From: a virus | IMG/VR virus record: IMGVR_UViG_3300043496_000117 | Span: 1 to 51,229 of that record | Length of the DNA: 51,229 nucleotides | Strand: one strand, 5' to 3' | Part shown: positions 1-51,229 of the stretch, piece by piece | Position numbering within the stretch: position 1 is the first letter of the stretch | Layout of the letters: the number at the start of each line of letters is the position of its first letter | Position numbers and translations under genes: made by a program | The notes under the pieces: model-generated | What the model saw: only the letters and a program-made list of their open reading frames with translations | Databases searched by the model: none | Told to the model about the DNA's origin: nothing

Positions 1-14
1 GAGGATGAAAACAA

Positions 15-239
15 ATGAACGAGCCAACGAGAGTAAGCCTGAACGGCGGGGTGTATCCTAACGAGAACGGCACGTGGCGCGTCTGCTGCTGGTTCAGCGA
101 GATCACGACCGAAGTCGAGGCCAACCATGTCTCGCAGTGGCTGACCAAGCTGTTGCAGAACAACATCTCGCAAGGCCCGCCGCCGCAGGTTGCCGAAGCG
201 CCGCAGCCGCAGGCGACTAACGGCGCAGCCCAGCCGTGA
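15..239 (+). CDS. small hypothetical protein, early arm
   Basis: Encodes 74 aa and I do not recognise the family. The ATG has a GAGG Shine-Dalgarno at the first bases of the window, so the true upstream region may be cut off. The N-terminal two thirds look folded (alternating hydrophobic strands, WRVCCWF near residues 22-28), and the last 20 residues are a Pro/Gln/Ala-rich tail likely to be disordered. The next gene starts inside its stop codon (GTGA), so it is the first visible member of a rightward, translationally coupled set. Confidence 0.7.
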   Translation: MNEPTRVSLNGGVYPNENGTWRVCCWFSEITTEVEANHVSQWLTKLLQNNISQGPPPQVAEAPQPQATNGAAQP

Positions 240-394
240 GGCTGGACGAGGAGATGTCGAAGCACTGGTTCGGCCTGCCACTGCATCTGCGCAAGCGGTG
301 GTGGGACGAGACCGAGTACGGCAAGAAGCCGCCCAGCGAAGAACTCAAGCAGGCGGTCAAAGACGCCATCGAGAAAAAGAGTCATGTCGATTGA
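236..394 (+). CDS. small charged hypothetical protein
   Basis: A 52-aa frame that fills the gap between its neighbours exactly. It starts with GTG overlapping the previous stop (GTGA) and ends inside the next gene (ATG at 384). An internal ATG at 254, preceded by GAGGAG, would give 46 aa. The product is helical and charged, with a core of the type LRKRWWDETEYGKKPP followed by EELKQAVKDAIEKK. Function unknown. The coupled overlaps at both ends are the main support that it is a real gene. Confidence 0.6.
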   Translation: MRLDEEMSKHWFGLPLHLRKRWWDETEYGKKPPSEELKQAVKDAIEKKSHVD

Positions 395-569
395 TATCGC
401 GATGGTGCACGACAACTCCACCGGCGAGGTGATGGTGCACAAGGCTGACTGCCCGGTGGCCCGCCGGATGGCGGAGGAAGGCCATCCGGTCATGACGATG
501 CTGGGCTGCCAGAAGGTGCCCGACGATTACAAGTGGCACTCCTGTCTCGACAGGTCGCTCCGTGAGTGA
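384..569 (+). CDS. small hypothetical protein with three Cys
   Basis: 61 aa, starting with ATG inside the end of the preceding frame and ending 8 nt inside the following nuclease-like gene. It contains the pattern VHKADCPVARRM, then LGCQKVPDDYKWHSC, so Cys24, Cys42 and Cys54 and several His could bind a metal, but no named zinc-finger spacing is met. Function unknown. Position in the coupled early run suggests a host-takeover or accessory role (inference). Confidence 0.65.
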   Translation: MSIDIAMVHDNSTGEVMVHKADCPVARRMAEEGHPVMTMLGCQKVPDDYKWHSCLDRSLRE

Positions 570-954
570 TGGCGAACTCCGCAAGATCTTCCGCAAGCAC
601 TTGACCGGGTTCGATCTGCTGGCGGTCGAGACCGGCGGCACCACCAGCGGCGTGCCGGATATCAACTACGCCGCGCCCGGCGATATCGAGGGCTGGGTCG
701 AGTGCAAGAAAGCCGACCACTGGCGCTGCACGATTCGGCCGATGCAAATCGGCTGGTGTGAGCGGCGGCTGCGCTACAACAAGCGGGTGTTCTGCGCGGT
801 GCGCCGGGCCGATGACGAACTCTGGCTGTTTCACGCCAGCCAGATGCGCTACCTCACGACCGAACGGGTCGACGCGCTGCCGCGGCTGGGACACTGGACC
901 GGCGGCGCAGCCCGGTGGGACTGGGCCGCCGTTCAACAGTTGCTGCTAGGCTGA
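562..954 (+). CDS. VRR-NUC-like PD-(D/E)XK nuclease
   Basis: 130 aa, GTG start overlapping the previous stop. The nuclease core is readable: Glu23, then SGVPDIN with Asp33, then GWVECKK with Glu47-x-Lys49, and a helix with Gln62. This is the E...D...ExK arrangement of VRR-NUC/Holliday-junction-resolvase-like PD-(D/E)XK enzymes, which are common in phages and often occur in the same genome as a small SNF2 helicase, as here (7428-8885). Likely acts on branched or flapped DNA during replication or recombination (family knowledge). Its last 9 nt overlap the end of the leftward 53-aa gene, so the two are convergent. Confidence 0.75.
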   Translation: MSDGELRKIFRKHLTGFDLLAVETGGTTSGVPDINYAAPGDIEGWVECKKADHWRCTIRPMQIGWCERRLRYNKRVFCAVRRADDELWLFHASQMRYLTTERVDALPRLGHWTGGAARWDWAAVQQLLLG

Positions 955-1107
955 CTCCTTCAGCACCAGCCCAAAGCGTTGCGACAACTCCTGCTCCAGC
1001 TGCTTGAGCAGTCTGGCTTGGAGTTCGGCTTGATCCATCACATGAGTGGATCGAAGCCCGTTGATGAGGAGCATCAGTTCCTCTTTCTTGACTTGGCTGA
1101 TCTGCAT
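946..1107 (-). CDS. leftward 53-aa helical protein
   Basis: The only leftward gene of the early arm. ATG at 1107 follows AAAGGAA at good spacing and sits about 30 nt downstream of the leftward half of a symmetric divergent promoter region. The product is almost entirely helical and amphipathic, with repeated QAELQARLLKQLEQEL-type heptads at residues 26-41, so a short coiled coil or dimer is likely. I do not recognise it. Its isolation and divergent promoter suggest a regulator, for example an antirepressor or modulator (inference). Its transcript would run antisense into the nuclease gene 562-954. Confidence 0.6.
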   Translation of the reverse strand: MQISQVKKEELMLLINGLRSTHVMDQAELQARLLKQLEQELSQRFGLVLKESA

Positions 1108-1139
1108 TCGATTCCTTTCTGTCTTGTTTCAGTATCAGC

Positions 1140-1168
1140 ACTCTAGCACAGTCAGAAATAGAAGTCAA
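1140..1168 (-). promoter_or_regulatory. leftward sigma70-type promoter
   Basis: On the minus strand, TTGACT (1168-1163) is followed after 17 nt by TAGAGT (1145-1140). The -10 differs from its rightward twin by one base (TAGAGT against TATAGT), which should make the leftward promoter weaker. It drives the 53-aa gene 946-1107. Confidence 0.7.
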
Positions 1169-1201
1169 CAATTAATTTTCATCTTATTAGAAAATGACCT
1201 G

Positions 1202-1230
1202 TTGACTTCTCAAATTGGCTGTGCTATAGT
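1202..1230 (+). promoter_or_regulatory. rightward sigma70-type promoter
   Basis: TTGACT (1202-1207), 17-nt spacer, TATAGT (1225-1230). It is close to consensus and is the best example of the phage promoter family whose spacer ends GGCTGTGC. It drives the gene at 1261 and the coupled genes behind it. Confidence 0.8.
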
Positions 1231-1260
1231 TCGGATACTGAAACAAGAAAGGAGTCTGCT

Positions 1261-1455
1261 ATGCGAGTTCAAATCCCTGCATACACCGACAGGTGGATGA
1301 TGGGTGACCGATACGGCGAAGTCGTCAAGGTCACCAAGTACAAGCCGCGCGCCAAGCGCGGCAAGGAAGATCCCTACAAGGAGATCGCGCACGTCAAGCT
1401 GGACAAGTCAGGCAAGACGATGAAGTTCATGTTCGATGACTGCACGGTGCTGTGA
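1261..1455 (+). CDS. small basic hypothetical protein
   Basis: 64 aa. ATG preceded by GAAAGGAG at 7-8 nt, directly downstream of the strong rightward promoter. It is Lys/Arg-rich (KYKPRAKRGKEDPYKE), with an N-terminal strand-rich part and the ending MKFMFDDCTVL. A small nucleic-acid-binding or beta-barrel protein is possible but not shown. As the first gene behind the strongest early promoter it is likely one of the earliest and most abundant products (inference). Confidence 0.7.
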   Translation: MRVQIPAYTDRWMMGDRYGEVVKVTKYKPRAKRGKEDPYKEIAHVKLDKSGKTMKFMFDDCTVL

Positions 1456-1757
1456 TGGCAACGCTCAGACACGTCAAGGCACTGGCCAAGGTTCTCGGCG
1501 CGAAGGTCGAGGACGACAAGATCGGCAACACCCATGAGTGCCGGGTCGAATCTCCGCACCGCAAGTACTGGTGCGAAGGCGACGTCCACGAACTGATCGC
1601 CTGCACCAACCGGCCATGGAAGCCGGACTACGCCGACCTGCTCAGCCGCATGGGCTACGGTCTTGCCGACTGCATCGGAGAGTGTGAGTGGTGCGACGGA
1701 GACGACATCGGCTGCGGCGAGCGTGTCATCGAGCCATGGAAGAATAACAATGAGTGA
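1455..1757 (+). CDS. hypothetical protein with Cys pairs
   Basis: 100 aa from the ATG at 1455, which overlaps the preceding stop (TGATG). A GTG one codon earlier is possible. The second half contains DCIGECEWCDGDDIGCGE, four Cys at short spacing of which EC-x2-C could be half of a zinc-binding knuckle. Function unknown. It overlaps the next gene by 8 nt, so it belongs to the operon begun at 1261. Confidence 0.7.
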   Translation: MATLRHVKALAKVLGAKVEDDKIGNTHECRVESPHRKYWCEGDVHELIACTNRPWKPDYADLLSRMGYGLADCIGECEWCDGDDIGCGERVIEPWKNNNE

Positions 1758-1935
1758 TCCGATGGCAGCAATCCGTAAATACTTCACCGTTGAGGACGCG
1801 CCACGTCAGAATGGCAAGTGGCTAATCGTCTGCGAGAAGTGCGGCGACATGTGGCACCTCGACAAAAATTCCAAGGCCGTCGGCAACGTGCTGCACCTTC
1901 TGAACCACGCCCGCGGCCACGACAAGAAAAAGTAA
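1750..1935 (+). CDS. small zinc-finger-like protein
   Basis: 61 aa. ATG at 1750 lies inside the end of the previous gene. A longer frame from 1663 only reads through that gene and is not preferred. The sequence has CEKCG (Cys-x2-Cys) followed about 22 residues later by LLNHARGH (His-x4-His), a C2H2-type arrangement with a long finger loop, then a Lys tail. A small DNA- or protein-binding zinc finger is the natural reading. The target is unknown. Confidence 0.65.
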   Translation: MSDPMAAIRKYFTVEDAPRQNGKWLIVCEKCGDMWHLDKNSKAVGNVLHLLNHARGHDKKK

Positions 1936-1945
1936 CCACAGCCTA

Positions 1946-1973
1946 TTGACTTCTTTTCTGGCTGCGCTATATC
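1946..1973 (+). promoter_or_regulatory. early promoter, second copy of the family
   Basis: TTGACT (1946-1951), 16-nt spacer ending GGCTGCGC, then TATATC (1968-1973). It shares TTGACTTCT and the GGCTGYGCTATA block with the promoter at 1202-1230 but lacks the flanking dyad arm. It drives the genes from 1999. Confidence 0.65.
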
Positions 1974-1998
1974 ACGCTTACCACCACAGGAGATGAAC

Positions 1999-2190
1999 AT
2001 GAGACTGGTTCAGAAGACGGTAATACGACTCACCAAAGTTGACGGCACGCAACACGACATCGTGCTCAATTATGATGATGCTTGCACAGAGGTCATCGCC
2101 CAAGCCGCAACGCAGCTGATCCATCGCCACACTTTGATGGACGGCGACGGCGTCATGGTCATCACCGCCGACGTCGAGGAGGATGACTGA
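1999..2190 (+). CDS. small acidic hypothetical protein
   Basis: 63 aa. The Shine-Dalgarno AGGAG ends at 1992, directly against an ATG at 1993. The ATG at 1999, 6 nt further on, has the proper spacing and is chosen. The protein has a strand-turn-strand N-terminus, a helix rich in Ala, and an acidic end (ITADVEEDD). Not recognised. It resembles the following gene in size and in its final layout (LSPGD/LMDGD-like turn before a terminal strand), so the two may be distant paralogues (weak inference). Confidence 0.65.
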   Translation: MRLVQKTVIRLTKVDGTQHDIVLNYDDACTEVIAQAATQLIHRHTLMDGDGVMVITADVEEDD

Positions 2191-2191
2191 C

Positions 2192-2365
2192 ATGAAGATC
2201 GCCATCGAACTCTACAACAGCAGCGACTGCTCGCTGGATTCCTGCGTCATCACCGTGACTGAAGGTGACGACGTTGCCGCCGCCATTGCTGACGAGATGC
2301 ACCGGCTCTTGCGGGAGTGGGTGCTGTCGCCCGGCGATATCATCAAGATCGTGGAGCTACACTGA
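2192..2365 (+). CDS. small hypothetical protein
   Basis: 57 aa from the ATG at 2192. An in-frame ATG at 2183 abuts the GAGGAGG Shine-Dalgarno (2176-2182) and would be too close, whereas 2192 sits 9 nt away. It has alternating strands, a central helix (AAAIADEMHRLLREW) and a final GDIIKIVELH. Function unknown. It starts one base after the preceding stop and shares its own stop with the next start (TGATG). Confidence 0.65.
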   Translation: MKIAIELYNSSDCSLDSCVITVTEGDDVAAAIADEMHRLLREWVLSPGDIIKIVELH

Positions 2366-2592
2366 TGAGACCGCACGACCACCCGGCCTATGACGATGCC
2401 ATGCAGCAAGCCGTTCGGCTTGCTGCCCGCGGCACCACCGCTGCCGTCTATATCGAAGACGGCAAGATGTTTGTCTGTGCTGCGGGCCAGCGCCCGCCAC
2501 AGGTGAACACCGTCTGCATCGCCCAGCGATGGGACGACAAGACCGTGCAGCTGCGCTTCGACGGTGCGCAATCCGAATGGGTGAAGATATGA
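2365..2592 (+). CDS. small hypothetical protein
   Basis: 75 aa from the ATG overlapping the previous stop (TGATG). The longer upstream frame from 2317 overlaps a real gene and is rejected. The protein has an N-terminal helix, then strand-rich sequence around VYIEDGKMFVCAAG and a Trp-containing end. Not recognised. It is coupled to the next gene by ATGA. Confidence 0.65.
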   Translation: MRPHDHPAYDDAMQQAVRLAARGTTAAVYIEDGKMFVCAAGQRPPQVNTVCIAQRWDDKTVQLRFDGAQSEWVKI

Positions 2593-2906
2593 AAGTCACC
2601 GCCCTGCACCCGCTGCTGACGCGCGAGCACCTTGGGTACATCCCCGACATCCTGCTCGACAGCGATCCGCGGCCGATGAAGGAACAGATCAGCGACCGTT
2701 ATAGCTACGGCGGCGGCTGGCACCCGATGAGCGGCATGACGCTGCACGACGGCAGCACGCTGCACTTCCCCGGCGATCCGCCGTTCCATCCGGTGGCGAA
2801 GATCGAACTGGAGGATGGCCGCAGCGAGGTCGCTTACCTCTACGAGCACGACTTCGTCGCGATCATTCAGGCCGACGGCACGTTCGAAGTATCGAGGATG
2901 GACTGA
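2589..2906 (+). CDS. hypothetical protein
   Basis: 105 aa, ATG overlapping the previous stop (ATGA). A longer frame from 2529 lies in coding sequence of the neighbour and is rejected. It is rich in Gly, His and Pro in the middle (YGGGWHPMSGM, then HFPGDPPFHP), followed by strands and an acidic patch. No catalytic motif is visible. Its stop overlaps the start of the large gene at 2906. Confidence 0.65.
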   Translation: MKVTALHPLLTREHLGYIPDILLDSDPRPMKEQISDRYSYGGGWHPMSGMTLHDGSTLHFPGDPPFHPVAKIELEDGRSEVAYLYEHDFVAIIQADGTFEVSRMD

Positions 2907-3946
2907 TGACTCTCGCCGACGATCTGATTCGTGAATGGCAGCGGCCGGTCTATCGCGAGATCGACAAGAACAACTGGCTGGCCACGCACGTTGCGCAGGC
3001 CCGCAAGTTCGTGATCGATGAAGGCATGTCGTCGTTCATGGCGGATCTCGGCTATGTCAGCCTCAACGCCTGCAAGACCATCGCCGCGCGCACGCACCTC
3101 GTCGAGAGCATGCGCAAGCTGGCCCGGCTGCCGCATGCTGTGACGTGGATCGAGTACGACAAGCAGGCGCACCGGCGGCGCGTCAAGGAAGCCTACCACC
3201 CGGACATCGTGGCGGAGGCCGACAGCGTGCCTGACCGCTCCGGCTGGCTCTTGATGCAGCACCCGAAGCTGGAGACCGTCTTCATGGCGATCCACTGCAC
3301 CAGCCATTCGTGGGACGGCGCGAACAAGCGGCAGGCTTACCCGAACGCCAGCCAGTTCGCCTATGCGTGGACGTCGGACGAGACGATCCCGCCGTGGCCG
3401 CGCGATCCGTTCTATCACAGCAACCAGCCGTGCCGGGTCGATCCCGGCGACCCGGAGTTGCTGGCAACGCCGTCCGGCATCATGACGGGTGTGCTGGATT
3501 ACCAGACCGAATCGTTCTCGGTCATTGCGGCCCCGCACATCGGCAAGGAAGCGGGAGAGAAGTTCAAGCGAATGGCCAACAGGTTCTTCAACCCGTTGGG
3601 CGAAATGGCGCACGACGCGCGGTACCTGTGGTCGCTGCTGGCGACCATCAACGACCTGCCGACGTCGATGGCCATCGTCAAGCCGTCCAAGGGTTACGTC
3701 TCCCGCGGCAGCTACAAGAAATTCTCTGAGCACACCGTGGTCTCGCTGACGGTCCCGGCCAAGCGGTACAAGACCGTGGCCAAACGCGCCATTGCCATCG
3801 CCCGGCGGCGTGGTCATTCGGTGCGCGGCCACTGGCGAATCAACCGCTTCCATGCCGGAGAGCGGATCTGGATCCGTGAGCATGTCCGCGGCGATACGTC
3901 AATGGGCTTTGTCACCCACGATTATGAAGTCCACCATGAAAATTAG
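2906..3946 (+). CDS. conserved-looking phage protein of unknown function
   Basis: 346 aa, the second largest gene of the early arm, coupled to the previous one by TGATG. The N-terminal half is mostly helical, the middle has Trp/Pro-rich loops, and the C-terminus (about residues 295-346) is a compact basic block with GHSVRGHWR, then ERIWIREHVRGDTSMGFVTHDYEV. That C-terminal block resembles a segment seen in other proteobacterial phage proteins of unknown function. The Arg/His-rich block suggests nucleic-acid contact (inference). A new promoter lies directly after its stop, so it ends the second transcription unit. Confidence 0.75.
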   Translation: MTLADDLIREWQRPVYREIDKNNWLATHVAQARKFVIDEGMSSFMADLGYVSLNACKTIAARTHLVESMRKLARLPHAVTWIEYDKQAHRRRVKEAYHPDIVAEADSVPDRSGWLLMQHPKLETVFMAIHCTSHSWDGANKRQAYPNASQFAYAWTSDETIPPWPRDPFYHSNQPCRVDPGDPELLATPSGIMTGVLDYQTESFSVIAAPHIGKEAGEKFKRMANRFFNPLGEMAHDARYLWSLLATINDLPTSMAIVKPSKGYVSRGSYKKFSEHTVVSLTVPAKRYKTVAKRAIAIARRRGHSVRGHWRINRFHAGERIWIREHVRGDTSMGFVTHDYEVHHEN

Positions 3947-3949
3947 CTG

Positions 3950-3977
3950 TTGACTTCTTTAACGGCTGTGGTACCAT
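3950..3977 (+). promoter_or_regulatory. early promoter, third copy of the family
   Basis: TTGACT (3950-3955), 16-nt spacer ending GGCTGTGG, then TACCAT (3972-3977). The TTGACTTCTTT and GGCTGTG blocks match the copy at 1946. The leader contains CCACCACAG, also present in the leader of that second copy. The -10 is poorer (4 of 6), so this is likely the weakest of the three good copies. It drives the long coupled run from 4013. Confidence 0.6.
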
Positions 3978-4012
3978 GACTTTATTGAAACCCACCACAG
4001 AGAGACTGCCCC

Positions 4013-4474
4013 ATGATTCCTTTCGTCAAGACCGACGGCGGCCGTGCCGACGCCGGGTTCACCAACAAGAAGACCACAGGAGATTGCGTTACCCGCGCGG
4101 TCGCCATCGCCAGCGGTCGGCCCTACATCGAGGTCTACGCCGAACTGGCTGAGATCAACCAGCGCATGCCGATCACCAAGCGCCGCAAGGCCAAGGGTGT
4201 CGCCGGGCGGCTTACCGCCTCGCACGGCATCTACACCAAGTCGAAGCTGTTCAAGGACTACATGGCGCTGAACGGTTTCGAGTGGACCCCGACGATGCGG
4301 ATCGGCAGCGGCTGTCTGGTGCACGTCCGCGCCAGCGAACTGCCCAAGACCGGCAGGCTGGTGCTGCGGTTGTCCAAGCACTGCGCCGCGGTGGTCGATG
4401 GGATCTTGATGGACGCTTACGACTGCTCGCGTGATGGGACGCGCGCTGTGTACGGATACTGGAGACTGAAGTGA
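4013..4474 (+). CDS. papain-like cysteine peptidase (predicted)
   Basis: 153 aa. It contains the pattern GDCVTRAVAIASGRPYIEVY at residues 23-42, with Cys25 heading a helix, and near the end SKHCAAVVDGILMDAYD with His123 and Asp134 or Asp137. A Cys at the start of a buried helix followed by a late His and Asp in strands is the papain/C39-like order, and small proteins of this kind are known from phages. A peptidase or transglutaminase-like activity on host proteins is a reasonable guess. No substrate can be read. The ATG has an AGAGA-type ribosome site and the gene leads the third early unit. Confidence 0.55.
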   Translation: MIPFVKTDGGRADAGFTNKKTTGDCVTRAVAIASGRPYIEVYAELAEINQRMPITKRRKAKGVAGRLTASHGIYTKSKLFKDYMALNGFEWTPTMRIGSGCLVHVRASELPKTGRLVLRLSKHCAAVVDGILMDAYDCSRDGTRAVYGYWRLK

Positions 4475-4887
4475 AGGTTTATCTGGCGGCGAAGTTCGAA
4501 TTGAAAAACACCATGCGACAAGCCCGCGATTTGCTGCAACGCGACGGCCATATCATCACGTCGCGCTGGATCGATGTCGAGCATCAGGAAGACAGTTCGC
4601 ACACCGTCACTGACGCGCTGCGCGTGGAGTACGCCATTATGGATGTCGAGGACGTGCTCAAGGCCGATGTGCTGGTGGCGTTTGCGAATCCACGCAGCGA
4701 GCCGGGCATTGGCGGCGGACGGCATGTCGAGTTCGGCATCGCGCTGCACGCCAGCAAGAAGATTGTCGTGGTCGGCCACAAGGGCGAGCACATCTTCCAT
4801 TGGTGGCCCGGCATTGATTTCGTGGATGGCTTTATCGAACTGGCGGACCTGCTGGAGCAGTACGATGGCAAAATTCAAGCCGGGTGA
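4471..4887 (+). CDS. nucleoside 2-deoxyribosyltransferase-like protein
   Basis: 138 aa, GTG start overlapping the previous stop (GTGA). The family pattern is clear: MKVYLAAKFE at the N-terminus, TSRWID at 30-35, a DVLKADVLVAF strand at 61-71, and GGGRHVEFGIAL at 81-92 with Glu87 in the place of the catalytic nucleophile. The end has VVVGHKGEHIFHWWPGI. Such enzymes exchange bases between deoxynucleosides or hydrolyse the N-glycosidic bond, and phages use relatives in nucleotide salvage or DNA base modification. With the MazG-like gene at 5517 it points to control of the nucleotide pool (inference). Confidence 0.8.
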   Translation: MKVYLAAKFELKNTMRQARDLLQRDGHIITSRWIDVEHQEDSSHTVTDALRVEYAIMDVEDVLKADVLVAFANPRSEPGIGGGRHVEFGIALHASKKIVVVGHKGEHIFHWWPGIDFVDGFIELADLLEQYDGKIQAG

Positions 4888-5191
4888 ATCGGTCGTCTGC
4901 ATCAACGATGATTTTGGCTGGGCGCGCAAGAAGTACCGCCCGACCAGCATCACCTTCCCGGTGCGCGGCAAGTGCTACGTGGTGCGTGCCTACGTCTGCG
5001 GTGGCAGTCACCCTGCCATTGTGTTGCAAGGCATAACCAATTCGCCGGTCGTCTACAACGACGGCCGGATTCGCGAAGCCGGGTTCTGGGACGAGCGGTT
5101 CGAACGCGCGCCGGGGATCGAGAGCCTGAAGCAGATCGCCGACGAACTCACGCATGGCTTTCCGAGAGTGCGGGAGAAAGAGGATGTATGA
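4865..5191 (+). CDS. small hypothetical protein, beta-rich
   Basis: 108 aa from the ATG at 4865, inside the end of the deoxyribosyltransferase-like gene and preceded by GGAG. A longer frame from 4574 runs over that gene and is rejected. It begins MAKFKPGESVVCIND, a start typical of small SH3-like or beta-barrel phage proteins, and ends in a basic helix. Function unknown. It is coupled by ATGA to the next gene. Confidence 0.65.
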   Translation: MAKFKPGESVVCINDDFGWARKKYRPTSITFPVRGKCYVVRAYVCGGSHPAIVLQGITNSPVVYNDGRIREAGFWDERFERAPGIESLKQIADELTHGFPRVREKEDV

Positions 5192-5520
5192 GCAGGCGGA
5201 ACAAAACGCCGGAGGACAACTGGATCAAGGTCAAGCGCCGCCGCATGGCGGAGCAGCAAGGTTGGCTGTGCCACTGGTGCGGCACGCTGATGAATGAGAT
5301 CCCAGACGATCCGATGCAGGTCAGCCTCGATGAGATCGTGCCCCGCCACATGGGTGGCGTGGCGCGTCATGGAAACTACGTCGCCGCGCACCGGCGCTGC
5401 AATGACACCCGGCACCCGGAGATGAATCGGCGCAAGTGGTCTGAACCAAAGCTTGTCGCCACCACCGGCGAGACCGAGACCGAGTCTCCGTTCGCCATAC
5501 TGAAAGGAAAGATAACGTGA
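5188..5520 (+). CDS. HNH-type endonuclease-like protein, variant active site
   Basis: 110 aa. ATG overlaps the previous stop (ATGA). The HNH layout is visible: WLCHWCG (Cys28, Cys31), SLDEIVPRHMGG (48-57), NYVAAHRRCN (63-72) and a further His in DTRH. The first catalytic His of the usual D-H-x2-P motif is replaced by Glu49 (DEIVP), while Asn63 and His68 are kept. It may be a divergent nicking or packaging-associated nuclease, or an inactive relative. HNH proteins often sit near terminases, but this one is in the early arm, which fits a free-standing nuclease better. Confidence 0.7.
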   Translation: MSRRNKTPEDNWIKVKRRRMAEQQGWLCHWCGTLMNEIPDDPMQVSLDEIVPRHMGGVARHGNYVAAHRRCNDTRHPEMNRRKWSEPKLVATTGETETESPFAILKGKIT

Positions 5521-5849
5521 AGTCTCTTAGCTTAATCGATCTGCGCATGGCCGACATAGCGCGAGAGAAGGTGTGGGATCCCGACGACCTGATCACGCTG
5601 ACCTACCGCAGCACCGAACTGGCCGGTGAGGTCGGCGAGGCTTGCAACGTAGTCAAGAAGCTGGAGCGCGAGCGTCTCGGCATCCGCGGCTCACGCGCCA
5701 CCAAGGAACAGCTGGCCGAAGAACTGGCCGACGTCATCATCTGCGTCGATCTGCTGGCGATGGAGTTCAACATCGATCTCAGTGAAGCCGTGCGCGCCAA
5801 GTTCAACGCGACGTCCGTGAAGTACGACCTGCCAACGAGGCTGCCATGA
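5517..5849 (+). CDS. MazG-like nucleotide pyrophosphohydrolase
   Basis: 110 aa, GTG start overlapping the previous stop (GTGA), with the end of the HNH-like gene (GAAAGG) as ribosome site. The metal-binding motif of the all-alpha NTP-PPase superfamily is present: STELAGEVGEACN (Glu34, Glu38 and Glu41) and AEELADVIICVDLLA (Glu69 and Asp72). Family members hydrolyse (d)NTPs to monophosphates, and phage versions are thought to clean the nucleotide pool or lower host alarmone levels. Length is usual for single-domain MazG-like proteins. It is coupled to the next gene by ATGA. Confidence 0.8.
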   Translation: MKSLSLIDLRMADIAREKVWDPDDLITLTYRSTELAGEVGEACNVVKKLERERLGIRGSRATKEQLAEELADVIICVDLLAMEFNIDLSEAVRAKFNATSVKYDLPTRLP

Positions 5850-6403
5850 CCTCTACCGAACCACCGGATGATCGCGGCGGCGCACGCGATACCGATCCCA
5901 TCACGTCGTACATCGCGGCGAATAACATACACGCCATCTCGGCCTTGCAGCGCGGCACGCTGACGGCGCTGCGCTATGCCGACAAGTATCCGCAGCAATG
6001 CATGACGGCGTTCGACGTTGCTCGCCAGCTTGGCCGGGACGAAGCGCGGGACAGCTACTCGCCGCGCATGCGCAGGCTGAATCGGATGGGCTTGATCATG
6101 TACATCTGCAAGCGCCCGTGCGCGAACGCAGCCAAGAAGATGGTGCCAATGCTGGCCTACCGGCTGCGCAAGCCGGGCGACCCAAAGCTGATGCTGTCGC
6201 CGTACAACCAGACCCTGTTCACCAAGACCCTCGCCGGGTATCGCGATCTCATGGACGATGAGCGCGCGGAGTTCATGAAGAAATGCGCCGGTCCGATCAC
6301 GGCCGACCACACCCTGCTGCTTTGGCGGCGGATGAAGGAGCCGGAGAAGGCGCAGTTTCTGGAATGGATCAACAGCCCGGACCGCGGGATGGGAGGAAAC
6401 TGA
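5846..6403 (+). CDS. winged-helix DNA-binding protein (predicted)
   Basis: 185 aa. After a short disordered N-terminus, residues 15-90 follow a winged-helix pattern: ARDTDPITSYIAANNI, a helix RGTLTALRYA, then MTAFDVARQLGRDEARDSYSPRMRRLNRMGLI, which reads as helix-turn-recognition helix-wing with the common SPRM-RRL-x2-MGLI ending. The C-terminal half is basic and helical with WRRMKEPEKAQFLEWI. It may be a phage regulator or a replication-initiation accessory factor. It lies mid-operon, so autoregulation at its own promoter is not evident. Confidence 0.6.
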   Translation: MTSTEPPDDRGGARDTDPITSYIAANNIHAISALQRGTLTALRYADKYPQQCMTAFDVARQLGRDEARDSYSPRMRRLNRMGLIMYICKRPCANAAKKMVPMLAYRLRKPGDPKLMLSPYNQTLFTKTLAGYRDLMDDERAEFMKKCAGPITADHTLLLWRRMKEPEKAQFLEWINSPDRGMGGN

Positions 6404-6404
6404 A

Positions 6405-6611
6405 GTGAGGAAGTTCGATTTCAGTGAGGATGTTATCCTGAACACGCCGATTGCAGAGGGTGTTGCGGTGTTCTTCTGCCCCAGCCCTGACTGCAACCGG
6501 CCGCATCTGCTGCTGCTCGACGAGGACGATCAACCGATGGCGCACTTTGTCGTCGGCGACGACTTTTTTACCGAACTGTCGACGGCCATGCAACGAAGGA
6601 AGAATCAGTGA
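6405..6611 (+). CDS. small acidic hypothetical protein
   Basis: 68 aa, GTG start with GGGAGGAAACTGAA upstream, one base after the previous stop. It has a CPSPDCNRPH segment near residue 30 and strands rich in Phe and Val. The fold could be a small beta sandwich. Not recognised. It overlaps the next gene by GTGA. Confidence 0.6.
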   Translation: MRKFDFSEDVILNTPIAEGVAVFFCPSPDCNRPHLLLLDEDDQPMAHFVVGDDFFTELSTAMQRRKNQ

Positions 6612-6796
6612 CTGTCGAGATCGTGTGGCCGCAGCAATGGACGGTCCCCGTGCACCTGATCGAGGCGTGGTTTGTCGAGGCGGTGTGCGGAATGCAGATA
6701 CCGCCGGAGCAACTCCGGGCCAGAACACCACAGGAGATGGCCGAAGCCCTTGAAAATATCGGCTGGATAATCCTTGCAAAGAAAACAGCCTGTTGA
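6608..6796 (+). CDS. small hypothetical protein
   Basis: 62 aa, GTG start overlapping the previous stop. Trp-rich N-terminus (VWPQQWTVP), then helices with two isolated Cys. Not recognised. It is the last gene of this coupled group; a 33-nt gap with a fresh Shine-Dalgarno separates it from the next gene. Confidence 0.6.
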   Translation: MTVEIVWPQQWTVPVHLIEAWFVEAVCGMQIPPEQLRARTPQEMAEALENIGWIILAKKTAC

Positions 6797-6829
6797 TATA
6801 TCCAACTCTGACATGAAGGAGACCACGAC

Positions 6830-7165
6830 GTGGCCAAGTTTGAGTTAACCAAGTTCCCATCCAATCGATACACCATGATGGAGAACCACCTGTTCGACGT
6901 GCTGCCGAAAGAAGGCCGCGCAAGTGAACGCAGGGTCGGTAGCGCCTATCTGGTAGAGAAGCGCCGGGAGATGGGCGACTGGGATGTCCAGAATCCGTTG
7001 AAGAACATCACCACGGTGATGCAGCGCCTGCTGGAGAAGATCGACGAGAACGGGGAGCCGTTCCGAATCGCGAAGGAAGGCAAGTACGAAGGCCATCACA
7101 TGGTCGAGTACTGGCTGGAAGAACGTGAACCGGTGCGCAAGAAGCGAAAGGCGAACGGCAGATGA
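6830..7165 (+). CDS. hypothetical protein, possible winged helix
   Basis: 111 aa, GTG start with AAGGAG ending 8 nt upstream. The middle (NPLKNITTVMQRLLEKIDENGEP) looks like a recognition helix followed by a hairpin, and the C-terminus is strongly basic (REPVRKKRKANGR). Together these suggest a small DNA-binding protein, but no standard family motif can be named. The next gene overlaps its stop (ATGA). Confidence 0.55.
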   Translation: MAKFELTKFPSNRYTMMENHLFDVLPKEGRASERRVGSAYLVEKRREMGDWDVQNPLKNITTVMQRLLEKIDENGEPFRIAKEGKYEGHHMVEYWLEEREPVRKKRKANGR

Positions 7166-7431
7166 CCGCGGTGATTCGCGCTATCTGTTTTGCCAATGGC
7201 GAGCCGTGTCCGCACGAAGGCCAGTGGCTGAAAGCGTTCAACCATGACGCCTTCGGCGGCCGTGGCCACGGCGACTTCACTGATGACATCGGGGATGCCC
7301 TGCACTTCGTGTCGAAGTCTGACGCCTACCTGTTCTGGGGCAGGCAATCGACCGTGATGCCGCTGCGCCCGGATGGCAGACCGAACCGCCCCATGACGGC
7401 GCTGACCGTCGAGATCGAGGAACTGGTGTGA
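7162..7431 (+). CDS. conserved-looking hypothetical protein
   Basis: 89 aa, ATG overlapping the previous stop. Distinctive pattern GQWLKAFNHDAFGGRGHGDFTDDIGDAL, then FWGRQSTVMPLRPDGRPNRPMTALTVEIEEL. Proteins with this pattern are familiar from rhizobial phages and prophages, without known function (memory-based, not searched). It is coupled to the helicase gene by GTGA. Confidence 0.7.
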   Translation: MTAVIRAICFANGEPCPHEGQWLKAFNHDAFGGRGHGDFTDDIGDALHFVSKSDAYLFWGRQSTVMPLRPDGRPNRPMTALTVEIEELV

Positions 7432-8885
7432 CCATGCTGCACAAACTGCCGATCTACCAGCCCAAGCTGCCGCGCTGGAAGCATCAGGAAGATGCGCTCG
7501 ACGCCATGAACGACGCCGACGGGTTCGCGCTGTTCATGGAGATGCGCACCGGCAAGACCAAGACCATCCTCGACGAGTTCGGCGAGGACGTGACGGCTGG
7601 CGGCATCATCAACATGCTGGTGATCGCCCCCGGCGGCGTCTACCGGACGTGGGAGGGCGATGCCGTCAAGCATCTCAGCGACGATCTGGAAAGCCGCACC
7701 ATGATCACGTGCTGGGAATCCGGGCCGACGCTGGCGCAGAAGCGCGAACTCAAGGCGTTCATGGCCTATCAGGGTCCGCGGATCTTCCTTGTCAATGTCG
7801 AGGCTCTGTCGACCGATACTGGTGCTGCGAAGCAGTGCGAGTTGTTTCTGGCCAGCGGTCAGACCACCATCGTGATCGACGAATCGACCACCATCAAGAA
7901 CCCCGGCGCGAAGCGCACCAGACGTGTGCTGAAGCTGGGCGAACTCGCCGCCAAGCGGCGGATCCTGTCCGGGTTGCCGTCGCCGCAGTCGCCGCTCGAC
8001 GTCTATGCGCAGTTCAAGTTTCTGGGCGTGCCGCAGCTGGAGAACTACGACAGCTTCCAATCGCGCTACGCCATCACTCAGAAGAAGCCGTTCGGCCCCG
8101 GCGGCCGGATGATTCCAGTCGTTGTCGGCTACCAGAACCTTGAGGAGTTGCAGCGCCGCATCTCCCCGCATTTGTTCCGGGTTCGCCTCTCGGATTGCTA
8201 CGACCTGCCGGAGAAGATGTACATCCGCCGCGATGTCGAAATGACAGAGGCGCAGGAGATCGCCTACGACAGCATGCTGGATTTTGCGGTTGCCGAACTG
8301 GAGAACGCGGAGCGCGTCACTGCGACCATCGTGCTGACCCAGATGCTGCGGCTGCACCAGATCCTGTGCGGCGTCACCATGTCGGATGACGGCGTCGAGG
8401 TCGAGGTCGCGGAGAACCGCACCGCCGAGATGCTGGACATTCTGGAGCAGACCGACGGCAAGGTGGTGATCTGGGCGGCCTATGGTGCCAACGTCAAGCG
8501 CATCACCAAGGCGATCCAGAAGGTCTACGGCATCGATTCGGTGGCGAATTTCTGGGGTGGCAACGCCGACCAGCGCGAGGCCGACGAGGCGCGATTCAAG
8601 ACGCTGTCGCACTGCCGCTTCATGGTGGCGACGGCAGCCGCTGGCGGCCGTGGCCGGACGTGGGACGTCGCCGACACCATCATCTACTACTCCAACACGT
8701 TCTCGCTGGAGCACCGCATGCAGTCGGAAGAGCGCACGCAGGCGGTCGGCAAGAAGAAGAGCGTCGGCATCTTCGATCTCCGCTGCCCCGGCACGGTCGA
8801 GGACAAGATCATCGACGCGCTGCGCAATAAGATCGAATTGAGCAACGCCATCACCGGCGATGCGTGGCGGGAGTGGATCAGATGA
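7428..8885 (+). CDS. SNF2-family helicase/translocase
   Basis: 485 aa, GTG start overlapping the previous stop, with an in-frame ATG two codons later. Superfamily 2 motifs run in order: Walker A MRTGKTKT (39-46), motif Ia with VIAPGGVYRTW, Walker B DEST (151-154), motif III SGLPSPQSPLDVY (181-193), and in the second RecA domain ATAAAGGRGRTW followed by SEERTQAVGKKKSV (motifs V and VI). It lacks accessory domains, as in small phage SNF2 proteins. It likely remodels DNA-protein complexes or forks and may work with the VRR-NUC-like nuclease at 562-954. It is the largest early gene. Confidence 0.85.
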   Translation: MTMLHKLPIYQPKLPRWKHQEDALDAMNDADGFALFMEMRTGKTKTILDEFGEDVTAGGIINMLVIAPGGVYRTWEGDAVKHLSDDLESRTMITCWESGPTLAQKRELKAFMAYQGPRIFLVNVEALSTDTGAAKQCELFLASGQTTIVIDESTTIKNPGAKRTRRVLKLGELAAKRRILSGLPSPQSPLDVYAQFKFLGVPQLENYDSFQSRYAITQKKPFGPGGRMIPVVVGYQNLEELQRRISPHLFRVRLSDCYDLPEKMYIRRDVEMTEAQEIAYDSMLDFAVAELENAERVTATIVLTQMLRLHQILCGVTMSDDGVEVEVAENRTAEMLDILEQTDGKVVIWAAYGANVKRITKAIQKVYGIDSVANFWGGNADQREADEARFKTLSHCRFMVATAAAGGRGRTWDVADTIIYYSNTFSLEHRMQSEERTQAVGKKKSVGIFDLRCPGTVEDKIIDALRNKIELSNAITGDAWREWIR

Positions 8886-9148
8886 GCGAAGAACGCTGGC
8901 ACGAAACCGAACGCCTGCGCAGGCTGGAGGCGGAAAACGAGAAGCTCATGCTGCGTGCGTCCGAACTGGACCGGGCGCACTTCAACCTGCGCAACGCCCT
9001 GCTGAAGGGGCCGATGACGTCAGGCGTCGACCGCGGCTACCACCAGCTGATCATGTCGTTCGAATCCCTTGAAGATTTGATAGAAGCCCGCAAGGCAATC
9101 TACCACGCAATACGAAAGCGAGATCCAGATGAGGCCAGCACTACGTGA
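8882..9148 (+). CDS. small coiled-coil protein
   Basis: 88 aa from the ATG at 8882 (ATGA overlap with the helicase stop). A frame from 8864 lies in the helicase end and is not preferred. Residues 10-40 form a clear coiled coil (ERLRRLEAENEKLMLRASEL), followed by a helical domain and a basic end. It may be an adaptor for the helicase because of the tight coupling (inference). Confidence 0.65.
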   Translation: MSEERWHETERLRRLEAENEKLMLRASELDRAHFNLRNALLKGPMTSGVDRGYHQLIMSFESLEDLIEARKAIYHAIRKRDPDEASTT

Positions 9149-9476
9149 AGTCCTGCCGCAGCGCCGCCGCGCTGAGACGTTCGCTATGCGGTTCGGCAAT
9201 CAGAGCAGGGTGTTCACTGTCACACTCGGCTACTACGACGACGGCCGGGTCGGTGAGGTCTTCATCGACGGTGCCCAGTCGGGCAGCGAAATGGAAGGCG
9301 TCACCCGCGACGGCGCGGTGCTGATCTCGCTTGGCCTGCAACACGGCGTGCCGCTGGAGACCATGAAGCACGCCACCAGTCGCGACCGAAACAACGACGC
9401 AACGACCATCATCGGCGCGGTGGTCGACCGCATACTGGAGTACGAAAATGAGAACTCGGGACAAGCTCGCAGCTGA
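9129..9476 (+). CDS. TSCPD-domain-like protein
   Basis: 115 aa, ATG 20 nt inside the previous gene. The sequence LPQRRRAETFAMRFGNQSRVFTV, then GYYDDGRVGEVFID and ISLGLQHGVPLETMKHAT, follows the TSCPD domain found at the C-terminus of class II (B12-dependent) ribonucleotide reductases and as free-standing phage proteins. No reductase catalytic domain is nearby. A role in modulating the host reductase is possible (inference). The Cys expected in the name motif is not present. Confidence 0.7.
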   Translation: MRPALREVLPQRRRAETFAMRFGNQSRVFTVTLGYYDDGRVGEVFIDGAQSGSEMEGVTRDGAVLISLGLQHGVPLETMKHATSRDRNNDATTIIGAVVDRILEYENENSGQARS

Positions 9477-9768
9477 ACTGCGCAAGATCGCTGCGGCACC
9501 ACACAACGTCGTCAAGTACGAAGCGTTCGCCAAGCGCGCCGAGACCGGCGAGTTCGACGACTATGCCGACACCTATGTCTGCCCGATCACGCAACTCCAC
9601 AACGAGTTGGTGGCGGCAGGCTTCACCAAGTTCGCAGCGCGCGTTGCGGACGGTGAGTTCGATGCAACAAAGGAGGAGAGCGACGAATGGGCTAGAAGTC
9701 CAGCCGGGCAGGACATCCTGAATCGGCTGTCAGCAGACATGCGCAAAATATTCGAACCAAAAAACTAA
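9448..9768 (+). CDS. helical hypothetical protein
   Basis: 106 aa, ATG 28 nt inside the previous gene with a plausible GAG-type ribosome site. It is almost entirely helical with alternating acidic and basic residues (RDKLAAELRKIAA at the start, LSADMRKIFEPKN at the end) and contains a YVCPITQLHNELVAAGF segment. Not recognised. Confidence 0.65.
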   Translation: MRTRDKLAAELRKIAAAPHNVVKYEAFAKRAETGEFDDYADTYVCPITQLHNELVAAGFTKFAARVADGEFDATKEESDEWARSPAGQDILNRLSADMRKIFEPKN

Positions 9769-9780
9769 CGGAGAACGAGA

Positions 9781-10203
9781 ATGACAGCAGACGAAAACAA
9801 GAGAATTTCGAGCCTCACCACAGGCGCGATCAAGACGACGACCGACAGCGCCATCAAGGCGATGATCGCCGCGGTCGAAGCCGCTGAAGAGAAGACCGCG
9901 GAGATGCGTGCCGCAGTCGAGGAGTACGTCAAGGAGTTCGAAGGCGTCACCGATACGCTGGCCAATCACGTCGCGGCGCACGTGGCGTCGTGTCAGGCAG
10001 CCATCGACAGCTTTCAGGCGCACCACCTCAAGATTCTCAACGTCGAGGCTGCGCCGCTGCCTGAACCGATTCTGACGGTGAAGGAAGAGGCGGAGCAGAC
10101 GCGGGCTGAAGCGCCGCGCACGCTGCCGCGGCCTGTCGATCTCGACAGCGAACTCGGCAAGCTGCGTGCGTTGACGCCTGCCGTAGCCGATGGGAGGCGC
10201 TAA
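9781..10203 (+). CDS. helical coiled-coil-like protein
   Basis: 140 aa with its own Shine-Dalgarno (GGAGAACGAG) after a 12-nt gap. Residues 15-75 form long amphipathic Ala/Glu-rich helices (MIAAVEAAEEKTAEMRAAVE), then a Pro-rich linker and a final acidic-basic segment. No enzymatic motif. It might be a scaffold or a host-interaction protein. Its stop overlaps the next start (TAATG). Confidence 0.65.
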   Translation: MTADENKRISSLTTGAIKTTTDSAIKAMIAAVEAAEEKTAEMRAAVEEYVKEFEGVTDTLANHVAAHVASCQAAIDSFQAHHLKILNVEAAPLPEPILTVKEEAEQTRAEAPRTLPRPVDLDSELGKLRALTPAVADGRR

Positions 10204-10382
10204 TGCGTTTCGTTATTGCATTGCTGATGATGGTGACGACGGCGCAGGCCGGGACGTCCTGCACCACCCGCAAGAGCGGCTCGACGGTCATCACGTCGTG
10301 CTCCAGCAGCGGCCACGGCAACACCTCATCGACCTGCCGCAGCTACAAATCCGGCAGCGTCACAAAAACCAGTTGCAGCTAA
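10203..10382 (+). CDS. small secreted Cys-containing protein
   Basis: 59 aa, ATG overlapping the previous stop (TAATG). It starts with a short signal peptide (MRFVIALLMMVTTAQA) with a good cleavage site before GTSC. The mature part, about 43 aa, is made almost only of Ser, Thr, Gly, Lys and four Cys (near residues 20, 33, 44 and 58), so two disulfides are possible. This is a tiny exported protein next to another exported protein (10468-11160). It could act in the periplasm or at the surface of the infected cell. Function unknown. Confidence 0.65.
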   Translation: MRFVIALLMMVTTAQAGTSCTTRKSGSTVITSCSSSGHGNTSSTCRSYKSGSVTKTSCS

Positions 10383-10405
10383 AGAAAAAGCAACTCTGAT
10401 ACCAC

Positions 10406-10420
10406 GGACTGTGCTATAGC
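10406..10420 (+). promoter_or_regulatory. probable promoter, degenerate family copy
   Basis: GGACTGTGCTATAGC (10406-10420) matches the spacer end and -10 of the early promoter family (GGCTGTGCTATAGT). The -35 region (about 10392-10397, AACTCT) is poor, so this copy may need an activator or be weak. It gives the PEP-CTERM gene its own transcription start. The leader carries GAATTAAAT twice (10437-10445 and 10461-10469). Confidence 0.5.
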
Positions 10421-10467
10421 TGCGCGGTGCACAGTCGAATTAAATCCCACCTTGCAAGGAGAATTAA

Positions 10468-11160
10468 ATGAAACGTCTAGTGTTGGCCGCCGCGGCCTTG
10501 ATGGCTTTTGCGGCTGTACCTGCCAAGGCTGATATCATCCTCGACACCACCGGACAGGGCGGCACCGGCAACAACGTGATCTTCACCAGCATCGCCAACA
10601 CCAATCTGATCCTTGGCCGCCTCAACGGCCAGAACGACGAAGTCGTGAGATTCCGCGACCTGTCCGGCAACGGCGCGTTCAGCGGGGCAGCAAACGGTAA
10701 TGATATCAAGATCGTCAACACATCCGATCTCGATATCACGATCTTCGACCGTGACAATCTGAACCAGCTTGCTGTCACGCGAGAAGTGTTCTCGATCAAG
10801 GGCACCGGCTCGATGCTCTTCCACGTCACCGCGCTTGAAGCGGACGGCACGTTCAAGAACTTCAACTTCAGTGAGACGCTTGGCAACGGCCAGAACGGAT
10901 TCGATTTCCAAGCCATCAACGGCGAGCGCATCTGGGATCTGGACTTGGTCAATATCGGCGGCACCATCACCGATTTCGAGCACTACCGCATCGATGTGCA
11001 GGCAGTGCCGGGTCCGGTTGCTGGCGTACCGGAGCCAGCCACATGGGCGATGTTGCTGATCGGATTCGGCTTCATGAGTCTCTACCGCTCCCGCAGGGCG
11101 CGGCGTGAGGGTCGCGAGTTCCGTTGGATCCCCAGCTTCAGTCCGGCGCAAACTGCCTGA
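10468..11160 (+). CDS. PEP-CTERM (exosortase-type) secreted protein
   Basis: 230 aa. ATG preceded by AAGGAG. A clear signal peptide (residues 1-21, MKRLVLAAAALMAFAAVPAKA) is followed by a strand-rich mature domain starting DIILDTTGQGGTGNNVIF, then the sorting signal VPEPATWAMLLIGFGFMSLYRSRRARR: the PEP motif, a hydrophobic segment and an Arg cluster. This is the PEPxxWA form common in alphaproteobacteria, whose substrates are cut and anchored by a host exosortase. Unlike most family members, about 16 residues follow the Arg cluster. With its own promoter and terminator it looks like a moron acquired from a host (inference). Confidence 0.85.
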   Translation: MKRLVLAAAALMAFAAVPAKADIILDTTGQGGTGNNVIFTSIANTNLILGRLNGQNDEVVRFRDLSGNGAFSGAANGNDIKIVNTSDLDITIFDRDNLNQLAVTREVFSIKGTGSMLFHVTALEADGTFKNFNFSETLGNGQNGFDFQAINGERIWDLDLVNIGGTITDFEHYRIDVQAVPGPVAGVPEPATWAMLLIGFGFMSLYRSRRARREGREFRWIPSFSPAQTA

Positions 11161-11181
11161 TTGATTGCCTGCAAATGAAAA

Positions 11182-11216
11182 CGCCCGGATCGTGAGATCC
11201 GGGCGGTTTCGTTTTT
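11182..11216. terminator. strong hairpin terminator between convergent arms
   Basis: A perfect 10-bp GC-rich stem, CGCCCGGATC (11182-11191), loop GTGA, GATCCGGGCG (11196-11205), followed on the plus strand by GTTTCGTTTTT. On the minus strand the same stem is followed by TTTTCATTTGC. It ends the early arm after the PEP-CTERM gene and probably also the late arm coming from the right, so it can work in both directions. Confidence 0.85.
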
Positions 11217-11224
11217 GCGGAAGT

Positions 11225-11803
11225 TTACTTCTTGGGCTGCGGCGTCTGGCCCGGCAGAGTGCCTGCGGTCGGCGGTGCGCCGCCCGGCAGTCCCTGATCG
11301 GGAGTGGCCGGTTGCTTTGGAACCTGCGCCCAAGCCCACACCAGCGTGCCACGCACGTCTACCAGCACCCAAGCGCCCTTCTCGGCGTCGACCTTGTCAG
11401 GCGGCGCAGTGGCCACGGCTGAGCCGTAAGGAGTGGCTCCGGGGACGATAGGCTGGCCGGTGCCGTAGTCTGGGCGCTCGCCGGGAAGCCCCTGACCGGG
11501 GTGCCCACCGAACTCTGGCGGCAGACCCTGTCCCGGCAGATCGGGACGATGACCGGGACGCCACGCATGGTCAGGAGGACCGCCGGGGAGACCCTGATCG
11601 GGGCGACCGCCCCAAGAGCCGGGCGGGCGATTGCCGGGATAGCCGCCAATCGGGTGACCCTGACCGTAGCCGGGATCCCAACCGCCGCCGTAGCCGGGGA
11701 GACCCTGATCGGGGCGCGGACCGCCGCCCCAGCCGCCGCCGAAGCCGGGGAGGCTGCCACCCTCATGTTGGATGGCGTAACCTTGTACAAGGAACCAAGT
11801 CAT
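11225..11803 (-). CDS. Gly/Pro-rich repeat protein
   Basis: 192 aa from the ATG at 11803, which follows AGGAGGA. The longer upstream frame is rejected. After MTWFLVQGYAIQHEGG the protein is built of short irregular repeats around PDQGLPG or PGQGLPG (at least six copies) with GYGGGWDPG-type elements. A folded patch near residues 130-165 (KGAWVLVDVRGTLVWAWAQVP) interrupts the repeats. No signal peptide is seen. As the last gene of the late unit, next to fibre genes, it may be a flexible virion or lysis accessory protein. Function unknown. Confidence 0.7.
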   Translation of the reverse strand: MTWFLVQGYAIQHEGGSLPGFGGGWGGGPRPDQGLPGYGGGWDPGYGQGHPIGGYPGNRPPGSWGGRPDQGLPGGPPDHAWRPGHRPDLPGQGLPPEFGGHPGQGLPGERPDYGTGQPIVPGATPYGSAVATAPPDKVDAEKGAWVLVDVRGTLVWAWAQVPKQPATPDQGLPGGAPPTAGTLPGQTPQPKK

Positions 11804-11870
11804 AGGCGTACTCCTCCTGTTTCTGAGGCCCGCTTGTGTAAGCCTCAGACGTGACGTCTTCAACACCGCA

Positions 11871-11963
11871 TCAGCTGGTTCCGTTGGCTGCGACAACGCC
11901 GACAGCGATACCGCCCAGTGTTGAGCCAACGAAGAAGGCAATTACGATCCACACAATGCACAT
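11871..11963 (-). CDS. 30-aa single-pass membrane microprotein
   Basis: ATG preceded by AAGGGA at about 8 nt. The protein is essentially one transmembrane helix (MCIVWIVIAFFVGSTLGGIAVGVV) with a short polar end. It resembles the small one-helix phage proteins grouped under DUF3789-like entries, but this is recognition by eye. It lies 3' of the fibre and lysis genes, so a holin-like or antiholin-like role is possible but unproven. Confidence 0.5.
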   Translation of the reverse strand: MCIVWIVIAFFVGSTLGGIAVGVVAANGTS

Positions 11964-11964
11964 G

Positions 11965-12030
11965 TCAGCATCCCTTACAGATCGAGGGAGGGGCTGGCGG
12001 CACCGGCGGCAGCGGGTGCTCGATCATCAC
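11965..12030 (-). CDS. possible 21-aa Pro/Cys microprotein
   Basis: GTG-ATG start, 21 codons, Pro-rich (HPLPPVPPAPPS) with a Cys-x2-Cys end (ICKGC). It lies snugly between two better-supported small ORFs and ends 1 nt before the next ATG. It shares its Pro/Cys character with the ORF at 12230-12343. It is too short to be sure of. Confidence 0.25.
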   Translation of the reverse strand: MMIEHPLPPVPPAPPSICKGC

Positions 12031-12043
12031 CCGGCTGCGCCGT

Positions 12044-12220
12044 TCAGCGTATAGGGGAGCCGTACACCGAGATGCCGAGAATGCCGATCAGCACGAACAG
12101 AATCAGCCATGAGCCGAACGGTGCCCATGGATATTGCTGCGTGCGCCACGGCCCCAAGCCCAAGATGCCCAGAACGCCGATGATGACGTAGATCAACCAA
12201 AACCAGATGTTTGCACCCAC
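12044..12220 (-). CDS. 58-aa two-helix membrane protein
   Basis: GTG start 6 nt after GGAGG. Two hydrophobic segments, about residues 5-24 (IWFWLIYVIIGVLGILGLG) and 36-52 (GSWLILFVLIGILGISV), joined by the short polar loop PWRTQQYPWAP. Size and layout fit a small class-II-like holin, and no other holin is obvious in the window. The endolysin is about 4 kb upstream in the same transcript, so this is a candidate only. Confidence 0.55.
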   Translation of the reverse strand: MGANIWFWLIYVIIGVLGILGLGPWRTQQYPWAPFGSWLILFVLIGILGISVYGSPIR

Positions 12221-12229
12221 GATAGCCTC

Positions 12230-12343
12230 CTATCTGCGAGCTTGAGGTGGCGGCGCGGCCGTCGGCGTCCACACCGGCGGTGCCGGTGGGAGAGGTTGTG
12301 TGGCATTGCCACAAGGCGGACGACACGTCGTTATGATAGCCAT
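12230..12343 (-). CDS. 37-aa Pro-rich microprotein
   Basis: ATG preceded by GAGGAG at 8-9 nt. It begins MAIITTCRPPCGNATQ, with two Cys, and is otherwise Pro/Ala-rich. Its stop lies within the ribosome site of the two-helix membrane protein, so the two are probably coupled. No signal peptide, so it is not an obvious spanin lipoprotein. Unknown. Confidence 0.4.
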   Translation of the reverse strand: MAIITTCRPPCGNATQPLPPAPPVWTPTAAPPPQARR

Positions 12344-12357
12344 GATTCAGTTCTCCT

Positions 12358-13224
12358 CTATCCAAGCACACCACTATACCCCATCCCACCGGACACTGAG
12401 CCGGATGAGACGCTGCCAAACAGGTTCACGTTGTTGATCCCCTCGCCAAGATGCAATGACATCAACGCTTGACAATTCTCGTAGGCCGCCGTGGTGTTGG
12501 GCGTGCTGACATTGCCGCTCATGCCGCCCCACGCACCGTTGACTTGAAAATATATTCCGACGTTGGCCCACGCACTGGCGGTGCCGTACCATGTCCCGAT
12601 GACGGTCAGTTCCTCGTCTTGAAATGCGACGTAGCCACCGGCAGTCTGGTTGACCCAACTCGGCGAGTTCATGCTGCCGCCGCCTGCCACCGATACGCTG
12701 ACTGGACGACGATTGAACCACGACCGCGTGTAGCGGTACTGCGGGCTGTCGTAGAACGAGTTGCTGGCCGGTGCAGTGCCGGAACCCTGTACGATGCCGA
12801 CCAGCGTGCGAGTGTTGTCACCGGCTCTGATCTCGGTCCCGACATTACCTGCTTGCGTCGAGGCGGCGTGTCCGCCGCTGCTGTAGGGATAGAAGTCCAG
12901 CTGCATTCCCAGCGTCGGATGGATGAATGCGTAGACGTAGTAGACAGTGACCGTGAGAGACGAACCGGCCACGCCGCTGACGAAACAGTTGTTGGCCGTC
13001 GCGGTGATTCCGGCAGCCGGGATGTGATAGTTCAATCCGTTGATGCGGATCAAATCGCCGTTCATCGGCTTGAAAATGACCGACTGACTTGGCGATGCGC
13101 CGTTGACTTGGAAGTAGCCGCACTGCGGCGACGATATGACTGGCGTCGGCGTCCACTTGACGCCGTCCCACGTCCACGTCTGGAATTGCTGCCCGACAAC
13201 AGGTGAAGCTGGAAACGCTAGGAT
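12358..13224 (-). CDS. tail/adsorption protein, paralogue B, apparent ATC start
   Basis: 288 aa if started at the ATC at 13224. No ATG, GTG or TTG is available in frame between a TGA two codons upstream and a Met at 13065, which would remove the conserved N-terminus. The preceding paralogue (13218-14096) begins GTG-CTG-GCG-TTT. Here the same place reads ATC-CTA-GCG-TTT and is preceded by an 11-nt perfect Shine-Dalgarno. The shared core includes FPASPVVGQ, TWTWDGVKWTPT, YAFIHPTLGMQL, GNVGTE and YTRSWFNRR. Probably a receptor-binding or distal tail protein. Confidence 0.65.
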   Translation of the reverse strand: MLAFPASPVVGQQFQTWTWDGVKWTPTPVISSPQCGYFQVNGASPSQSVIFKPMNGDLIRINGLNYHIPAAGITATANNCFVSGVAGSSLTVTVYYVYAFIHPTLGMQLDFYPYSSGGHAASTQAGNVGTEIRAGDNTRTLVGIVQGSGTAPASNSFYDSPQYRYTRSWFNRRPVSVSVAGGGSMNSPSWVNQTAGGYVAFQDEELTVIGTWYGTASAWANVGIYFQVNGAWGGMSGNVSTPNTTAAYENCQALMSLHLGEGINNVNLFGSVSSGSVSGGMGYSGVLG

Positions 13225-14096
13225 GGATCACCTCCGGTCAGCGTTGCGAACAGACCGGCGTTGCCGCCAGCGGTCGCCGTGTAGGTCACGTAGACGCCGT
13301 GTTGCAGAATGCTCCTGCCTTCTACCGACGGCACCGCGGCGTGCGACATCGTCTTGACGTACTTGCCTGACGTGTACGGCGTCGAGCACGCAGCATTGGC
13401 TCCGATGCTGACGGAGTTCTGGTACAGGATCGGCGTCAGATTGCAGTTCGCGTTCGACGTCGCCATGAACTGTCCGTAGACGACCAGCACATCATCGGCA
13501 AACCCGACTATGAATACCGTGTTCAGGATCGTATAGGCGGCCACGGAAACACTGACACCGTTGGCGACAGCGAATGCCACGCTGCGGCGGCGGTTGAACC
13601 ATGAGCGCGTGTGCCGGTAGGTGTAGTCGTCGTGAAACGATGGATTGTTCGGCGCTGCACCGGACGCCTCGATGATGCCGACCAGTGTCTGCGCGTCGTC
13701 ACCGGAGCGAACTTCGGTGCCGACATTGCCAGCTACGGTCGACATGACGTGCCCGGTGCGGGAGAAGCTCAGCTGCATTCCGGCGGTCGGGTGCATGAAA
13801 GCGTAGACGAACCACTGGCCGGGGCTGATCGCGCCCATGACCTTGTCGACATAGCAGGCGTTGGCGACCGCGCTGACACCGGCAGCCGGGATCTTGTAGA
13901 TCCAGCCGCCGATTTTGATCTCGTCACCGTTGCGCGGCAACAGCATCATGGTGTTCGAATTCGCTTGGCCCGGCGGCAGCTGCATCCGCCCACAATGCGG
14001 TGCGCGGTCCGCCTTGGTCGGCGTCCACTTGACGCCGTCCCACATCCATTTTTGAAAATGCTGTCCCGCGACCGGGCTGGAGGGAAACGCCAGCAC
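13218..14096 (-). CDS. tail/adsorption protein, paralogue A
   Basis: 292 aa, GTG start. It begins MLAFPSSPVAGQHF, then WMWDGVKWTPTKAD, the N-terminal motif also seen in the fibre genes of this window (FPAAP-x-GQ-x2 ... W-x-G-x-GW). The middle shares YAFMHPTAGMQL, GNVGTEVRSGDDAQTLVGI and HTRSWFNRR with the following gene, and the C-terminal halves diverge. It looks like a distal tail or receptor-binding protein whose variable end faces the receptor (inference). Its stop TAG overlaps the start of its paralogue by 7 nt. Confidence 0.7.
   Translation of the reverse strand: MLAFPSSPVAGQHFQKWMWDGVKWTPTKADRAPHCGRMQLPPGQANSNTMMLLPRNGDEIKIGGWIYKIPAAGVSAVANACYVDKVMGAISPGQWFVYAFMHPTAGMQLSFSRTGHVMSTVAGNVGTEVRSGDDAQTLVGIIEASGAAPNNPSFHDDYTYRHTRSWFNRRRSVAFAVANGVSVSVAAYTILNTVFIVGFADDVLVVYGQFMATSNANCNLTPILYQNSVSIGANAACSTPYTSGKYVKTMSHAAVPSVEGRSILQHGVYVTYTATAGGNAGLFATLTGGDPS
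13225..13235 (-). promoter_or_regulatory. 11-nt Shine-Dalgarno before an ATC codon
   Basis: The minus strand reads GGAGGTGATCC, complementary over all 11 nt to the 3' end of 16S rRNA (GGATCACCTCC). GGAGG ends 6 nt before the ATC at 13224-13222, a normal spacing. It overlaps the last codons of the upstream paralogue. Such unusual length may make up for the rare start codon. Confidence 0.7.
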
Positions 14097-14097
14097 G

Positions 14098-14355
14098 TCA
14101 GTCGCTCATCGCATCTGCCAGCCGCTGCTCCAGCACGGCGATCTGCGCCTGCATCGCCGACTTGATCCCGTTGATGGTATCAGGTGATAGCAGCAGGTCG
14201 GCGCTGTTGACCGAGACCTCCGCCGCCGGAAATGCTTCCGCTGCGGTGGTGACGTGCATGATGGTGATGCGGCCGCTGTTCGACAGCAACTCCACGGCCT
14301 GCCGCAGCCCTCGCATATCGGTCTCGGCCATGACGGCGGCGTTCAAATTCGACAT
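14098..14355 (-). CDS. small helical protein after the collagen-like fibre
   Basis: 85 aa, ATG 3 nt after the fibre stop, with weak ribosome-site sequence. Two helical segments (residues 5-25 and 60-85, the latter a heptad pattern MQAQIAVLEQRLADAM) flank a strand-rich middle. It may assist fibre assembly, as small proteins just downstream of fibre genes often do. Unproven. Confidence 0.6.
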   Translation of the reverse strand: MSNLNAAVMAETDMRGLRQAVELLSNSGRITIMHVTTAAEAFPAAEVSVNSADLLLSPDTINGIKSAMQAQIAVLEQRLADAMSD

Positions 14356-14358
14356 CGT

Positions 14359-15645
14359 TTATCCACTGTTGGCGGCAACCCAGACGTTGCTCATGTAGAC
14401 GTACAGCTGGCAGCCGACGGTGTCGAACCACAGCGATTGCGCGGTCGGCGCTGGCGGCGGCGTGTCGCTCTGGATCACGCTGACACCGGCCGGGCCTTGC
14501 GCGCCCGCCGGTCCCTGCACGCCCTGAATACCCTGCGGTCCCTGCGATCCGGGCGGCCCCGGCACCGTCGAGGCCGGGCCGGTCGGACCCTGTGCGCCAG
14601 CGTCACCAGTGTCGCCCTTGGGACCAGCCGGGCCTGCCGGGCCGGGTACGGTTGAATCAGCGCCGGTCGGGCCGGGTACGCCCTGATCGCCCTTCGCGCC
14701 CTGAACGCCCTGAACGCCCTGATCGCCCTTGACGCCCTGCGGACCTTGCGGGCCGACGGTGCCCTGCGGTCCCTCCGCGCCGGGCGGGCCTTGGATCGAG
14801 CCGCCGGAGACCCACGCCGTGCCATCCCAGATGTGCAGGCTGTCGTCGGCCTGAACGATGTAGGCGTCACCTTGCGTGTTGCCGGTGGGCGGCAGATCGC
14901 CCACCGTCGGCACCGATCCCTGCATGGTGACGCCGGTGCCGGTCGATCCCTGCGGACCCACCGGACCCTGCACGCCCTGCGGGCCTTCGGTGCCGGTGTC
15001 GCCCTTCGGTCCTTGGGTACCTTGGATGCCCTGATCGCCTTTGACGCCTTGCGGACCCTGCGCGCCGGTGGTGCCCTGCGGTCCCTGTAGGCCGGTGTCG
15101 CCTTTGGGACCGGCCGGGCCGGGCACGGTCGAGGCCGCGCCGGTGTCGCCCTTGTCGCCCTTGGCACCCTGCGGCCCTTGCGGGCCGGGCACGGTCGAAG
15201 CCGCGCCCTGCGGGCCGACTGGACCCTGAATACCCTGCGGGCCTGCCGGGCCGGGCACCGTGGAGGCAGCGCCGGTGTCGCCCTTGGGACCGGCGGGGCC
15301 AGCCGGGCCTGCGGGACCAGCCGGACCCGGAACGGTGCTGCCGGGGCCTGCGGGGCCTGCTGGGCCGGGCGGGCCTTGCGGGCCAGTTGGGCCGGGCGGA
15401 CCCTGTTCACCGCTTCCGGGGAGCGCGTCGGTGCCTAGAATGCCGTTCCGCAGCCACAGGGGCGTCTGCACCGTGACGGCTTCGGACGCGCCGCGGTCGG
15501 TCTGGCTGCGGCCGACCAGCGTCCGGCCATCGGTGACGATGGCCATCTGGTCGTTGTAGTTGGTAAAGATCGACCGCTGGATCGGTGCGCCGGTCTCCGG
15601 GTCTTTGGTCGCCCGGTCGAGCGGGTAGACTTCAGGTGCCGCCAT
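14359..15645 (-). CDS. collagen-like tail fibre
   Basis: 428 aa from the ATG at 15645 (TGATG overlap with the previous gene, AAGGAAG upstream). Residues 1-75 form a head domain that should attach to the tail. Then come two long blocks of Gly-x-y triplets rich in GPAGP, GPQGP and KGD, interrupted by one folded insert ([19 protein letters not shown] ... WDGTAWV). The end is a small domain with [20 protein letters not shown]. Phage collagen-like repeats form rigid triple helices in fibres. The KGD/KGE triplets may add charge contacts. Confidence 0.85.
14487..15411 (-). repeat. Gly-x-y collagen-like coding repeat
   Basis: Two blocks of imperfect 9-nt periodic DNA (about 15411-14946 and 14790-14487) encode Gly-x-y triplets, separated by a non-repeat insert of about 50 codons. 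Many near-identical units such as GPAGPAGP and GPQGPQG make the tract prone to length change by slippage or recombination. Confidence 0.85.
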
Positions 15646-15836
15646 CAAACTTCCTTGTCGCGGATCAGCTTGACCACGGCGGTCTCGGTCTTAACGAGGT
15701 GTATCAATCCGGCCTCAAAGCGTTCCAGCGCCTTGTCTGGCGTGGAGACGTCCTTCACCAGCACGCTGAACAGGTGGATGAACTGCGCCCTGACGGCTTC
15801 GTCGAGGGCGTCATCAAAATCACGACCGTGGCTCAT
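15645..15836 (-). CDS. small helical protein
   Basis: 63 aa, ATG 4 nt inside the end of the endolysin gene. Acidic helical N-terminus ([17 protein letters not shown]), with a second helix near [12 protein letters not shown] and a basic end. It lies between endolysin and collagen-like fibre. No membrane segment, so not a holin. Unknown. Confidence 0.6.
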
Positions 15837-16909
15837 CCCTTGGTGCCGACCTGTTCACCGTTGACGTAGATCAAGACCTCGCCGGAGACCTCGATGTCGA
15901 CCCGCGGGATCGGCCGCGCTGGCGGCGTCCAAGTGATCGGCGGCCGACCTTCGCCGTCTTCACCCTCGTCGCCTTCGACACCGCTCAACACCAGCGCCAT
16001 CACGTCGATGATACCAACAAAATTCTCCGTGTAGGCATCAGCGTCGGCTTCACTGTCCACGAAGCAGGTCTCGATCAGGATGCTTTTTTCCTGCGTTGCA
16101 TTTAAAAAATGCAAATCGCCCCTGTGCTTGCCGCCGCGGTCGATCAGATCGCCGCCTTCGGCAATCGCCGCCGACATGGTGCTGGCCAGTTCAGGCTGCG
16201 TTACGTAGAGCACCTCGACACCGCGCGGAGCATCGGTCTGCTCAAAGGCGTTGAAATGGACTGAGATGTCCAAGTCGTGCGGCCCTTGGGCGTTGTGAAA
16301 ATCCGTGATGCGATTGAGATTTTCTGACTGGGTTTTGGAAACGTCGTCGTGGTAAGTGATCACCTCGACGCCGCGCTTGCGCAGTTCGACCGCCAGCGCG
16401 TTGACCACCTTGCGCGCCTCGTCGACCTCATCGAGGATCCCTGATGCGCCGCGCACGTACAGGCCGTGGCCGCTTGAGATCACGATTCGTTCGTATGCCA
16501 TGGAAGCTTCCTCCAGATCGGCCGGGTAGATCACCTCGACCTCGTCATCAGTGTCGATGCCCAGTGCCGCCATCAGGCCGGGGCTGATATCAGCGACCCG
16601 GTCGGTGTCTTCATGCGGACCCCAATCCGCCGGGTAGGCGAGCGTGAACCGGCCGGTCGTAGGCGACCGGACCATCGCCATGTTCTCCAGCAGCGACGGT
16701 TTGGGATAGACGTCGTAGTCCCAGCGGCAGGCGATGTACATTTGCTCCGGGTCGAGCCTTCGGGCGAGTCCCGAAGTCCCGGCGGGCTGTTCATCCAAGA
16801 ACAGGTGCGGCGCGTCGGAGACGTCGTAGATAAAAGCCAAGCCTTCAGACGGTGAGACCCCGGTATCGTCAGGTCCACCGAACCATGAAACCTTACCTCG
16901 GAGGCGCAT
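15833..16909 (-). CDS. endolysin: N-acetylmuramoyl-L-alanine amidase
   Basis: 358 aa. The C-terminal half is an Amidase_3 domain: IVISSGHG with His148, Glu161 or Glu164 in DEVDEAR, DISVHFNA with His218, and SILIETCFVDSE with Glu280, which are the zinc ligands and catalytic Glu of this family. Residues 1-130 form a separate domain (GKVSWFGGPDDTGV, YIACRWDY, YPADWGPHEDTDRVADISPGLMAALGI) that looks like a double-psi beta-barrel and may bind peptidoglycan. The C-terminal tail is acidic and Pro-rich. It would cut the stem-peptide amide bond at lysis. It overlaps the membrane-protein gene upstream by 17 nt. Confidence 0.85.
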   Translation of the reverse strand: MRLRGKVSWFGGPDDTGVSPSEGLAFIYDVSDAPHLFLDEQPAGTSGLARRLDPEQMYIACRWDYDVYPKPSLLENMAMVRSPTTGRFTLAYPADWGPHEDTDRVADISPGLMAALGIDTDDEVEVIYPADLEEASMAYERIVISSGHGLYVRGASGILDEVDEARKVVNALAVELRKRGVEVITYHDDVSKTQSENLNRITDFHNAQGPHDLDISVHFNAFEQTDAPRGVEVLYVTQPELASTMSAAIAEGGDLIDRGGKHRGDLHFLNATQEKSILIETCFVDSEADADAYTENFVGIIDVMALVLSGVEGDEGEDGEGRPPITWTPPARPIPRVDIEVSGEVLIYVNGEQVGTKG

Positions 16910-17327
16910 TCTGCTTCTCCTTGTCTTCGGCTTCCTTGCGTCTGAACTCGGTGATCTCTTCGGCCAGCGTTCTGAGGCGCTGGCACATGGCGGTTAACCC
17001 GGCATCGTTCACCACCTCCGGCGCGCGTAGTCCCAGCAGCTTCTCGTTGCGGTCATCCAGTCCATAGACGATGAAGACGCTGTGCCGGGTCTGTGAGCCG
17101 TAGCGCGTCCCTTCCAGCACTAGGCACGGGACGTGCTGCTCCAAGATGATTGCCGATGTCATGAACTCACGCCGGAACGCGGCATCACTCATGAAACGGT
17201 AGGCGAAGTAGGCCGGAATCGCGATGACGACGATCAGAAACAGGATCAGTACGTTGGTCAGGCTGAACGTGCGTACAACACTGAACGCGCGCTCAAGCAC
17301 GCCGCCTCGCGGCTCTTCCGGTGCCAT
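16893..17327 (-). CDS. membrane protein next to endolysin (holin- or spanin-like)
   Basis: 144 aa with one strong transmembrane helix (about residues 22-46, SLTNVLILFLIVVIAIPAYF), a short N-terminal cytoplasmic end, a soluble domain of about 100 aa and a final charged coiled-coil helix (LRTLAEEITEFRRKEAEDKEKQ). A single N-terminal anchor with a periplasmic coiled coil resembles an inner-membrane spanin, though the middle domain is larger than usual. A pinholin-like role is less likely. Position directly before the endolysin supports a lysis function. Confidence 0.55.
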   Translation of the reverse strand: MAPEEPRGGVLERAFSVVRTFSLTNVLILFLIVVIAIPAYFAYRFMSDAAFRREFMTSAIILEQHVPCLVLEGTRYGSQTRHSVFIVYGLDDRNEKLLGLRAPEVVNDAGLTAMCQRLRTLAEEITEFRRKEAEDKEKQNAPPR

Positions 17328-17332
17328 TTCAT

Positions 17333-17542
17333 CTACGCAGGCTGTTTGACGTCAGTCGGGCTGCTAGCGCCTTCAGGCCACAGACCCGCCGACCCAATCC
17401 GCGGCGGCGGCACCGTGGCGATGTTGAACGGTGCGTGGCCTTCTATCACCGGCTTCGCCCACTCACGCAAAGCATCGATATCCGCCTGCATTGCCGCCAG
17501 CTGCGTCTGCACTTGAGCCAGCTGTTCTTCTACGGTTGCCAT
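17333..17542 (-). CDS. small coiled-coil protein
   Basis: 69 aa from the ATG at 17542 preceded by GGAG. The longer upstream frame is rejected. Residues 2-27 form a clean coiled coil (VEEQLAQVQTQLAAMQADI), then a Pro-rich tail. It may trimerise with, or help fold, the beta-helix protein encoded just upstream. Function unknown. Confidence 0.65.
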   Translation of the reverse strand: MATVEEQLAQVQTQLAAMQADIDALREWAKPVIEGHAPFNIATVPPPRIGSAGLWPEGASSPTDVKQPA

Positions 17543-17556
17543 TTCTCGTCTCCTTG

Positions 17557-18870
17557 CTAGCCGATGAACTGACCACCGGAACTGATCGTGCCCGGCAGGT
17601 TGCCGGGGATAGTTGCGCCAGCCGCATATACCACGGAGTTGCCTCCGCAAGAATATTGCGATCCGGTGACGTTGACGTTGTTCGACGGCGACCACTGCAC
17701 CACCGTCAGGAACTGCGCGATGATGGTCGCCGCGAAGTTGACGTTGTTCACTGTCCACTGATGCGGCGTCATCGCCCCTTCGTCGACCACGGTGGCGTTA
17801 CTGCACGCGATCAAGGCAGCTGCCTGTCCGATGCCGTTGAATGTTAGACGTCCGCCCATGTAGATACGGCCGGACGCTTCGATGGCACCGAGTTCAGGCC
17901 CGGTCGCCATCTGCTGGAAGATCGAGTGCCGCACCTGAACCAGAGAGTTCTCGTTGCCGAGACCCCAGTTGAAGCCGCCCTGATCGATCTGGAACGTGAC
18001 GCCCTGCACCATCACCTTCGCGCAGTCGGTGATGTAGCAGGCGTAGGACTTGCCATTGAGATAGCGCGTCCCTGCCAGCCGGTAGGCCGCCGGATTGTTG
18101 ATGTCCCCGGTGATGATCATGGTGATCGCCGAGTACGCCAGCCGCGCCGTCTCGTAGGTGCCCGGAATACCAAGCCTGAAGTGAATGGCAAAGCTGGGCG
18201 TCTGCGCATAGCGCGAGCCGATGGCAGCGAACGCACCGTTGATGGTGCGGAACGCTTTGGCCGCCGTGTTCTCGGTGCCGTCTCCGGTCGAGTCGTTGCC
18301 GTCAGTGCGCACCCACGCATCGACCGTGCCGTAGGCAACCATCGGCACCTGAGAGGCGACGAGACCGACAACGTAGAACGCGCCCTGCCAGTAGCTGATG
18401 ATCAGCGGCTTGCCTGCGCGCATATCCAAGAACTGCAAGTTCTGCCCATCGTTGCGAAGGATCGGCACCCAGCCCTTGTTGTCGATGTTGATGCGCGACA
18501 CACCTTGGTTGTTCACCGCAGGAATGATGACCAACGTGAGGTAGTCGTTGTAGCGCGTCAGCGTCGGGTTCATCGCCATGATGTAGTCGAACGGTCCGCC
18601 GCTGGCGTAGCTCCCGACCGGAAGACCACGCTGGATGATGTAGCGAACTGCACGTTCGACATTGTCCAGATTGACGCACTGATACTGAACCTCACCTTTC
18701 ATGATGAGATTCATCTGCTCCGCCAACATCGCGTTGGCGGCGGCAGGATCAAACCGTGGCTGACAGCGCGAGGTCGAATACCACAGTTCATTGCACCCCG
18801 CGGTGTCGACGTCGGGGAGCGAGTTTTTGGCTTCCCCCGGAGGGACGCCTGAGTCAGGGAACATTGCCAT
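17557..18870 (-). CDS. tailspike-like protein with beta-helix-type repeats
   Basis: 437 aa. Residues 1-180 form an N-terminal region with a helical hairpin and the pattern WVPILRNDGQNLQFLDMRAGKPL. From about 185 the sequence AWVRTDGNDSTGDGTENTAAKAFRTINGAFAAI marks the usual entry to a pectate-lyase-like right-handed beta-helix in phage tailspikes, and the rest is short strands with Asn/Gly turns. No catalytic residues can be named. It could recognise or cut a surface polysaccharide (family-based inference). Confidence 0.75.
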   Translation of the reverse strand: MAMFPDSGVPPGEAKNSLPDVDTAGCNELWYSTSRCQPRFDPAAANAMLAEQMNLIMKGEVQYQCVNLDNVERAVRYIIQRGLPVGSYASGGPFDYIMAMNPTLTRYNDYLTLVIIPAVNNQGVSRINIDNKGWVPILRNDGQNLQFLDMRAGKPLIISYWQGAFYVVGLVASQVPMVAYGTVDAWVRTDGNDSTGDGTENTAAKAFRTINGAFAAIGSRYAQTPSFAIHFRLGIPGTYETARLAYSAITMIITGDINNPAAYRLAGTRYLNGKSYACYITDCAKVMVQGVTFQIDQGGFNWGLGNENSLVQVRHSIFQQMATGPELGAIEASGRIYMGGRLTFNGIGQAAALIACSNATVVDEGAMTPHQWTVNNVNFAATIIAQFLTVVQWSPSNNVNVTGSQYSCGGNSVVYAAGATIPGNLPGTISSGGQFIG

Positions 18871-18873
18871 AGG

Positions 18874-20364
18874 TTACGTCCTCTTCACGGCTTCAAGTGA
18901 TTCAACCCGCGCCGCCAATTCCTTGACGGCGTTGATCAGTGCGTAGACTAGCGGATCCATTCCAAAAACGCGCAGATCATTGACGGCGTTGCCGTCGATA
19001 TACCCTGCGCGTTTGCTCACCAATTCAGGCATCGACGCTTCGATGTCCTGCGCGACGAGGCCGACGAACTCCTTGCCTTCAACTGCTACCACACGGCCAA
19101 GCGAGTTGGAGTACGGCACCGTTTGCGGTGGCGGTTCGCCTTCGCCGCGCCACGCCGGATCGTTCGGCACGTCAAATGTGTCGTTGCCCTTGAGCTTGTA
19201 ACGAATCGGATTCAGCGTCTTGATCTGCTCAAGCCCGGCGGTGTACTCGCCCAGCACCGTCTTGATGCGTGCATCGGAGGTGATGTACCAAGTGTTCGAT
19301 CCCGGCTTGTAGGCACCGTCGTAGCCGTGAAACAGACTGGACCCGCTGTCCCAGTATGTGTGGTTCGTGCCGCCGTTGGTGCCGCAGATAAGGTGAACAT
19401 TGCCGCCACTGTCGGCATGAAGCGAAGCACCGTTGCTGGTGCTGAGATAGTAAAGATAAAACAAGGTGCCCAGCGTCATCTGGATGTTGGTGGCTTGACC
19501 TGTAAACAGATTGCCGTTGTTGACGTTCATTCCTGATTGAGCATACAGGACACCGTTCGAGATCAGACTGCCGCCGACCGTCAGCCCGGCAGCCATGGCC
19601 GATCCGCCGCTGGTGACGTTGAAGCCGCCAGCGATGTTGGCCCCGCCGCTGGTGACGTTGAGCGACTGCGCCGTCAGCGCATTGTTGATGTTGACGACAC
19701 CGGAGAATGTCGCCGCGCCCATCGCTATCAGGCCGGTCGAACGTGCGATCTGAAACGGAGAGCCGAGACCTGCGCCTGCATCATCATAACGGTACAGGAA
19801 GAAATCGCTTCCGGCATTGCTGCCAGTCTCCGCATTACCCCCTACCGCAAAACTCCAGCGCGTCAAACCGTTTCTGGTGAACGCGAGATTGTCGTTGTAT
19901 CCGGCCGCGCTGCCATCGTAATCCAGCACCAGCGAAGATTCTTTGCCGGAGCTAATCCACACCCGGCCGCGAAATTTGCTTTCGCCCGTGGCGCGGTTGA
20001 TGCGCAACGGCTCGTCGACAAACACGCCAGCATCGTCGTAACGCTGGATCGAGAAATTGCTGCCGGTGTTGCCGCCGCCCTCCGGGTCGCTGCCACCGAG
20101 TACAGCACGCCATCGCACTGAAGCGCCGTTGGCACCGGCTATCATGCTTGGTGCAGCACCGATCTTGCTGATCACCAGATTGCCCGTCATCGTATCGCCG
20201 GTGACGTTTACAAAGCGACCGTCGCTTTCGACCTTGTTGTAGGCATCGACCGTACTGTCCGGCGTCAGCGGCTTCACGGTCCAGCCTTGGCCGTTCCACA
20301 CATAGGTGAAGCCGACGGCGTCGAACTCCTGACCTATGGTCGGGGCGGCGGGGAAATCAATCAC
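18874..20364 (-). CDS. tail fibre with C-terminal S74 chaperone (copy 1)
   Basis: 496 aa, GTG start overlapping the previous stop. It has an N-terminal attachment motif (FPAAPTIGQEFDAVGFTYVWNG), then GDTMTGNLVI-type repeats and a Gly/Ser-rich shaft. At the end comes the S74 intramolecular chaperone: SDARIK, then YKLKGND, VGLVAQDIEASMPELV and a closing coiled coil (YALINAVKELAARVESLEA). In this family the fibre trimerises through the chaperone, which then cuts itself off just before the Ser of SDxRxK using a Ser/Lys pair. Both residues are present. Confidence 0.85.
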   Translation of the reverse strand: MIDFPAAPTIGQEFDAVGFTYVWNGQGWTVKPLTPDSTVDAYNKVESDGRFVNVTGDTMTGNLVISKIGAAPSMIAGANGASVRWRAVLGGSDPEGGGNTGSNFSIQRYDDAGVFVDEPLRINRATGESKFRGRVWISSGKESSLVLDYDGSAAGYNDNLAFTRNGLTRWSFAVGGNAETGSNAGSDFFLYRYDDAGAGLGSPFQIARSTGLIAMGAATFSGVVNINNALTAQSLNVTSGGANIAGGFNVTSGGSAMAAGLTVGGSLISNGVLYAQSGMNVNNGNLFTGQATNIQMTLGTLFYLYYLSTSNGASLHADSGGNVHLICGTNGGTNHTYWDSGSSLFHGYDGAYKPGSNTWYITSDARIKTVLGEYTAGLEQIKTLNPIRYKLKGNDTFDVPNDPAWRGEGEPPPQTVPYSNSLGRVVAVEGKEFVGLVAQDIEASMPELVSKRAGYIDGNAVNDLRVFGMDPLVYALINAVKELAARVESLEAVKRT

Positions 20365-20666
20365 GGCGCAGTTTCCTTCAGCGCGTTCTGGAATTCTTCC
20401 TGCGTCATCGGCGGCAAGCCTTCCAGCGCCCGCAGGCGGTTCTCATGTGCGAACATCAACGACGTGCCGGGCGGCGGCGTCAACGGTGCCATCACCGGAT
20501 CTGGCAGCCGCGCTGGCTCAGCGAACACGCCGCCGGTGTAGTGCCAGCCGATCTGCGCCTCGTCGTTCTGCACCCACATGTTGAAGTTGGGCCAGTCAGG
20601 CGGCATCGGCGTGTCGAACGTCGCACGATTGACGACCACGCCGTTTTCGATCTGACAGTAGATCAT
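20361..20666 (-). CDS. small fibre-associated protein
   Basis: 101 aa from the ATG at 20666, which overlaps the stop of the glycine-rich fibre (ATGA). A TTG at 20675 is less likely because it almost abuts GGAG. Strand-rich N-terminus (MIYCQIENGVVVNRATFD), Trp-rich middle, then Pro-rich linker and a helix. Likely a fibre-assembly or minor fibre component. The N-terminal pattern resembles small proteins found after tail-fibre genes. Confidence 0.65.
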   Translation of the reverse strand: MIYCQIENGVVVNRATFDTPMPPDWPNFNMWVQNDEAQIGWHYTGGVFAEPARLPDPVMAPLTPPPGTSLMFAHENRLRALEGLPPMTQEEFQNALKETAP

Positions 20667-21664
20667 GAACTGCAAAACTCCGTAACCATCACAAGACCCT
20701 GACCTCCGGTGCCACCAGTCAGATTGGAAGCGAGGTGGTAGGTGCTGGCGCAGCCGCCGCCCCCGCCCCAGCCAAGGGCGCTGTAGCCGTTGAAGCCTTG
20801 GCCGCCGTTGGTTTGTACTGCTCCAGCACCGCCGCCGAACGGTCCCGGCCCGCCGGAACCACTCCAGCTGACGATTGCGTTTGTCGTGACGGCGGGGTTG
20901 CCGAAGCCAGCCTCACCGGACTGCCCGGCATTAGTCAGATCACCTATTGCGCCCGTAAGATTTGCTCCGGGGCCGCCAAAAGCGAAATGCGGTGCGCCTG
21001 CGCCGCCGTTAGCTTTGCAAAGTGTGCCGACACTCGTAGCGCCGCCATTTGTGCCGTAGTACCCAGCGGCACCGACACCGGGAGCGCCTATGATGATAGG
21101 TTGCGATGCGCCGATCTCGGCCTTGGTCGCCAGCTTGCGCGAGTAGCCTCCGCCTCCGCCTCCGCCTCCGTTATTTAGATAATTTGCCTGCCCAGCAGCA
21201 CCTCCGCCGCCGCCGCCCGCGCCGATGCATTCGATCATGGCGAACAGCATCTTCGGATCCGGCACGTAGGTGCCGGACGCAGCGATCATCTTGAAGCGAA
21301 CGACGATGCCGCCCATGGTGTCGGCGTATTGCTTGGTCGCGGCATGCATCGGCGACGTTGGATCGGCATGCAGCGTCAGGAAGCCGGTCAGCAGGCCGCC
21401 AGCGAACGACAGCTTGGTGTCAGCATATTGTTTCGTCGCGGCTTGCAGCGGCGCAGCCGGATCGGCGGGCAGCACCAGCGGGCCGGTCATTGTATCGCCA
21501 GCGACGTCGACGAACTTGGCGTCACTCTCGATCTTGTTGTAGGCGTCGGCCGTGCTGTCCGGCTGCAACGGCTTCACAGTCCAACCCTGACCGTTCCACA
21601 CGTAGGTGAAACCGACAGCGTCGAACTCCTGACCGACAACCGGGGCCGCAGGAAAATCGATCAC
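20663..21664 (-). CDS. glycine-rich tail fibre
   Basis: 333 aa, GTG start overlapping the previous stop. It shares the N-terminal attachment motif and about 150 nt of similar DNA with copies 1 and 2 of the S74 fibres, then two HAATKQYADT-type repeats. Instead of an S74 domain it ends in a glycine-rich tip: ECIGAGGGGGGAAG, NNGGGGGGGGYSRK and many GGxG loops. Glycine-rich tips of packed polyglycine helices are known from receptor-binding adhesins of some phages. It is therefore the best receptor-tip candidate here (inference). Confidence 0.8.
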   Translation of the reverse strand: MIDFPAAPVVGQEFDAVGFTYVWNGQGWTVKPLQPDSTADAYNKIESDAKFVDVAGDTMTGPLVLPADPAAPLQAATKQYADTKLSFAGGLLTGFLTLHADPTSPMHAATKQYADTMGGIVVRFKMIAASGTYVPDPKMLFAMIECIGAGGGGGGAAGQANYLNNGGGGGGGGYSRKLATKAEIGASQPIIIGAPGVGAAGYYGTNGGATSVGTLCKANGGAGAPHFAFGGPGANLTGAIGDLTNAGQSGEAGFGNPAVTTNAIVSWSGSGGPGPFGGGAGAVQTNGGQGFNGYSALGWGGGGGCASTYHLASNLTGGTGGQGLVMVTEFCSS

Positions 21665-23235
21665 GCCGCGGCACCTTCAAGCACGGCAACCCGCGCGGCG
21701 AGTTGCTCGTTCATCGCCTTCAATTCCTTGCAGGAGTTCACCAGCGCGTAGATCAATGGCCCGGTGTCCATCACATGCAGATCGCTGACCGGCTCGCCGT
21801 CGATGTAGCCACTCTCCCGCATGATGAGTTCTGGGAACACCGGCAGCACATCCTGTGCGACCATGCTGATGCATATTTTCCGGCTCCTCGCCAGAGCGAC
21901 GTGCGGACTGTTGACATAGGGTGCTGCGGTCGGCGGCCCGGCTCGTTGTTCCGGGGCCAACGTCATGTCCTGCCAACTCGTCGGCGGCCCCTTGGTGTCG
22001 TTGCCTTTGAAGGTACACAGAATCGGATTGAGCGCAGTGACGGCGTCAAGCCCACGGGTGAACTCGCCTACGACATCCTTGACGCGGGCATCCGACCAAG
22101 TCCACCACGGTCCGCCGGTCGGCTTCCTGCAATCGTCATTAGAAGCACTACAGCCACCCTGTGAGTTTAGATTAAAACCTTGGCCGTTGCCGCAAGTCCA
22201 CGTTAGCTCCCCGGTGGCGCGGACCAAGCTGAAGTACCAATTACCAAGCAGCGACAGAATGGTGTTGGCCCCGTTCGGGTACATCAACAAGTAGACGTCG
22301 TTGGTCGGGTAGTTGGCGTAGACCCCGGATTTGCCGAAGACCTGATCGGCTACGACGCTTGTGGTCGCGCTGAACGAAGCCGCGCCAACTGCCCCGGAGA
22401 AGCCTGCGCCAGTGGCGGTGATCTGGTAGTTGAACGTGGCCGGAGTGTTGAACGTGGCACCGCCACCCGCGCCGATCCAGAACCGCGGGATCGGCGTGCC
22501 GCTGTTGCCGGTGCGAAACCACATCGAGCCGCCGGTGTCGCAGCCGATGCCAGCCCAGTTGCCGCTACCGCCGCCGCTATCATAAAACTTTATGTTGGCG
22601 TCGGCCGGAGTGACCGCGCCCGCTGCGCTGGTGCCGTCCGCGGTGCCAAGCGTGTTCTGATTTGCGGGCACCGTAAGCGTGCCCGGATTTATGAGCAGAT
22701 GGCCGGTGAGCGTGCCGCCAGCCAGCGGCAGATACGCGCCGGTGACAACCTTGGCATCGACATACTGTTTGGTGGCGGCGTGCATCGCCGCAGTAGGATC
22801 GCCGTTGAGCGTGACCCTGCCGTCAACGCGGGAGATCGTGAACGCTGTGCCATACGTCGCATTGTCGTCCAGCCCGTAGTACACCCCGAAACCGCTGCCA
22901 GTGCCGCCGCCTGTCTCCAGAGTGCCGTTGGTCATGTGAATGCCCCAACGGAAGTGACCGTTCTGGTCGTAGCTCGCGACTTGGCTGACATCGCCCGCCG
23001 CCAGCTTCTTAAGCGAGAGTGTCGGACCCGCTTTCTGGATCGTCAGGTCGCCGGTCATCACGTCGCCGTCGACGTTCACAAAACGAGCGTCACTCTCGAT
23101 CTTGTTGTAAGCATCGACGCCGACATCGTCCAAGACCAGCGGCTTTACCGTCCAGCCTTGGCCGTTCCAGATGTAAGTGAATCCTACCGCATCGAATTCT
23201 TGGCCGACGACAGGACTGGCCGGGAAGTCGATCAT
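21661..23235 (-). CDS. tail fibre with C-terminal S74 chaperone (copy 2)
   Basis: 524 aa, ATG overlapping the previous stop (ATGA). Same start as its neighbours (FPASPVVGQEFDAVGFTYIWNG), with GDVMTGDLTI and DPTAAMHAATKQYVDAK shaft motifs, then a unique middle. The chaperone domain reads SDARVK, CTFKGND, SMVAQDVLPVFPELI and a coiled-coil end (NEQLAARVAVLEG). The chaperone has diverged (IMRESGYIDGEPVSDLHVMD) and carries an insert rich in Cys, Lys and Arg. The Ser/Lys pair for self-cleavage is kept. Confidence 0.85.
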   Translation of the reverse strand: MIDFPASPVVGQEFDAVGFTYIWNGQGWTVKPLVLDDVGVDAYNKIESDARFVNVDGDVMTGDLTIQKAGPTLSLKKLAAGDVSQVASYDQNGHFRWGIHMTNGTLETGGGTGSGFGVYYGLDDNATYGTAFTISRVDGRVTLNGDPTAAMHAATKQYVDAKVVTGAYLPLAGGTLTGHLLINPGTLTVPANQNTLGTADGTSAAGAVTPADANIKFYDSGGGSGNWAGIGCDTGGSMWFRTGNSGTPIPRFWIGAGGGATFNTPATFNYQITATGAGFSGAVGAASFSATTSVVADQVFGKSGVYANYPTNDVYLLMYPNGANTILSLLGNWYFSLVRATGELTWTCGNGQGFNLNSQGGCSASNDDCRKPTGGPWWTWSDARVKDVVGEFTRGLDAVTALNPILCTFKGNDTKGPPTSWQDMTLAPEQRAGPPTAAPYVNSPHVALARSRKICISMVAQDVLPVFPELIMRESGYIDGEPVSDLHVMDTGPLIYALVNSCKELKAMNEQLAARVAVLEGAAA

Positions 23236-24941
23236 CGACGAGCGCCCTCAAGGGCAGCGAGACGTGCCGCCATCTCCTCATTCTGCGCGGACAGTTCTTT
23301 GACGGCGTTGATCAGCGCGTAGGTCAGCGCGTTGGTGTCCATCATGCGCAGATCGGTGACATTGGTGCCGTCGATGCTGGCGGCGTGTTGCGTCACCATC
23401 TCCGGCATCGGGATCTCGGCGTCCTGTGCGACCAGACCGATGTACTCGGTTCCAGACAGCGCCACCTGATAATGTCGACTGTCAGGATTGGGCGTGCCGA
23501 TTGTATGCGGGGTGTCGCGCGGCTTTGCCGGTTGCACCGAAACCTCGTTAGCCTTGTAGACGTACTTCACCGGCGACAGCTGCTTGATCGCTTCCAGCCC
23601 GCGCGTGTAGTCGCCGGTCACGGTCTTGATGCGAGCGTCCGACTCCACGCCCCACGGTCCGCCACCGGGCTTGTAAGCCGCGCCAGACCAGTGCATGTCC
23701 CATGAACCAGCTACCAAAACCATGATGGACGATGCGCCGTACATCCAGCGCATCGTGCCGGTGTAGCCGTCTACCCCCCACGACGAGCCGCCGGTAAAGC
23801 GGATCGACGTCATCCCGTCCGAGTTGAACGTATTCCAAAGGCCGAAATCATCACGAACGCGAAGACCGTTCGGCAGTATCGGCATGTAATCCTGCGCACG
23901 GAGCCACATAGCAGGCGCGGCGAAACCGATGTTGCCGACCCGGAACCACATGTGGCCGCTGGGGTCGGAACCGATCCCGGCCCAGTTGTTGCCGCCACCG
24001 TACAAGAGAATGTTGGCGTCGGTGGTAGAGACGCCACCTCCAGCTGACGCACCGTCCGCGTTGCCGAACTGATTCCCGTTCTTGTACGTGGAGAACGTGC
24101 CACCGATCACTACATTGCCGGTGGCGCTTACGCTGCGGATGCCACCGAAATCGCCCGCGGCCGACAGCGAACCAATCGTCTTCTGATTGGTGCCGCCGAG
24201 CTTCCCGGTATCGTTGACAATCCAGAAGTAGCCGCTGCCACCAGATTTGAGAATGCTGTTGAACTGCCGACTGGTGCACTCAAACGTACCAGACCCGCTG
24301 GCGTCGAACGTCGTGCTGATCGTGTCGGTGGCGTTGCCCACCACGAATGGAATCTTGGTGTTAAGCCCGGCGGCAAAATTGCCCGACCTGTTCTGGGAGT
24401 TGAGATAGAACGCAGGCGAAAGTCCAGTAGCAGTGCCGACGCGAAACCACATGCTACCCGCAGTGTCCGCGCCGATGCCTGCCCAGTTGTCCGGCCCGGC
24501 ATCGTAGAGCCTGATGTTGGCGTCTGCCTGCGCCATCGGCAGAGCAGACGACGGCCCGGCCGCGTTGCCGAACATCGAACCCTTCGGCGTCACGATGAGC
24601 GGCCCGCTCATCGTGTCGCCAGTGAGATTCACATAGAGATTGTCGGCCGTAGCCTGATCTAGGCCGCCGCCGCCGGTGGCGTCACTGCTCGAATAACCGT
24701 TGACCTGCACCCACTGCGCAGTGTTGCCGTCGTCGTACCAGATCCAGAAAATTCCGATGTCCGCCTCAAACCAAAGATCGCCCTGCGACGGGCCGACCGG
24801 TGGATCGTCGGAGACGGTGTGCAGGCCGTGCGTGACACTCGGCTGCACCGCCCAGCCCTGTCCGTTCCAGACATAGGTGACGCCGCCCGCGGTGTAGGTG
24901 TCGTTGACGGCTGGCGCTGTCGGAAAATCGAACGCGACCAT
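23232..24941 (-). CDS. tail fibre with C-terminal S74 chaperone (copy 3)
   Basis: 569 aa, the longest of the set. N-terminus FDFPTAPAVNDTYTAGGVTYVWNG, then an added LWFEADIGIFWIWYDDG segment and GDTMSGPLIV. The middle contains two similar segments with NWAGIG, then D-x2-GxMWFRVG, suggesting an internal duplication; copy 2 carries a related one. The C-terminus is an S74 domain with SDARIK, VYKANE, IGLVAQDAEIPMPEMV and a terminal coiled coil (NEEMAARLAALEG). Confidence 0.85.
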   Translation of the reverse strand: MVAFDFPTAPAVNDTYTAGGVTYVWNGQGWAVQPSVTHGLHTVSDDPPVGPSQGDLWFEADIGIFWIWYDDGNTAQWVQVNGYSSSDATGGGGLDQATADNLYVNLTGDTMSGPLIVTPKGSMFGNAAGPSSALPMAQADANIRLYDAGPDNWAGIGADTAGSMWFRVGTATGLSPAFYLNSQNRSGNFAAGLNTKIPFVVGNATDTISTTFDASGSGTFECTSRQFNSILKSGGSGYFWIVNDTGKLGGTNQKTIGSLSAAGDFGGIRSVSATGNVVIGGTFSTYKNGNQFGNADGASAGGGVSTTDANILLYGGGNNWAGIGSDPSGHMWFRVGNIGFAAPAMWLRAQDYMPILPNGLRVRDDFGLWNTFNSDGMTSIRFTGGSSWGVDGYTGTMRWMYGASSIMVLVAGSWDMHWSGAAYKPGGGPWGVESDARIKTVTGDYTRGLEAIKQLSPVKYVYKANEVSVQPAKPRDTPHTIGTPNPDSRHYQVALSGTEYIGLVAQDAEIPMPEMVTQHAASIDGTNVTDLRMMDTNALTYALINAVKELSAQNEEMAARLAALEGARR

Positions 24942-24942
24942 G

Positions 24943-26298
24943 TCAGCTGCTCCCCGACTCTATCGGCATGCCGATGTACGTCTTCATCTTGTTGATCTCG
25001 GCGTGCAGTTCCTTGACGGCGTTGATCAGCGCGTAAGTCAGCGCACTGGCGTCGAGCGTGCGTAAATCAGTGACCGGCTGGCCGTTGATGTATCCCGGTC
25101 GCTTCTTCACCAGTTCTGGCATGACAGTTTCGGCTTCCTGCGCGATGAGGCCGATGAACTCCTTGCGATCTCTGGCAACGAGATGATTCATAGAGTTCGG
25201 ATACGGCACGCTCACCACAGGCGGAGTAGGCCCGCGATACGCCGGGTCTGTCGGCGGATCGAACGTGTCATTGCCCTTGAACATGTAGCGCATCGGACTG
25301 AGCGAGAGGATTTGCTGAAGCCCGTGGTCGTACGTGCCGGTGATGTTCTTGATGCGCTCGTCAGACCCAGCGACCCAAGTGCCACCGTTAGGTTTGTAGG
25401 TAGTGTCAGAGATCGCCGTAAGTGCGTGGTCAGACAGCAAAGTGAGTGTTGACGCTGTGCCAACACTGCCGGTCGTAAACGTCATATCCCCGCCAGCGTT
25501 GGTGCTGATGGCGGCGTGGTTCGTGCTGCTGTTGAAGTAGAGAAATATCTGAGACTGCAAATCGAGGATGATGGCACCAGCATTCGCCGGAGAATGGATG
25601 GTCAACGGGCCGGTCATCGTATCCCCGGCCTTGCTGACTTTCAGATCGGAGTACTGCTTGGTGACAACTCCCAGCGGCACCGTCGGGTCGTGCGACACTG
25701 TCACATCGCCGGTTGCGCGGCTGATCGATAGCGGCGCGTCGAGGGCAACGCCCATGTCGCTGTGCCGCACGATGGTGAAGTCTGACCCCACCCCAGCGTT
25801 GCCAACGACGACATCCCAGTGCGCGATGCCGCTCTGCATGCCGGTGAGCTTCGCCGAACTGTTCAGCGGCTTGTTCAGGATGAAGTTCGGCTCAAGTTTG
25901 GTAATCGTCAGGTTGCCGGACATCTGATCGCCGACAAGATTCACATAGAGCAGATCGGCGCTGGCCTGATCCATGCCCCCGCCGCCACCGCCACGGCTGC
26001 CGCTGCTGCCAGCCGCCTGCACCCACTGCGCGGAGTTGGCATCGACATAGTACATCCAGAGAGTGCCGCTATCTGATTCCCACCACAAAAGTCCGTTGGT
26101 CGGAAACAGCGGGGCCTGCTCAGAGACCAGCGCGGTGTGCGTGATCTGCTTCATGCCCGCAGGGTCGAGCGCCGTCGGCACGCCGACCCACATGCGGAAC
26201 GGGGTCGACATCTCCACAGACAGTTCGCCCGGCTCAAGCGAAGCTGGCGGCAGGTTGGGCTGTGCCGTTCGCTTGATCTTAACTTTTGGGTCGGCCAT
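24943..26298 (-). CDS. tail fibre with C-terminal S74 chaperone (copy 4)
   Basis: 451 aa. Unlike the others it starts MADPKVKIKRTAQPN, followed by LEPGELSVEM and a WWESDSGTLWMYYVD segment shared with the 176-aa protein at 26580. It may therefore be the fibre that attaches to the baseplate, with the others joined to it or alternative to it (inference). Shaft motifs GDQMSGNLTI and GDTMTGPLTI follow. The S74 domain has SDERIK (Glu in place of Ala), MFKGND and IGLIAQEAETVMPELV, with a helical end. Confidence 0.85.
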   Translation of the reverse strand: MADPKVKIKRTAQPNLPPASLEPGELSVEMSTPFRMWVGVPTALDPAGMKQITHTALVSEQAPLFPTNGLLWWESDSGTLWMYYVDANSAQWVQAAGSSGSRGGGGGGMDQASADLLYVNLVGDQMSGNLTITKLEPNFILNKPLNSSAKLTGMQSGIAHWDVVVGNAGVGSDFTIVRHSDMGVALDAPLSISRATGDVTVSHDPTVPLGVVTKQYSDLKVSKAGDTMTGPLTIHSPANAGAIILDLQSQIFLYFNSSTNHAAISTNAGGDMTFTTGSVGTASTLTLLSDHALTAISDTTYKPNGGTWVAGSDERIKNITGTYDHGLQQILSLSPMRYMFKGNDTFDPPTDPAYRGPTPPVVSVPYPNSMNHLVARDRKEFIGLIAQEAETVMPELVKKRPGYINGQPVTDLRTLDASALTYALINAVKELHAEINKMKTYIGMPIESGSS

Positions 26299-26311
26299 TT
26301 ATCCGGTCCTC

Positions 26312-26578
26312 TTAAGGCGTAAGCCCGGCGATCTGCGCATCGACATATTCCTTGGTGGCGGCGTGCTGCGGATCGACGGGTTCGCCGGGCAGCGTGAGGT
26401 ATCCCGTCATGACGTCGCCAGCTTTCAAGACGTAATCGTCGAGCACGCTGCCACCGACGCCGGGGGCAGCGCCGCCACCCATCATCCATGCGTAGCCATT
26501 CCAGATGTACACCGTCAGTCCGTCGCTGGAGGTGAAGACCGTGTCCGGTGCCGGGTTGGCAGGAAAATCGAAGGCCAT
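26312..26578 (-). CDS. short fibre-like protein
   Basis: 88 aa from the ATG at 26578. A longer upstream frame is rejected. It is a complete miniature of a fibre N-terminus: FDFPANPAPDTVFTSSDGLTVYIWNGYAW, then AGDVMTGYLTLPGEPVDPQHAATKEYVDAQ. It stops where the shaft of its neighbours continues, so it may be an adaptor or the remnant of a shortened fibre gene. Confidence 0.7.
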   Translation of the reverse strand: MAFDFPANPAPDTVFTSSDGLTVYIWNGYAWMMGGGAAPGVGGSVLDDYVLKAGDVMTGYLTLPGEPVDPQHAATKEYVDAQIAGLTP

Positions 26579-26579
26579 G

Positions 26580-27110
26580 TCAGTACACTCCACAATCGAC
26601 GACACCCACCTTGAACGGGCTGCCGGGAAGACCAGCGCCGACGATGGAGATGTTGTCCACCACGACCTTGCTGGTGATCTGCACCCACTGCGTGGAGTTG
26701 CCATCATTATATTTAACAAACAAGAATCCCGTATCCGATTCCCACCAAAGCCGGTTGTCGTCAGCGTCGACCGGCGGCTCGTCGGCGATCATCACGCCGG
26801 TGGCATGCAGCGCCACCCACGCCGAGAACGCCGCGCACAAATTCTGTAGCGAATCGCAATTCCACGTCCCGGTCGGATCCATGCACTCGGCGAAGCTCAG
26901 TAGCTCCGAGACGATGGCGTTGACCTGCCGCGGCTCGATCCGCGCATCGCAATCCGACGGCAGCGCCGACGCATCGCACGGCGCTATAACGAACGGCGGC
27001 AGCGGCGAGTAGGCATTCTGGACGTTCGGCGGGGCGAGCGGCACACCAGCGGCATCGCGGTAGATGACACCGCCTGCGGAAACCAGATCAGGAAAAATGG
27101 TGTTGGCCAT
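26580..27110 (-). CDS. baseplate/fibre connector protein
   Basis: 176 aa from the ATG at 27110 (TGATG overlap). Six Cys, including APCDASALPSDCD and AECMD. Its second half has DNRLWWESDTGFLFVKYNDGNSTQWVQI, closely matching a segment of fibre copies 3 and 4. Placed directly after the gp48-like gene, it fits a baseplate protein onto which fibres dock (inference). Confidence 0.65.
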   Translation of the reverse strand: MANTIFPDLVSAGGVIYRDAAGVPLAPPNVQNAYSPLPPFVIAPCDASALPSDCDARIEPRQVNAIVSELLSFAECMDPTGTWNCDSLQNLCAAFSAWVALHATGVMIADEPPVDADDNRLWWESDTGFLFVKYNDGNSTQWVQITSKVVVDNISIVGAGLPGSPFKVGVVDCGVY

Positions 27111-28051
27111 CAGCAGCACCTGACTATGTTGGTAGGACAGGCCGGTAGCATCATCGACCTCACGATACATTCAGCAGCGAGCACACCCGGCCAGACACGG
27201 TCGGGCAAACCAGCTGGCTTGTCGCAACCACGATCCCAGTACGCCGGGATCTGCGGCCGCGGCATCTGCGTTTCGCAGACGTCGCCACTGCCGCAACCTT
27301 CCAGCCAGTCTCGCTTGTTGCAGATCTCGAATTGCGGGTTGTCCGTGCACAACAGCGCGCACGGATTGTCGGAGGTGTAGACGTAGACCGGCTTCAACTC
27401 GGCACCGAGTGAATCGATCACCCAGTTCAGGCCGCACAGCGTCTTGACCACACCCATGTTGGCCCGATTGAGTGCGATAGCAACGCCGCGTTTCACCGCG
27501 CACTCCAGTTCGGGCGGATAATCCGGCGGGCAGAACATCGGACCGCAGTCGGTCCACACTTCCAGCGGCGTCAGTTCGTCGGTCAGTACCGAACGGCAGT
27601 GCTGGTTATAGCAATCTTCCCAGCGCAACCGTGACAGGTGATTGTCCAGCGTCGTCACCGCGGTCCACGGGTTGCTCTCGCGCAGCGATACCCACAAACC
27701 CCCGTGCACCACCATCCGCAGCTTCAGCACCGTGTAGATCGCATGCAGCACCAGCGACGGGCAGCGCGGATCCGTCAGCAGCGGGCACTCTTCCGGGTGC
27801 TCCGGGTTGCCTTCGAAGTAGCTGATCGCCTCCGCCTTCCAGTAGTCCCAGAGCGGTCCTGAAGGCAGCAAGTTCATAAACGCCACAAAAGTGCAGCAGA
27901 GATCGTTGCCGCACAATGGTGGCGGACAGCACCCGGTTTCGTCTAGCTCCGTGCATGGCTGACACCCATCCGAAGTCAAACAACCCGGATCACCCGGAAC
28001 AATCGGGTGAACTGGCGCGTCGATCAGGCAGTTGTCTGAGTAATCTAGCAT
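27110..28051 (-). CDS. Mu gp48-like baseplate protein, extremely Cys-rich
   Basis: 313 aa with 27 Cys (8.6 percent). Position after the J-like gene and the segment NLLPSGPLWDYW (residues 59-70) match the Mu gp48/YmfQ baseplate family, which is usually about 200 aa and has few Cys. Extra length comes from Cys-rich stretches: DGCQPCTELDETGCCPPP near the start, NPCALLCTDNPQFEIC, LEGCGSGDVC, and a final VRCC. These may bind metal or form disulfides in the assembled baseplate. It overlaps the J gene by 7 nt. Confidence 0.75.
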   Translation of the reverse strand: MLDYSDNCLIDAPVHPIVPGDPGCLTSDGCQPCTELDETGCCPPPLCGNDLCCTFVAFMNLLPSGPLWDYWKAEAISYFEGNPEHPEECPLLTDPRCPSLVLHAIYTVLKLRMVVHGGLWVSLRESNPWTAVTTLDNHLSRLRWEDCYNQHCRSVLTDELTPLEVWTDCGPMFCPPDYPPELECAVKRGVAIALNRANMGVVKTLCGLNWVIDSLGAELKPVYVYTSDNPCALLCTDNPQFEICNKRDWLEGCGSGDVCETQMPRPQIPAYWDRGCDKPAGLPDRVWPGVLAAECIVRSMMLPACPTNIVRCC

Positions 28052-29265
28052 TGCTGATAAACTGAATCCGGTCCGGTGAAGATGATGCTCTCAAGACACG
28101 GCAGCACATCGCACTCCGGCTCCAGCGCGCAGTCACTCATGTAGACCAGCGTGCGCGGATAAGGCGGCGATGCCGTCTCGTAGCCGATGACCTCAAAGCG
28201 AACCGATGCGTTGACGTTGCCGCCGACGACGTTGGCAACGATCAACTCCAGCTGCTTGGTCGTCAATGGCATTGACGGACAGATCGTCTTGAACAATTCG
28301 CGAATGTAGTTCTCGATCATCTGCTTCTGCGCCGTACTCGGACAGCCTGCGATGTCGACATAGACGTTGATCGGCAACGGTATCGGTCGGATGACGCCGC
28401 CGCACACGCCGATCTCGACCTGACCTTCGCCGTAGCCTTGATGCTGGCCGAACATCCACTCCGTGAGATCGTCGACAATATTCTGCGGCGGGATCCCGCA
28501 CGGGAAGCTGTCATCGAACAGCACGTAGAAGTACATGCCCTTGCCGCAGTTCTTGCAGCCGCAATCGCCGCAGTCCGGGTCGCAACGGCAGCACGAACCT
28601 TCGCGAACGCAAACCCGCGTGGCGCACGGGAACTCCAGAAACTTCTGCTTGATCCATGCCATCGTGGCGCGCGGCTGATACGCCAGCCGTTCAAGGTATC
28701 GCTTGCGGAATTCTTCGCAGGTCTCTTCGGCCGAACCGCCGCAGAACGCGCCGCCGCAGATTGTCACGTCGGCGTCGATGCCCGGTGCCGGTGTCGTCAG
28801 CGTGCCTTCGGTCACCGCGCCGTCGGAGTTCATCTCCGGCCCCGGTGCTAGCGCGCGGATACGCACGATGATCGAGCCGGAATCCGGCATCGTCAGCGGA
28901 ATAGTACCGACCGACACGAAGGTGCCAGCACTGGTCTGGATTTCAAACGTCGCCGGAATCGGCGACCCCGGCACGCCGGTTAGTTTGGCGTAGCCTTCAG
29001 CATGTGACGGCGGATGCGGGAACACGCCATTGCGCGCCGCCATCTTGTACAGGTTCTCGCAGCACGCCGTCTCCGGGTTGGTCTCGCGCCACATCTGATC
29101 GGCGATGGCGTAAAACTGTTCGGCCGCGGCGTAGTCGTTCGTGACGACGTACCACTCGTTCGATTCTGGATAGATCTTGCCCCCGCCCAAAACGGTGGAC
29201 GAGAACATGTTCTTCAGATGGTCGAACAGTTCCTGCGGATCTGGTCGTGGAATTGTGCATGACAT
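28045..29265 (-). CDS. baseplate J-like protein (Mu gp47-like) with Cys cluster
   Basis: 406 aa, 23 Cys. The baseplate_J layout is seen: an N-terminal helical part, the middle domain (GSIIVRIRALAPGPEMNSDG and EETCEEFRKRYLERLAYQP), and a C-terminal domain with VYVDIAGCPSTAQKQMIENYIRELF. Between them lies an unusual insertion, CVREGSCCRCDPDCGDCGC then KNCGKG, nine Cys within about 25 residues. J-like proteins form the wedge that opens when the tail contracts. The cluster could be a metal site or a disulfide-locked hairpin (inference). Confidence 0.85.
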   Translation of the reverse strand: MSCTIPRPDPQELFDHLKNMFSSTVLGGGKIYPESNEWYVVTNDYAAAEQFYAIADQMWRETNPETACCENLYKMAARNGVFPHPPSHAEGYAKLTGVPGSPIPATFEIQTSAGTFVSVGTIPLTMPDSGSIIVRIRALAPGPEMNSDGAVTEGTLTTPAPGIDADVTICGGAFCGGSAEETCEEFRKRYLERLAYQPRATMAWIKQKFLEFPCATRVCVREGSCCRCDPDCGDCGCKNCGKGMYFYVLFDDSFPCGIPPQNIVDDLTEWMFGQHQGYGEGQVEIGVCGGVIRPIPLPINVYVDIAGCPSTAQKQMIENYIRELFKTICPSMPLTTKQLELIVANVVGGNVNASVRFEVIGYETASPPYPRTLVYMSDCALEPECDVLPCLESIIFTGPDSVYQQC

Positions 29266-29271
29266 GGTGCG

Positions 29272-29871
29272 TCAGTGCCAGACCCAAGTCTCGGAGACGA
29301 AGCTGCCAGCAAGATCGATGCGACTTTGACCGGTGACCGTGTACACCGTGACTACGACAGCCACACTGTTCGACCCACGGTATGTCGCCTCAACGTCGAC
29401 AGATTCGGCAATGCCGAGAGCTATCAGTTTCCCCATGTCCGCACGAACAGCGTTGGCGATAGCCTTCACTGCATCGGCGGTGCGAATGTAGCTTTTCTCT
29501 GCCGCGTTCCACATCGTAGAGCCGATATAGAGACCGTCGTCGCGGTACGACTCCGACCAATGGCCATACGTTGCAGCTGGCGTCGGGCATCGCAGATTGG
29601 TGCGTGCCCGTGTATTCAGGATGTTGAGGATGTAGCCTTTCAGCCACTCATCATTCTTGATCGTACGGTAGCTACCAGCGTCGGGGTCCGGCGGAAAAAT
29701 CCGCGGATCGACGTATGGGTCAACCGTGATCTCCTCGTACTCCAGACCCGGAATGGCGCACTCGATGCCGCAGAGATTATAGCTGCCGCACGCCTCTACC
29801 CGAGTCGTCCAGAATATCCGGCGATGGCCGGTAGTCTGCTCAAGGCAAGGGTCGATTTTGTCAAAGTGCAT
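29272..29871 (-). CDS. Mu gp46-like baseplate protein
   Basis: 199 aa from the ATG at 29871, 11 nt inside the spike gene. The longer frame upstream is rejected. Conserved C-terminal layout of the GP46 family: WNAAEKSYIRTADAVKAIANAVRADMGKLIALGIA followed by strands VDVEATYRGSNSVAVVVTVYT. The N-terminal part has EACGSYNLCGIEC, again Cys-rich. It lies in the order spike, gp46, J expected for a Mu-like baseplate. Confidence 0.75.
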   Translation of the reverse strand: MHFDKIDPCLEQTTGHRRIFWTTRVEACGSYNLCGIECAIPGLEYEEITVDPYVDPRIFPPDPDAGSYRTIKNDEWLKGYILNILNTRARTNLRCPTPAATYGHWSESYRDDGLYIGSTMWNAAEKSYIRTADAVKAIANAVRADMGKLIALGIAESVDVEATYRGSNSVAVVVTVYTVTGQSRIDLAGSFVSETWVWH

Positions 29872-30478
29872 CGCCGAGATCCAGTTCGAACTGCGCGGGC
29901 TGACTGCCGCCCCCGCCGCCGCCACTGGATTTCTTTGCCTCCTGCTTATTGCCTTCAAAGCCGGGTGGCTTCTGACTGCCACGCACCACTTCAGGCGTCC
30001 TGATAAATTTGTTGACGACTAGCTCGCCATCGATGATCAGCTTCTTGACGCGGAAGACACCTTCCTCGCCTTTGATCTCGAATTCACCTTTTTCGCCGAC
30101 CGCGAACTTGTTCTTGGTGACGTGCGTCAGCTTGTCCGAGATATGCACCGACACTTCCGGGTCGGTCGGATGCTGAATGCCGCCCTCGTTCTCCGGCCAG
30201 CGCCGCTGCTTGTCATGCGGGATCTGGAGCACGGCCATCTTAAGCTGGGTGTCGCTCGACGATGCCAGCAGGAACACTTCAGCGTCGTGATCCTTCTTCA
30301 GCTTGAAGCTGCCGCTGCCCATGACGAGGACAGTTGCCTCCTCATCCGCGGTATCGGTGCCTTTGACTTTGATGATCGCGCCAGCGTCGTGATACTCCAG
30401 TTCGCCGTAGACATGGCGTTCCAGCCCATCCTGAACGTCGTTTGATCGAGCACCGAATGGGACAAATGGTATGCTCAT
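29861..30478 (-). CDS. baseplate spike protein (Mu gp45/gpV-like)
   Basis: 205 aa from the ATG at 30478, with GGAGAG upstream and an ATGA overlap with the hub gene. Typical gp45 sequence: LKMAVLQIPHDKQRRWPENEGGIQHPTDPEVSVHIS at about 83-118, followed by a beta-helix-like FAVGEKGEFEIKGEEGVFRVKKLIIDG. The C-terminus is a Gly/Ser-rich linker and an acidic end. Forms the trimeric membrane-piercing tip. The His-x-His seen at the tip of some spikes is not visible. Confidence 0.8.
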   Translation of the reverse strand: MSIPFVPFGARSNDVQDGLERHVYGELEYHDAGAIIKVKGTDTADEEATVLVMGSGSFKLKKDHDAEVFLLASSSDTQLKMAVLQIPHDKQRRWPENEGGIQHPTDPEVSVHISDKLTHVTKNKFAVGEKGEFEIKGEEGVFRVKKLIIDGELVVNKFIRTPEVVRGSQKPPGFEGNKQEAKKSSGGGGGGSQPAQFELDLGDAL

Positions 30479-31848
30479 GAAATCTCTCCAAACCACGGGG
30501 GAAGGGTTAACGGCGGGGTCTTACGCATCTCTTCTTGCTCTTTTTTCTGTTCGTCGGTAAGCGGCTTCGCAGCCATCTCGACCAGCGACATCAACGGCAA
30601 TTCGCTCAGCATAGGCGGAGTCCACGGGTCGGGGTACTGCCCTTCCACAATCGGTATACCGGCCTGCCCGCGACGAGCCATGCCGATCCCCATGTTGATG
30701 AGATCGAGACCGAAGCCGCCCATCCCACCTCCGCTACCTCCGCCACCGCCCGCGCCACCCGATGGTGGCGGCGACAGCGTCAGCGTGGTCTTCAATTCCT
30801 TCTCGGCGTTGACGTGGTAGGTCAACTCCGTGCATTCGAACATGTCGAAGATGCCCTCCGGCGGCACCTCGACGTAGTGCATGTTGCCGATGTCCCACGG
30901 TGCGCCGGATGACGACTGAACGTGGAATACCTCGATGGTGATCTTCTGGCTGGCGCTGTTGCGCTTGTTCATTTCGAACCGCGCACGTCGCTCAAGCTCC
31001 TTGTCGGTCGCATCGCCGTAGTGCGGAATCGTCAGTAGGTTTTTGCTTTTGACCTTCTGATTCTTGACCGTCTTGTGGGTCTTCTCCAACGCCTTCTTGC
31101 CGCGGATATCCTTCTTGGTGCGCTGGCCCTTCACCTTCACTTCCGATTTGGCCTTGTCTTCGGACTGCTCCGCCGAGAAGGTCAGAATATTCTGACCGAG
31201 AATGAGCGGCTCGCCGCCGCTGGTCATCCCGGCAACACCGTCGCAGACCACCAGCTTGCCGTCACGGCTCTCGTACATGAAGTAGCAATTCTCGGTCGCG
31301 ATCCGGTGCAGTTCATCCATCACCAGCGCGCCATCGCGGAAGCGCACCTTATCCAGCTTGATGACCTCGCCCTTCCACTCGGTCTGGATCTGCCAAGGCT
31401 CGATCAATTTATCGACCACTTCCTTGGTGGTCGGCTGCATCATGTTTGTGGTCGGATGCTGGTGCGAACTGTCGATCAGCCGCTTGGTCTTGCCGCGTGC
31501 CGACAGCTTGATGGTGTACTCGGTCGCGTTAATGGACACGCTGGATTGCGTACCGCCCGCGCCCTTGCCTTCTTTCTGATTGCTCTCGTCCGCGCCTTTC
31601 TTGCCTTTTTTGGTGCCGCTGCCTTCGCGCTTGTCAATGCTGCCGCAGAACGCCAGCTGACCACCGATGTAGACTGTAATCTCGGCACCGCACTTTGCTG
31701 CCTGTACCATCGGGCCAGACGACATCGCACCGGCGAAAATAGTGCAGCTGAGCGAGCCGGTCATCTCATCCTTGGATCTTTGAAGCGTCATCTCAGTCCA
31801 AGTATCGAGTGCCGTGCCACCAACACAGATGACAACCGGCGACATCAT
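30475..31848 (-). CDS. tail hub protein (Mu gp44/late control D-like)
   Basis: 457 aa. N-terminal gpD-like domain (VVICVGGTALDTWTEMTLQRSKDEMTG) with a Lys/Gly-rich insert at about 75-100. Then SARGKTKRLIDSSH and VDKLIEPWQIQTEW, followed by the typical MDELHRIATENCYFMYESRDGKLVV. The C-terminus has a long Gly-rich stretch and an extra helical and Pro-rich tail beyond the family core. Forms the hub on which spike and tube sit. It overlaps both neighbours by 4 nt. Confidence 0.8.
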   Translation of the reverse strand: MMSPVVICVGGTALDTWTEMTLQRSKDEMTGSLSCTIFAGAMSSGPMVQAAKCGAEITVYIGGQLAFCGSIDKREGSGTKKGKKGADESNQKEGKGAGGTQSSVSINATEYTIKLSARGKTKRLIDSSHQHPTTNMMQPTTKEVVDKLIEPWQIQTEWKGEVIKLDKVRFRDGALVMDELHRIATENCYFMYESRDGKLVVCDGVAGMTSGGEPLILGQNILTFSAEQSEDKAKSEVKVKGQRTKKDIRGKKALEKTHKTVKNQKVKSKNLLTIPHYGDATDKELERRARFEMNKRNSASQKITIEVFHVQSSSGAPWDIGNMHYVEVPPEGIFDMFECTELTYHVNAEKELKTTLTLSPPPSGGAGGGGGSGGGMGGFGLDLINMGIGMARRGQAGIPIVEGQYPDPWTPPMLSELPLMSLVEMAAKPLTDEQKKEQEEMRKTPPLTLPPWFGEIS

Positions 31849-33038
31849 GTCGGCGCAACCCCTGATACAATCATGCCCATGCGTCCGTTAGCGTCGATGA
31901 TGTTGCGTTCCTCAAGCTCACGGTGCCGCTTGGCATCTTTGTAGATCACGTAGGCTGCGACCAGCGGGTGCACCCCGCCGGAGAAATTGACCAGTATCTG
32001 TCCGGGCAGACGGTACGACAGGTCGTACATCATCTTGCTGAACTCGACGGCGTACTTCTCGATCTCGATGAACAGCGCGTTGTCGCACTGGGTGTAGGCA
32101 GCGTTGGCTTCGTCTTCCAGCACAGCCATCACAGTCGACCGTGCAGCCAGTGCCTCTTCGACGGTCGGATACTTCTGCCCCATCGCCGCTTCGGCCATGC
32201 CGACGCCAGCGAGAAGCCTGAACCTGCTGACGACAGCCTCGTCGCTGACGACTGCCGGGCCGGGCGGCAGGCCCGGTGTCGGATGCGCCGCGTTGACCAG
32301 CTTGCGCATGATACCGAATTTGTTTTTCGGGTCGACGACGTTGCGCTTGATTAGCTCAAAGCCCTGCACCAGCGCGTCGTCGACGTTCGGCGCTGACAGC
32401 GCCAGTCCGTCATCCTTGGCGACCTCCCACATACGGAAGATCGCACGCCAGTCATTGGCGGGAGAACCGGAGGCGACAACGTGTTCGGCGACCTGCGCAA
32501 CAGACCAGATCAAACCTTGCGCCTTATTGACGACCTGATCCTTCCACGGCAGCGGCACTATCGTTGGTGTGTAGTCCCGATAGAAAGACGTCTGTGACGC
32601 CGCAAACAATCCAGTGGAGATGATCCCAAAGATCGATCCAAGGATCCCGCTGAAGCCGATGTTCGCCTCGACGAACTCCAACTCAGCAGTCGTTTTGCCC
32701 GCTGACTCCTCCAGCGAATCCTTAACCTTAACAGACCGGCACGCGACCATGACGGAGCCGCGTGTAGGATGAACAAGAATGCCCGGCCCCGGAGATTCGC
32801 AAGCCGCGAACAACGCTTGGCTATCCCAGACATGGTCATCTTCCTTGAACACAGCAGTAAGAGCGTAGACGCGGATCTTGCGACCAAGATCCGCGTACGC
32901 TGTGTGCTCACCGAAGGGAAACTCCCCTTCGGCACCCCGACGTCCGCCTTGGATATCGGCTTCGGTACAATAGAAACCTACCCCCTTGAACGAGGCAGGT
33001 ACTACGTCCTTGTCGATAGCGCAGACGGAACGCGACAT
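31845..33038 (-). CDS. DNA circularisation N-terminal domain protein (Mu gp43-like)
   Basis: 397 aa. The N-terminal 120 residues follow the DNA_circ_N family: FKGVGFYC, GGRRGAEGEFPFGEHTAYADLGRK, ALFAACESPGPGILVHPTRGSV, then GKTTAELEFVEA. In Mu and related myophages this protein sits between tape measure and hub and is a tail component, despite its historical name. The rest is helical and specific to this phage. It begins 1 nt before the stop of the small basic gene upstream. Confidence 0.8.
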   Translation of the reverse strand: MSRSVCAIDKDVVPASFKGVGFYCTEADIQGGRRGAEGEFPFGEHTAYADLGRKIRVYALTAVFKEDDHVWDSQALFAACESPGPGILVHPTRGSVMVACRSVKVKDSLEESAGKTTAELEFVEANIGFSGILGSIFGIISTGLFAASQTSFYRDYTPTIVPLPWKDQVVNKAQGLIWSVAQVAEHVVASGSPANDWRAIFRMWEVAKDDGLALSAPNVDDALVQGFELIKRNVVDPKNKFGIMRKLVNAAHPTPGLPPGPAVVSDEAVVSRFRLLAGVGMAEAAMGQKYPTVEEALAARSTVMAVLEDEANAAYTQCDNALFIEIEKYAVEFSKMMYDLSYRLPGQILVNFSGGVHPLVAAYVIYKDAKRHRELEERNIIDANGRMGMIVSGVAPT

Positions 33039-33170
33039 TTAGCGACCGCGACCGCTCTTCGCCTTGGCTTTGACAGCCGGACGCGCTTGCTTCTGCGGCT
33101 TGCTCACCTTGCGCTCAGCCCGATTATTGCTGGCGATGGTTTTCTTCGACGACCCTTTTTTAAGTGGCAT
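33039..33170 (-). CDS. 43-aa basic protein
   Basis: ATG preceded by GGAGAG. Starts MPLKKGSSKKTIASNNRAE and continues with Lys/Arg/Ala to the end. The first 20 residues follow a well-known pattern of small basic phage proteins (MPLKKGSSKKTI...), found near structural genes in many phages. Likely nucleic-acid binding or virion-associated. It sits between tape measure and circularisation genes. Confidence 0.65.
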   Translation of the reverse strand: MPLKKGSSKKTIASNNRAERKVSKPQKQARPAVKAKAKSGRGR

Positions 33171-33180
33171 GCGTACTCTC

Positions 33181-36072
33181 CTACACTGTTACCGGACTTG
33201 CGCCGGTGTTGGCCTTGGCCTGTACGACCTGTGGAATGTTCACGTTGACAGTCGCTGCTGATATGCGCGCAGCGGCTGCATTACCGATAGCAGCACCAAT
33301 GCTGCCAGCTTGTCCATTCAGCGTGCTCGCTGCGTTCGATCCGACGGTCGTTCCACTCTCGCCGATGGTCGATGCACCGGAAGTAAACATGCTGGCGAAC
33401 TGCACCTTGGCCGGGTTGAAATCGATCAGTTCAGTGACCGGCTTCAGCCCCTGTGGAAGAAGACTGGGCAAGAACGACGGCGGTCTCGCGCCCGCCGGAA
33501 GATCGCCGGGCAGCCGCGGCACCGGCGGCGGGACCGCAGGCTTCGCCGGTTCTGTCGGCGTGACCAGTATCGGCTGCTCCACTGCCAGCGGCCCTTTTGG
33601 CGGCTCTACCACCGGCGGCGGTGGGGTCACCACAGGCGGCGGCGGAGGCGGCGGAGGCGGCGGAGGCGGCGGAGGCGGCGGAGGTGGCTCTACCGCCGGT
33701 GGCGGCGGTGGCGGGGTCACCACAGGCTTCGGCTCTTCCGGTACCGCGGCGGCCAGCTTCTTGAAGAAGTTGAGCAAGAACGTATTCATCTCCGCCGAGC
33801 CACCAAGTTTCCCGGTGTAGCCAAGCGACGTCGCCAACTCCTCGCGCGACTTGACTGAAGTGGGCTGGTTCAGCGCCGCCAACAAAGCGGTGATGGACTT
33901 CACCCCGGCGAGGCCGCCAGTGGTGTTGAGTTGTTGCAGTGCCTTGACCGTCTCAGCAGATATCGGCCCGGTCGCAGAAGGAGCAACGACCGGTTGGGCT
34001 GTGACTGGATCGAGTCCTGCCGCTTGCCGGAGCTTCTCCATCTCAGCAGCTTCTTGAGCTTTAAGAGCGGCCTGTTCTTGTTTCAGCGCCTCAACGCGAG
34101 CTTGGGCTATGGGGATCTGACGCTCGACATCCCTCTGCTGGTTTTCCGCCCCCTCAATCGCGCGATTAATATTGGCCAGCCTCTGTCTGTTCCTGACGGT
34201 AGGATCCGACTTCACCGCCGCCTCTGCCGCTGCCTTCTGCTTTTGCAGGTTTTCCATCTGCGCCGGGGCGGCTTTGTCCAGCTGCTGTAGGTGCTCAAGC
34301 TGTTGATTAGGATCGCCCCCACCGAAGTAATTCATCATGGCTCCCGCCGCCGTCAGCAGCGCGCTGGAGCCGGTGACCAGCATGGCCGCGCCCTTCTCCA
34401 TCGGCGTGGAAGTCGGATCAAGCAGAGTTCTGGCGGCACTGGCGGCGGTCATGGCGGTGATCATCGCACCTGCCGGGCCGCCCATCATCTGCGCAACGCC
34501 TTTCGTCATCTCAAGCGCAGCACCGGCGTAGTCGCTCTTTTCGGCTGCCTTCCCGGCCTTATCCATCGCTATCGAGAACGGCGCAATGGCGTCGGTGAAA
34601 GCGCCCCCTGATTTGTCGAGCGCGCGGGCCATCGCAGTTTGAAACGACGCACTCATCCGCTCTGTGCCGCCGCGGAATGTCTTGTCGCCGAGATGCGGAT
34701 CGAGATCTACGAAGCCAGCCGCCTTTTGCTGACGCTGAAACTCGCCACTCTTCAGTGAGGTGACAATGTCGGCGAAGGCGCGTGCGCCAGATGTCGAGAA
34801 GCCGTGTTCATCGAGCCAAGTACCGACGGCCGCCGACGAGGTTTGGTCTACCCCGGCCTTCTCCAGCAGCGGCATAATCCTGCGCTGGGTAAATCCGACC
34901 AAGTCAGAGGCCGCCTCTTTGACGAGGTCACTGTCTGGAGCACCACCTTTCTTGCGAAGCCCCAACGCTACCTGTGCTGCCTTATCCTTCTTGTTGATGG
35001 TGCTGGTCGACAGATTCTGAATGGCCGTGCGGAATTCTGCGGTCGACTGCCTGCCGCCCTCGTCTCTGACCAGCAGCAAGTCGGTGAGTCCCTTGGGACT
35101 CAGCTGTTTAGTGACCGTCGACCCCAACTGCTGAAGCGCGCGAACTGCCTCTTCAGGCTTGATTTCACCGCCGGTAGCGATGATCGCCCGCATCGCGGAC
35201 TCTTGAATGGCCTTGATCTTGGCGTCGTCGACGTCTTGACCCATGATCTGGCTGACGCGCTCAAGCTGGCGTGATGCTTCTCCACCCTCCTTGGGATCCT
35301 TGAACGTCATGCCCATGATCTGCGCATTCCGCGCAATCCGGTTCATGGCGACTTGCATGTCTTCGGATGACTTACCGGCGGCCTTGAGAGCGTTCAGCTG
35401 CTCGACTGAAGCGTTGGCAATATCAGCCGCCGGAATGCGGTTGAACTCTTCCTGCGCCTTCCGAGCCATCGCCATGATGTAATCGGTCTGCGGCGTAAGC
35501 TGGTCAGTCCGGCCTTTATCGAATCCAGACTGCCGCAGTCGCGTGCGGGCATCTTCCGAACCAATCACGCCATCGACTGCTTTTCGCGCCACGTTTGCGG
35601 CTACGGCATAAGCCGTGCCGCCGACCAAGACGCTGGCAGCACCGCGCATGACAGAGAAGTTGCCAAGCTGGTGCTGTACACCGGTCTGCCTGAGGCCGCG
35701 ACGATTGGCTCCGGCTCCGGCACCGCGACCGGCTCCGCCGCCACCACCACCACCAGCCTGCGTATTGACGTTGATCGGCCGTGCCGCTTGCTGGCGCAAG
35801 CGATTGATCTGCTGCTGTGCTCGCGTCAGTCCACTGGTGTTGACGTTGAGATTGACCCGTGCAGAACCGGCCTGCCGTGCCGCGGCTTGCAGCGCCTTCA
35901 TCTTTTGAAGCGCCGACTGGATTCCCTTCTCATTGATGGTGATGTTGACTTTGATATTCTTGAGCGACCTAGCGGTTTGCTCAAGCTTCTTCAGTTCCGC
36001 GTTGATCTTTCTGATCGCCGCAGATGACTGGTCGTTGACCTTAAGTGTGGCTTGTTCAGTAAAACTAGCCAT
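33181..36072 (-). CDS. tail tape measure protein
   Basis: 963 aa, the largest gene of the window. It begins with the usual strand-and-helix start (MASFTEQATLKVNDQSSAAIRKINAELKKLE), then long helices, a Gly-rich stretch near 120, and hydrophobic segments in the middle (GGPAGAMITAMTAASAARTL, then GAAMLVTGSSALLTAAGAMM) suited to membrane insertion. A poly-Pro tract is at about 785-825, then a VVTP/VVEP linker and a C-terminal domain. Its length predicts a tail of roughly 140 nm at 1.5 angstrom per residue (family rule). It sits directly after the chaperone genes as usual. Confidence 0.9.
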   Translation of the reverse strand: MASFTEQATLKVNDQSSAAIRKINAELKKLEQTARSLKNIKVNITINEKGIQSALQKMKALQAAARQAGSARVNLNVNTSGLTRAQQQINRLRQQAARPINVNTQAGGGGGGGAGRGAGAGANRRGLRQTGVQHQLGNFSVMRGAASVLVGGTAYAVAANVARKAVDGVIGSEDARTRLRQSGFDKGRTDQLTPQTDYIMAMARKAQEEFNRIPAADIANASVEQLNALKAAGKSSEDMQVAMNRIARNAQIMGMTFKDPKEGGEASRQLERVSQIMGQDVDDAKIKAIQESAMRAIIATGGEIKPEEAVRALQQLGSTVTKQLSPKGLTDLLLVRDEGGRQSTAEFRTAIQNLSTSTINKKDKAAQVALGLRKKGGAPDSDLVKEAASDLVGFTQRRIMPLLEKAGVDQTSSAAVGTWLDEHGFSTSGARAFADIVTSLKSGEFQRQQKAAGFVDLDPHLGDKTFRGGTERMSASFQTAMARALDKSGGAFTDAIAPFSIAMDKAGKAAEKSDYAGAALEMTKGVAQMMGGPAGAMITAMTAASAARTLLDPTSTPMEKGAAMLVTGSSALLTAAGAMMNYFGGGDPNQQLEHLQQLDKAAPAQMENLQKQKAAAEAAVKSDPTVRNRQRLANINRAIEGAENQQRDVERQIPIAQARVEALKQEQAALKAQEAAEMEKLRQAAGLDPVTAQPVVAPSATGPISAETVKALQQLNTTGGLAGVKSITALLAALNQPTSVKSREELATSLGYTGKLGGSAEMNTFLLNFFKKLAAAVPEEPKPVVTPPPPPPAVEPPPPPPPPPPPPPPPPPPVVTPPPPVVEPPKGPLAVEQPILVTPTEPAKPAVPPPVPRLPGDLPAGARPPSFLPSLLPQGLKPVTELIDFNPAKVQFASMFTSGASTIGESGTTVGSNAASTLNGQAGSIGAAIGNAAAARISAATVNVNIPQVVQAKANTGASPVTV
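33644..33688. repeat. 9-bp tandem repeat coding for poly-Pro
   Basis: Five head-to-tail GGAGGCGGC units on the plus strand (the last is GGAGGTGGC), giving an uninterrupted run of prolines in the tape measure protein. Similar GGCGGCGGTGGnGGGGTCACCACAGGC sequences flank it on both sides (about 33613-33637 and 33699-33727), encoding the VVTPPPP linkers. Unit number could vary and would change only the linker length. Confidence 0.85.
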
Positions 36073-36075
36073 GGG

Positions 36076-36252
36076 CTAGGGTTTGCCCCCTGCGAGGATG
36101 ATTCTGTTTCTGATTTCGCGCCGGTGCACTTTTTCAAACGCCGACATGCGCAGCGTCATCAAGGGTATGGAGAGCGCCCGGATGTCGCCAGCCGACGAGG
36201 AGTAGTACCTGTACTCCTCGACCCGCTCTATGATTCGTCCGGCGACCCTAGA
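36076..36252 (-). CDS. tail assembly chaperone, -1 frameshift extension
   Basis: After a run of six T (36257-36252) the -1 frame stays open for 58 codons to a TAG at 36078-36076, two bases beyond the tape-measure start. Read as a fusion with the upstream chaperone it gives about 264 aa. The extension is a basic helical domain (ERVEEYRYYSSSAGDIRALSIPLM, then EKVHRREIRNRII). No start codon or ribosome site exists at its beginning, so frameshifting is the simplest way to make it. Equivalent G/GT or E/E' pairs precede tape-measure genes in most long-tailed phages. Confidence 0.7.
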   Translation of the reverse strand, partial: SRVAGRIIERVEEYRYYSSSAGDIRALSIPLMTLRMSAFEKVHRREIRNRIILAGGKP

Positions 36253-36258
36253 AAAAAC
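36197..36258 (-). promoter_or_regulatory. probable -1 frameshift site with hairpin
   Basis: The minus strand reads CCG-TTT-TTT-CTA in the zero frame. Slippage by one T enters the frame of the extension, whereas the third frame meets TAG at once. A perfect 9-bp hairpin (CGAGGAGTA at 36220-36212, loop of 7, TACTCCTCG at 36204-36196) begins 32 nt downstream. That is further than the usual stimulatory structure, so its role is uncertain. Confidence 0.55.
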
Positions 36259-36869
36259 GGCAGGACGTCGTTGCTGATGGCGAGACCATCAGCCGCAGAG
36301 ATCTGATTGACCGCCCACGACGGCAGAGTTTGCAGATTGCTGCCGAGTGGCTTGGCGATGGTCTGAACCAGCAGCAGCGCCTGCTGCAAACCAGTACCGG
36401 CCGCCATGATGTCCTCGACGTCGCCGTAGGTCGTCGCCAAGAACTCCAGTTCCTTGATCATCTGCTTGCCCTGCCCGCCGGGGATCGGCGTGCCAAGCTC
36501 GTAGACGATAGCCTCGCTGATGCCGTCACCTTTGCGGACGATCTTGCCCGCAGGACCATCACCATCATCGAGCTTGTCGATGATTGTGCGCGCCACCGGA
36601 ATCGGCATGCGGAGCAGGTCATTCGTCGGCACAGGAACGATAGCGTTCCCGATGTAGAAGACGACCTGCTTCAACAACCGATTACGCCGGAGCTTCGCCT
36701 CAAACGAATTCGGCGAATCCATGGTGCGGGTTTCGAGGACACAATCGACGAACGCTGGCAACGTCAAAGGTTTGATGACAGCGCCGTCGATCACTTTGTC
36801 GCCCAACGGAAAAGCTATCACTAGCTTCTCCGGGGCGTTCGGAAGTTTAGCTACCGCTGCGTCTGCCAT
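36228..36869 (-). CDS. tail assembly chaperone, zero-frame product
   Basis: 213 aa, between tail tube and tape measure as expected. It contains KPLTLPAFVDCVLE, then a helical set typical of gpE/gp41-like chaperones and a final PSWAVNQISAADGLAISNDVLPFFLG. The zero frame ends soon after the six-T run, so most ribosomes make this short form. Coats the tape measure during tail assembly (family knowledge). Confidence 0.7.
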   Translation of the reverse strand: MADAAVAKLPNAPEKLVIAFPLGDKVIDGAVIKPLTLPAFVDCVLETRTMDSPNSFEAKLRRNRLLKQVVFYIGNAIVPVPTNDLLRMPIPVARTIIDKLDDGDGPAGKIVRKGDGISEAIVYELGTPIPGGQGKQMIKELEFLATTYGDVEDIMAAGTGLQQALLLVQTIAKPLGSNLQTLPSWAVNQISAADGLAISNDVLPFFLGSPDES

Positions 36870-36872
36870 GAA

Positions 36873-37319
36873 CTAGGCCGCCGTTGCGAAGGTCGGCTGG
36901 ACGACCTGCTCTGTGGACTCAAGCGTGCCGACCGGCAGCAGTTCATCGATCTCCCTGAACGAGAGCGTCAGCGTCACCTCATGGGTGTCTGACTTATCGT
37001 CCCCGGTACCGGTGCCCTTGACCGCCGAATAGACCAGCCCGTTGTAGTACTCGACCTGTAGCGCCACGTCACTACAGCCCTGATACATACTGAGCGGGAT
37101 CCTGAGATCGCGGATCACTTTGATCTCGACCTCCGGGTTAGATGGCTTTCGCGTGACGTAGCCCTGCGGCAACGGCTCGTTGTTGAAAGCGCACAGCCGC
37201 CACGTCGGCAGATCCTCACCCGACAGCTTGTGCGAGATCGGGCCGTAGATGGCACCGGTATCGCAGTCGAGGAACGTCATGAGGATGTTCTTGACGCCTA
37301 CCTGATTTTCGCAAGTCAT
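36873..37319 (-). CDS. tail tube protein
   Basis: 148 aa. Strand-rich, starting MTCENQVGVKNILMTFLDCDTG, with the conserved-looking RKPSNPEVEIKVIRDLRIPL and a final THEVTLTLSFREIDELLP. The family layout (beta-hairpin, helix, beta-hairpin), size and place between sheath and chaperone fit a Mu/P2-like tube protein. It has four Cys, in line with the other tail proteins. A GAAAGGAA ribosome site precedes it. Confidence 0.75.
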   Translation of the reverse strand: MTCENQVGVKNILMTFLDCDTGAIYGPISHKLSGEDLPTWRLCAFNNEPLPQGYVTRKPSNPEVEIKVIRDLRIPLSMYQGCSDVALQVEYYNGLVYSAVKGTGTGDDKSDTHEVTLTLSFREIDELLPVGTLESTEQVVQPTFATAA

Positions 37320-37353
37320 GGGGACAATTCCTTTCTAATTGAGTTGCGAGTGG

Positions 37354-37375
37354 ATGCTCAGCAATTGCTGAGCAT
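37354..37375. repeat. 22-bp perfect palindrome over the sheath stop codon
   Basis: Two 11-bp arms, ATGCTCAGCAA and its exact inverse, with no spacer. In the sheath mRNA it can fold as a 9-bp stem with an AATT loop that contains the stop codon. No T-run follows, so it is not a normal terminator. It may affect the ratio of sheath to tube protein or protect the mRNA. Confidence 0.7.
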
Positions 37376-38875
37376 CGCAGGCTGCGCGTTGATGGTGATG
37401 GTGCTGATGCGCACCGGCGGACGATAGGTGAAGTCGATCCAGAGCTTACCCGGAATGCCTTGGCACTTCGGAGCAACCTCGAAATCGGTCTTCAGCTGAA
37501 TGTCCTGATCGATGTTCTCGAATTCCGAGAACAGGTACCCGACCTGAGATTTCGCCCAAGCCCGGAACTGACCAAGAATCATGCGCGGGTTGGTGCCTCG
37601 CACACCGGCAGGCACCGTGGTGTTCTTGGTGAACAGGCCAAGCCCCACCACTTGACCAAGCGCAATCGCCGCCTGATCGGCAGTCGCAGCAGCGAGCCGC
37701 CGCGAGTTGACGTTCCACCACGTCGCGTTCAAACGACCGTTCTCGTCGTAACGGTTGTTGGTGGAGTCGTTGACGACCATCGGCTGGGTCATCGCGCCGG
37801 TGCCGCCCTGAAGCGGAACGGTGACGACGAAGCCCGTGGCCTGAAGCAGCTGCTGCTCTTCGAACGTGAAGCACTGGAAGCAGGCTTCCGGCTGACGCAG
37901 GCAGGCGAGGATGCCGAAGTTCGGACCCTGCACTGACATCTCCGGGTGATCGATGGTGATGCAGCAGGAGTGCGCCGCATAGGCCGCCGCCTTCAGCCAG
38001 CCGACAACCGGGTCGGACCAGCAATGGGCGATACGGGAGACCTCTGCCGAGTTGGTGTCGGCGGCGAGGATCTGACCGAACGAGCCGTAGTTGTAGGTGT
38101 AGCCATGACCGAAGCACTGCGGCTTGTCGCACGACCACGCGGACGCGATGTAGGCGATCATGTTGTCCTGCCAGTCATCGTTGGCATAGAGCATGCCGAT
38201 GCAGCAGTAGCAGCACTCGCCGAGAATGGCGTCGTAGTTCGGCAGAGCATAAGCGGTATGCGAGCCGATTACAGTCTGCGCCACCGTCATCTCGATCCCG
38301 GCCGGAGCGTAATCACGACGCTGATGCCAGTTGTAGATGAAGTTCGTGGCGTTGCCGACAGTGCCCTTGTTCTTGTACGTCAGCGTGATGGCACCGCCAG
38401 CTGCGACGGCATCCATCGGGAGACCGGCTTCGCTGTTGAGCGACAGCGCCACGTTGGTCGCGATCTCATCCGCCGTGTCACCTTCGTGCACGCGCGTCGA
38501 AGTGTTGTAGCGGCCATCGACCATGAACAGGTCGACGCGGCCGTCGCTCTCTGCGGTGCCGGTGAAGGTCAGCACGTACGCCGCAGCCTGCTCAGCACCA
38601 ACTTCAGCGTCCTTCCACGGCAGAGCGTAAAACTCCATCGCGTGGTTGGGGCAGCACAGGAACGCGGTCTTGAGACCTTCGCCGATGATGCTGCCTTCTC
38701 CGAACAGGAGATCGGCATCACGCAGCGACGGGATCTTGAGCAGGGCACCGCTCTCGGCAGTGCCCGTGTCGAGCATCTGACCTTCGATCAGAATGCGGCA
38801 CTTGCTCTTGTAAGCGTTCAACGAAGGGTCGAAGCAGATGCGGATCGCGCCGGACCGCAGGCTGTCGATTGACAT
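37358..38875 (-). CDS. contractile tail sheath protein, Cys-rich
   Basis: 505 aa, 18 Cys. Mu gpL-like layout: N-terminal handshake strands, a variable middle, and the conserved C-terminal half with FGILACLRQPEACFQCFTF, VVNDSTNNRYDENGRLN, ADQAAIALGQVVGLGLFTKN and the final strand set ending RPPVRISTITINAQPAMLSNC. The Cys sit in notable groups: FLCCPN, GECCYCCIG, SCDKPQCFG, HSCCITI. The sheath contracts to drive the tube through the envelope. So many paired Cys in subunits that must slide suggests buried metal or reduced thiols rather than static disulfides (inference). Confidence 0.85.
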   Translation of the reverse strand: MSIDSLRSGAIRICFDPSLNAYKSKCRILIEGQMLDTGTAESGALLKIPSLRDADLLFGEGSIIGEGLKTAFLCCPNHAMEFYALPWKDAEVGAEQAAAYVLTFTGTAESDGRVDLFMVDGRYNTSTRVHEGDTADEIATNVALSLNSEAGLPMDAVAAGGAITLTYKNKGTVGNATNFIYNWHQRRDYAPAGIEMTVAQTVIGSHTAYALPNYDAILGECCYCCIGMLYANDDWQDNMIAYIASAWSCDKPQCFGHGYTYNYGSFGQILAADTNSAEVSRIAHCWSDPVVGWLKAAAYAAHSCCITIDHPEMSVQGPNFGILACLRQPEACFQCFTFEEQQLLQATGFVVTVPLQGGTGAMTQPMVVNDSTNNRYDENGRLNATWWNVNSRRLAAATADQAAIALGQVVGLGLFTKNTTVPAGVRGTNPRMILGQFRAWAKSQVGYLFSEFENIDQDIQLKTDFEVAPKCQGIPGKLWIDFTYRPPVRISTITINAQPAMLSNC

Positions 38876-38914
38876 GGGGTCGCTCCTTTTCGCCGGGTCG
38901 GCGGGTTAGTGGTT

Positions 38915-39214
38915 TCAGTTATCGCGAGGCTTGGGGGCACCAGTACCGGGAGCTTGCTCGCCGGTCGGCTGGATGGTGTGACGGCCGCCGCCGGGCACAG
39001 GTGCCGTCGGGCCTTTCTCTACCGTCTTGGATTTGCTTTGCGACGGCGGGGCTTTCGGATCCAGCCCGCCTTCGACTTCGATGTCTTCCCAGTGTTCGGC
39101 AAGCCGCCGAATGTACGGATTGTCGGTCACAGGGACGAACTTGTCCTCTGGAATCATCTTGCCTTCGAAGAAGGCTGCCCGTCCGGGCTTTGTCTTCACA
39201 TAGATCATGGCCAT
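38915..39214 (-). CDS. DUF2635-like small tail protein
   Basis: 99 aa from the ATG at 39214, preceded by AAAGGAGG. An upstream ATG at 39262 lacks such a site. It starts MAMIYVKTKPGRAAFFEGKM, then VPVTDNPYIRRLAEHWEDIEVEGG, matching the DUF2635 pattern of a small protein encoded just before the sheath gene in Mu-like phages. The remaining half is a Pro/Gly/Lys-rich disordered tail longer than usual. Confidence 0.7.
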   Translation of the reverse strand: MAMIYVKTKPGRAAFFEGKMIPEDKFVPVTDNPYIRRLAEHWEDIEVEGGLDPKAPPSQSKSKTVEKGPTAPVPGGGRHTIQPTGEQAPGTGAPKPRDN

Positions 39215-39252
39215 GTCCGGCCTCCTTTGCGGCGGGGTTGAAAAATGAGTCT

Positions 39253-39828
39253 TCACTGGCATGGGTCTTCGTCTTCCAGACAGTCAGGATCGCAGCAGTC
39301 CGACAACGGAGCACACATGTTGAACTGAATGCCCTTGATGATCTGGACATCCTCGTCCATCACCCGCGGCGCGACCCAACGGAAGTACGCCATGAAGGTG
39401 AACGTCAGCGTCACGGCCAGAGGCTCAGCCTCGATGGTCATGCCACGATAGGAAATCATCTCACAGCCCGGTGGCTCCCAGCGACCCATCTTCCACAGCA
39501 GCGTGTCGCGGATCTGCTCGTAATCGTAGTAGCTCCAGAACGGCGTCTCGGTGCCGTTGGCCTTTTTATAGCGCGCTGGCTCAAGCCAGAAATCGACGAT
39601 GAACGTATCGGTGATCTCGAAATTATCGAGGTTGCCCTGCTCGTTCGGATCCGCGGTCGAGCGTATGAACGCGACCATCACCAACGGCAGTGTCGGCACA
39701 TTATCTTTAGTGATCGACACTTCGGACACGGCCAAAGCACGGCCATTGGTCTCAGGAAACCACTGCGCTAGCTGTTCAGCTAGCGCAGGTAGAAACTTCT
39801 GCTTTGCGGGGGATACCCGGGCATCCAT
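39253..39828 (-). CDS. tail terminator/completion-like protein
   Basis: 191 aa from the ATG at 39828, just after the previous stop (TAAGATG). The upstream frame is rejected. Layout of a helix, then strands and a helix, with FIVDFWLEPARYKK and MTIEAEPLAVTLTFTFMAYFRW, fits the position of the Mu gp37-like tail terminator. The last 22 residues hold six Cys (MCAPLSDCCDPDC, then EDPC), a tail of the same kind as in several other virion proteins here. A 26-bp palindrome is embedded near the 5' end. Confidence 0.55.
   Translation of the reverse strand: MDARVSPAKQKFLPALAEQLAQWFPETNGRALAVSEVSITKDNVPTLPLVMVAFIRSTADPNEQGNLDNFEITDTFIVDFWLEPARYKKANGTETPFWSYYDYEQIRDTLLWKMGRWEPPGCEMISYRGMTIEAEPLAVTLTFTFMAYFRWVAPRVMDEDVQIIKGIQFNMCAPLSDCCDPDCLEDEDPCQ
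39763..39788. repeat. 26-bp near-perfect palindrome inside a coding region
   Basis: Arms CTGCGCTAGCTG and CAGCTAGCGCAG are exact inverses separated by TT. It lies within codons 14-22 of the tail-terminator-like gene (LPALAEQLAQ) and may fold in the mRNA as an 11-12-bp stem near the start of translation. Function unknown. It also contains two GCTAGC sites. Confidence 0.7.
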
Positions 39829-39829
39829 C

Positions 39830-40033
39830 TTACGCAGATTCTTCCTTATTGTCGTCCTGATCAAGCGCGAGCTTGATGTCGTCGACTGTGCGCTGATGCT
39901 TCGCACTCAGCTGCTGAGCGATCTGCTCGTTGTTGAAACCTTGCGCCTTCAACGCCTTTGCAGCGGTGCGCAGTTGCTCCTGCTCCTGCTGCTTTTTCTC
40001 TTCCTGCTGCTGCTCTTGATTTTCGTCACTCAT
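39830..40033 (-). CDS. small Gln/Glu-rich helical protein
   Basis: 67 aa from the ATG at 40033 with GGGAG upstream. The longer frame is rejected. The first 25 residues are a Gln/Glu/Lys run (NQEQQQEEKKQQEQEQ). Residues 28-55 form a compact helical unit, AAKALKAQGFNNEQIAQQLSAKHQRT, that looks like a helix-turn-helix of the small ribosome- or DNA-binding type. In the head-tail junction region its role is unclear. Confidence 0.6.
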   Translation of the reverse strand: MSDENQEQQQEEKKQQEQEQLRTAAKALKAQGFNNEQIAQQLSAKHQRTVDDIKLALDQDDNKEESA

Positions 40034-40050
40034 TGTAGCGTCTCCCTTTG

Positions 40051-40419
40051 TTAACCTCTTGTCCACTCAACCCACTTGCCAAGACGGCTGTGGCTCATGC
40101 CCTCTTTCAGCGCGTTGTCACTCATTTTCCGGCGGGCCATCTTGCTGGTGCCGTTTCTCAGGAAGCCTGAGTATGGCATGCCGGTGCCAATAGTCACAGA
40201 ATCGGCCGTGGTCTCGTGACGGATCGAACCCTTCAAGCCACCGGTCCTGCTGTTCGGCCACGCCCCCGGCGCACTGGGCGGACGCCAGCGCCCCATCCCG
40301 CTCCGAAATGCGTCGGTCCCCGAGACGCCGATATCGTTCAGCCACCGGTGGATCTCCTCCTGCTTCTTGCGGGCATGGAAGCGACCCCACGGCGAGAACT
40401 CGATGGTGAACCCGCTCAT
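40051..40419 (-). CDS. HK97 gp10/Mu gpG-like head-tail connector
   Basis: 122 aa. Conserved pattern: PNSRTGGLKGSIRHETTADSVTIGTGMPYSGFLRNGTSKMARR, typical of the HK97 gp10 and virion-morphogenesis families (RTG-x-L, then IGT-x2-PY, GT-x2-M-x-R). It has the basic end expected. It completes the head-tail interface and follows the adaptor gene, which it overlaps by 4 nt. Confidence 0.8.
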   Translation of the reverse strand: MSGFTIEFSPWGRFHARKKQEEIHRWLNDIGVSGTDAFRSGMGRWRPPSAPGAWPNSRTGGLKGSIRHETTADSVTIGTGMPYSGFLRNGTSKMARRKMSDNALKEGMSHSRLGKWVEWTRG

Positions 40420-40844
40420 AAATCAACTCGCGTCGGCTGCGGCGCGAACGCGCCCTGCGGCGGGTTGACCATGTCTGAGATCTCGATCAGGCGCGTCGTC
40501 AGCACCAGAAACTTGTCCGGCTCCGAGACGCCAAGCACCTTGTACCAGCGCGGCGCGCTCTTGAGGAATTCCTCGTAGACGTAGGCCGTATTGGTGACGT
40601 TATCGACCAGACCATTCCTGATCGTGATGGCGTGGGTCGCCTTGGCGACCGGGTCCATGATCGTGTAGCCCTGCTGCCCGATGAAGAACGGCAGGCCGTA
40701 ATGCGACTTGATTCGCGCCCAGCACCAGATCACTTCGGTGCGCACCAACTCCATCGTCTGGCCGTCGAGCACGACGTCCTTCTGGGTGCACAGCGCGATA
40801 CGGTGCTTCATCTCGTTGATTTTTGGTGCGCCGGGATCTTTCAC
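40416..40844 (-). CDS. head-tail adaptor (head closure) protein
   Basis: 142 aa, GTG start. Strand-rich, with MKHRIALCTQKDVVLDGQTMELVRTEVIWCWARI, the usual start of the phage head-tail joining family, in which a beta-barrel closes the connector. The end carries FLVLTTRLIEISD. Small spacing of 3 nt from the previous stop. Confidence 0.7.
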   Translation of the reverse strand: MKDPGAPKINEMKHRIALCTQKDVVLDGQTMELVRTEVIWCWARIKSHYGLPFFIGQQGYTIMDPVAKATHAITIRNGLVDNVTNTAYVYEEFLKSAPRWYKVLGVSEPDKFLVLTTRLIEISDMVNPPQGAFAPQPTRVDL

Positions 40845-40847
40845 TGG

Positions 40848-41558
40848 CTACCAAGCCTCGTTGTCCAGAATGCGCCACGTCTCGATGGCTCCCGAGATCA
40901 TGGCGATGTTGTTGCTGCCCTGAAGACCGGCGAGACCGGCGCGGGTCTCGATTCGGCTGCGTTGGGTCAGCAATTCGTCGCCGGGATGCTCAATTGCCCA
41001 TGTCATAAACTGTAACATTCCGAGAACGACCGTGGTCGGCACGTCTTCGGCCGATTTGTAGCCCGCCCGGTAGGTCGCCAGCATGCCGCCGTTGACCGCC
41101 CACGGCTTGGCGCAGGGATCACAACAGTTGGTCAGGTCGATCATGTCCTTCTTGATCGGCACCTTGATCTTGCGGCTGCCGGGGACGACCTGAAACGTGG
41201 CGTTGTCGACGATGTGGGTACCGCCGTAGAGATAAACGTAGCCATCGGCGACCGGGTACTGGAGCCGGTGCGTGTAGTAGGCGACGTAGGGCCGGAGCCG
41301 GTTCGGGGCCGGGCCTTCGATAGGCTCCGTCACCGTGCGCTGCACGCGCAGCAACAGACCCGTGTAGTGCTCCGCGGAGTCCAGCGCCGCACTGCGGTAG
41401 AGCCGCAGCTGCTCATCCGTGACCGACGGAATATCATCGATCTTGGCATGGCTGCGGATCATGTCGATCCCCAACCGCACGTCCCAGTCGAGCGGCTTCT
41501 CCTCGCCGATGGGGATCGGCGAGACGTCAAGCGGCTTATTGGGAACCTGTCTCAGCAC
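40848..41558 (-). CDS. gp6-like head-tail connector
   Basis: 236 aa. The helical N-terminal domain (LGIDMIRSHAKIDDIPSVTDEQLRLYRSAALDSAEHYTG) is typical of HK97 gp6-like connectors. A strand-rich middle has YVYLYGGTHIVDNATF and the Cys group TNCCDPCAKPW, and ends with TRAGLAGLQGSNNIAMIS. It is longer than classical gp6 (about 110 aa), with the insert in the middle. It forms the ring under the portal. Confidence 0.65.
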   Translation of the reverse strand: MLRQVPNKPLDVSPIPIGEEKPLDWDVRLGIDMIRSHAKIDDIPSVTDEQLRLYRSAALDSAEHYTGLLLRVQRTVTEPIEGPAPNRLRPYVAYYTHRLQYPVADGYVYLYGGTHIVDNATFQVVPGSRKIKVPIKKDMIDLTNCCDPCAKPWAVNGGMLATYRAGYKSAEDVPTTVVLGMLQFMTWAIEHPGDELLTQRSRIETRAGLAGLQGSNNIAMISGAIETWRILDNEAW

Positions 41559-42250
41559 GCCGTGATCCCGATATCGAAGCAGTCAGTCCGGCTGTAACAG
41601 GTGCAGGCGCAGTCCATTGCGGTCTGCAAAACCGTGAGACGCCAGACCTCGCACTCGTCGGCCGCCGGGGAGACCGAGATCGGGAAGCTGACGTTGAAGT
41701 AGCGGTTGTCGACCGTAGCCGGGCCGACGCTGATGTGAGGCGTGGCGACGATGTTGTCGGTATCGATGCCGATCCCGATCATCACCTCGAAAACGGTGCT
41801 GCTCTGGCCATCGCTGGCGGAGGCATAGAAACGATCCTCACCCTTGTAGTTGGCCATCGGCATGTAGGAGAACGCGCCGTCCTCCTGCAAATCCAGCTTG
41901 CCATGCTTGGCACCGTACAGCGGCAGCGCCTTGAACTTCAGCGGCGTCTGCTCCGGGTCGCGGATCATGTTGGTGAGGGTGTTCTCCAGCAACGTGTTGA
42001 CGTCGACCGAGAACTTCGGATCGGAAACGATCTGCGGCGGCACGTTGTTGCCGACCGGCGTCGGACAAGTATCCATCAACTCGATCTGGAACTGGGGCGC
42101 GCAATGCAGCTGGCCAATCGGCACCGCCCACGTCGCGTAGCCGACCGAGACCTTGGTGACCGTGCCGGGTTGAAGGGTGAGCTTCTGGCAGCAGCACTTC
42201 ATGCACTGGGCATCAACCGCAGTGTAATCCTCTACCGTAAAATGCCTCAT
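41552..42250 (-). CDS. Cys-rich protein with Ig/cadherin-like domain
   Basis: 232 aa from the ATG at 42250 (GGAG upstream); the earlier frame is rejected. 12 Cys: AQCMKCCCQK near the start and MDCACTCYSRTDC at the end. The middle (about 85-155) reads as a bacterial Ig/cadherin-like repeat: EQTPLKFKALPLYGAKHGK, LDLQEDGAFSYMPMANYKG, EDRFYASASDGQSS, then a strand. Such domains decorate capsids or tails and bind carbohydrates weakly. Placed between head and connector genes, it is probably a head or collar decoration. Confidence 0.65.
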   Translation of the reverse strand: MRHFTVEDYTAVDAQCMKCCCQKLTLQPGTVTKVSVGYATWAVPIGQLHCAPQFQIELMDTCPTPVGNNVPPQIVSDPKFSVDVNTLLENTLTNMIRDPEQTPLKFKALPLYGAKHGKLDLQEDGAFSYMPMANYKGEDRFYASASDGQSSTVFEVMIGIGIDTDNIVATPHISVGPATVDNRYFNVSFPISVSPAADECEVWRLTVLQTAMDCACTCYSRTDCFDIGITAC

Positions 42251-42273
42251 GGCTGCGCTCCGTTGTTGGAAGT

Positions 42274-42294
42274 CCGGGGGCACAAGGCCCCCGG
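42274..42294 (-). other. GC hairpin between head and connector genes
   Basis: CCGGGGGC (42274-42281) and GCCCCCGG (42287-42294) form a perfect 8-bp stem with a 5-nt loop in the leader of the Cys-rich Ig-like gene. There is no U-tract on the minus strand, so processing, mRNA stability or translation control is likelier than termination. Confidence 0.6.
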
Positions 42295-42311
42295 TATTTC
42301 AGTTCACAGCG

Positions 42312-42410
42312 TTACGGAGTAACCGGTGCCGGGCACTGGAAGCACGGCGGCGAAGCAAGCGGAATCGCTGAATTCGGCTTGCAGGCATTGCTACAACGAA
42401 CTTGAATCAT
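42312..42410 (-). CDS. 32-aa Cys-motif microprotein
   Basis: ATG with AAAAGGAG at good spacing. Sequence pattern RCSNACKP then PPCFQCPAP: Cys-x3-Cys and, about 15 residues on, Cys-x2-Cys, enough to bind one zinc. It overlaps the preceding gene by 20 nt. Small free zinc-ribbon-like proteins are known in phages, and this may also supply metal or thiols to the Cys-rich virion (speculative). Confidence 0.5.
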   Translation of the reverse strand: MIQVRCSNACKPNSAIPLASPPCFQCPAPVTP

Positions 42411-42696
42411 CGGTGGTCTCCTTTTCCCGTTTACGGGGCTTGGCTACCGGAGGCGGATCCGGCTCTTTCGCCGGGGCAGTATACGCCTCGACCTCCGCTT
42501 CCGTCATCGGCCGGGCGTAGCCATGGTTCACTAAATAACCGGCCGCATCGGGCGGCAGGCCAGCGAACATGGTGTCGCTAGGCCACTCGATACGGACAGG
42601 GTCAGCGAAGTAAGCCGGACGGTAATCGAACCACTGCGTGTCCGTTCCACGTCCGGTCGCAACCTGCATCACAACAAGTGTTTCGGTGTCTGCCAC
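42391..42696 (-). CDS. small hypothetical protein
   Basis: 101 aa, ATG 28 nt inside the previous gene. N-terminal strands, a Trp/Tyr-rich middle, then GLPPDAAGYLVNHGYARPMTEAEVEAY, a turn-helix unit often seen in small head-module proteins, and a basic/acidic tail. Possibly a head-completion accessory. No firm family. Confidence 0.6.
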   Translation of the reverse strand: MADTETLVVMQVATGRGTDTQWFDYRPAYFADPVRIEWPSDTMFAGLPPDAAGYLVNHGYARPMTEAEVEAYTAPAKEPDPPPVAKPRKREKETTDDSSSL

Positions 42697-43076
42697 GGTA
42701 TAAACTTTCGCTTGGCCCAGTCGATCCAGCCCAGATCAGGATTGATCGTGCGGCTCAGCTTCACCTTGGCCAGCGGATCGGTCTTGTCGTCGACCTCCTG
42801 CATGACACTGATGAAGCCGTCGATATCGGCCTTGAATTTCAATTGACGATCCGACTGCTTGCCGACCAGCCGTATCGACAGCGGCGACAGCATGGTCGGT
42901 TGACCATTGGCTACGATGATGTCAGCGACGTGAGGCACGTAGGGGCTGAACTTGGCACCGTTCTCGGACGCAAACACGAACAACCGGCCCAGCTTGCCGG
43001 TTGGAGGAAGCGTACCCCGAATGACAACTTCGTCCCCGGGGGACACCCGTAGCATATTGCCGACCGGCACCCTCAT
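42669..43076 (-). CDS. hypothetical head-module protein
   Basis: 135 aa from the ATG at 43076 (ATGA overlap with the second decoration gene). The longer frame is rejected. Strand-rich with VSPGDEVVIRGTLPPTGKLGRLFVFAS and IRLVGKQSDRQLKFKADIDG. A beta-sandwich is likely. No named family. Its tight coupling to the decoration genes suggests a capsid surface or minor capsid role. Confidence 0.6.
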   Translation of the reverse strand: MRVPVGNMLRVSPGDEVVIRGTLPPTGKLGRLFVFASENGAKFSPYVPHVADIIVANGQPTMLSPLSIRLVGKQSDRQLKFKADIDGFISVMQEVDDKTDPLAKVKLSRTINPDLGWIDWAKRKFIPWQTPKHLL

Positions 43077-43483
43077 CGACGGCCCGACAGGGTGACGACG
43101 ATCTCGATCTTGCCGGTGTCGCCACTGACCGGGAACACCTTGACGAAGGCGTCCGGCTTGCACGGCAACGTGGCGGTACAGATGCCACCCTTCTTGACGC
43201 CTGCCGGAACGGTGACAAACGACTTGGTCGCAGGCACAGCACCCCACGACGCCGAACAGGTGAAGACCTCTTCGATATCGTGGAAAATACCCTCGACACA
43301 TTGATCGGCATCACTCGGCGGCGCAGCACGGATCTCGAAAACCGCATCGGCAAGGATGTCGCTGTCAGCCTTGAAGGTGAAACCGAATCCGATGTGACGA
43401 CGGATATCGATAGCCTTGTTGACGCCAGCAGACGCCCACGTGACTTGCCCCTCGTTCTGGTAGGCGACGTTGATCATGTTCAT
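43073..43483 (-). CDS. capsid decoration protein, paralogue 2
   Basis: 136 aa from the ATG at 43483 (GGGGAAG upstream). About half the positions match the preceding gene: DIRRHIGFGFTF, ADAVFEIRAAPPSDADQCVEG, EEVFTCSASWG, PAGVKKGGICTATLPCKPDAFVKV. The four Cys are at the same places in both copies. A strand-rich cement or decoration protein downstream of the capsid gene is the simplest reading. The conserved Cys may cross-link copies on the capsid (inference). Confidence 0.7.
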   Translation of the reverse strand: MNMINVAYQNEGQVTWASAGVNKAIDIRRHIGFGFTFKADSDILADAVFEIRAAPPSDADQCVEGIFHDIEEVFTCSASWGAVPATKSFVTVPAGVKKGGICTATLPCKPDAFVKVFPVSGDTGKIEIVVTLSGRR

Positions 43484-43507
43484 GGTGTCTTCCCCTGATG
43501 GAGCAAG

Positions 43508-43535
43508 CCGTGGCTGCCCTTGCGGACAGCCACGG
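43508..43535 (-). other. 12-bp hairpin with GCAA loop between decoration genes
   Basis: On the minus strand CCGTGGCTGTCC, loop GCAA (a GNRA tetraloop), GGGCAGCCACGG: twelve pairs including one U-G. No U-tract follows. It sits in the 64-nt gap between the paralogous decoration genes and likely stabilises or separates their messages. Confidence 0.7.
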
Positions 43536-43547
43536 TAGCTATTCCCG

Positions 43548-43946
43548 TTACCGCGGACCGGACAGGATCGCGACCGCCTGAACATTGGCGGCACCAACCC
43601 CGACCAGCTGAACAAAGGCATCGGGTTTGCACGGCAACGCAGCCGAACAGATCGAGCCTTTCTTTGCTCCGGCGGGCAGGACGATGGTTGCCTGCGGCAG
43701 CGGCTGGACGCCCCAGCCTGCTGTACAGGTCAGCACTTCTTCCACCGGCACGAAAGTGCCGGGGACGCAAGGGTCAGCATCGCTGGCCGGAGCCGACTGC
43801 ACGTTGAACACAGCGTCCGCCGCCAAGTCAGCCATGACATGGAACGTGAAGCTGTAGTTGTTGTGCTTGCGGATATCGATTGGCTGGGCAGCAGTGCCAG
43901 ACCAAGCGATGATTCCCTGATGCTGGGATGCACCGTTGAGGTTCAT
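43548..43946 (-). CDS. capsid decoration protein, paralogue 1
   Basis: 132 aa, ATG with AGGAG upstream, directly after the capsid gene. Motifs DIRKHNNYSFTF, ADAVFNVQSAPASDADPCVPG, EEVLTCTAGWG and PAGAKKGSICSAALPCKPDAFVQL are shared with the following gene. Four conserved Cys. It may be one of two head-decoration proteins occupying similar sites, or form a hetero-oligomer with its partner (inference). Confidence 0.7.
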   Translation of the reverse strand: MNLNGASQHQGIIAWSGTAAQPIDIRKHNNYSFTFHVMADLAADAVFNVQSAPASDADPCVPGTFVPVEEVLTCTAGWGVQPLPQATIVLPAGAKKGSICSAALPCKPDAFVQLVGVGAANVQAVAILSGPR

Positions 43947-43982
43947 GGTTCAATACTCCTGATGAGGATGTTGCTGTGAAGC

Positions 43983-45431
43983 TTACGGGCCGACCGAAAG
44001 GATCGACGCCGCCGGGCAGCACGCAACGAAACCGCCATCTTCGGCACCGAACGAGTAGGCAACACACCACGCGGTGCTCTTGCCTTCCCACTGCTCGATC
44101 CAGAGCGGGCGCTTGTTGACGACATAGTACGCCTGTTTCCAAGCGCCTGTCGCCGCGATGAACGACCCGGTGACGAACGGCTTGGCAGGAGAACCGTCCA
44201 GCGTCAGGTTGTTGGTCGGATCGGGCAGGCAGTTGGAGATGCGGATGTTCTCACGAACGTCCGACGGGCCGTAGGTCATCAGGCCGTCACCGAACAGGAA
44301 GCGCCCGTTGGTGTCGACCAGTGCGGCCAGATACGCGAAGGTGTTCTGATGCATGACCGTGGTGACCGGACCGTATTCCACCGGCACTGCGCCGTGGAAC
44401 AGGCGGAAGTCGACATGGGTCAACCCGGTCGACGGCGTGGACCGCTTGGTGAAGCAGTCGTTGGTCAGCCAGCCGAGAGGCTCGTTGACGCCGTCACCGA
44501 CCATCGTGGCGCGGTTACGGTTGATGCGGTAGGACCGCGCTGCCGCCTGATACATGAAGGCGAGCAGGTCGTAGTTGGCTTCGGCGAGAACCTTGCGGTT
44601 GAAGCAGAACACGCCACGGAAGTCCGAGACCTGTCCGTTCTTGAACTCGATGTTGCCGGGCGGGCCGTACTCGGCATCGCACTTGGCATCGCAATCGTAC
44701 TGGCCGATGGCACCGTAGTCGGTGACATGCGGGTACATGAACTGCGACTTGCCGACCGAGACCGAGTTGTAGAGATCGAGAAGCTCAGCGCACTCGACAA
44801 TACAATTCATCTCGATGCCCAGCATCTCCGGGCTGAACAAGGCTGAGTCGAGGCTGGAAGCTTCGAACGCCTTGCGCTCATGCTCGTCGAGGCTGCGCAC
44901 GATCTTCGCCCGCGGCTCGATGCCAACCTGCATCATCTTGCGCACCGCCGACCGATAGTCCTTGGCGACGACAAGATTGTCCATGTCCGGCTTGAAGTCC
45001 CACTCCAGTCCGCCCTTGAACAGGAAGGCCCGGCGCTGAAGTTCGACGGCCGCTGCGCGGTCGCTCTCTTCCAGATCCTTGCCGCCCTTGATGATGGGTT
45101 GATCCATCTCCTTCTTGACCTGATTGAGCGCCTGCTCAAGCATCTGAATCTGCTTGATCTGCTCAGCGTAGTCGGCGGCGTGCTTGAGCACGGTCGCCTT
45201 CAACTCTTCGGTGGTCGCCTTGACGCCGCCGAAGTGGTTGTTCAGTTCGGTGTACTGCACCTCACTGTCCTTCTTGGCCTTCTCCAAGGCGGTGACGATG
45301 TTACTCATCTCCGTGGTCAGCGGCGCGAGCAGCGCCTCTGCTGTTTTCGTATCGGCTGGTGCTTCCTTGGTGATGTACGAGCCGCGAAACACGCCCGACT
45401 TGAGCGCGTTCAGTCTATCTTTGGAGTTCAT
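43983..45431 (-). CDS. major capsid protein, HK97 fold with N-terminal scaffold
   Basis: 482 aa. Residues 1-115 form a long coiled coil (KTAEALLAPLTTEMSNIVTALEKAKKDSE and on) that acts as a built-in scaffold removed by the protease encoded next door. The rest follows the HK97 major capsid layout, with KAFEASSLDSALFSPEMLG, a strand-rich E-loop region, the FCFNRKVLAEANYDLLAFMYQAAARSYR spine helix and VGDGVNEPLGWLTN. It has 10 Cys, including YDCDAKCDAEY and FVACCPA near the C-terminus, unusual for this family. A capsid reinforced by metal or disulfides is possible (inference). Confidence 0.85.
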   Translation of the reverse strand: MNSKDRLNALKSGVFRGSYITKEAPADTKTAEALLAPLTTEMSNIVTALEKAKKDSEVQYTELNNHFGGVKATTEELKATVLKHAADYAEQIKQIQMLEQALNQVKKEMDQPIIKGGKDLEESDRAAAVELQRRAFLFKGGLEWDFKPDMDNLVVAKDYRSAVRKMMQVGIEPRAKIVRSLDEHERKAFEASSLDSALFSPEMLGIEMNCIVECAELLDLYNSVSVGKSQFMYPHVTDYGAIGQYDCDAKCDAEYGPPGNIEFKNGQVSDFRGVFCFNRKVLAEANYDLLAFMYQAAARSYRINRNRATMVGDGVNEPLGWLTNDCFTKRSTPSTGLTHVDFRLFHGAVPVEYGPVTTVMHQNTFAYLAALVDTNGRFLFGDGLMTYGPSDVRENIRISNCLPDPTNNLTLDGSPAKPFVTGSFIAATGAWKQAYYVVNKRPLWIEQWEGKSTAWCVAYSFGAEDGGFVACCPAASILSVGP

Positions 45432-45446
45432 GGTCTGTGACCTTGC

Positions 45447-46220
45447 TTAAGGGAGTTGCGCCCGTGCCTTGGCTATCAGTTCAGCCATAGGCTTGAGCAT
45501 GGATACATCCAGCAAGGGATGCGCGGGTTCAGCTTTCGCCTTTTCCGTCAGCAAGGACGTTTTCGGCTGGAGAAGATGCACATTACTCTTCGCCCAAAGG
45601 GCAAGTTTGTGTGCCTCTCTCCGACTAGTGCAGAGTCCGTCGGCCACAAGAGCCTTTTCGAAATCCGCCATAGTGTCTAGTTCCAAGACGCTGGAAGATC
45701 CAGTTTTGATGAACGTCATCTTGGCATCTTTTTGCGATGGGAAAGTCACAATGGACACTTCCATCAAATCACCCTTCTGCACGATCAGCCACGGATCGTC
45801 GTCGTTCTCCATGGCGTCGTTGAACTCGAATTCCTCCAGCGTGAAGCCGACCGAGAAGTTCAGGCCGCCATTCTGCTTCAGCACGGCGTGGATGTCCTTG
45901 ACGTAGCTGACATCCATATAAAGCTGGCCTTCCAGCAGCAGGTTGTTGTTGACGGTCTCCAGCTTCTTGATCTTGCCGCCGACCTTGTTCCAGTCGTGGC
46001 CGATCAGCAGCTGCACGCCACCGGGACCGCCGAGACCTTTTTCCTTGATGCTGTCATCGAACGCCTTGGCCATCACCTTGTGGCCGTGGCGGTCGGTGCC
46101 CGGAGTAGAGGCGACACCGGCAATATAGCCTTCGGGAATCCCCGGGGCATCGCTCAACGTGATCGGGTTGAACGAGATATCGCACTGAATCGTGTCGCCC
46201 TCTTTCCATTGGGTTTTCAT
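45447..46220 (-). CDS. prohead maturation protease (HK97 U35/S78-like)
   Basis: 257 aa. ATG overlaps the portal stop (ATGA). Family motifs: EGYIAGVASTPGTDRHGHKVMAKAFDDSI, LLIGHDW with the catalytic His, GGLNFSVGFTL with the catalytic Ser, and LMEVSIVTFPSQ. The last 90 residues are a helical, charged tail. It cuts the scaffold part of the capsid protein during maturation. Order portal, protease, capsid is the HK97 arrangement. Confidence 0.85.
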   Translation of the reverse strand: MKTQWKEGDTIQCDISFNPITLSDAPGIPEGYIAGVASTPGTDRHGHKVMAKAFDDSIKEKGLGGPGGVQLLIGHDWNKVGGKIKKLETVNNNLLLEGQLYMDVSYVKDIHAVLKQNGGLNFSVGFTLEEFEFNDAMENDDDPWLIVQKGDLMEVSIVTFPSQKDAKMTFIKTGSSSVLELDTMADFEKALVADGLCTSRREAHKLALWAKSNVHLLQPKTSLLTEKAKAEPAHPLLDVSMLKPMAELIAKARAQLP

Positions 46221-47557
46221 TGCAAGGCTCTCCCGCCATTGTCTGCCGCTGGATTCTCTGGATCCGGTCCGCCGTCGCGGCCGGGCAGCTGCGGCACCTT
46301 GGCATTGGGTGGCGGCAGCTTGTCATTCTCGTCGAGGGTCGCCGCGGCTTTCTTCGGCTCAAAGCCGAGAATGTCGCGCTTCTCGTTGTTGGACAGGAAG
46401 GTGACTTGGCTCAGCGTCTTGCCGAGATTGGCTCGCCCTTCCCACAGCGCAGGCACTTGATCGAGATCGAAGCTGATGCGCGCGCCCGGGGGACAGATCG
46501 ATTGCGTCATGCCCGCGGCAATCGGGACCAAGTAGCAAGGCACCACGGTGTCCTGCCAGTAGCTGAGACGGGACTCGACGTAGTTGCTGGCGTACTTGGC
46601 GGCGTCGGCTGAGCCTAGACCCAACAGCGCCACCGGCACGCCGAACACGCCAGCGATCTGCCGGGTCATGTCGTCCAGCGGCAGTTTGGAGTGGATGTCG
46701 CCCATGCCGTTGTCGAGCGTGTGCACCTTGACGTCGGTGTTGTAGAGAAAAAGGATCTCGCCGGACTTCTCGCCACCGGCGGCAGATTCTTCAAGGTGCT
46801 TGATCAGCGCCTCTTTCTGCTGCCGCGTGATGCTCTTCTCGGCCGTGATCACGTACTTGACGTTGGGGTGGCCGGTCGCTGTGTCCAGCGCGCGCTGCAT
46901 CAACGCCTTGATGATTTGCAGCGGGATGCTCAAGGACTCGATGGCCGCCGGGGCCTTGTTGTACTCGACCAGACCAGTGAGGCTGGGGAATGCAATCTCG
47001 GCGGCGTAGGCTACGCCGGTGTTGCCGCCACGTTCGGCGGTGCGCCGGGATGGCAGCGTGCTCTGCTGCTCGCCGTAGCCGTACTCGTACTTGTCGACAA
47101 CGCCGCGAGTGTTGATCACGCCACGGACGTGCTTGGCCGCCAACGGATAGAGGCCGTTGGCAACACCGTTGGTACCGACACCGACCTTGAAGTGCGCCCG
47201 CGCGTACAGCATCAGATTGAGGGCAATCCAATACTGCATCTGCTGGCTGGTGTAGGTGTCGTTGGGCGATTTCAGCAGTTCGTTGATCGCCTTGATCTTG
47301 CCCGGCGGAGCCTGCTCCGAGACGTTGGTGTTCGGATCGGCTTCACAGAACCATGGAACGCTTTGCACCGACGACGCGATGAAATTGGTGATGCGGTACA
47401 GCTGCGGTGATTCGCGCTGCGCCACATCGGCTGTTGCTATTGCCTTGGTCGAGAGGAAGCGGACCGACTGCCCGCCCATGACATAGATCGGACTGTTCGG
47501 CTCGTCGCTGTCTTCGCGATCCGGCTTCCTCTTGATGAACCAGTCCGAGAACGCCAT
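46217..47557 (-). CDS. portal protein (HK97 family)
   Basis: 446 aa from the ATG at 47557 (TGATG overlap). The longer frame upstream is rejected. Typical portal pattern: YRITNFIASSVQSVPWFCEA, then KSPNDTYTSQQMQYWIALNLMLYARAHF, FPSLTGLVEYNKAPAAIESLSIPLQIIKALM and the clip/stem helices MTRQIAGVFGVPVALLGLG with NYVESRLSYWQDTVVP. The C-terminus is a disordered Pro-rich tail. It forms the 12-fold ring through which DNA passes. Confidence 0.85.
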   Translation of the reverse strand: MAFSDWFIKRKPDREDSDEPNSPIYVMGGQSVRFLSTKAIATADVAQRESPQLYRITNFIASSVQSVPWFCEADPNTNVSEQAPPGKIKAINELLKSPNDTYTSQQMQYWIALNLMLYARAHFKVGVGTNGVANGLYPLAAKHVRGVINTRGVVDKYEYGYGEQQSTLPSRRTAERGGNTGVAYAAEIAFPSLTGLVEYNKAPAAIESLSIPLQIIKALMQRALDTATGHPNVKYVITAEKSITRQQKEALIKHLEESAAGGEKSGEILFLYNTDVKVHTLDNGMGDIHSKLPLDDMTRQIAGVFGVPVALLGLGSADAAKYASNYVESRLSYWQDTVVPCYLVPIAAGMTQSICPPGARISFDLDQVPALWEGRANLGKTLSQVTFLSNNEKRDILGFEPKKAAATLDENDKLPPPNAKVPQLPGRDGGPDPENPAADNGGRALQ

Positions 47558-47739
47558 CAGTGCAATCGCTTCTGAATGACCGGGGAATACTTCATCTGAT
47601 TGTCGAGCATGGAGGCCAAGGCCGCCATGGTGCGGTAGATATCGGCAACGGTCTCCGGCCCGGCACTGTCGGGGTGCTCGCAATAGTGCTGCGCCGCCTT
47701 GTTGCAGGCAGCGGCCAATCGCTGGAGATCGCTATCCAT
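47557..47739 (-). CDS. small helical protein before portal
   Basis: 60 aa from the ATG at 47739. The frame continuing upstream is a shadow of the next gene. Helical, starting MDSDLQRLAAACNKAAQHYCEH, with two Cys and a second helix DIYRTMAALASMLDNQM. Ribosome site weak, but the gene is placed exactly between its neighbours and shares its stop with the portal start. Unknown function. Confidence 0.55.
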   Translation of the reverse strand: MDSDLQRLAAACNKAAQHYCEHPDSAGPETVADIYRTMAALASMLDNQMKYSPVIQKRLH

Positions 47740-47744
47740 TGGAT

Positions 47745-47942
47745 TCAGACCTGTCGGCGGACCACAGCGTTGCGGCGCTGGGCGAGTGCGGAAGACTGAA
47801 TCACTTTCGGCGGGGCCGACTGCGGTGCGTGGCTCTGCTGCGGACTGGTGAACGTGCGCGTCAACGGCGCATGCTGGCTCTGCCCCTGTGGCGTCGACCG
47901 CCGGGCGTATGATCTGTTTCCACCACCGCATCCACATCCCAT
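47745..47942 (-). CDS. small protein with MGCGCGGG start
   Basis: 65 aa from the ATG at 47942 (TAGGAT upstream). The distinctive N-terminus MGCGCGGGNRSYARR carries two Cys in a Gly run. The remainder is a Gln/Ser/Pro-rich disordered chain with a basic end. Short proteins beginning this way are found between terminase and portal in some phages. They are uncharacterised. It may bind metal through its Cys-Gly-Cys start. Confidence 0.55.
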   Translation of the reverse strand: MGCGCGGGNRSYARRSTPQGQSQHAPLTRTFTSPQQSHAPQSAPPKVIQSSALAQRRNAVVRRQV

Positions 47943-47950
47943 GATCAATC

Positions 47951-49270
47951 CTACCAAAGCTTGAGTTTCAAAACGCCGCCGCTGTCGTCATCGTCCAGCG
48001 CGGTCTCCTGTGCAACGTCTTCGACAGCGTAGCGCGTGGCGTCCCAACCGTGATTGTAGGCATCGACTGGAGTCGAGAGAGCTTGGTTGGTCAGCTTGTC
48101 GGTCATCCAAGAGTAGAGGTGCGCCTCTTCCTGCATGGCTTCACAATTGGGATCGATAATGATCTCGAAACCTTGCAGGAACAAGATCCCCGACTTGACT
48201 GAGCCGGGGCCTTTCTTGGCCGGGATCGCATTGATGCCGCGGCTTTGCAGAAATTCGATAGTGCCGGGCTGACTGCTATCGCAGCACACCCGATCACCAT
48301 CTTCACGGGTGACGGATCGCACCATGTGCGGCAACTGATCCATGGTGACCCGGCCGGAAGCCTCGTTGGCGATGTAGATCTGCTTCTTGTCGTAGAACAC
48401 GAACACCTTCACCACGAAGGATGGATCACTGCCAAAACCAAAATCCATACCGTAATAAGGAGCAGTGTTAGCAGGAACTTCAGGACGGCCAACTCGTACC
48501 CGGGTGAACACCTTGGTCTCGTACGAAATGTCATAAGCGCCCTCCCAGACATGCTGGTACCGGGTGAAATTGCCGTCCTTGAGAACCTGCATCTCGTTCG
48601 GCATTTCGGTATTTTCGAAGAACGGATTGTCGCGGTAGGAGACCTCCGTGACGATGCTGCGTGGCGGCGGCGCACCTTTTCGGAAATAAGCGTCAACGGG
48701 ATCCGTGGGCTTGTCAGGATTCCATGTCCAGATCAATTCGGAACCGGCGTTACGCACGGTCGGCAGGAGGATCTCCATACTCTTGGCGGAGATCGTCTTG
48801 GCCTCTTCGATCCAGACGATGTCGGCACCTTCCAGCGAGCGGATGCTTTCGACGTTTCGCTCAAGGCCGACGAATATGAATTGAGACTTGGTGCCGTCGT
48901 GAATGATGTAGCGATCCGTGATGGTGAACTGGTTCGACATGCCCAGCGAACGGATGCGCTTCTCGATCAACTCCTTGGAGGAGTCGCGGATCGAGTTCTG
49001 AAACTGACGGGCGCAGACGATGCGCTTCTTGGCTTGGCTGGCGCGGATCGGCAGGTAGGTCGCGACCGACCAAGATTTTGCTGAGCCACGACCACCGTGC
49101 AGCGCCTTGTGGCGGATATCGTTGGCGAACAGCGTGTCGATAAACTTCTGACCGAGTCTGGCTTCGGCGGCGGCGGCACGGCCAGCGTTCTGAGCACGAA
49201 GCTTGGCGTAACCCTTGCCGCCGGTGGGCTTGGCTAGAGTGTCACCGCCACGGCGAGTATCAAGATCCAT
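47951..49270 (-). CDS. terL: terminase large subunit
   Basis: 439 aa. ATPase motifs: Walker A GGRGSAKS (59-66) with the preceding RHKALHGG, Walker B IVWIEEA (151-157) and a coupling motif region after it. Nuclease: GMDFGFGSDP (Asp276) opens the RNase H-like domain, with DRVCCDSSQPG as second acidic site and a later Asp in the VDAYNHGWDATRYA region. It matches the TerL_3 type of PBSX/SPP1-like phages, usually headful packaging, but this alone does not prove it. It overlaps the small membrane-protein gene upstream by 37 nt. Confidence 0.9.
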   Translation of the reverse strand: MDLDTRRGGDTLAKPTGGKGYAKLRAQNAGRAAAAEARLGQKFIDTLFANDIRHKALHGGRGSAKSWSVATYLPIRASQAKKRIVCARQFQNSIRDSSKELIEKRIRSLGMSNQFTITDRYIIHDGTKSQFIFVGLERNVESIRSLEGADIVWIEEAKTISAKSMEILLPTVRNAGSELIWTWNPDKPTDPVDAYFRKGAPPPRSIVTEVSYRDNPFFENTEMPNEMQVLKDGNFTRYQHVWEGAYDISYETKVFTRVRVGRPEVPANTAPYYGMDFGFGSDPSFVVKVFVFYDKKQIYIANEASGRVTMDQLPHMVRSVTREDGDRVCCDSSQPGTIEFLQSRGINAIPAKKGPGSVKSGILFLQGFEIIIDPNCEAMQEEAHLYSWMTDKLTNQALSTPVDAYNHGWDATRYAVEDVAQETALDDDDSGGVLKLKLW

Positions 49271-49518
49271 AGAATGCTACCGATGACAAAGCCAATGGTC
49301 AGTCCCCTGAAAATCATGCAGCACGGGCAGCTGGTGTAGAGATAGTTGGCGAAGCGTGACGTCCAGTGCTCCGGCGTCTGGCACCAGTTCTTCAGAAAAG
49401 TCTGCGACGACCACGCCAGTGCGTTCGACAGCGCGTTGTCTTCCCAGTCGTCGACCACCTTGCCGTCGTGATCCACATCTTCCTGTTCGGGCGGACGAAA
49501 CCGAAAAGGACTGGTCAT
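49234..49518 (-). CDS. small protein with C-terminal membrane helix
   Basis: 94 aa from the ATG at 49518 (TGATG overlap with TerS). N-terminal acidic part (RPPEQEDVDHDGKVVDDWEDN), a Trp-rich helical middle, a Cys-Pro-Cys-Cys pattern (TSCPCCMIF), then a hydrophobic stretch (GLTIGFVIGSILWILILAVAV). Membrane proteins inside packaging genes are unusual. The large overlap with terL shows it is a real, coupled frame or a tolerated overlap. Confidence 0.55.
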   Translation of the reverse strand: MTSPFRFRPPEQEDVDHDGKVVDDWEDNALSNALAWSSQTFLKNWCQTPEHWTSRFANYLYTSCPCCMIFRGLTIGFVIGSILWILILAVAVTL

Positions 49519-50072
49519 CAATTGTCGATGACCATGTTGTCTTTTTGCGCGATCTCTTTCGGCAGGAACGTGCCGGAGGGAATGCCGACGATGTTGACGG
49601 TCTCGACGAACACGGGGCCGCGGCCGTTTGATTCGGCGGCCGACTGGTCCTCCGGCCGCATGGCGTAGCCACGGTGGCGGTGGACGGTCGTGAGGTAGAA
49701 AAGAATGCAGCGGGTGTCACCGGCGTCGATGGCTTCGAACAGCTTGGACTCGGCCTTGTCGCCCATCGCCGCGACGGCGTTCTCCATGGCATCGACGCAC
49801 TCTGGGTGCTTGTCGATGTAGCGCCGCAGCGTCTCCCGGGGCACCTTGAGCGAGCGGCAGACCTGTGTCAGGAGGCCGCGCTGCTTGAGGATCATGGTAG
49901 CAACGAGAGACGGCGTAATGTTGTGACGCGCTTCAACCCGGGCCAGATTCGCAGCTTGAATCTCCTCCCGGGTCTTCTTTGGAGGAGGCACCTTCTTGCG
50001 GCCGTCGCGCATGTATCCGGGCTTGACCCGTGCCTTGGCGCGCTTGGGTGGGGGAACCAGCTTTTTTGTCAT
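49518..50072 (-). CDS. terS: terminase small subunit-like protein
   Basis: 184 aa. Basic disordered N-terminus (PPPKRAKARVKPGYMRDGRKKVPPPKKT), a helix-turn-helix unit (MILKQRGLLTQVCRSLKVPRETLRRYIDKHPE) typical of TerS DNA-binding domains, an oligomerisation helical part (AMENAVAAMGDKAESKLFEAIDAG) and a C-terminal portion. Position directly before terL supports the call. It is preceded by a 142-nt intergenic region, the natural place for a pac or cos site. Confidence 0.75.
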   Translation of the reverse strand: MTKKLVPPPKRAKARVKPGYMRDGRKKVPPPKKTREEIQAANLARVEARHNITPSLVATMILKQRGLLTQVCRSLKVPRETLRRYIDKHPECVDAMENAVAAMGDKAESKLFEAIDAGDTRCILFYLTTVHRHRGYAMRPEDQSAAESNGRGPVFVETVNIVGIPSGTFLPKEIAQKDNMVIDN

Positions 50073-50214
50073 TACCTCGACTCGGTCTGCGCGGGGCGCA
50101 TCCGGTTGTGCCTTCGTGTGAGACCTCCGAGGACACCCGGTCGACCCGAAAACTGGTCAAATCACGAATTGCCGGGAAACCTACTGCCAATTGTGTCGGT
50201 TTGGCAAGCAGTTG

Positions 50215-50712
50215 CTACATGTGGACGACTTTGGCGGCGTTGACGGTGGCTCTGGAGCCGCCGAACAGCGGCATCAGGATCTCGATCATGCCGGTCGTGA
50301 TATCAGAAGAGCAGACGGATTGTACTGTAGAAAGAACACCATAGACGAGGGTGACGTGGTCGCCCTTGTGGAGGATCTCATCGAAGCGACCCTGACTTTC
50401 GGCTTCGCGGACGGCTTCGATGGTTTTCGAGGGTGCCCGCCACGGCCTGCCGTCTTCATCGGACAGGACGTGGCGGTACCTACAGATGCCGCGGGCTAGG
50501 CGGATGGACGGGTGGTGGGCGTCGTTGATGGGGATCAGCAGGTAGCGGGGAAACAACGGGAAGTGCCGCATGACGTAGGAGCCGCCACGGGTGTGGTGGC
50601 GCTTCTTGATCTGCGGCAGGTACGGCTGGAGACCGAAGCGCAGCAGTTCCGATTGGGCGAGGTATTCGGCAGCTGGTTCAGTTAAGAGGGCTGCCCAGTC
50701 CGAACGTGCCAT
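50215..50712 (-). CDS. NusG-like protein (candidate late antiterminator)
   Basis: 165 aa from the ATG at 50712 (AAGGGGGA upstream). The N-terminal domain has the NusG NGN pattern: LQPYLPQIKKRHHTRGGSYVMRHFPLFPRYLLIP, with the usual PLFP-x-YLL. A KOW-like C-terminal domain follows (HKGDHVTLVYGVLSTVQSVCSSDITTGMIEILMP). NusG paralogues such as RfaH bind RNA polymerase and make it pass terminators in chosen operons. Here it is the second gene of a unit of about 40 kb, so control of late transcription elongation is the likely role. Confidence 0.8.
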   Translation of the reverse strand: MARSDWAALLTEPAAEYLAQSELLRFGLQPYLPQIKKRHHTRGGSYVMRHFPLFPRYLLIPINDAHHPSIRLARGICRYRHVLSDEDGRPWRAPSKTIEAVREAESQGRFDEILHKGDHVTLVYGVLSTVQSVCSSDITTGMIEILMPLFGGSRATVNAAKVVHM

Positions 50713-50747
50713 GGTTCCCCCTTGGATTTGGCGGACCCATATCCCGA

Positions 50748-50767
50748 TTCCGTCATTCTGTCGAGGT
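50748..50767 (+). promoter_or_regulatory. operator-like repeat, copy 1
   Basis: Plus strand TTCCGTCATTCTGTCGAGGT, with the core TCCGTCAnnCTGTCG. It overlaps the stop of the HTH gene and lies about 36 nt upstream of the NusG-like start, where it could control that gene. Confidence 0.55.
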
Positions 50768-51061
50768 GTCCTGAAGGACAATGCGTGCACCAGATTTGCG
50801 CAGGTCGAGATGGCTGAGCTTGAGGCGGACGGCCAGCCGGAGGAGGCGCGCGAGCGGGGCCGGGACCGCGACCTCGTCGTACCAGTATCGCTGGCAGGTC
50901 CGCCAGCTGGGGCCTAGCAACTCGGCCGCGGTGGCGTTGTCCCTGATACCAAGTTGCGCACACAGCGAGCGGAATTCTTGGTTGGTCATCTTGGGCTGGG
51001 CCGGGATCTTCTTGGTGGGCGTGGAGGCCCAGTTCTTGGTACCACGAAGAGATATGCGCAT
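50753..51061 (-). CDS. helix-turn-helix regulator (predicted)
   Basis: 102 aa, first gene of the leftward arm. Preferred start ATG at 51061 with AGGA upstream. An internal Met 24 codons later lacks a clear ribosome site. Residues 25-75 contain TNQEFRSLCAQLGIRDNATAAELLGPSWRTCQRYW, a XRE-like helix-turn-helix, then a basic helical end. Similar 20-nt repeats lie at both ends of the gene (see 51060-51079 and 50748-50767), plus one upstream, so it may regulate itself and the late arm. Confidence 0.65.
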   Translation of the reverse strand: MRISLRGTKNWASTPTKKIPAQPKMTNQEFRSLCAQLGIRDNATAAELLGPSWRTCQRYWYDEVAVPAPLARLLRLAVRLKLSHLDLRKSGARIVLQDTSTE

Positions 51062-51079
51062 CCGTCATCCTGTCGTGGT
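51060..51079 (+). promoter_or_regulatory. operator-like repeat, copy 2
   Basis: Plus strand ATCCGTCATCCTGTCGTGGT. Core identical to copy 1. It covers the ribosome site and start of the HTH gene, a good place for autorepression at DNA or RNA level. Confidence 0.6.
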
Positions 51080-51229
51080 TTAGAAACCAGAAAAAACTCG
51101 ACGGCGATTCCGGCTTCGGGCTGATACCAAATTCAATAGATCAACCGCATCCTACGACAGATTGACGGAAAGAAAAAGGGCTAAAACATATGTGTTCCGG
51201 GCCGCCCAGTTTGTTCACGTTCCGTTCCC
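51080..51229. promoter_or_regulatory. probable divergent control region at window end
   Basis: 150 nt without a gene between the leftward HTH gene and the window end. It contains operator-like copy 3, an AT-rich stretch and a TTGACG with a weak CATATG 19 nt downstream on the plus strand. No convincing leftward -35/-10 pair is seen. If the genome is circular, this joins to position 1, upstream of the first rightward gene, as a divergent promoter region. Confidence 0.4.
51151..51170 (-). promoter_or_regulatory. operator-like repeat, copy 3 (inverted)
   Basis: The minus strand reads TTCCGTCAATCTGTCGTAGG, so this copy is inverted relative to the other two. On the plus strand it contains TTGACG (51162-51167), a possible -35 for a rightward promoter leaving the window, so binding here could block rightward early transcription. 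Confidence 0.55.

Follow-up and report, generated by a model that had tools for sequence, protein, structure and literature searches.

The cysteine clusters in the particle proteins encoded by this phage are most probably, at a probability of about 0.9, the anchor points of a particle-wide disulfide network of the kind described for phage Milano (MK637516, Schmittlotzvirus). The sequence studied, referred to here as the window, is one 51,229-bp IMG/VR virus record. We computed orthology, gene order, the conservation of bonded sites, the co-variation of bonding partners and the absence of a sheath lock; that the sites form disulfides, that these give robustness and that contraction needs reduction was taken from the Milano papers, and it is by analogy that we infer the formation of the same bonds in the window phage.

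In the solved Milano virion, inter-chain disulfides run across the capsid, neck, collar, tube, sheath, baseplate and fibres, and some have been verified by mass spectrometry (PMC10491603, PMC10811340). DTT abolishes the resistance of the Milano particle to sonication and heat, and contraction by guanidine requires DTT (PMC10491603, PMC10811340). The structural proteins of Milano contain 2.1–2.4% Cys (PMC10811340, PMC10491603), and a similar disulfide network has been solved for the capsid of phage 7-7-1 (PMC12796354). The Cys-cluster phenomenon itself has been described before, in Milano and 7-7-1. The present analysis adds a divergent variant in which the sheath lock is missing, a far broader distribution, a gene encoding the capsid linker LP2 and a set of testable new Cys pairs, chiefly sheath 176-286.

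Cysteine accounted for 2.42% of residues in the particle genes (138/5703) and 0.85% in the other genes (69/8104; Fisher p = 2e-13). The earlier note on this DNA, made from the sequence alone, had reported 27 Cys in the 313 residues of a gp48-like protein, 23 in 406 of a J-like protein, 18 in 505 of the sheath and 10 in 482 of the capsid, and our recount agreed exactly. Its 12 Cys in an Ig-like protein were also confirmed, the protein being 232 aa long from the ATG chosen there and 243 aa from an upstream GTG. The same note held that few Cys are normal in Mu-type relatives, and this was borne out by the syntenic structural genes of the Mu-like phages PG1, phiAP1 and phiNP (0.54, 0.69 and 0.54% Cys, respectively). 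The enrichment is selective. No Cys was found in the 963 aa tape measure protein (33181–36072; Milano gp24, phmmer 4e-18), whose relatives also have none, in the central spike (29861–30496; gp27, phmmer 7e-30) or in the product of 38915–39262.

From the terminase to the short fibre, nearly every gene is matched by a syntenic Milano orthologue, in the same order, and the particle genes of phage Yong-L2-223 are also syntenic and orthologous. All particle genes described here lie on the minus strand. The major capsid protein (43983–45431; Milano gp9, 49% identity) has Cys at 10/10 Milano Cys positions, and these are nearly invariant across 70 relatives. The minor capsid (decoration) protein mCP (43548–43946; gp10) keeps 4/4 Milano Cys, each missing from at most one of 64 relatives. 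A second mCP copy, also with four Cys, lies in tandem at 43073–43483 (phmmer 3e-13 to Milano gp10 and 1e-33 to Yong-L2-223), where the start was placed at an internal Met and the longest ORF extends to 43621; Milano has a single copy. The Ig-like protein is the collar protein (41552–42283; gp13, phmmer 8e-30), in which 7/7 Milano Cys are kept and the decorating domain matches Pfam Big_9. What had been called a connector is neck 1 (40848–41558; gp14), which carries a CCDPC motif in its head-joining loop and in which C149 corresponds to Milano C117, the partner of capsid C252. Neck 2 (40416–40844; gp15, phmmer 2e-20) follows.

In the tail, the tube terminator (39253–39906; gp18, phmmer 6e-19) has a Cys-rich C-terminus. 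Six Cys in its last 22 residues had been claimed; the total of six is correct, but five fall in the last 20 residues (CAPLSDCCDPDCLEDEDPCQ) and the sixth is C148. The sheath (37358–38875; gp20) has 46% identity to its Milano orthologue over 505 aa. The tube protein (36873–37319; gp21) keeps 4/4 Milano Cys, at positions 3, 19, 43 and 82, and these were found in 54–55 of 55 relatives. The baseplate comprises the centrepiece (31845–33038; gp25; five Cys, with C6 and C318 kept), the hub (30475–31848; gp26, phmmer 4e-115) and three wedge proteins. Wedge 1 (29272–29982; gp28, Pfam GP46-like, phmmer 3e-26) has five Cys, with Milano C3, C22, C32 and C74 kept. Wedge 2, the J-like protein (28045–29265; gp29, Pfam Baseplate_J 2e-15), keeps 16/17 Milano Cys. 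Wedge 3, the gp48-like protein (27110–28051), had no Pfam or PHROG match and was identified by direct comparison with Milano gp30 (phmmer 3e-52). The N-terminal part of the short tail fibre (26580–27170; gp31) has six Cys and keeps Milano C29, C38 and C67.

Between the collar and minor capsid genes we located a gene that was absent from the ORF list, encoding the 32 aa capsid linking protein LP2 (42312–42410; Milano gp128) with AGGAG upstream. Its Cys at 6, 10, 23 and 26 are in a register identical to that of Milano LP2 and are kept in nearly all relatives, and an LP2-like ORF was found in 50 of the 52 rows carrying both the mCP and collar genes. It should be noted that the gene is shorter than usual ORF cut-offs. 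Milano LP1 was not found in the window.

The recurrence of CCDPxC-type clusters was confirmed, as SDCCDPDC in the terminator, TNCCDPC in neck 1 and SCCRCDPDC in wedge 2, and these are the proteins that had been taken as unrelated. The neck 1 and wedge 2 clusters lie within loops that make inter-protein disulfides in Milano, with the capsid in the case of neck 1, and in that of wedge 2 with the short fibre or an adjacent copy of wedge 2; the terminator cluster is at the C-terminus.

Across the aligned particle proteins, 79 of 100 Milano Cys are Cys in the window, a retention above that of every other residue (Trp 62%, Gly 56%; 40% overall), and in the terminase, portal and protease 2/9 Milano Cys are kept. 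Cys is present at both sites of 31 of the 39 bonds from the Milano papers that could be mapped; the three Milano LP2 bonds, added separately, also have Cys at both sites, giving 34/42. In the eight remaining bonds, the contraction lock and two bonds of the short fibre among them, one exact site or both have no Cys; some of these bonds look relocated and not lost. The Cys at terminator site 178 (equivalent to Milano C156, which bonds tube C3) has been lost from five sequences, that of the window among them, and in the smaller alignment C148 is gained in exactly those five, taking its place in the window's subclade; in the same alignment, the terminators of two relatives (L022 and L024) have lost C178 and gained C180. 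In the larger alignment two further terminators (L055 and L146) are without C178, and L146 has C148. At the wedge 1 site of Milano Cys29, the window has a Cys one residue earlier (C71). Milano wedge 3 C206 aligns to T236 in the first alignment and to C231 in the larger one, so that this bond is possibly conserved after all. In the L024 sheath, of which the reading frame is broken, C304 is lost and a Cys stands at 302, as if one partner of the pair had shifted.

Of the properties proposed in the earlier note, disulfide cross-linking is the one that the data strongly favour, since the solved Milano orthologues form bonds, the bonded Cys are kept here and bonded pairs co-vary. As grounds against its reading, that note had named close homologues of equal Cys content with known simple roles; close homologues of equal Cys content do exist, and their known role is cross-linking. 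We propose that the thiols would be oxidized after assembly and release, presumably outside the cell. In the head, bonds would link the capsid to the decoration proteins and LP2, and to the neck; in the tail, they would link the collar to the sheath, tube ring to tube ring and sheath subunit to sheath subunit. In the baseplate, the wedges would be joined among themselves and also with the sheath, the centrepiece and the short fibre, making the particle mechanically robust. For the tail to contract, baseplate bonds, for instance centrepiece C318 to wedge 2 C3, would first need to open.

Redox-triggered contraction, as suggested in the earlier note, is half supported: Milano needs a reducing agent, but its sheath bond Cys47-Cys182 is missing here, and redox triggering is only a candidate role in the window phage. 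In Milano, C47-C182 is the only sheath bond broken on contraction and two others survive (Milano papers). The lock positions are Lys47 and Arg186 in the window sheath, and only two of 59 distinct sheaths have the C47-C182 pair, those of Milano and of a contig taken as 7-7-1 (L123/L165). The four Cys of the surviving bonds (C14-C249 and C221-C332 in window numbering) are kept in 59/59 sheaths. A general claim of a family-wide disulfide lock against contraction would, given this distribution, be wrong.

These observations lead us to consider a sub-case that is compatible with the disulfide network, in which the bonds are purely structural and have no redox part in contraction. The missing lock and the two retained bonds fit it, but the centrepiece to wedge 2 bond and most wedge bonds are kept in the window, and the Milano authors state that these must open (Milano papers); we regard the purely structural version as possible, though somewhat doubtful. 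Any redox gate of the window phage would more likely lie at the baseplate than along the sheath. Within the disulfide network reading, we tentatively speculate that a bolted design is old and widespread and its redox latch still evolving: the majority of phages would lack the lock, with any gate at the baseplate, the lock would have been added in the Agrobacterium phages and the 176-286 pair repeatedly gained and lost elsewhere. Sheath 176-286 spans the outer and body domains, as C47-C182 does. Six window sheath Cys (74, 224, 225, 285, 304 and 335) are off the Milano sites, of which C74 may be a shifted Milano C73. Structures of Milano gp20 exist (8fop and others); an AlphaFold sheath model built with 17 relatives had a mean pLDDT of 50, too poor for placing the extra Cys.

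Partner co-variation was studied across about 80 related contig groups, mostly metagenomic, gathered by profile scans of IMG/VR. Milano bonds with variable partners tend to vary jointly, including between proteins. The partners of sheath 47-182 are gained or lost together, and joint losses were seen for tube 43-82 (L169), wedge 2 282 with wedge 3 206 (L120 and L171), and both capsid 223 with mCP 105 and centrepiece 318 with wedge 2 3 (L157). Several of these co-losses come from a single divergent genome or a pair of them (L157, L169 and L120/L171) in which other, unrelated Cys are lost too, and are illustrative. Placing the changes on a tree gave the stronger cases, which are new pairs, with all changes shared for sheath 176-286 (5/5), sheath 225-304 (4/4) and collar 61-229 (3/3), none of which was equalled in 20,000 random placements. 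The two sheath pairs (p below 5e-5, 435 pairs) narrowly survive correction for multiple testing; two wedge 2 pairs (p 0.002 and 0.004) do not. Pairs with a single change, such as sheath 224/285/335, were not taken as evidence, since one split between clades accounts for them. Where partner Cys are lost jointly, this offers a sequence-only predictor of inter-protein cross-links, including pairs absent from structures so far.

Co-variation also bears on whether the clusters bind metal, either zinc or iron-sulfur, and so stabilize the proteins singly. CxxC-like spacings and Cys-dense loops, such as SCCRCDPDCGDCGCKNC in wedge 2 and ECCYCC in the sheath, would suit such sites. However, the same columns form disulfides in the solved Milano and 7-7-1 particles, and the joint loss of partners in different proteins is unexpected for a local metal site; metal binding, which the earlier note had also raised, is left without support and we consider it very improbable.

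A further reading sees the trait as an adaptation to Agrobacterium and its surroundings. The Milano papers suggest this and relate the trait to the Agrobacterium clade, and Milano, 7-7-1 and OLIVR4 all infect this genus (PMC10491603). However, relatives with equal or higher Cys occur in Bradyrhizobium genomes, among phages recorded on Synechococcus and in the about 80 mostly metagenomic contig groups. One of these is a prophage-like region of Bradyrhizobium lablabi CCBAU 23086 (L028, NZ_LLYB01000081), which lies in a 303-kb contig and has the same particle genes and a sheath of 21 Cys, 77% identical to that of the window; it has the extra pair 176/286, which the window sheath lacks. The contig also encodes a tyrosine integrase, some 8 kb ahead of the point where the matching phage genes begin, so this region is likely a prophage. 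The family was carried by 2 of 266 Bradyrhizobium genomes, and sampling the order and the phylum, at about 400 genomes apiece, revealed no further members. Among other Bradyrhizobium prophage sheaths, 7/8 have 0–1 Cys, and the eighth (L037), a longer frame with a partial match, has 10. As Mu-like prophages of Bradyrhizobium are mostly without Cys, the trait follows phage lineage. It is not tied to Agrobacterium, and we rejected the host-driven explanation on the strength of these relatives and of the Cys-poor prophages of the same genus, giving it slightly less weight even than metal binding. A composition or mutation bias lifting Cys everywhere could draw on the ease with which Cys codons arise (the TGY expectation from base composition, 3.1%, exceeds the observed Cys fraction), but it is refuted by the within-genome contrast with the 0.85% of the other genes, by the particle proteins with none, by Cys being the most conserved particle residue and by the 0–1 Cys of most other Bradyrhizobium prophage sheaths, and its probability is close to nil.

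What has been published so far comes from two close relatives, both Agrobacterium phages, and connects the network with that host and with a contraction-blocking sheath bond. In the window and the about 80 contig groups the network is kept and the sheath lock is not, which sets the needs of a robust particle apart from a possible contraction gate and provides a ready comparison for redox control. The window resembles Milano in gene order, in 34/42 mapped bonds, in the Cys-poor tape measure and spike and in the LP2 micro-protein, but differs in the lock, in its only 46% identical sheath, in its two mCP copies and in S74-type fibres. Judged from proteins only, the 46% sheath and 49% capsid identity make membership of the genus Schmittlotzvirus unlikely. 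The particle of phage 7-7-1 (NC_019519) is likewise rich in Cys, and its disulfide network has been solved (PMC12796354), but its sheath, 44.5% identical, has the C47/C182 lock, as read from L123/L165. Yong-L2-223 and Ssp-JY38, both of Synechococcus, have sheaths 58% and capsids 61% identical to those of the window. Yong-L2-223 carries the same extra sheath Cys, has K/R at the lock sites and keeps 34/39 Milano bonds, compared to 31/39 in the window. We found no publication on either phage.

Searches of all window reading frames of at least 30 aa gave no match at E 0.1 to the Milano tail spike gp124 or garland gp125/gp127. Several fibre genes at 18874–24941 (minus strand) share a similar N-terminal stretch (MIDFPA.P..GQEFDAVGFTYVWNGQGW), and the adjoining fibre gene at 24943–26298 has a Peptidase_S74 chaperone domain; these fibres may replace the Milano spike and garland. 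A fibre-like protein at 14359–15648 (minus strand) contains long collagen-like GPQGPQ repeats. No tRNA or Rfam elements were found in the window. The product of 50215–50790 (minus strand) is NusG-like (PF02357, E 4e-5) and is possibly a phage antiterminator. Finally, the capsid pairing is listed as C302-C455 and C186-C456 for Milano, and apparently as the equivalents of C302-C456 and C186-C455 in the 7-7-1 paper (PMC12796354); in the L157 capsid C302 and C456 are lost jointly, which fits the 7-7-1 pairing.
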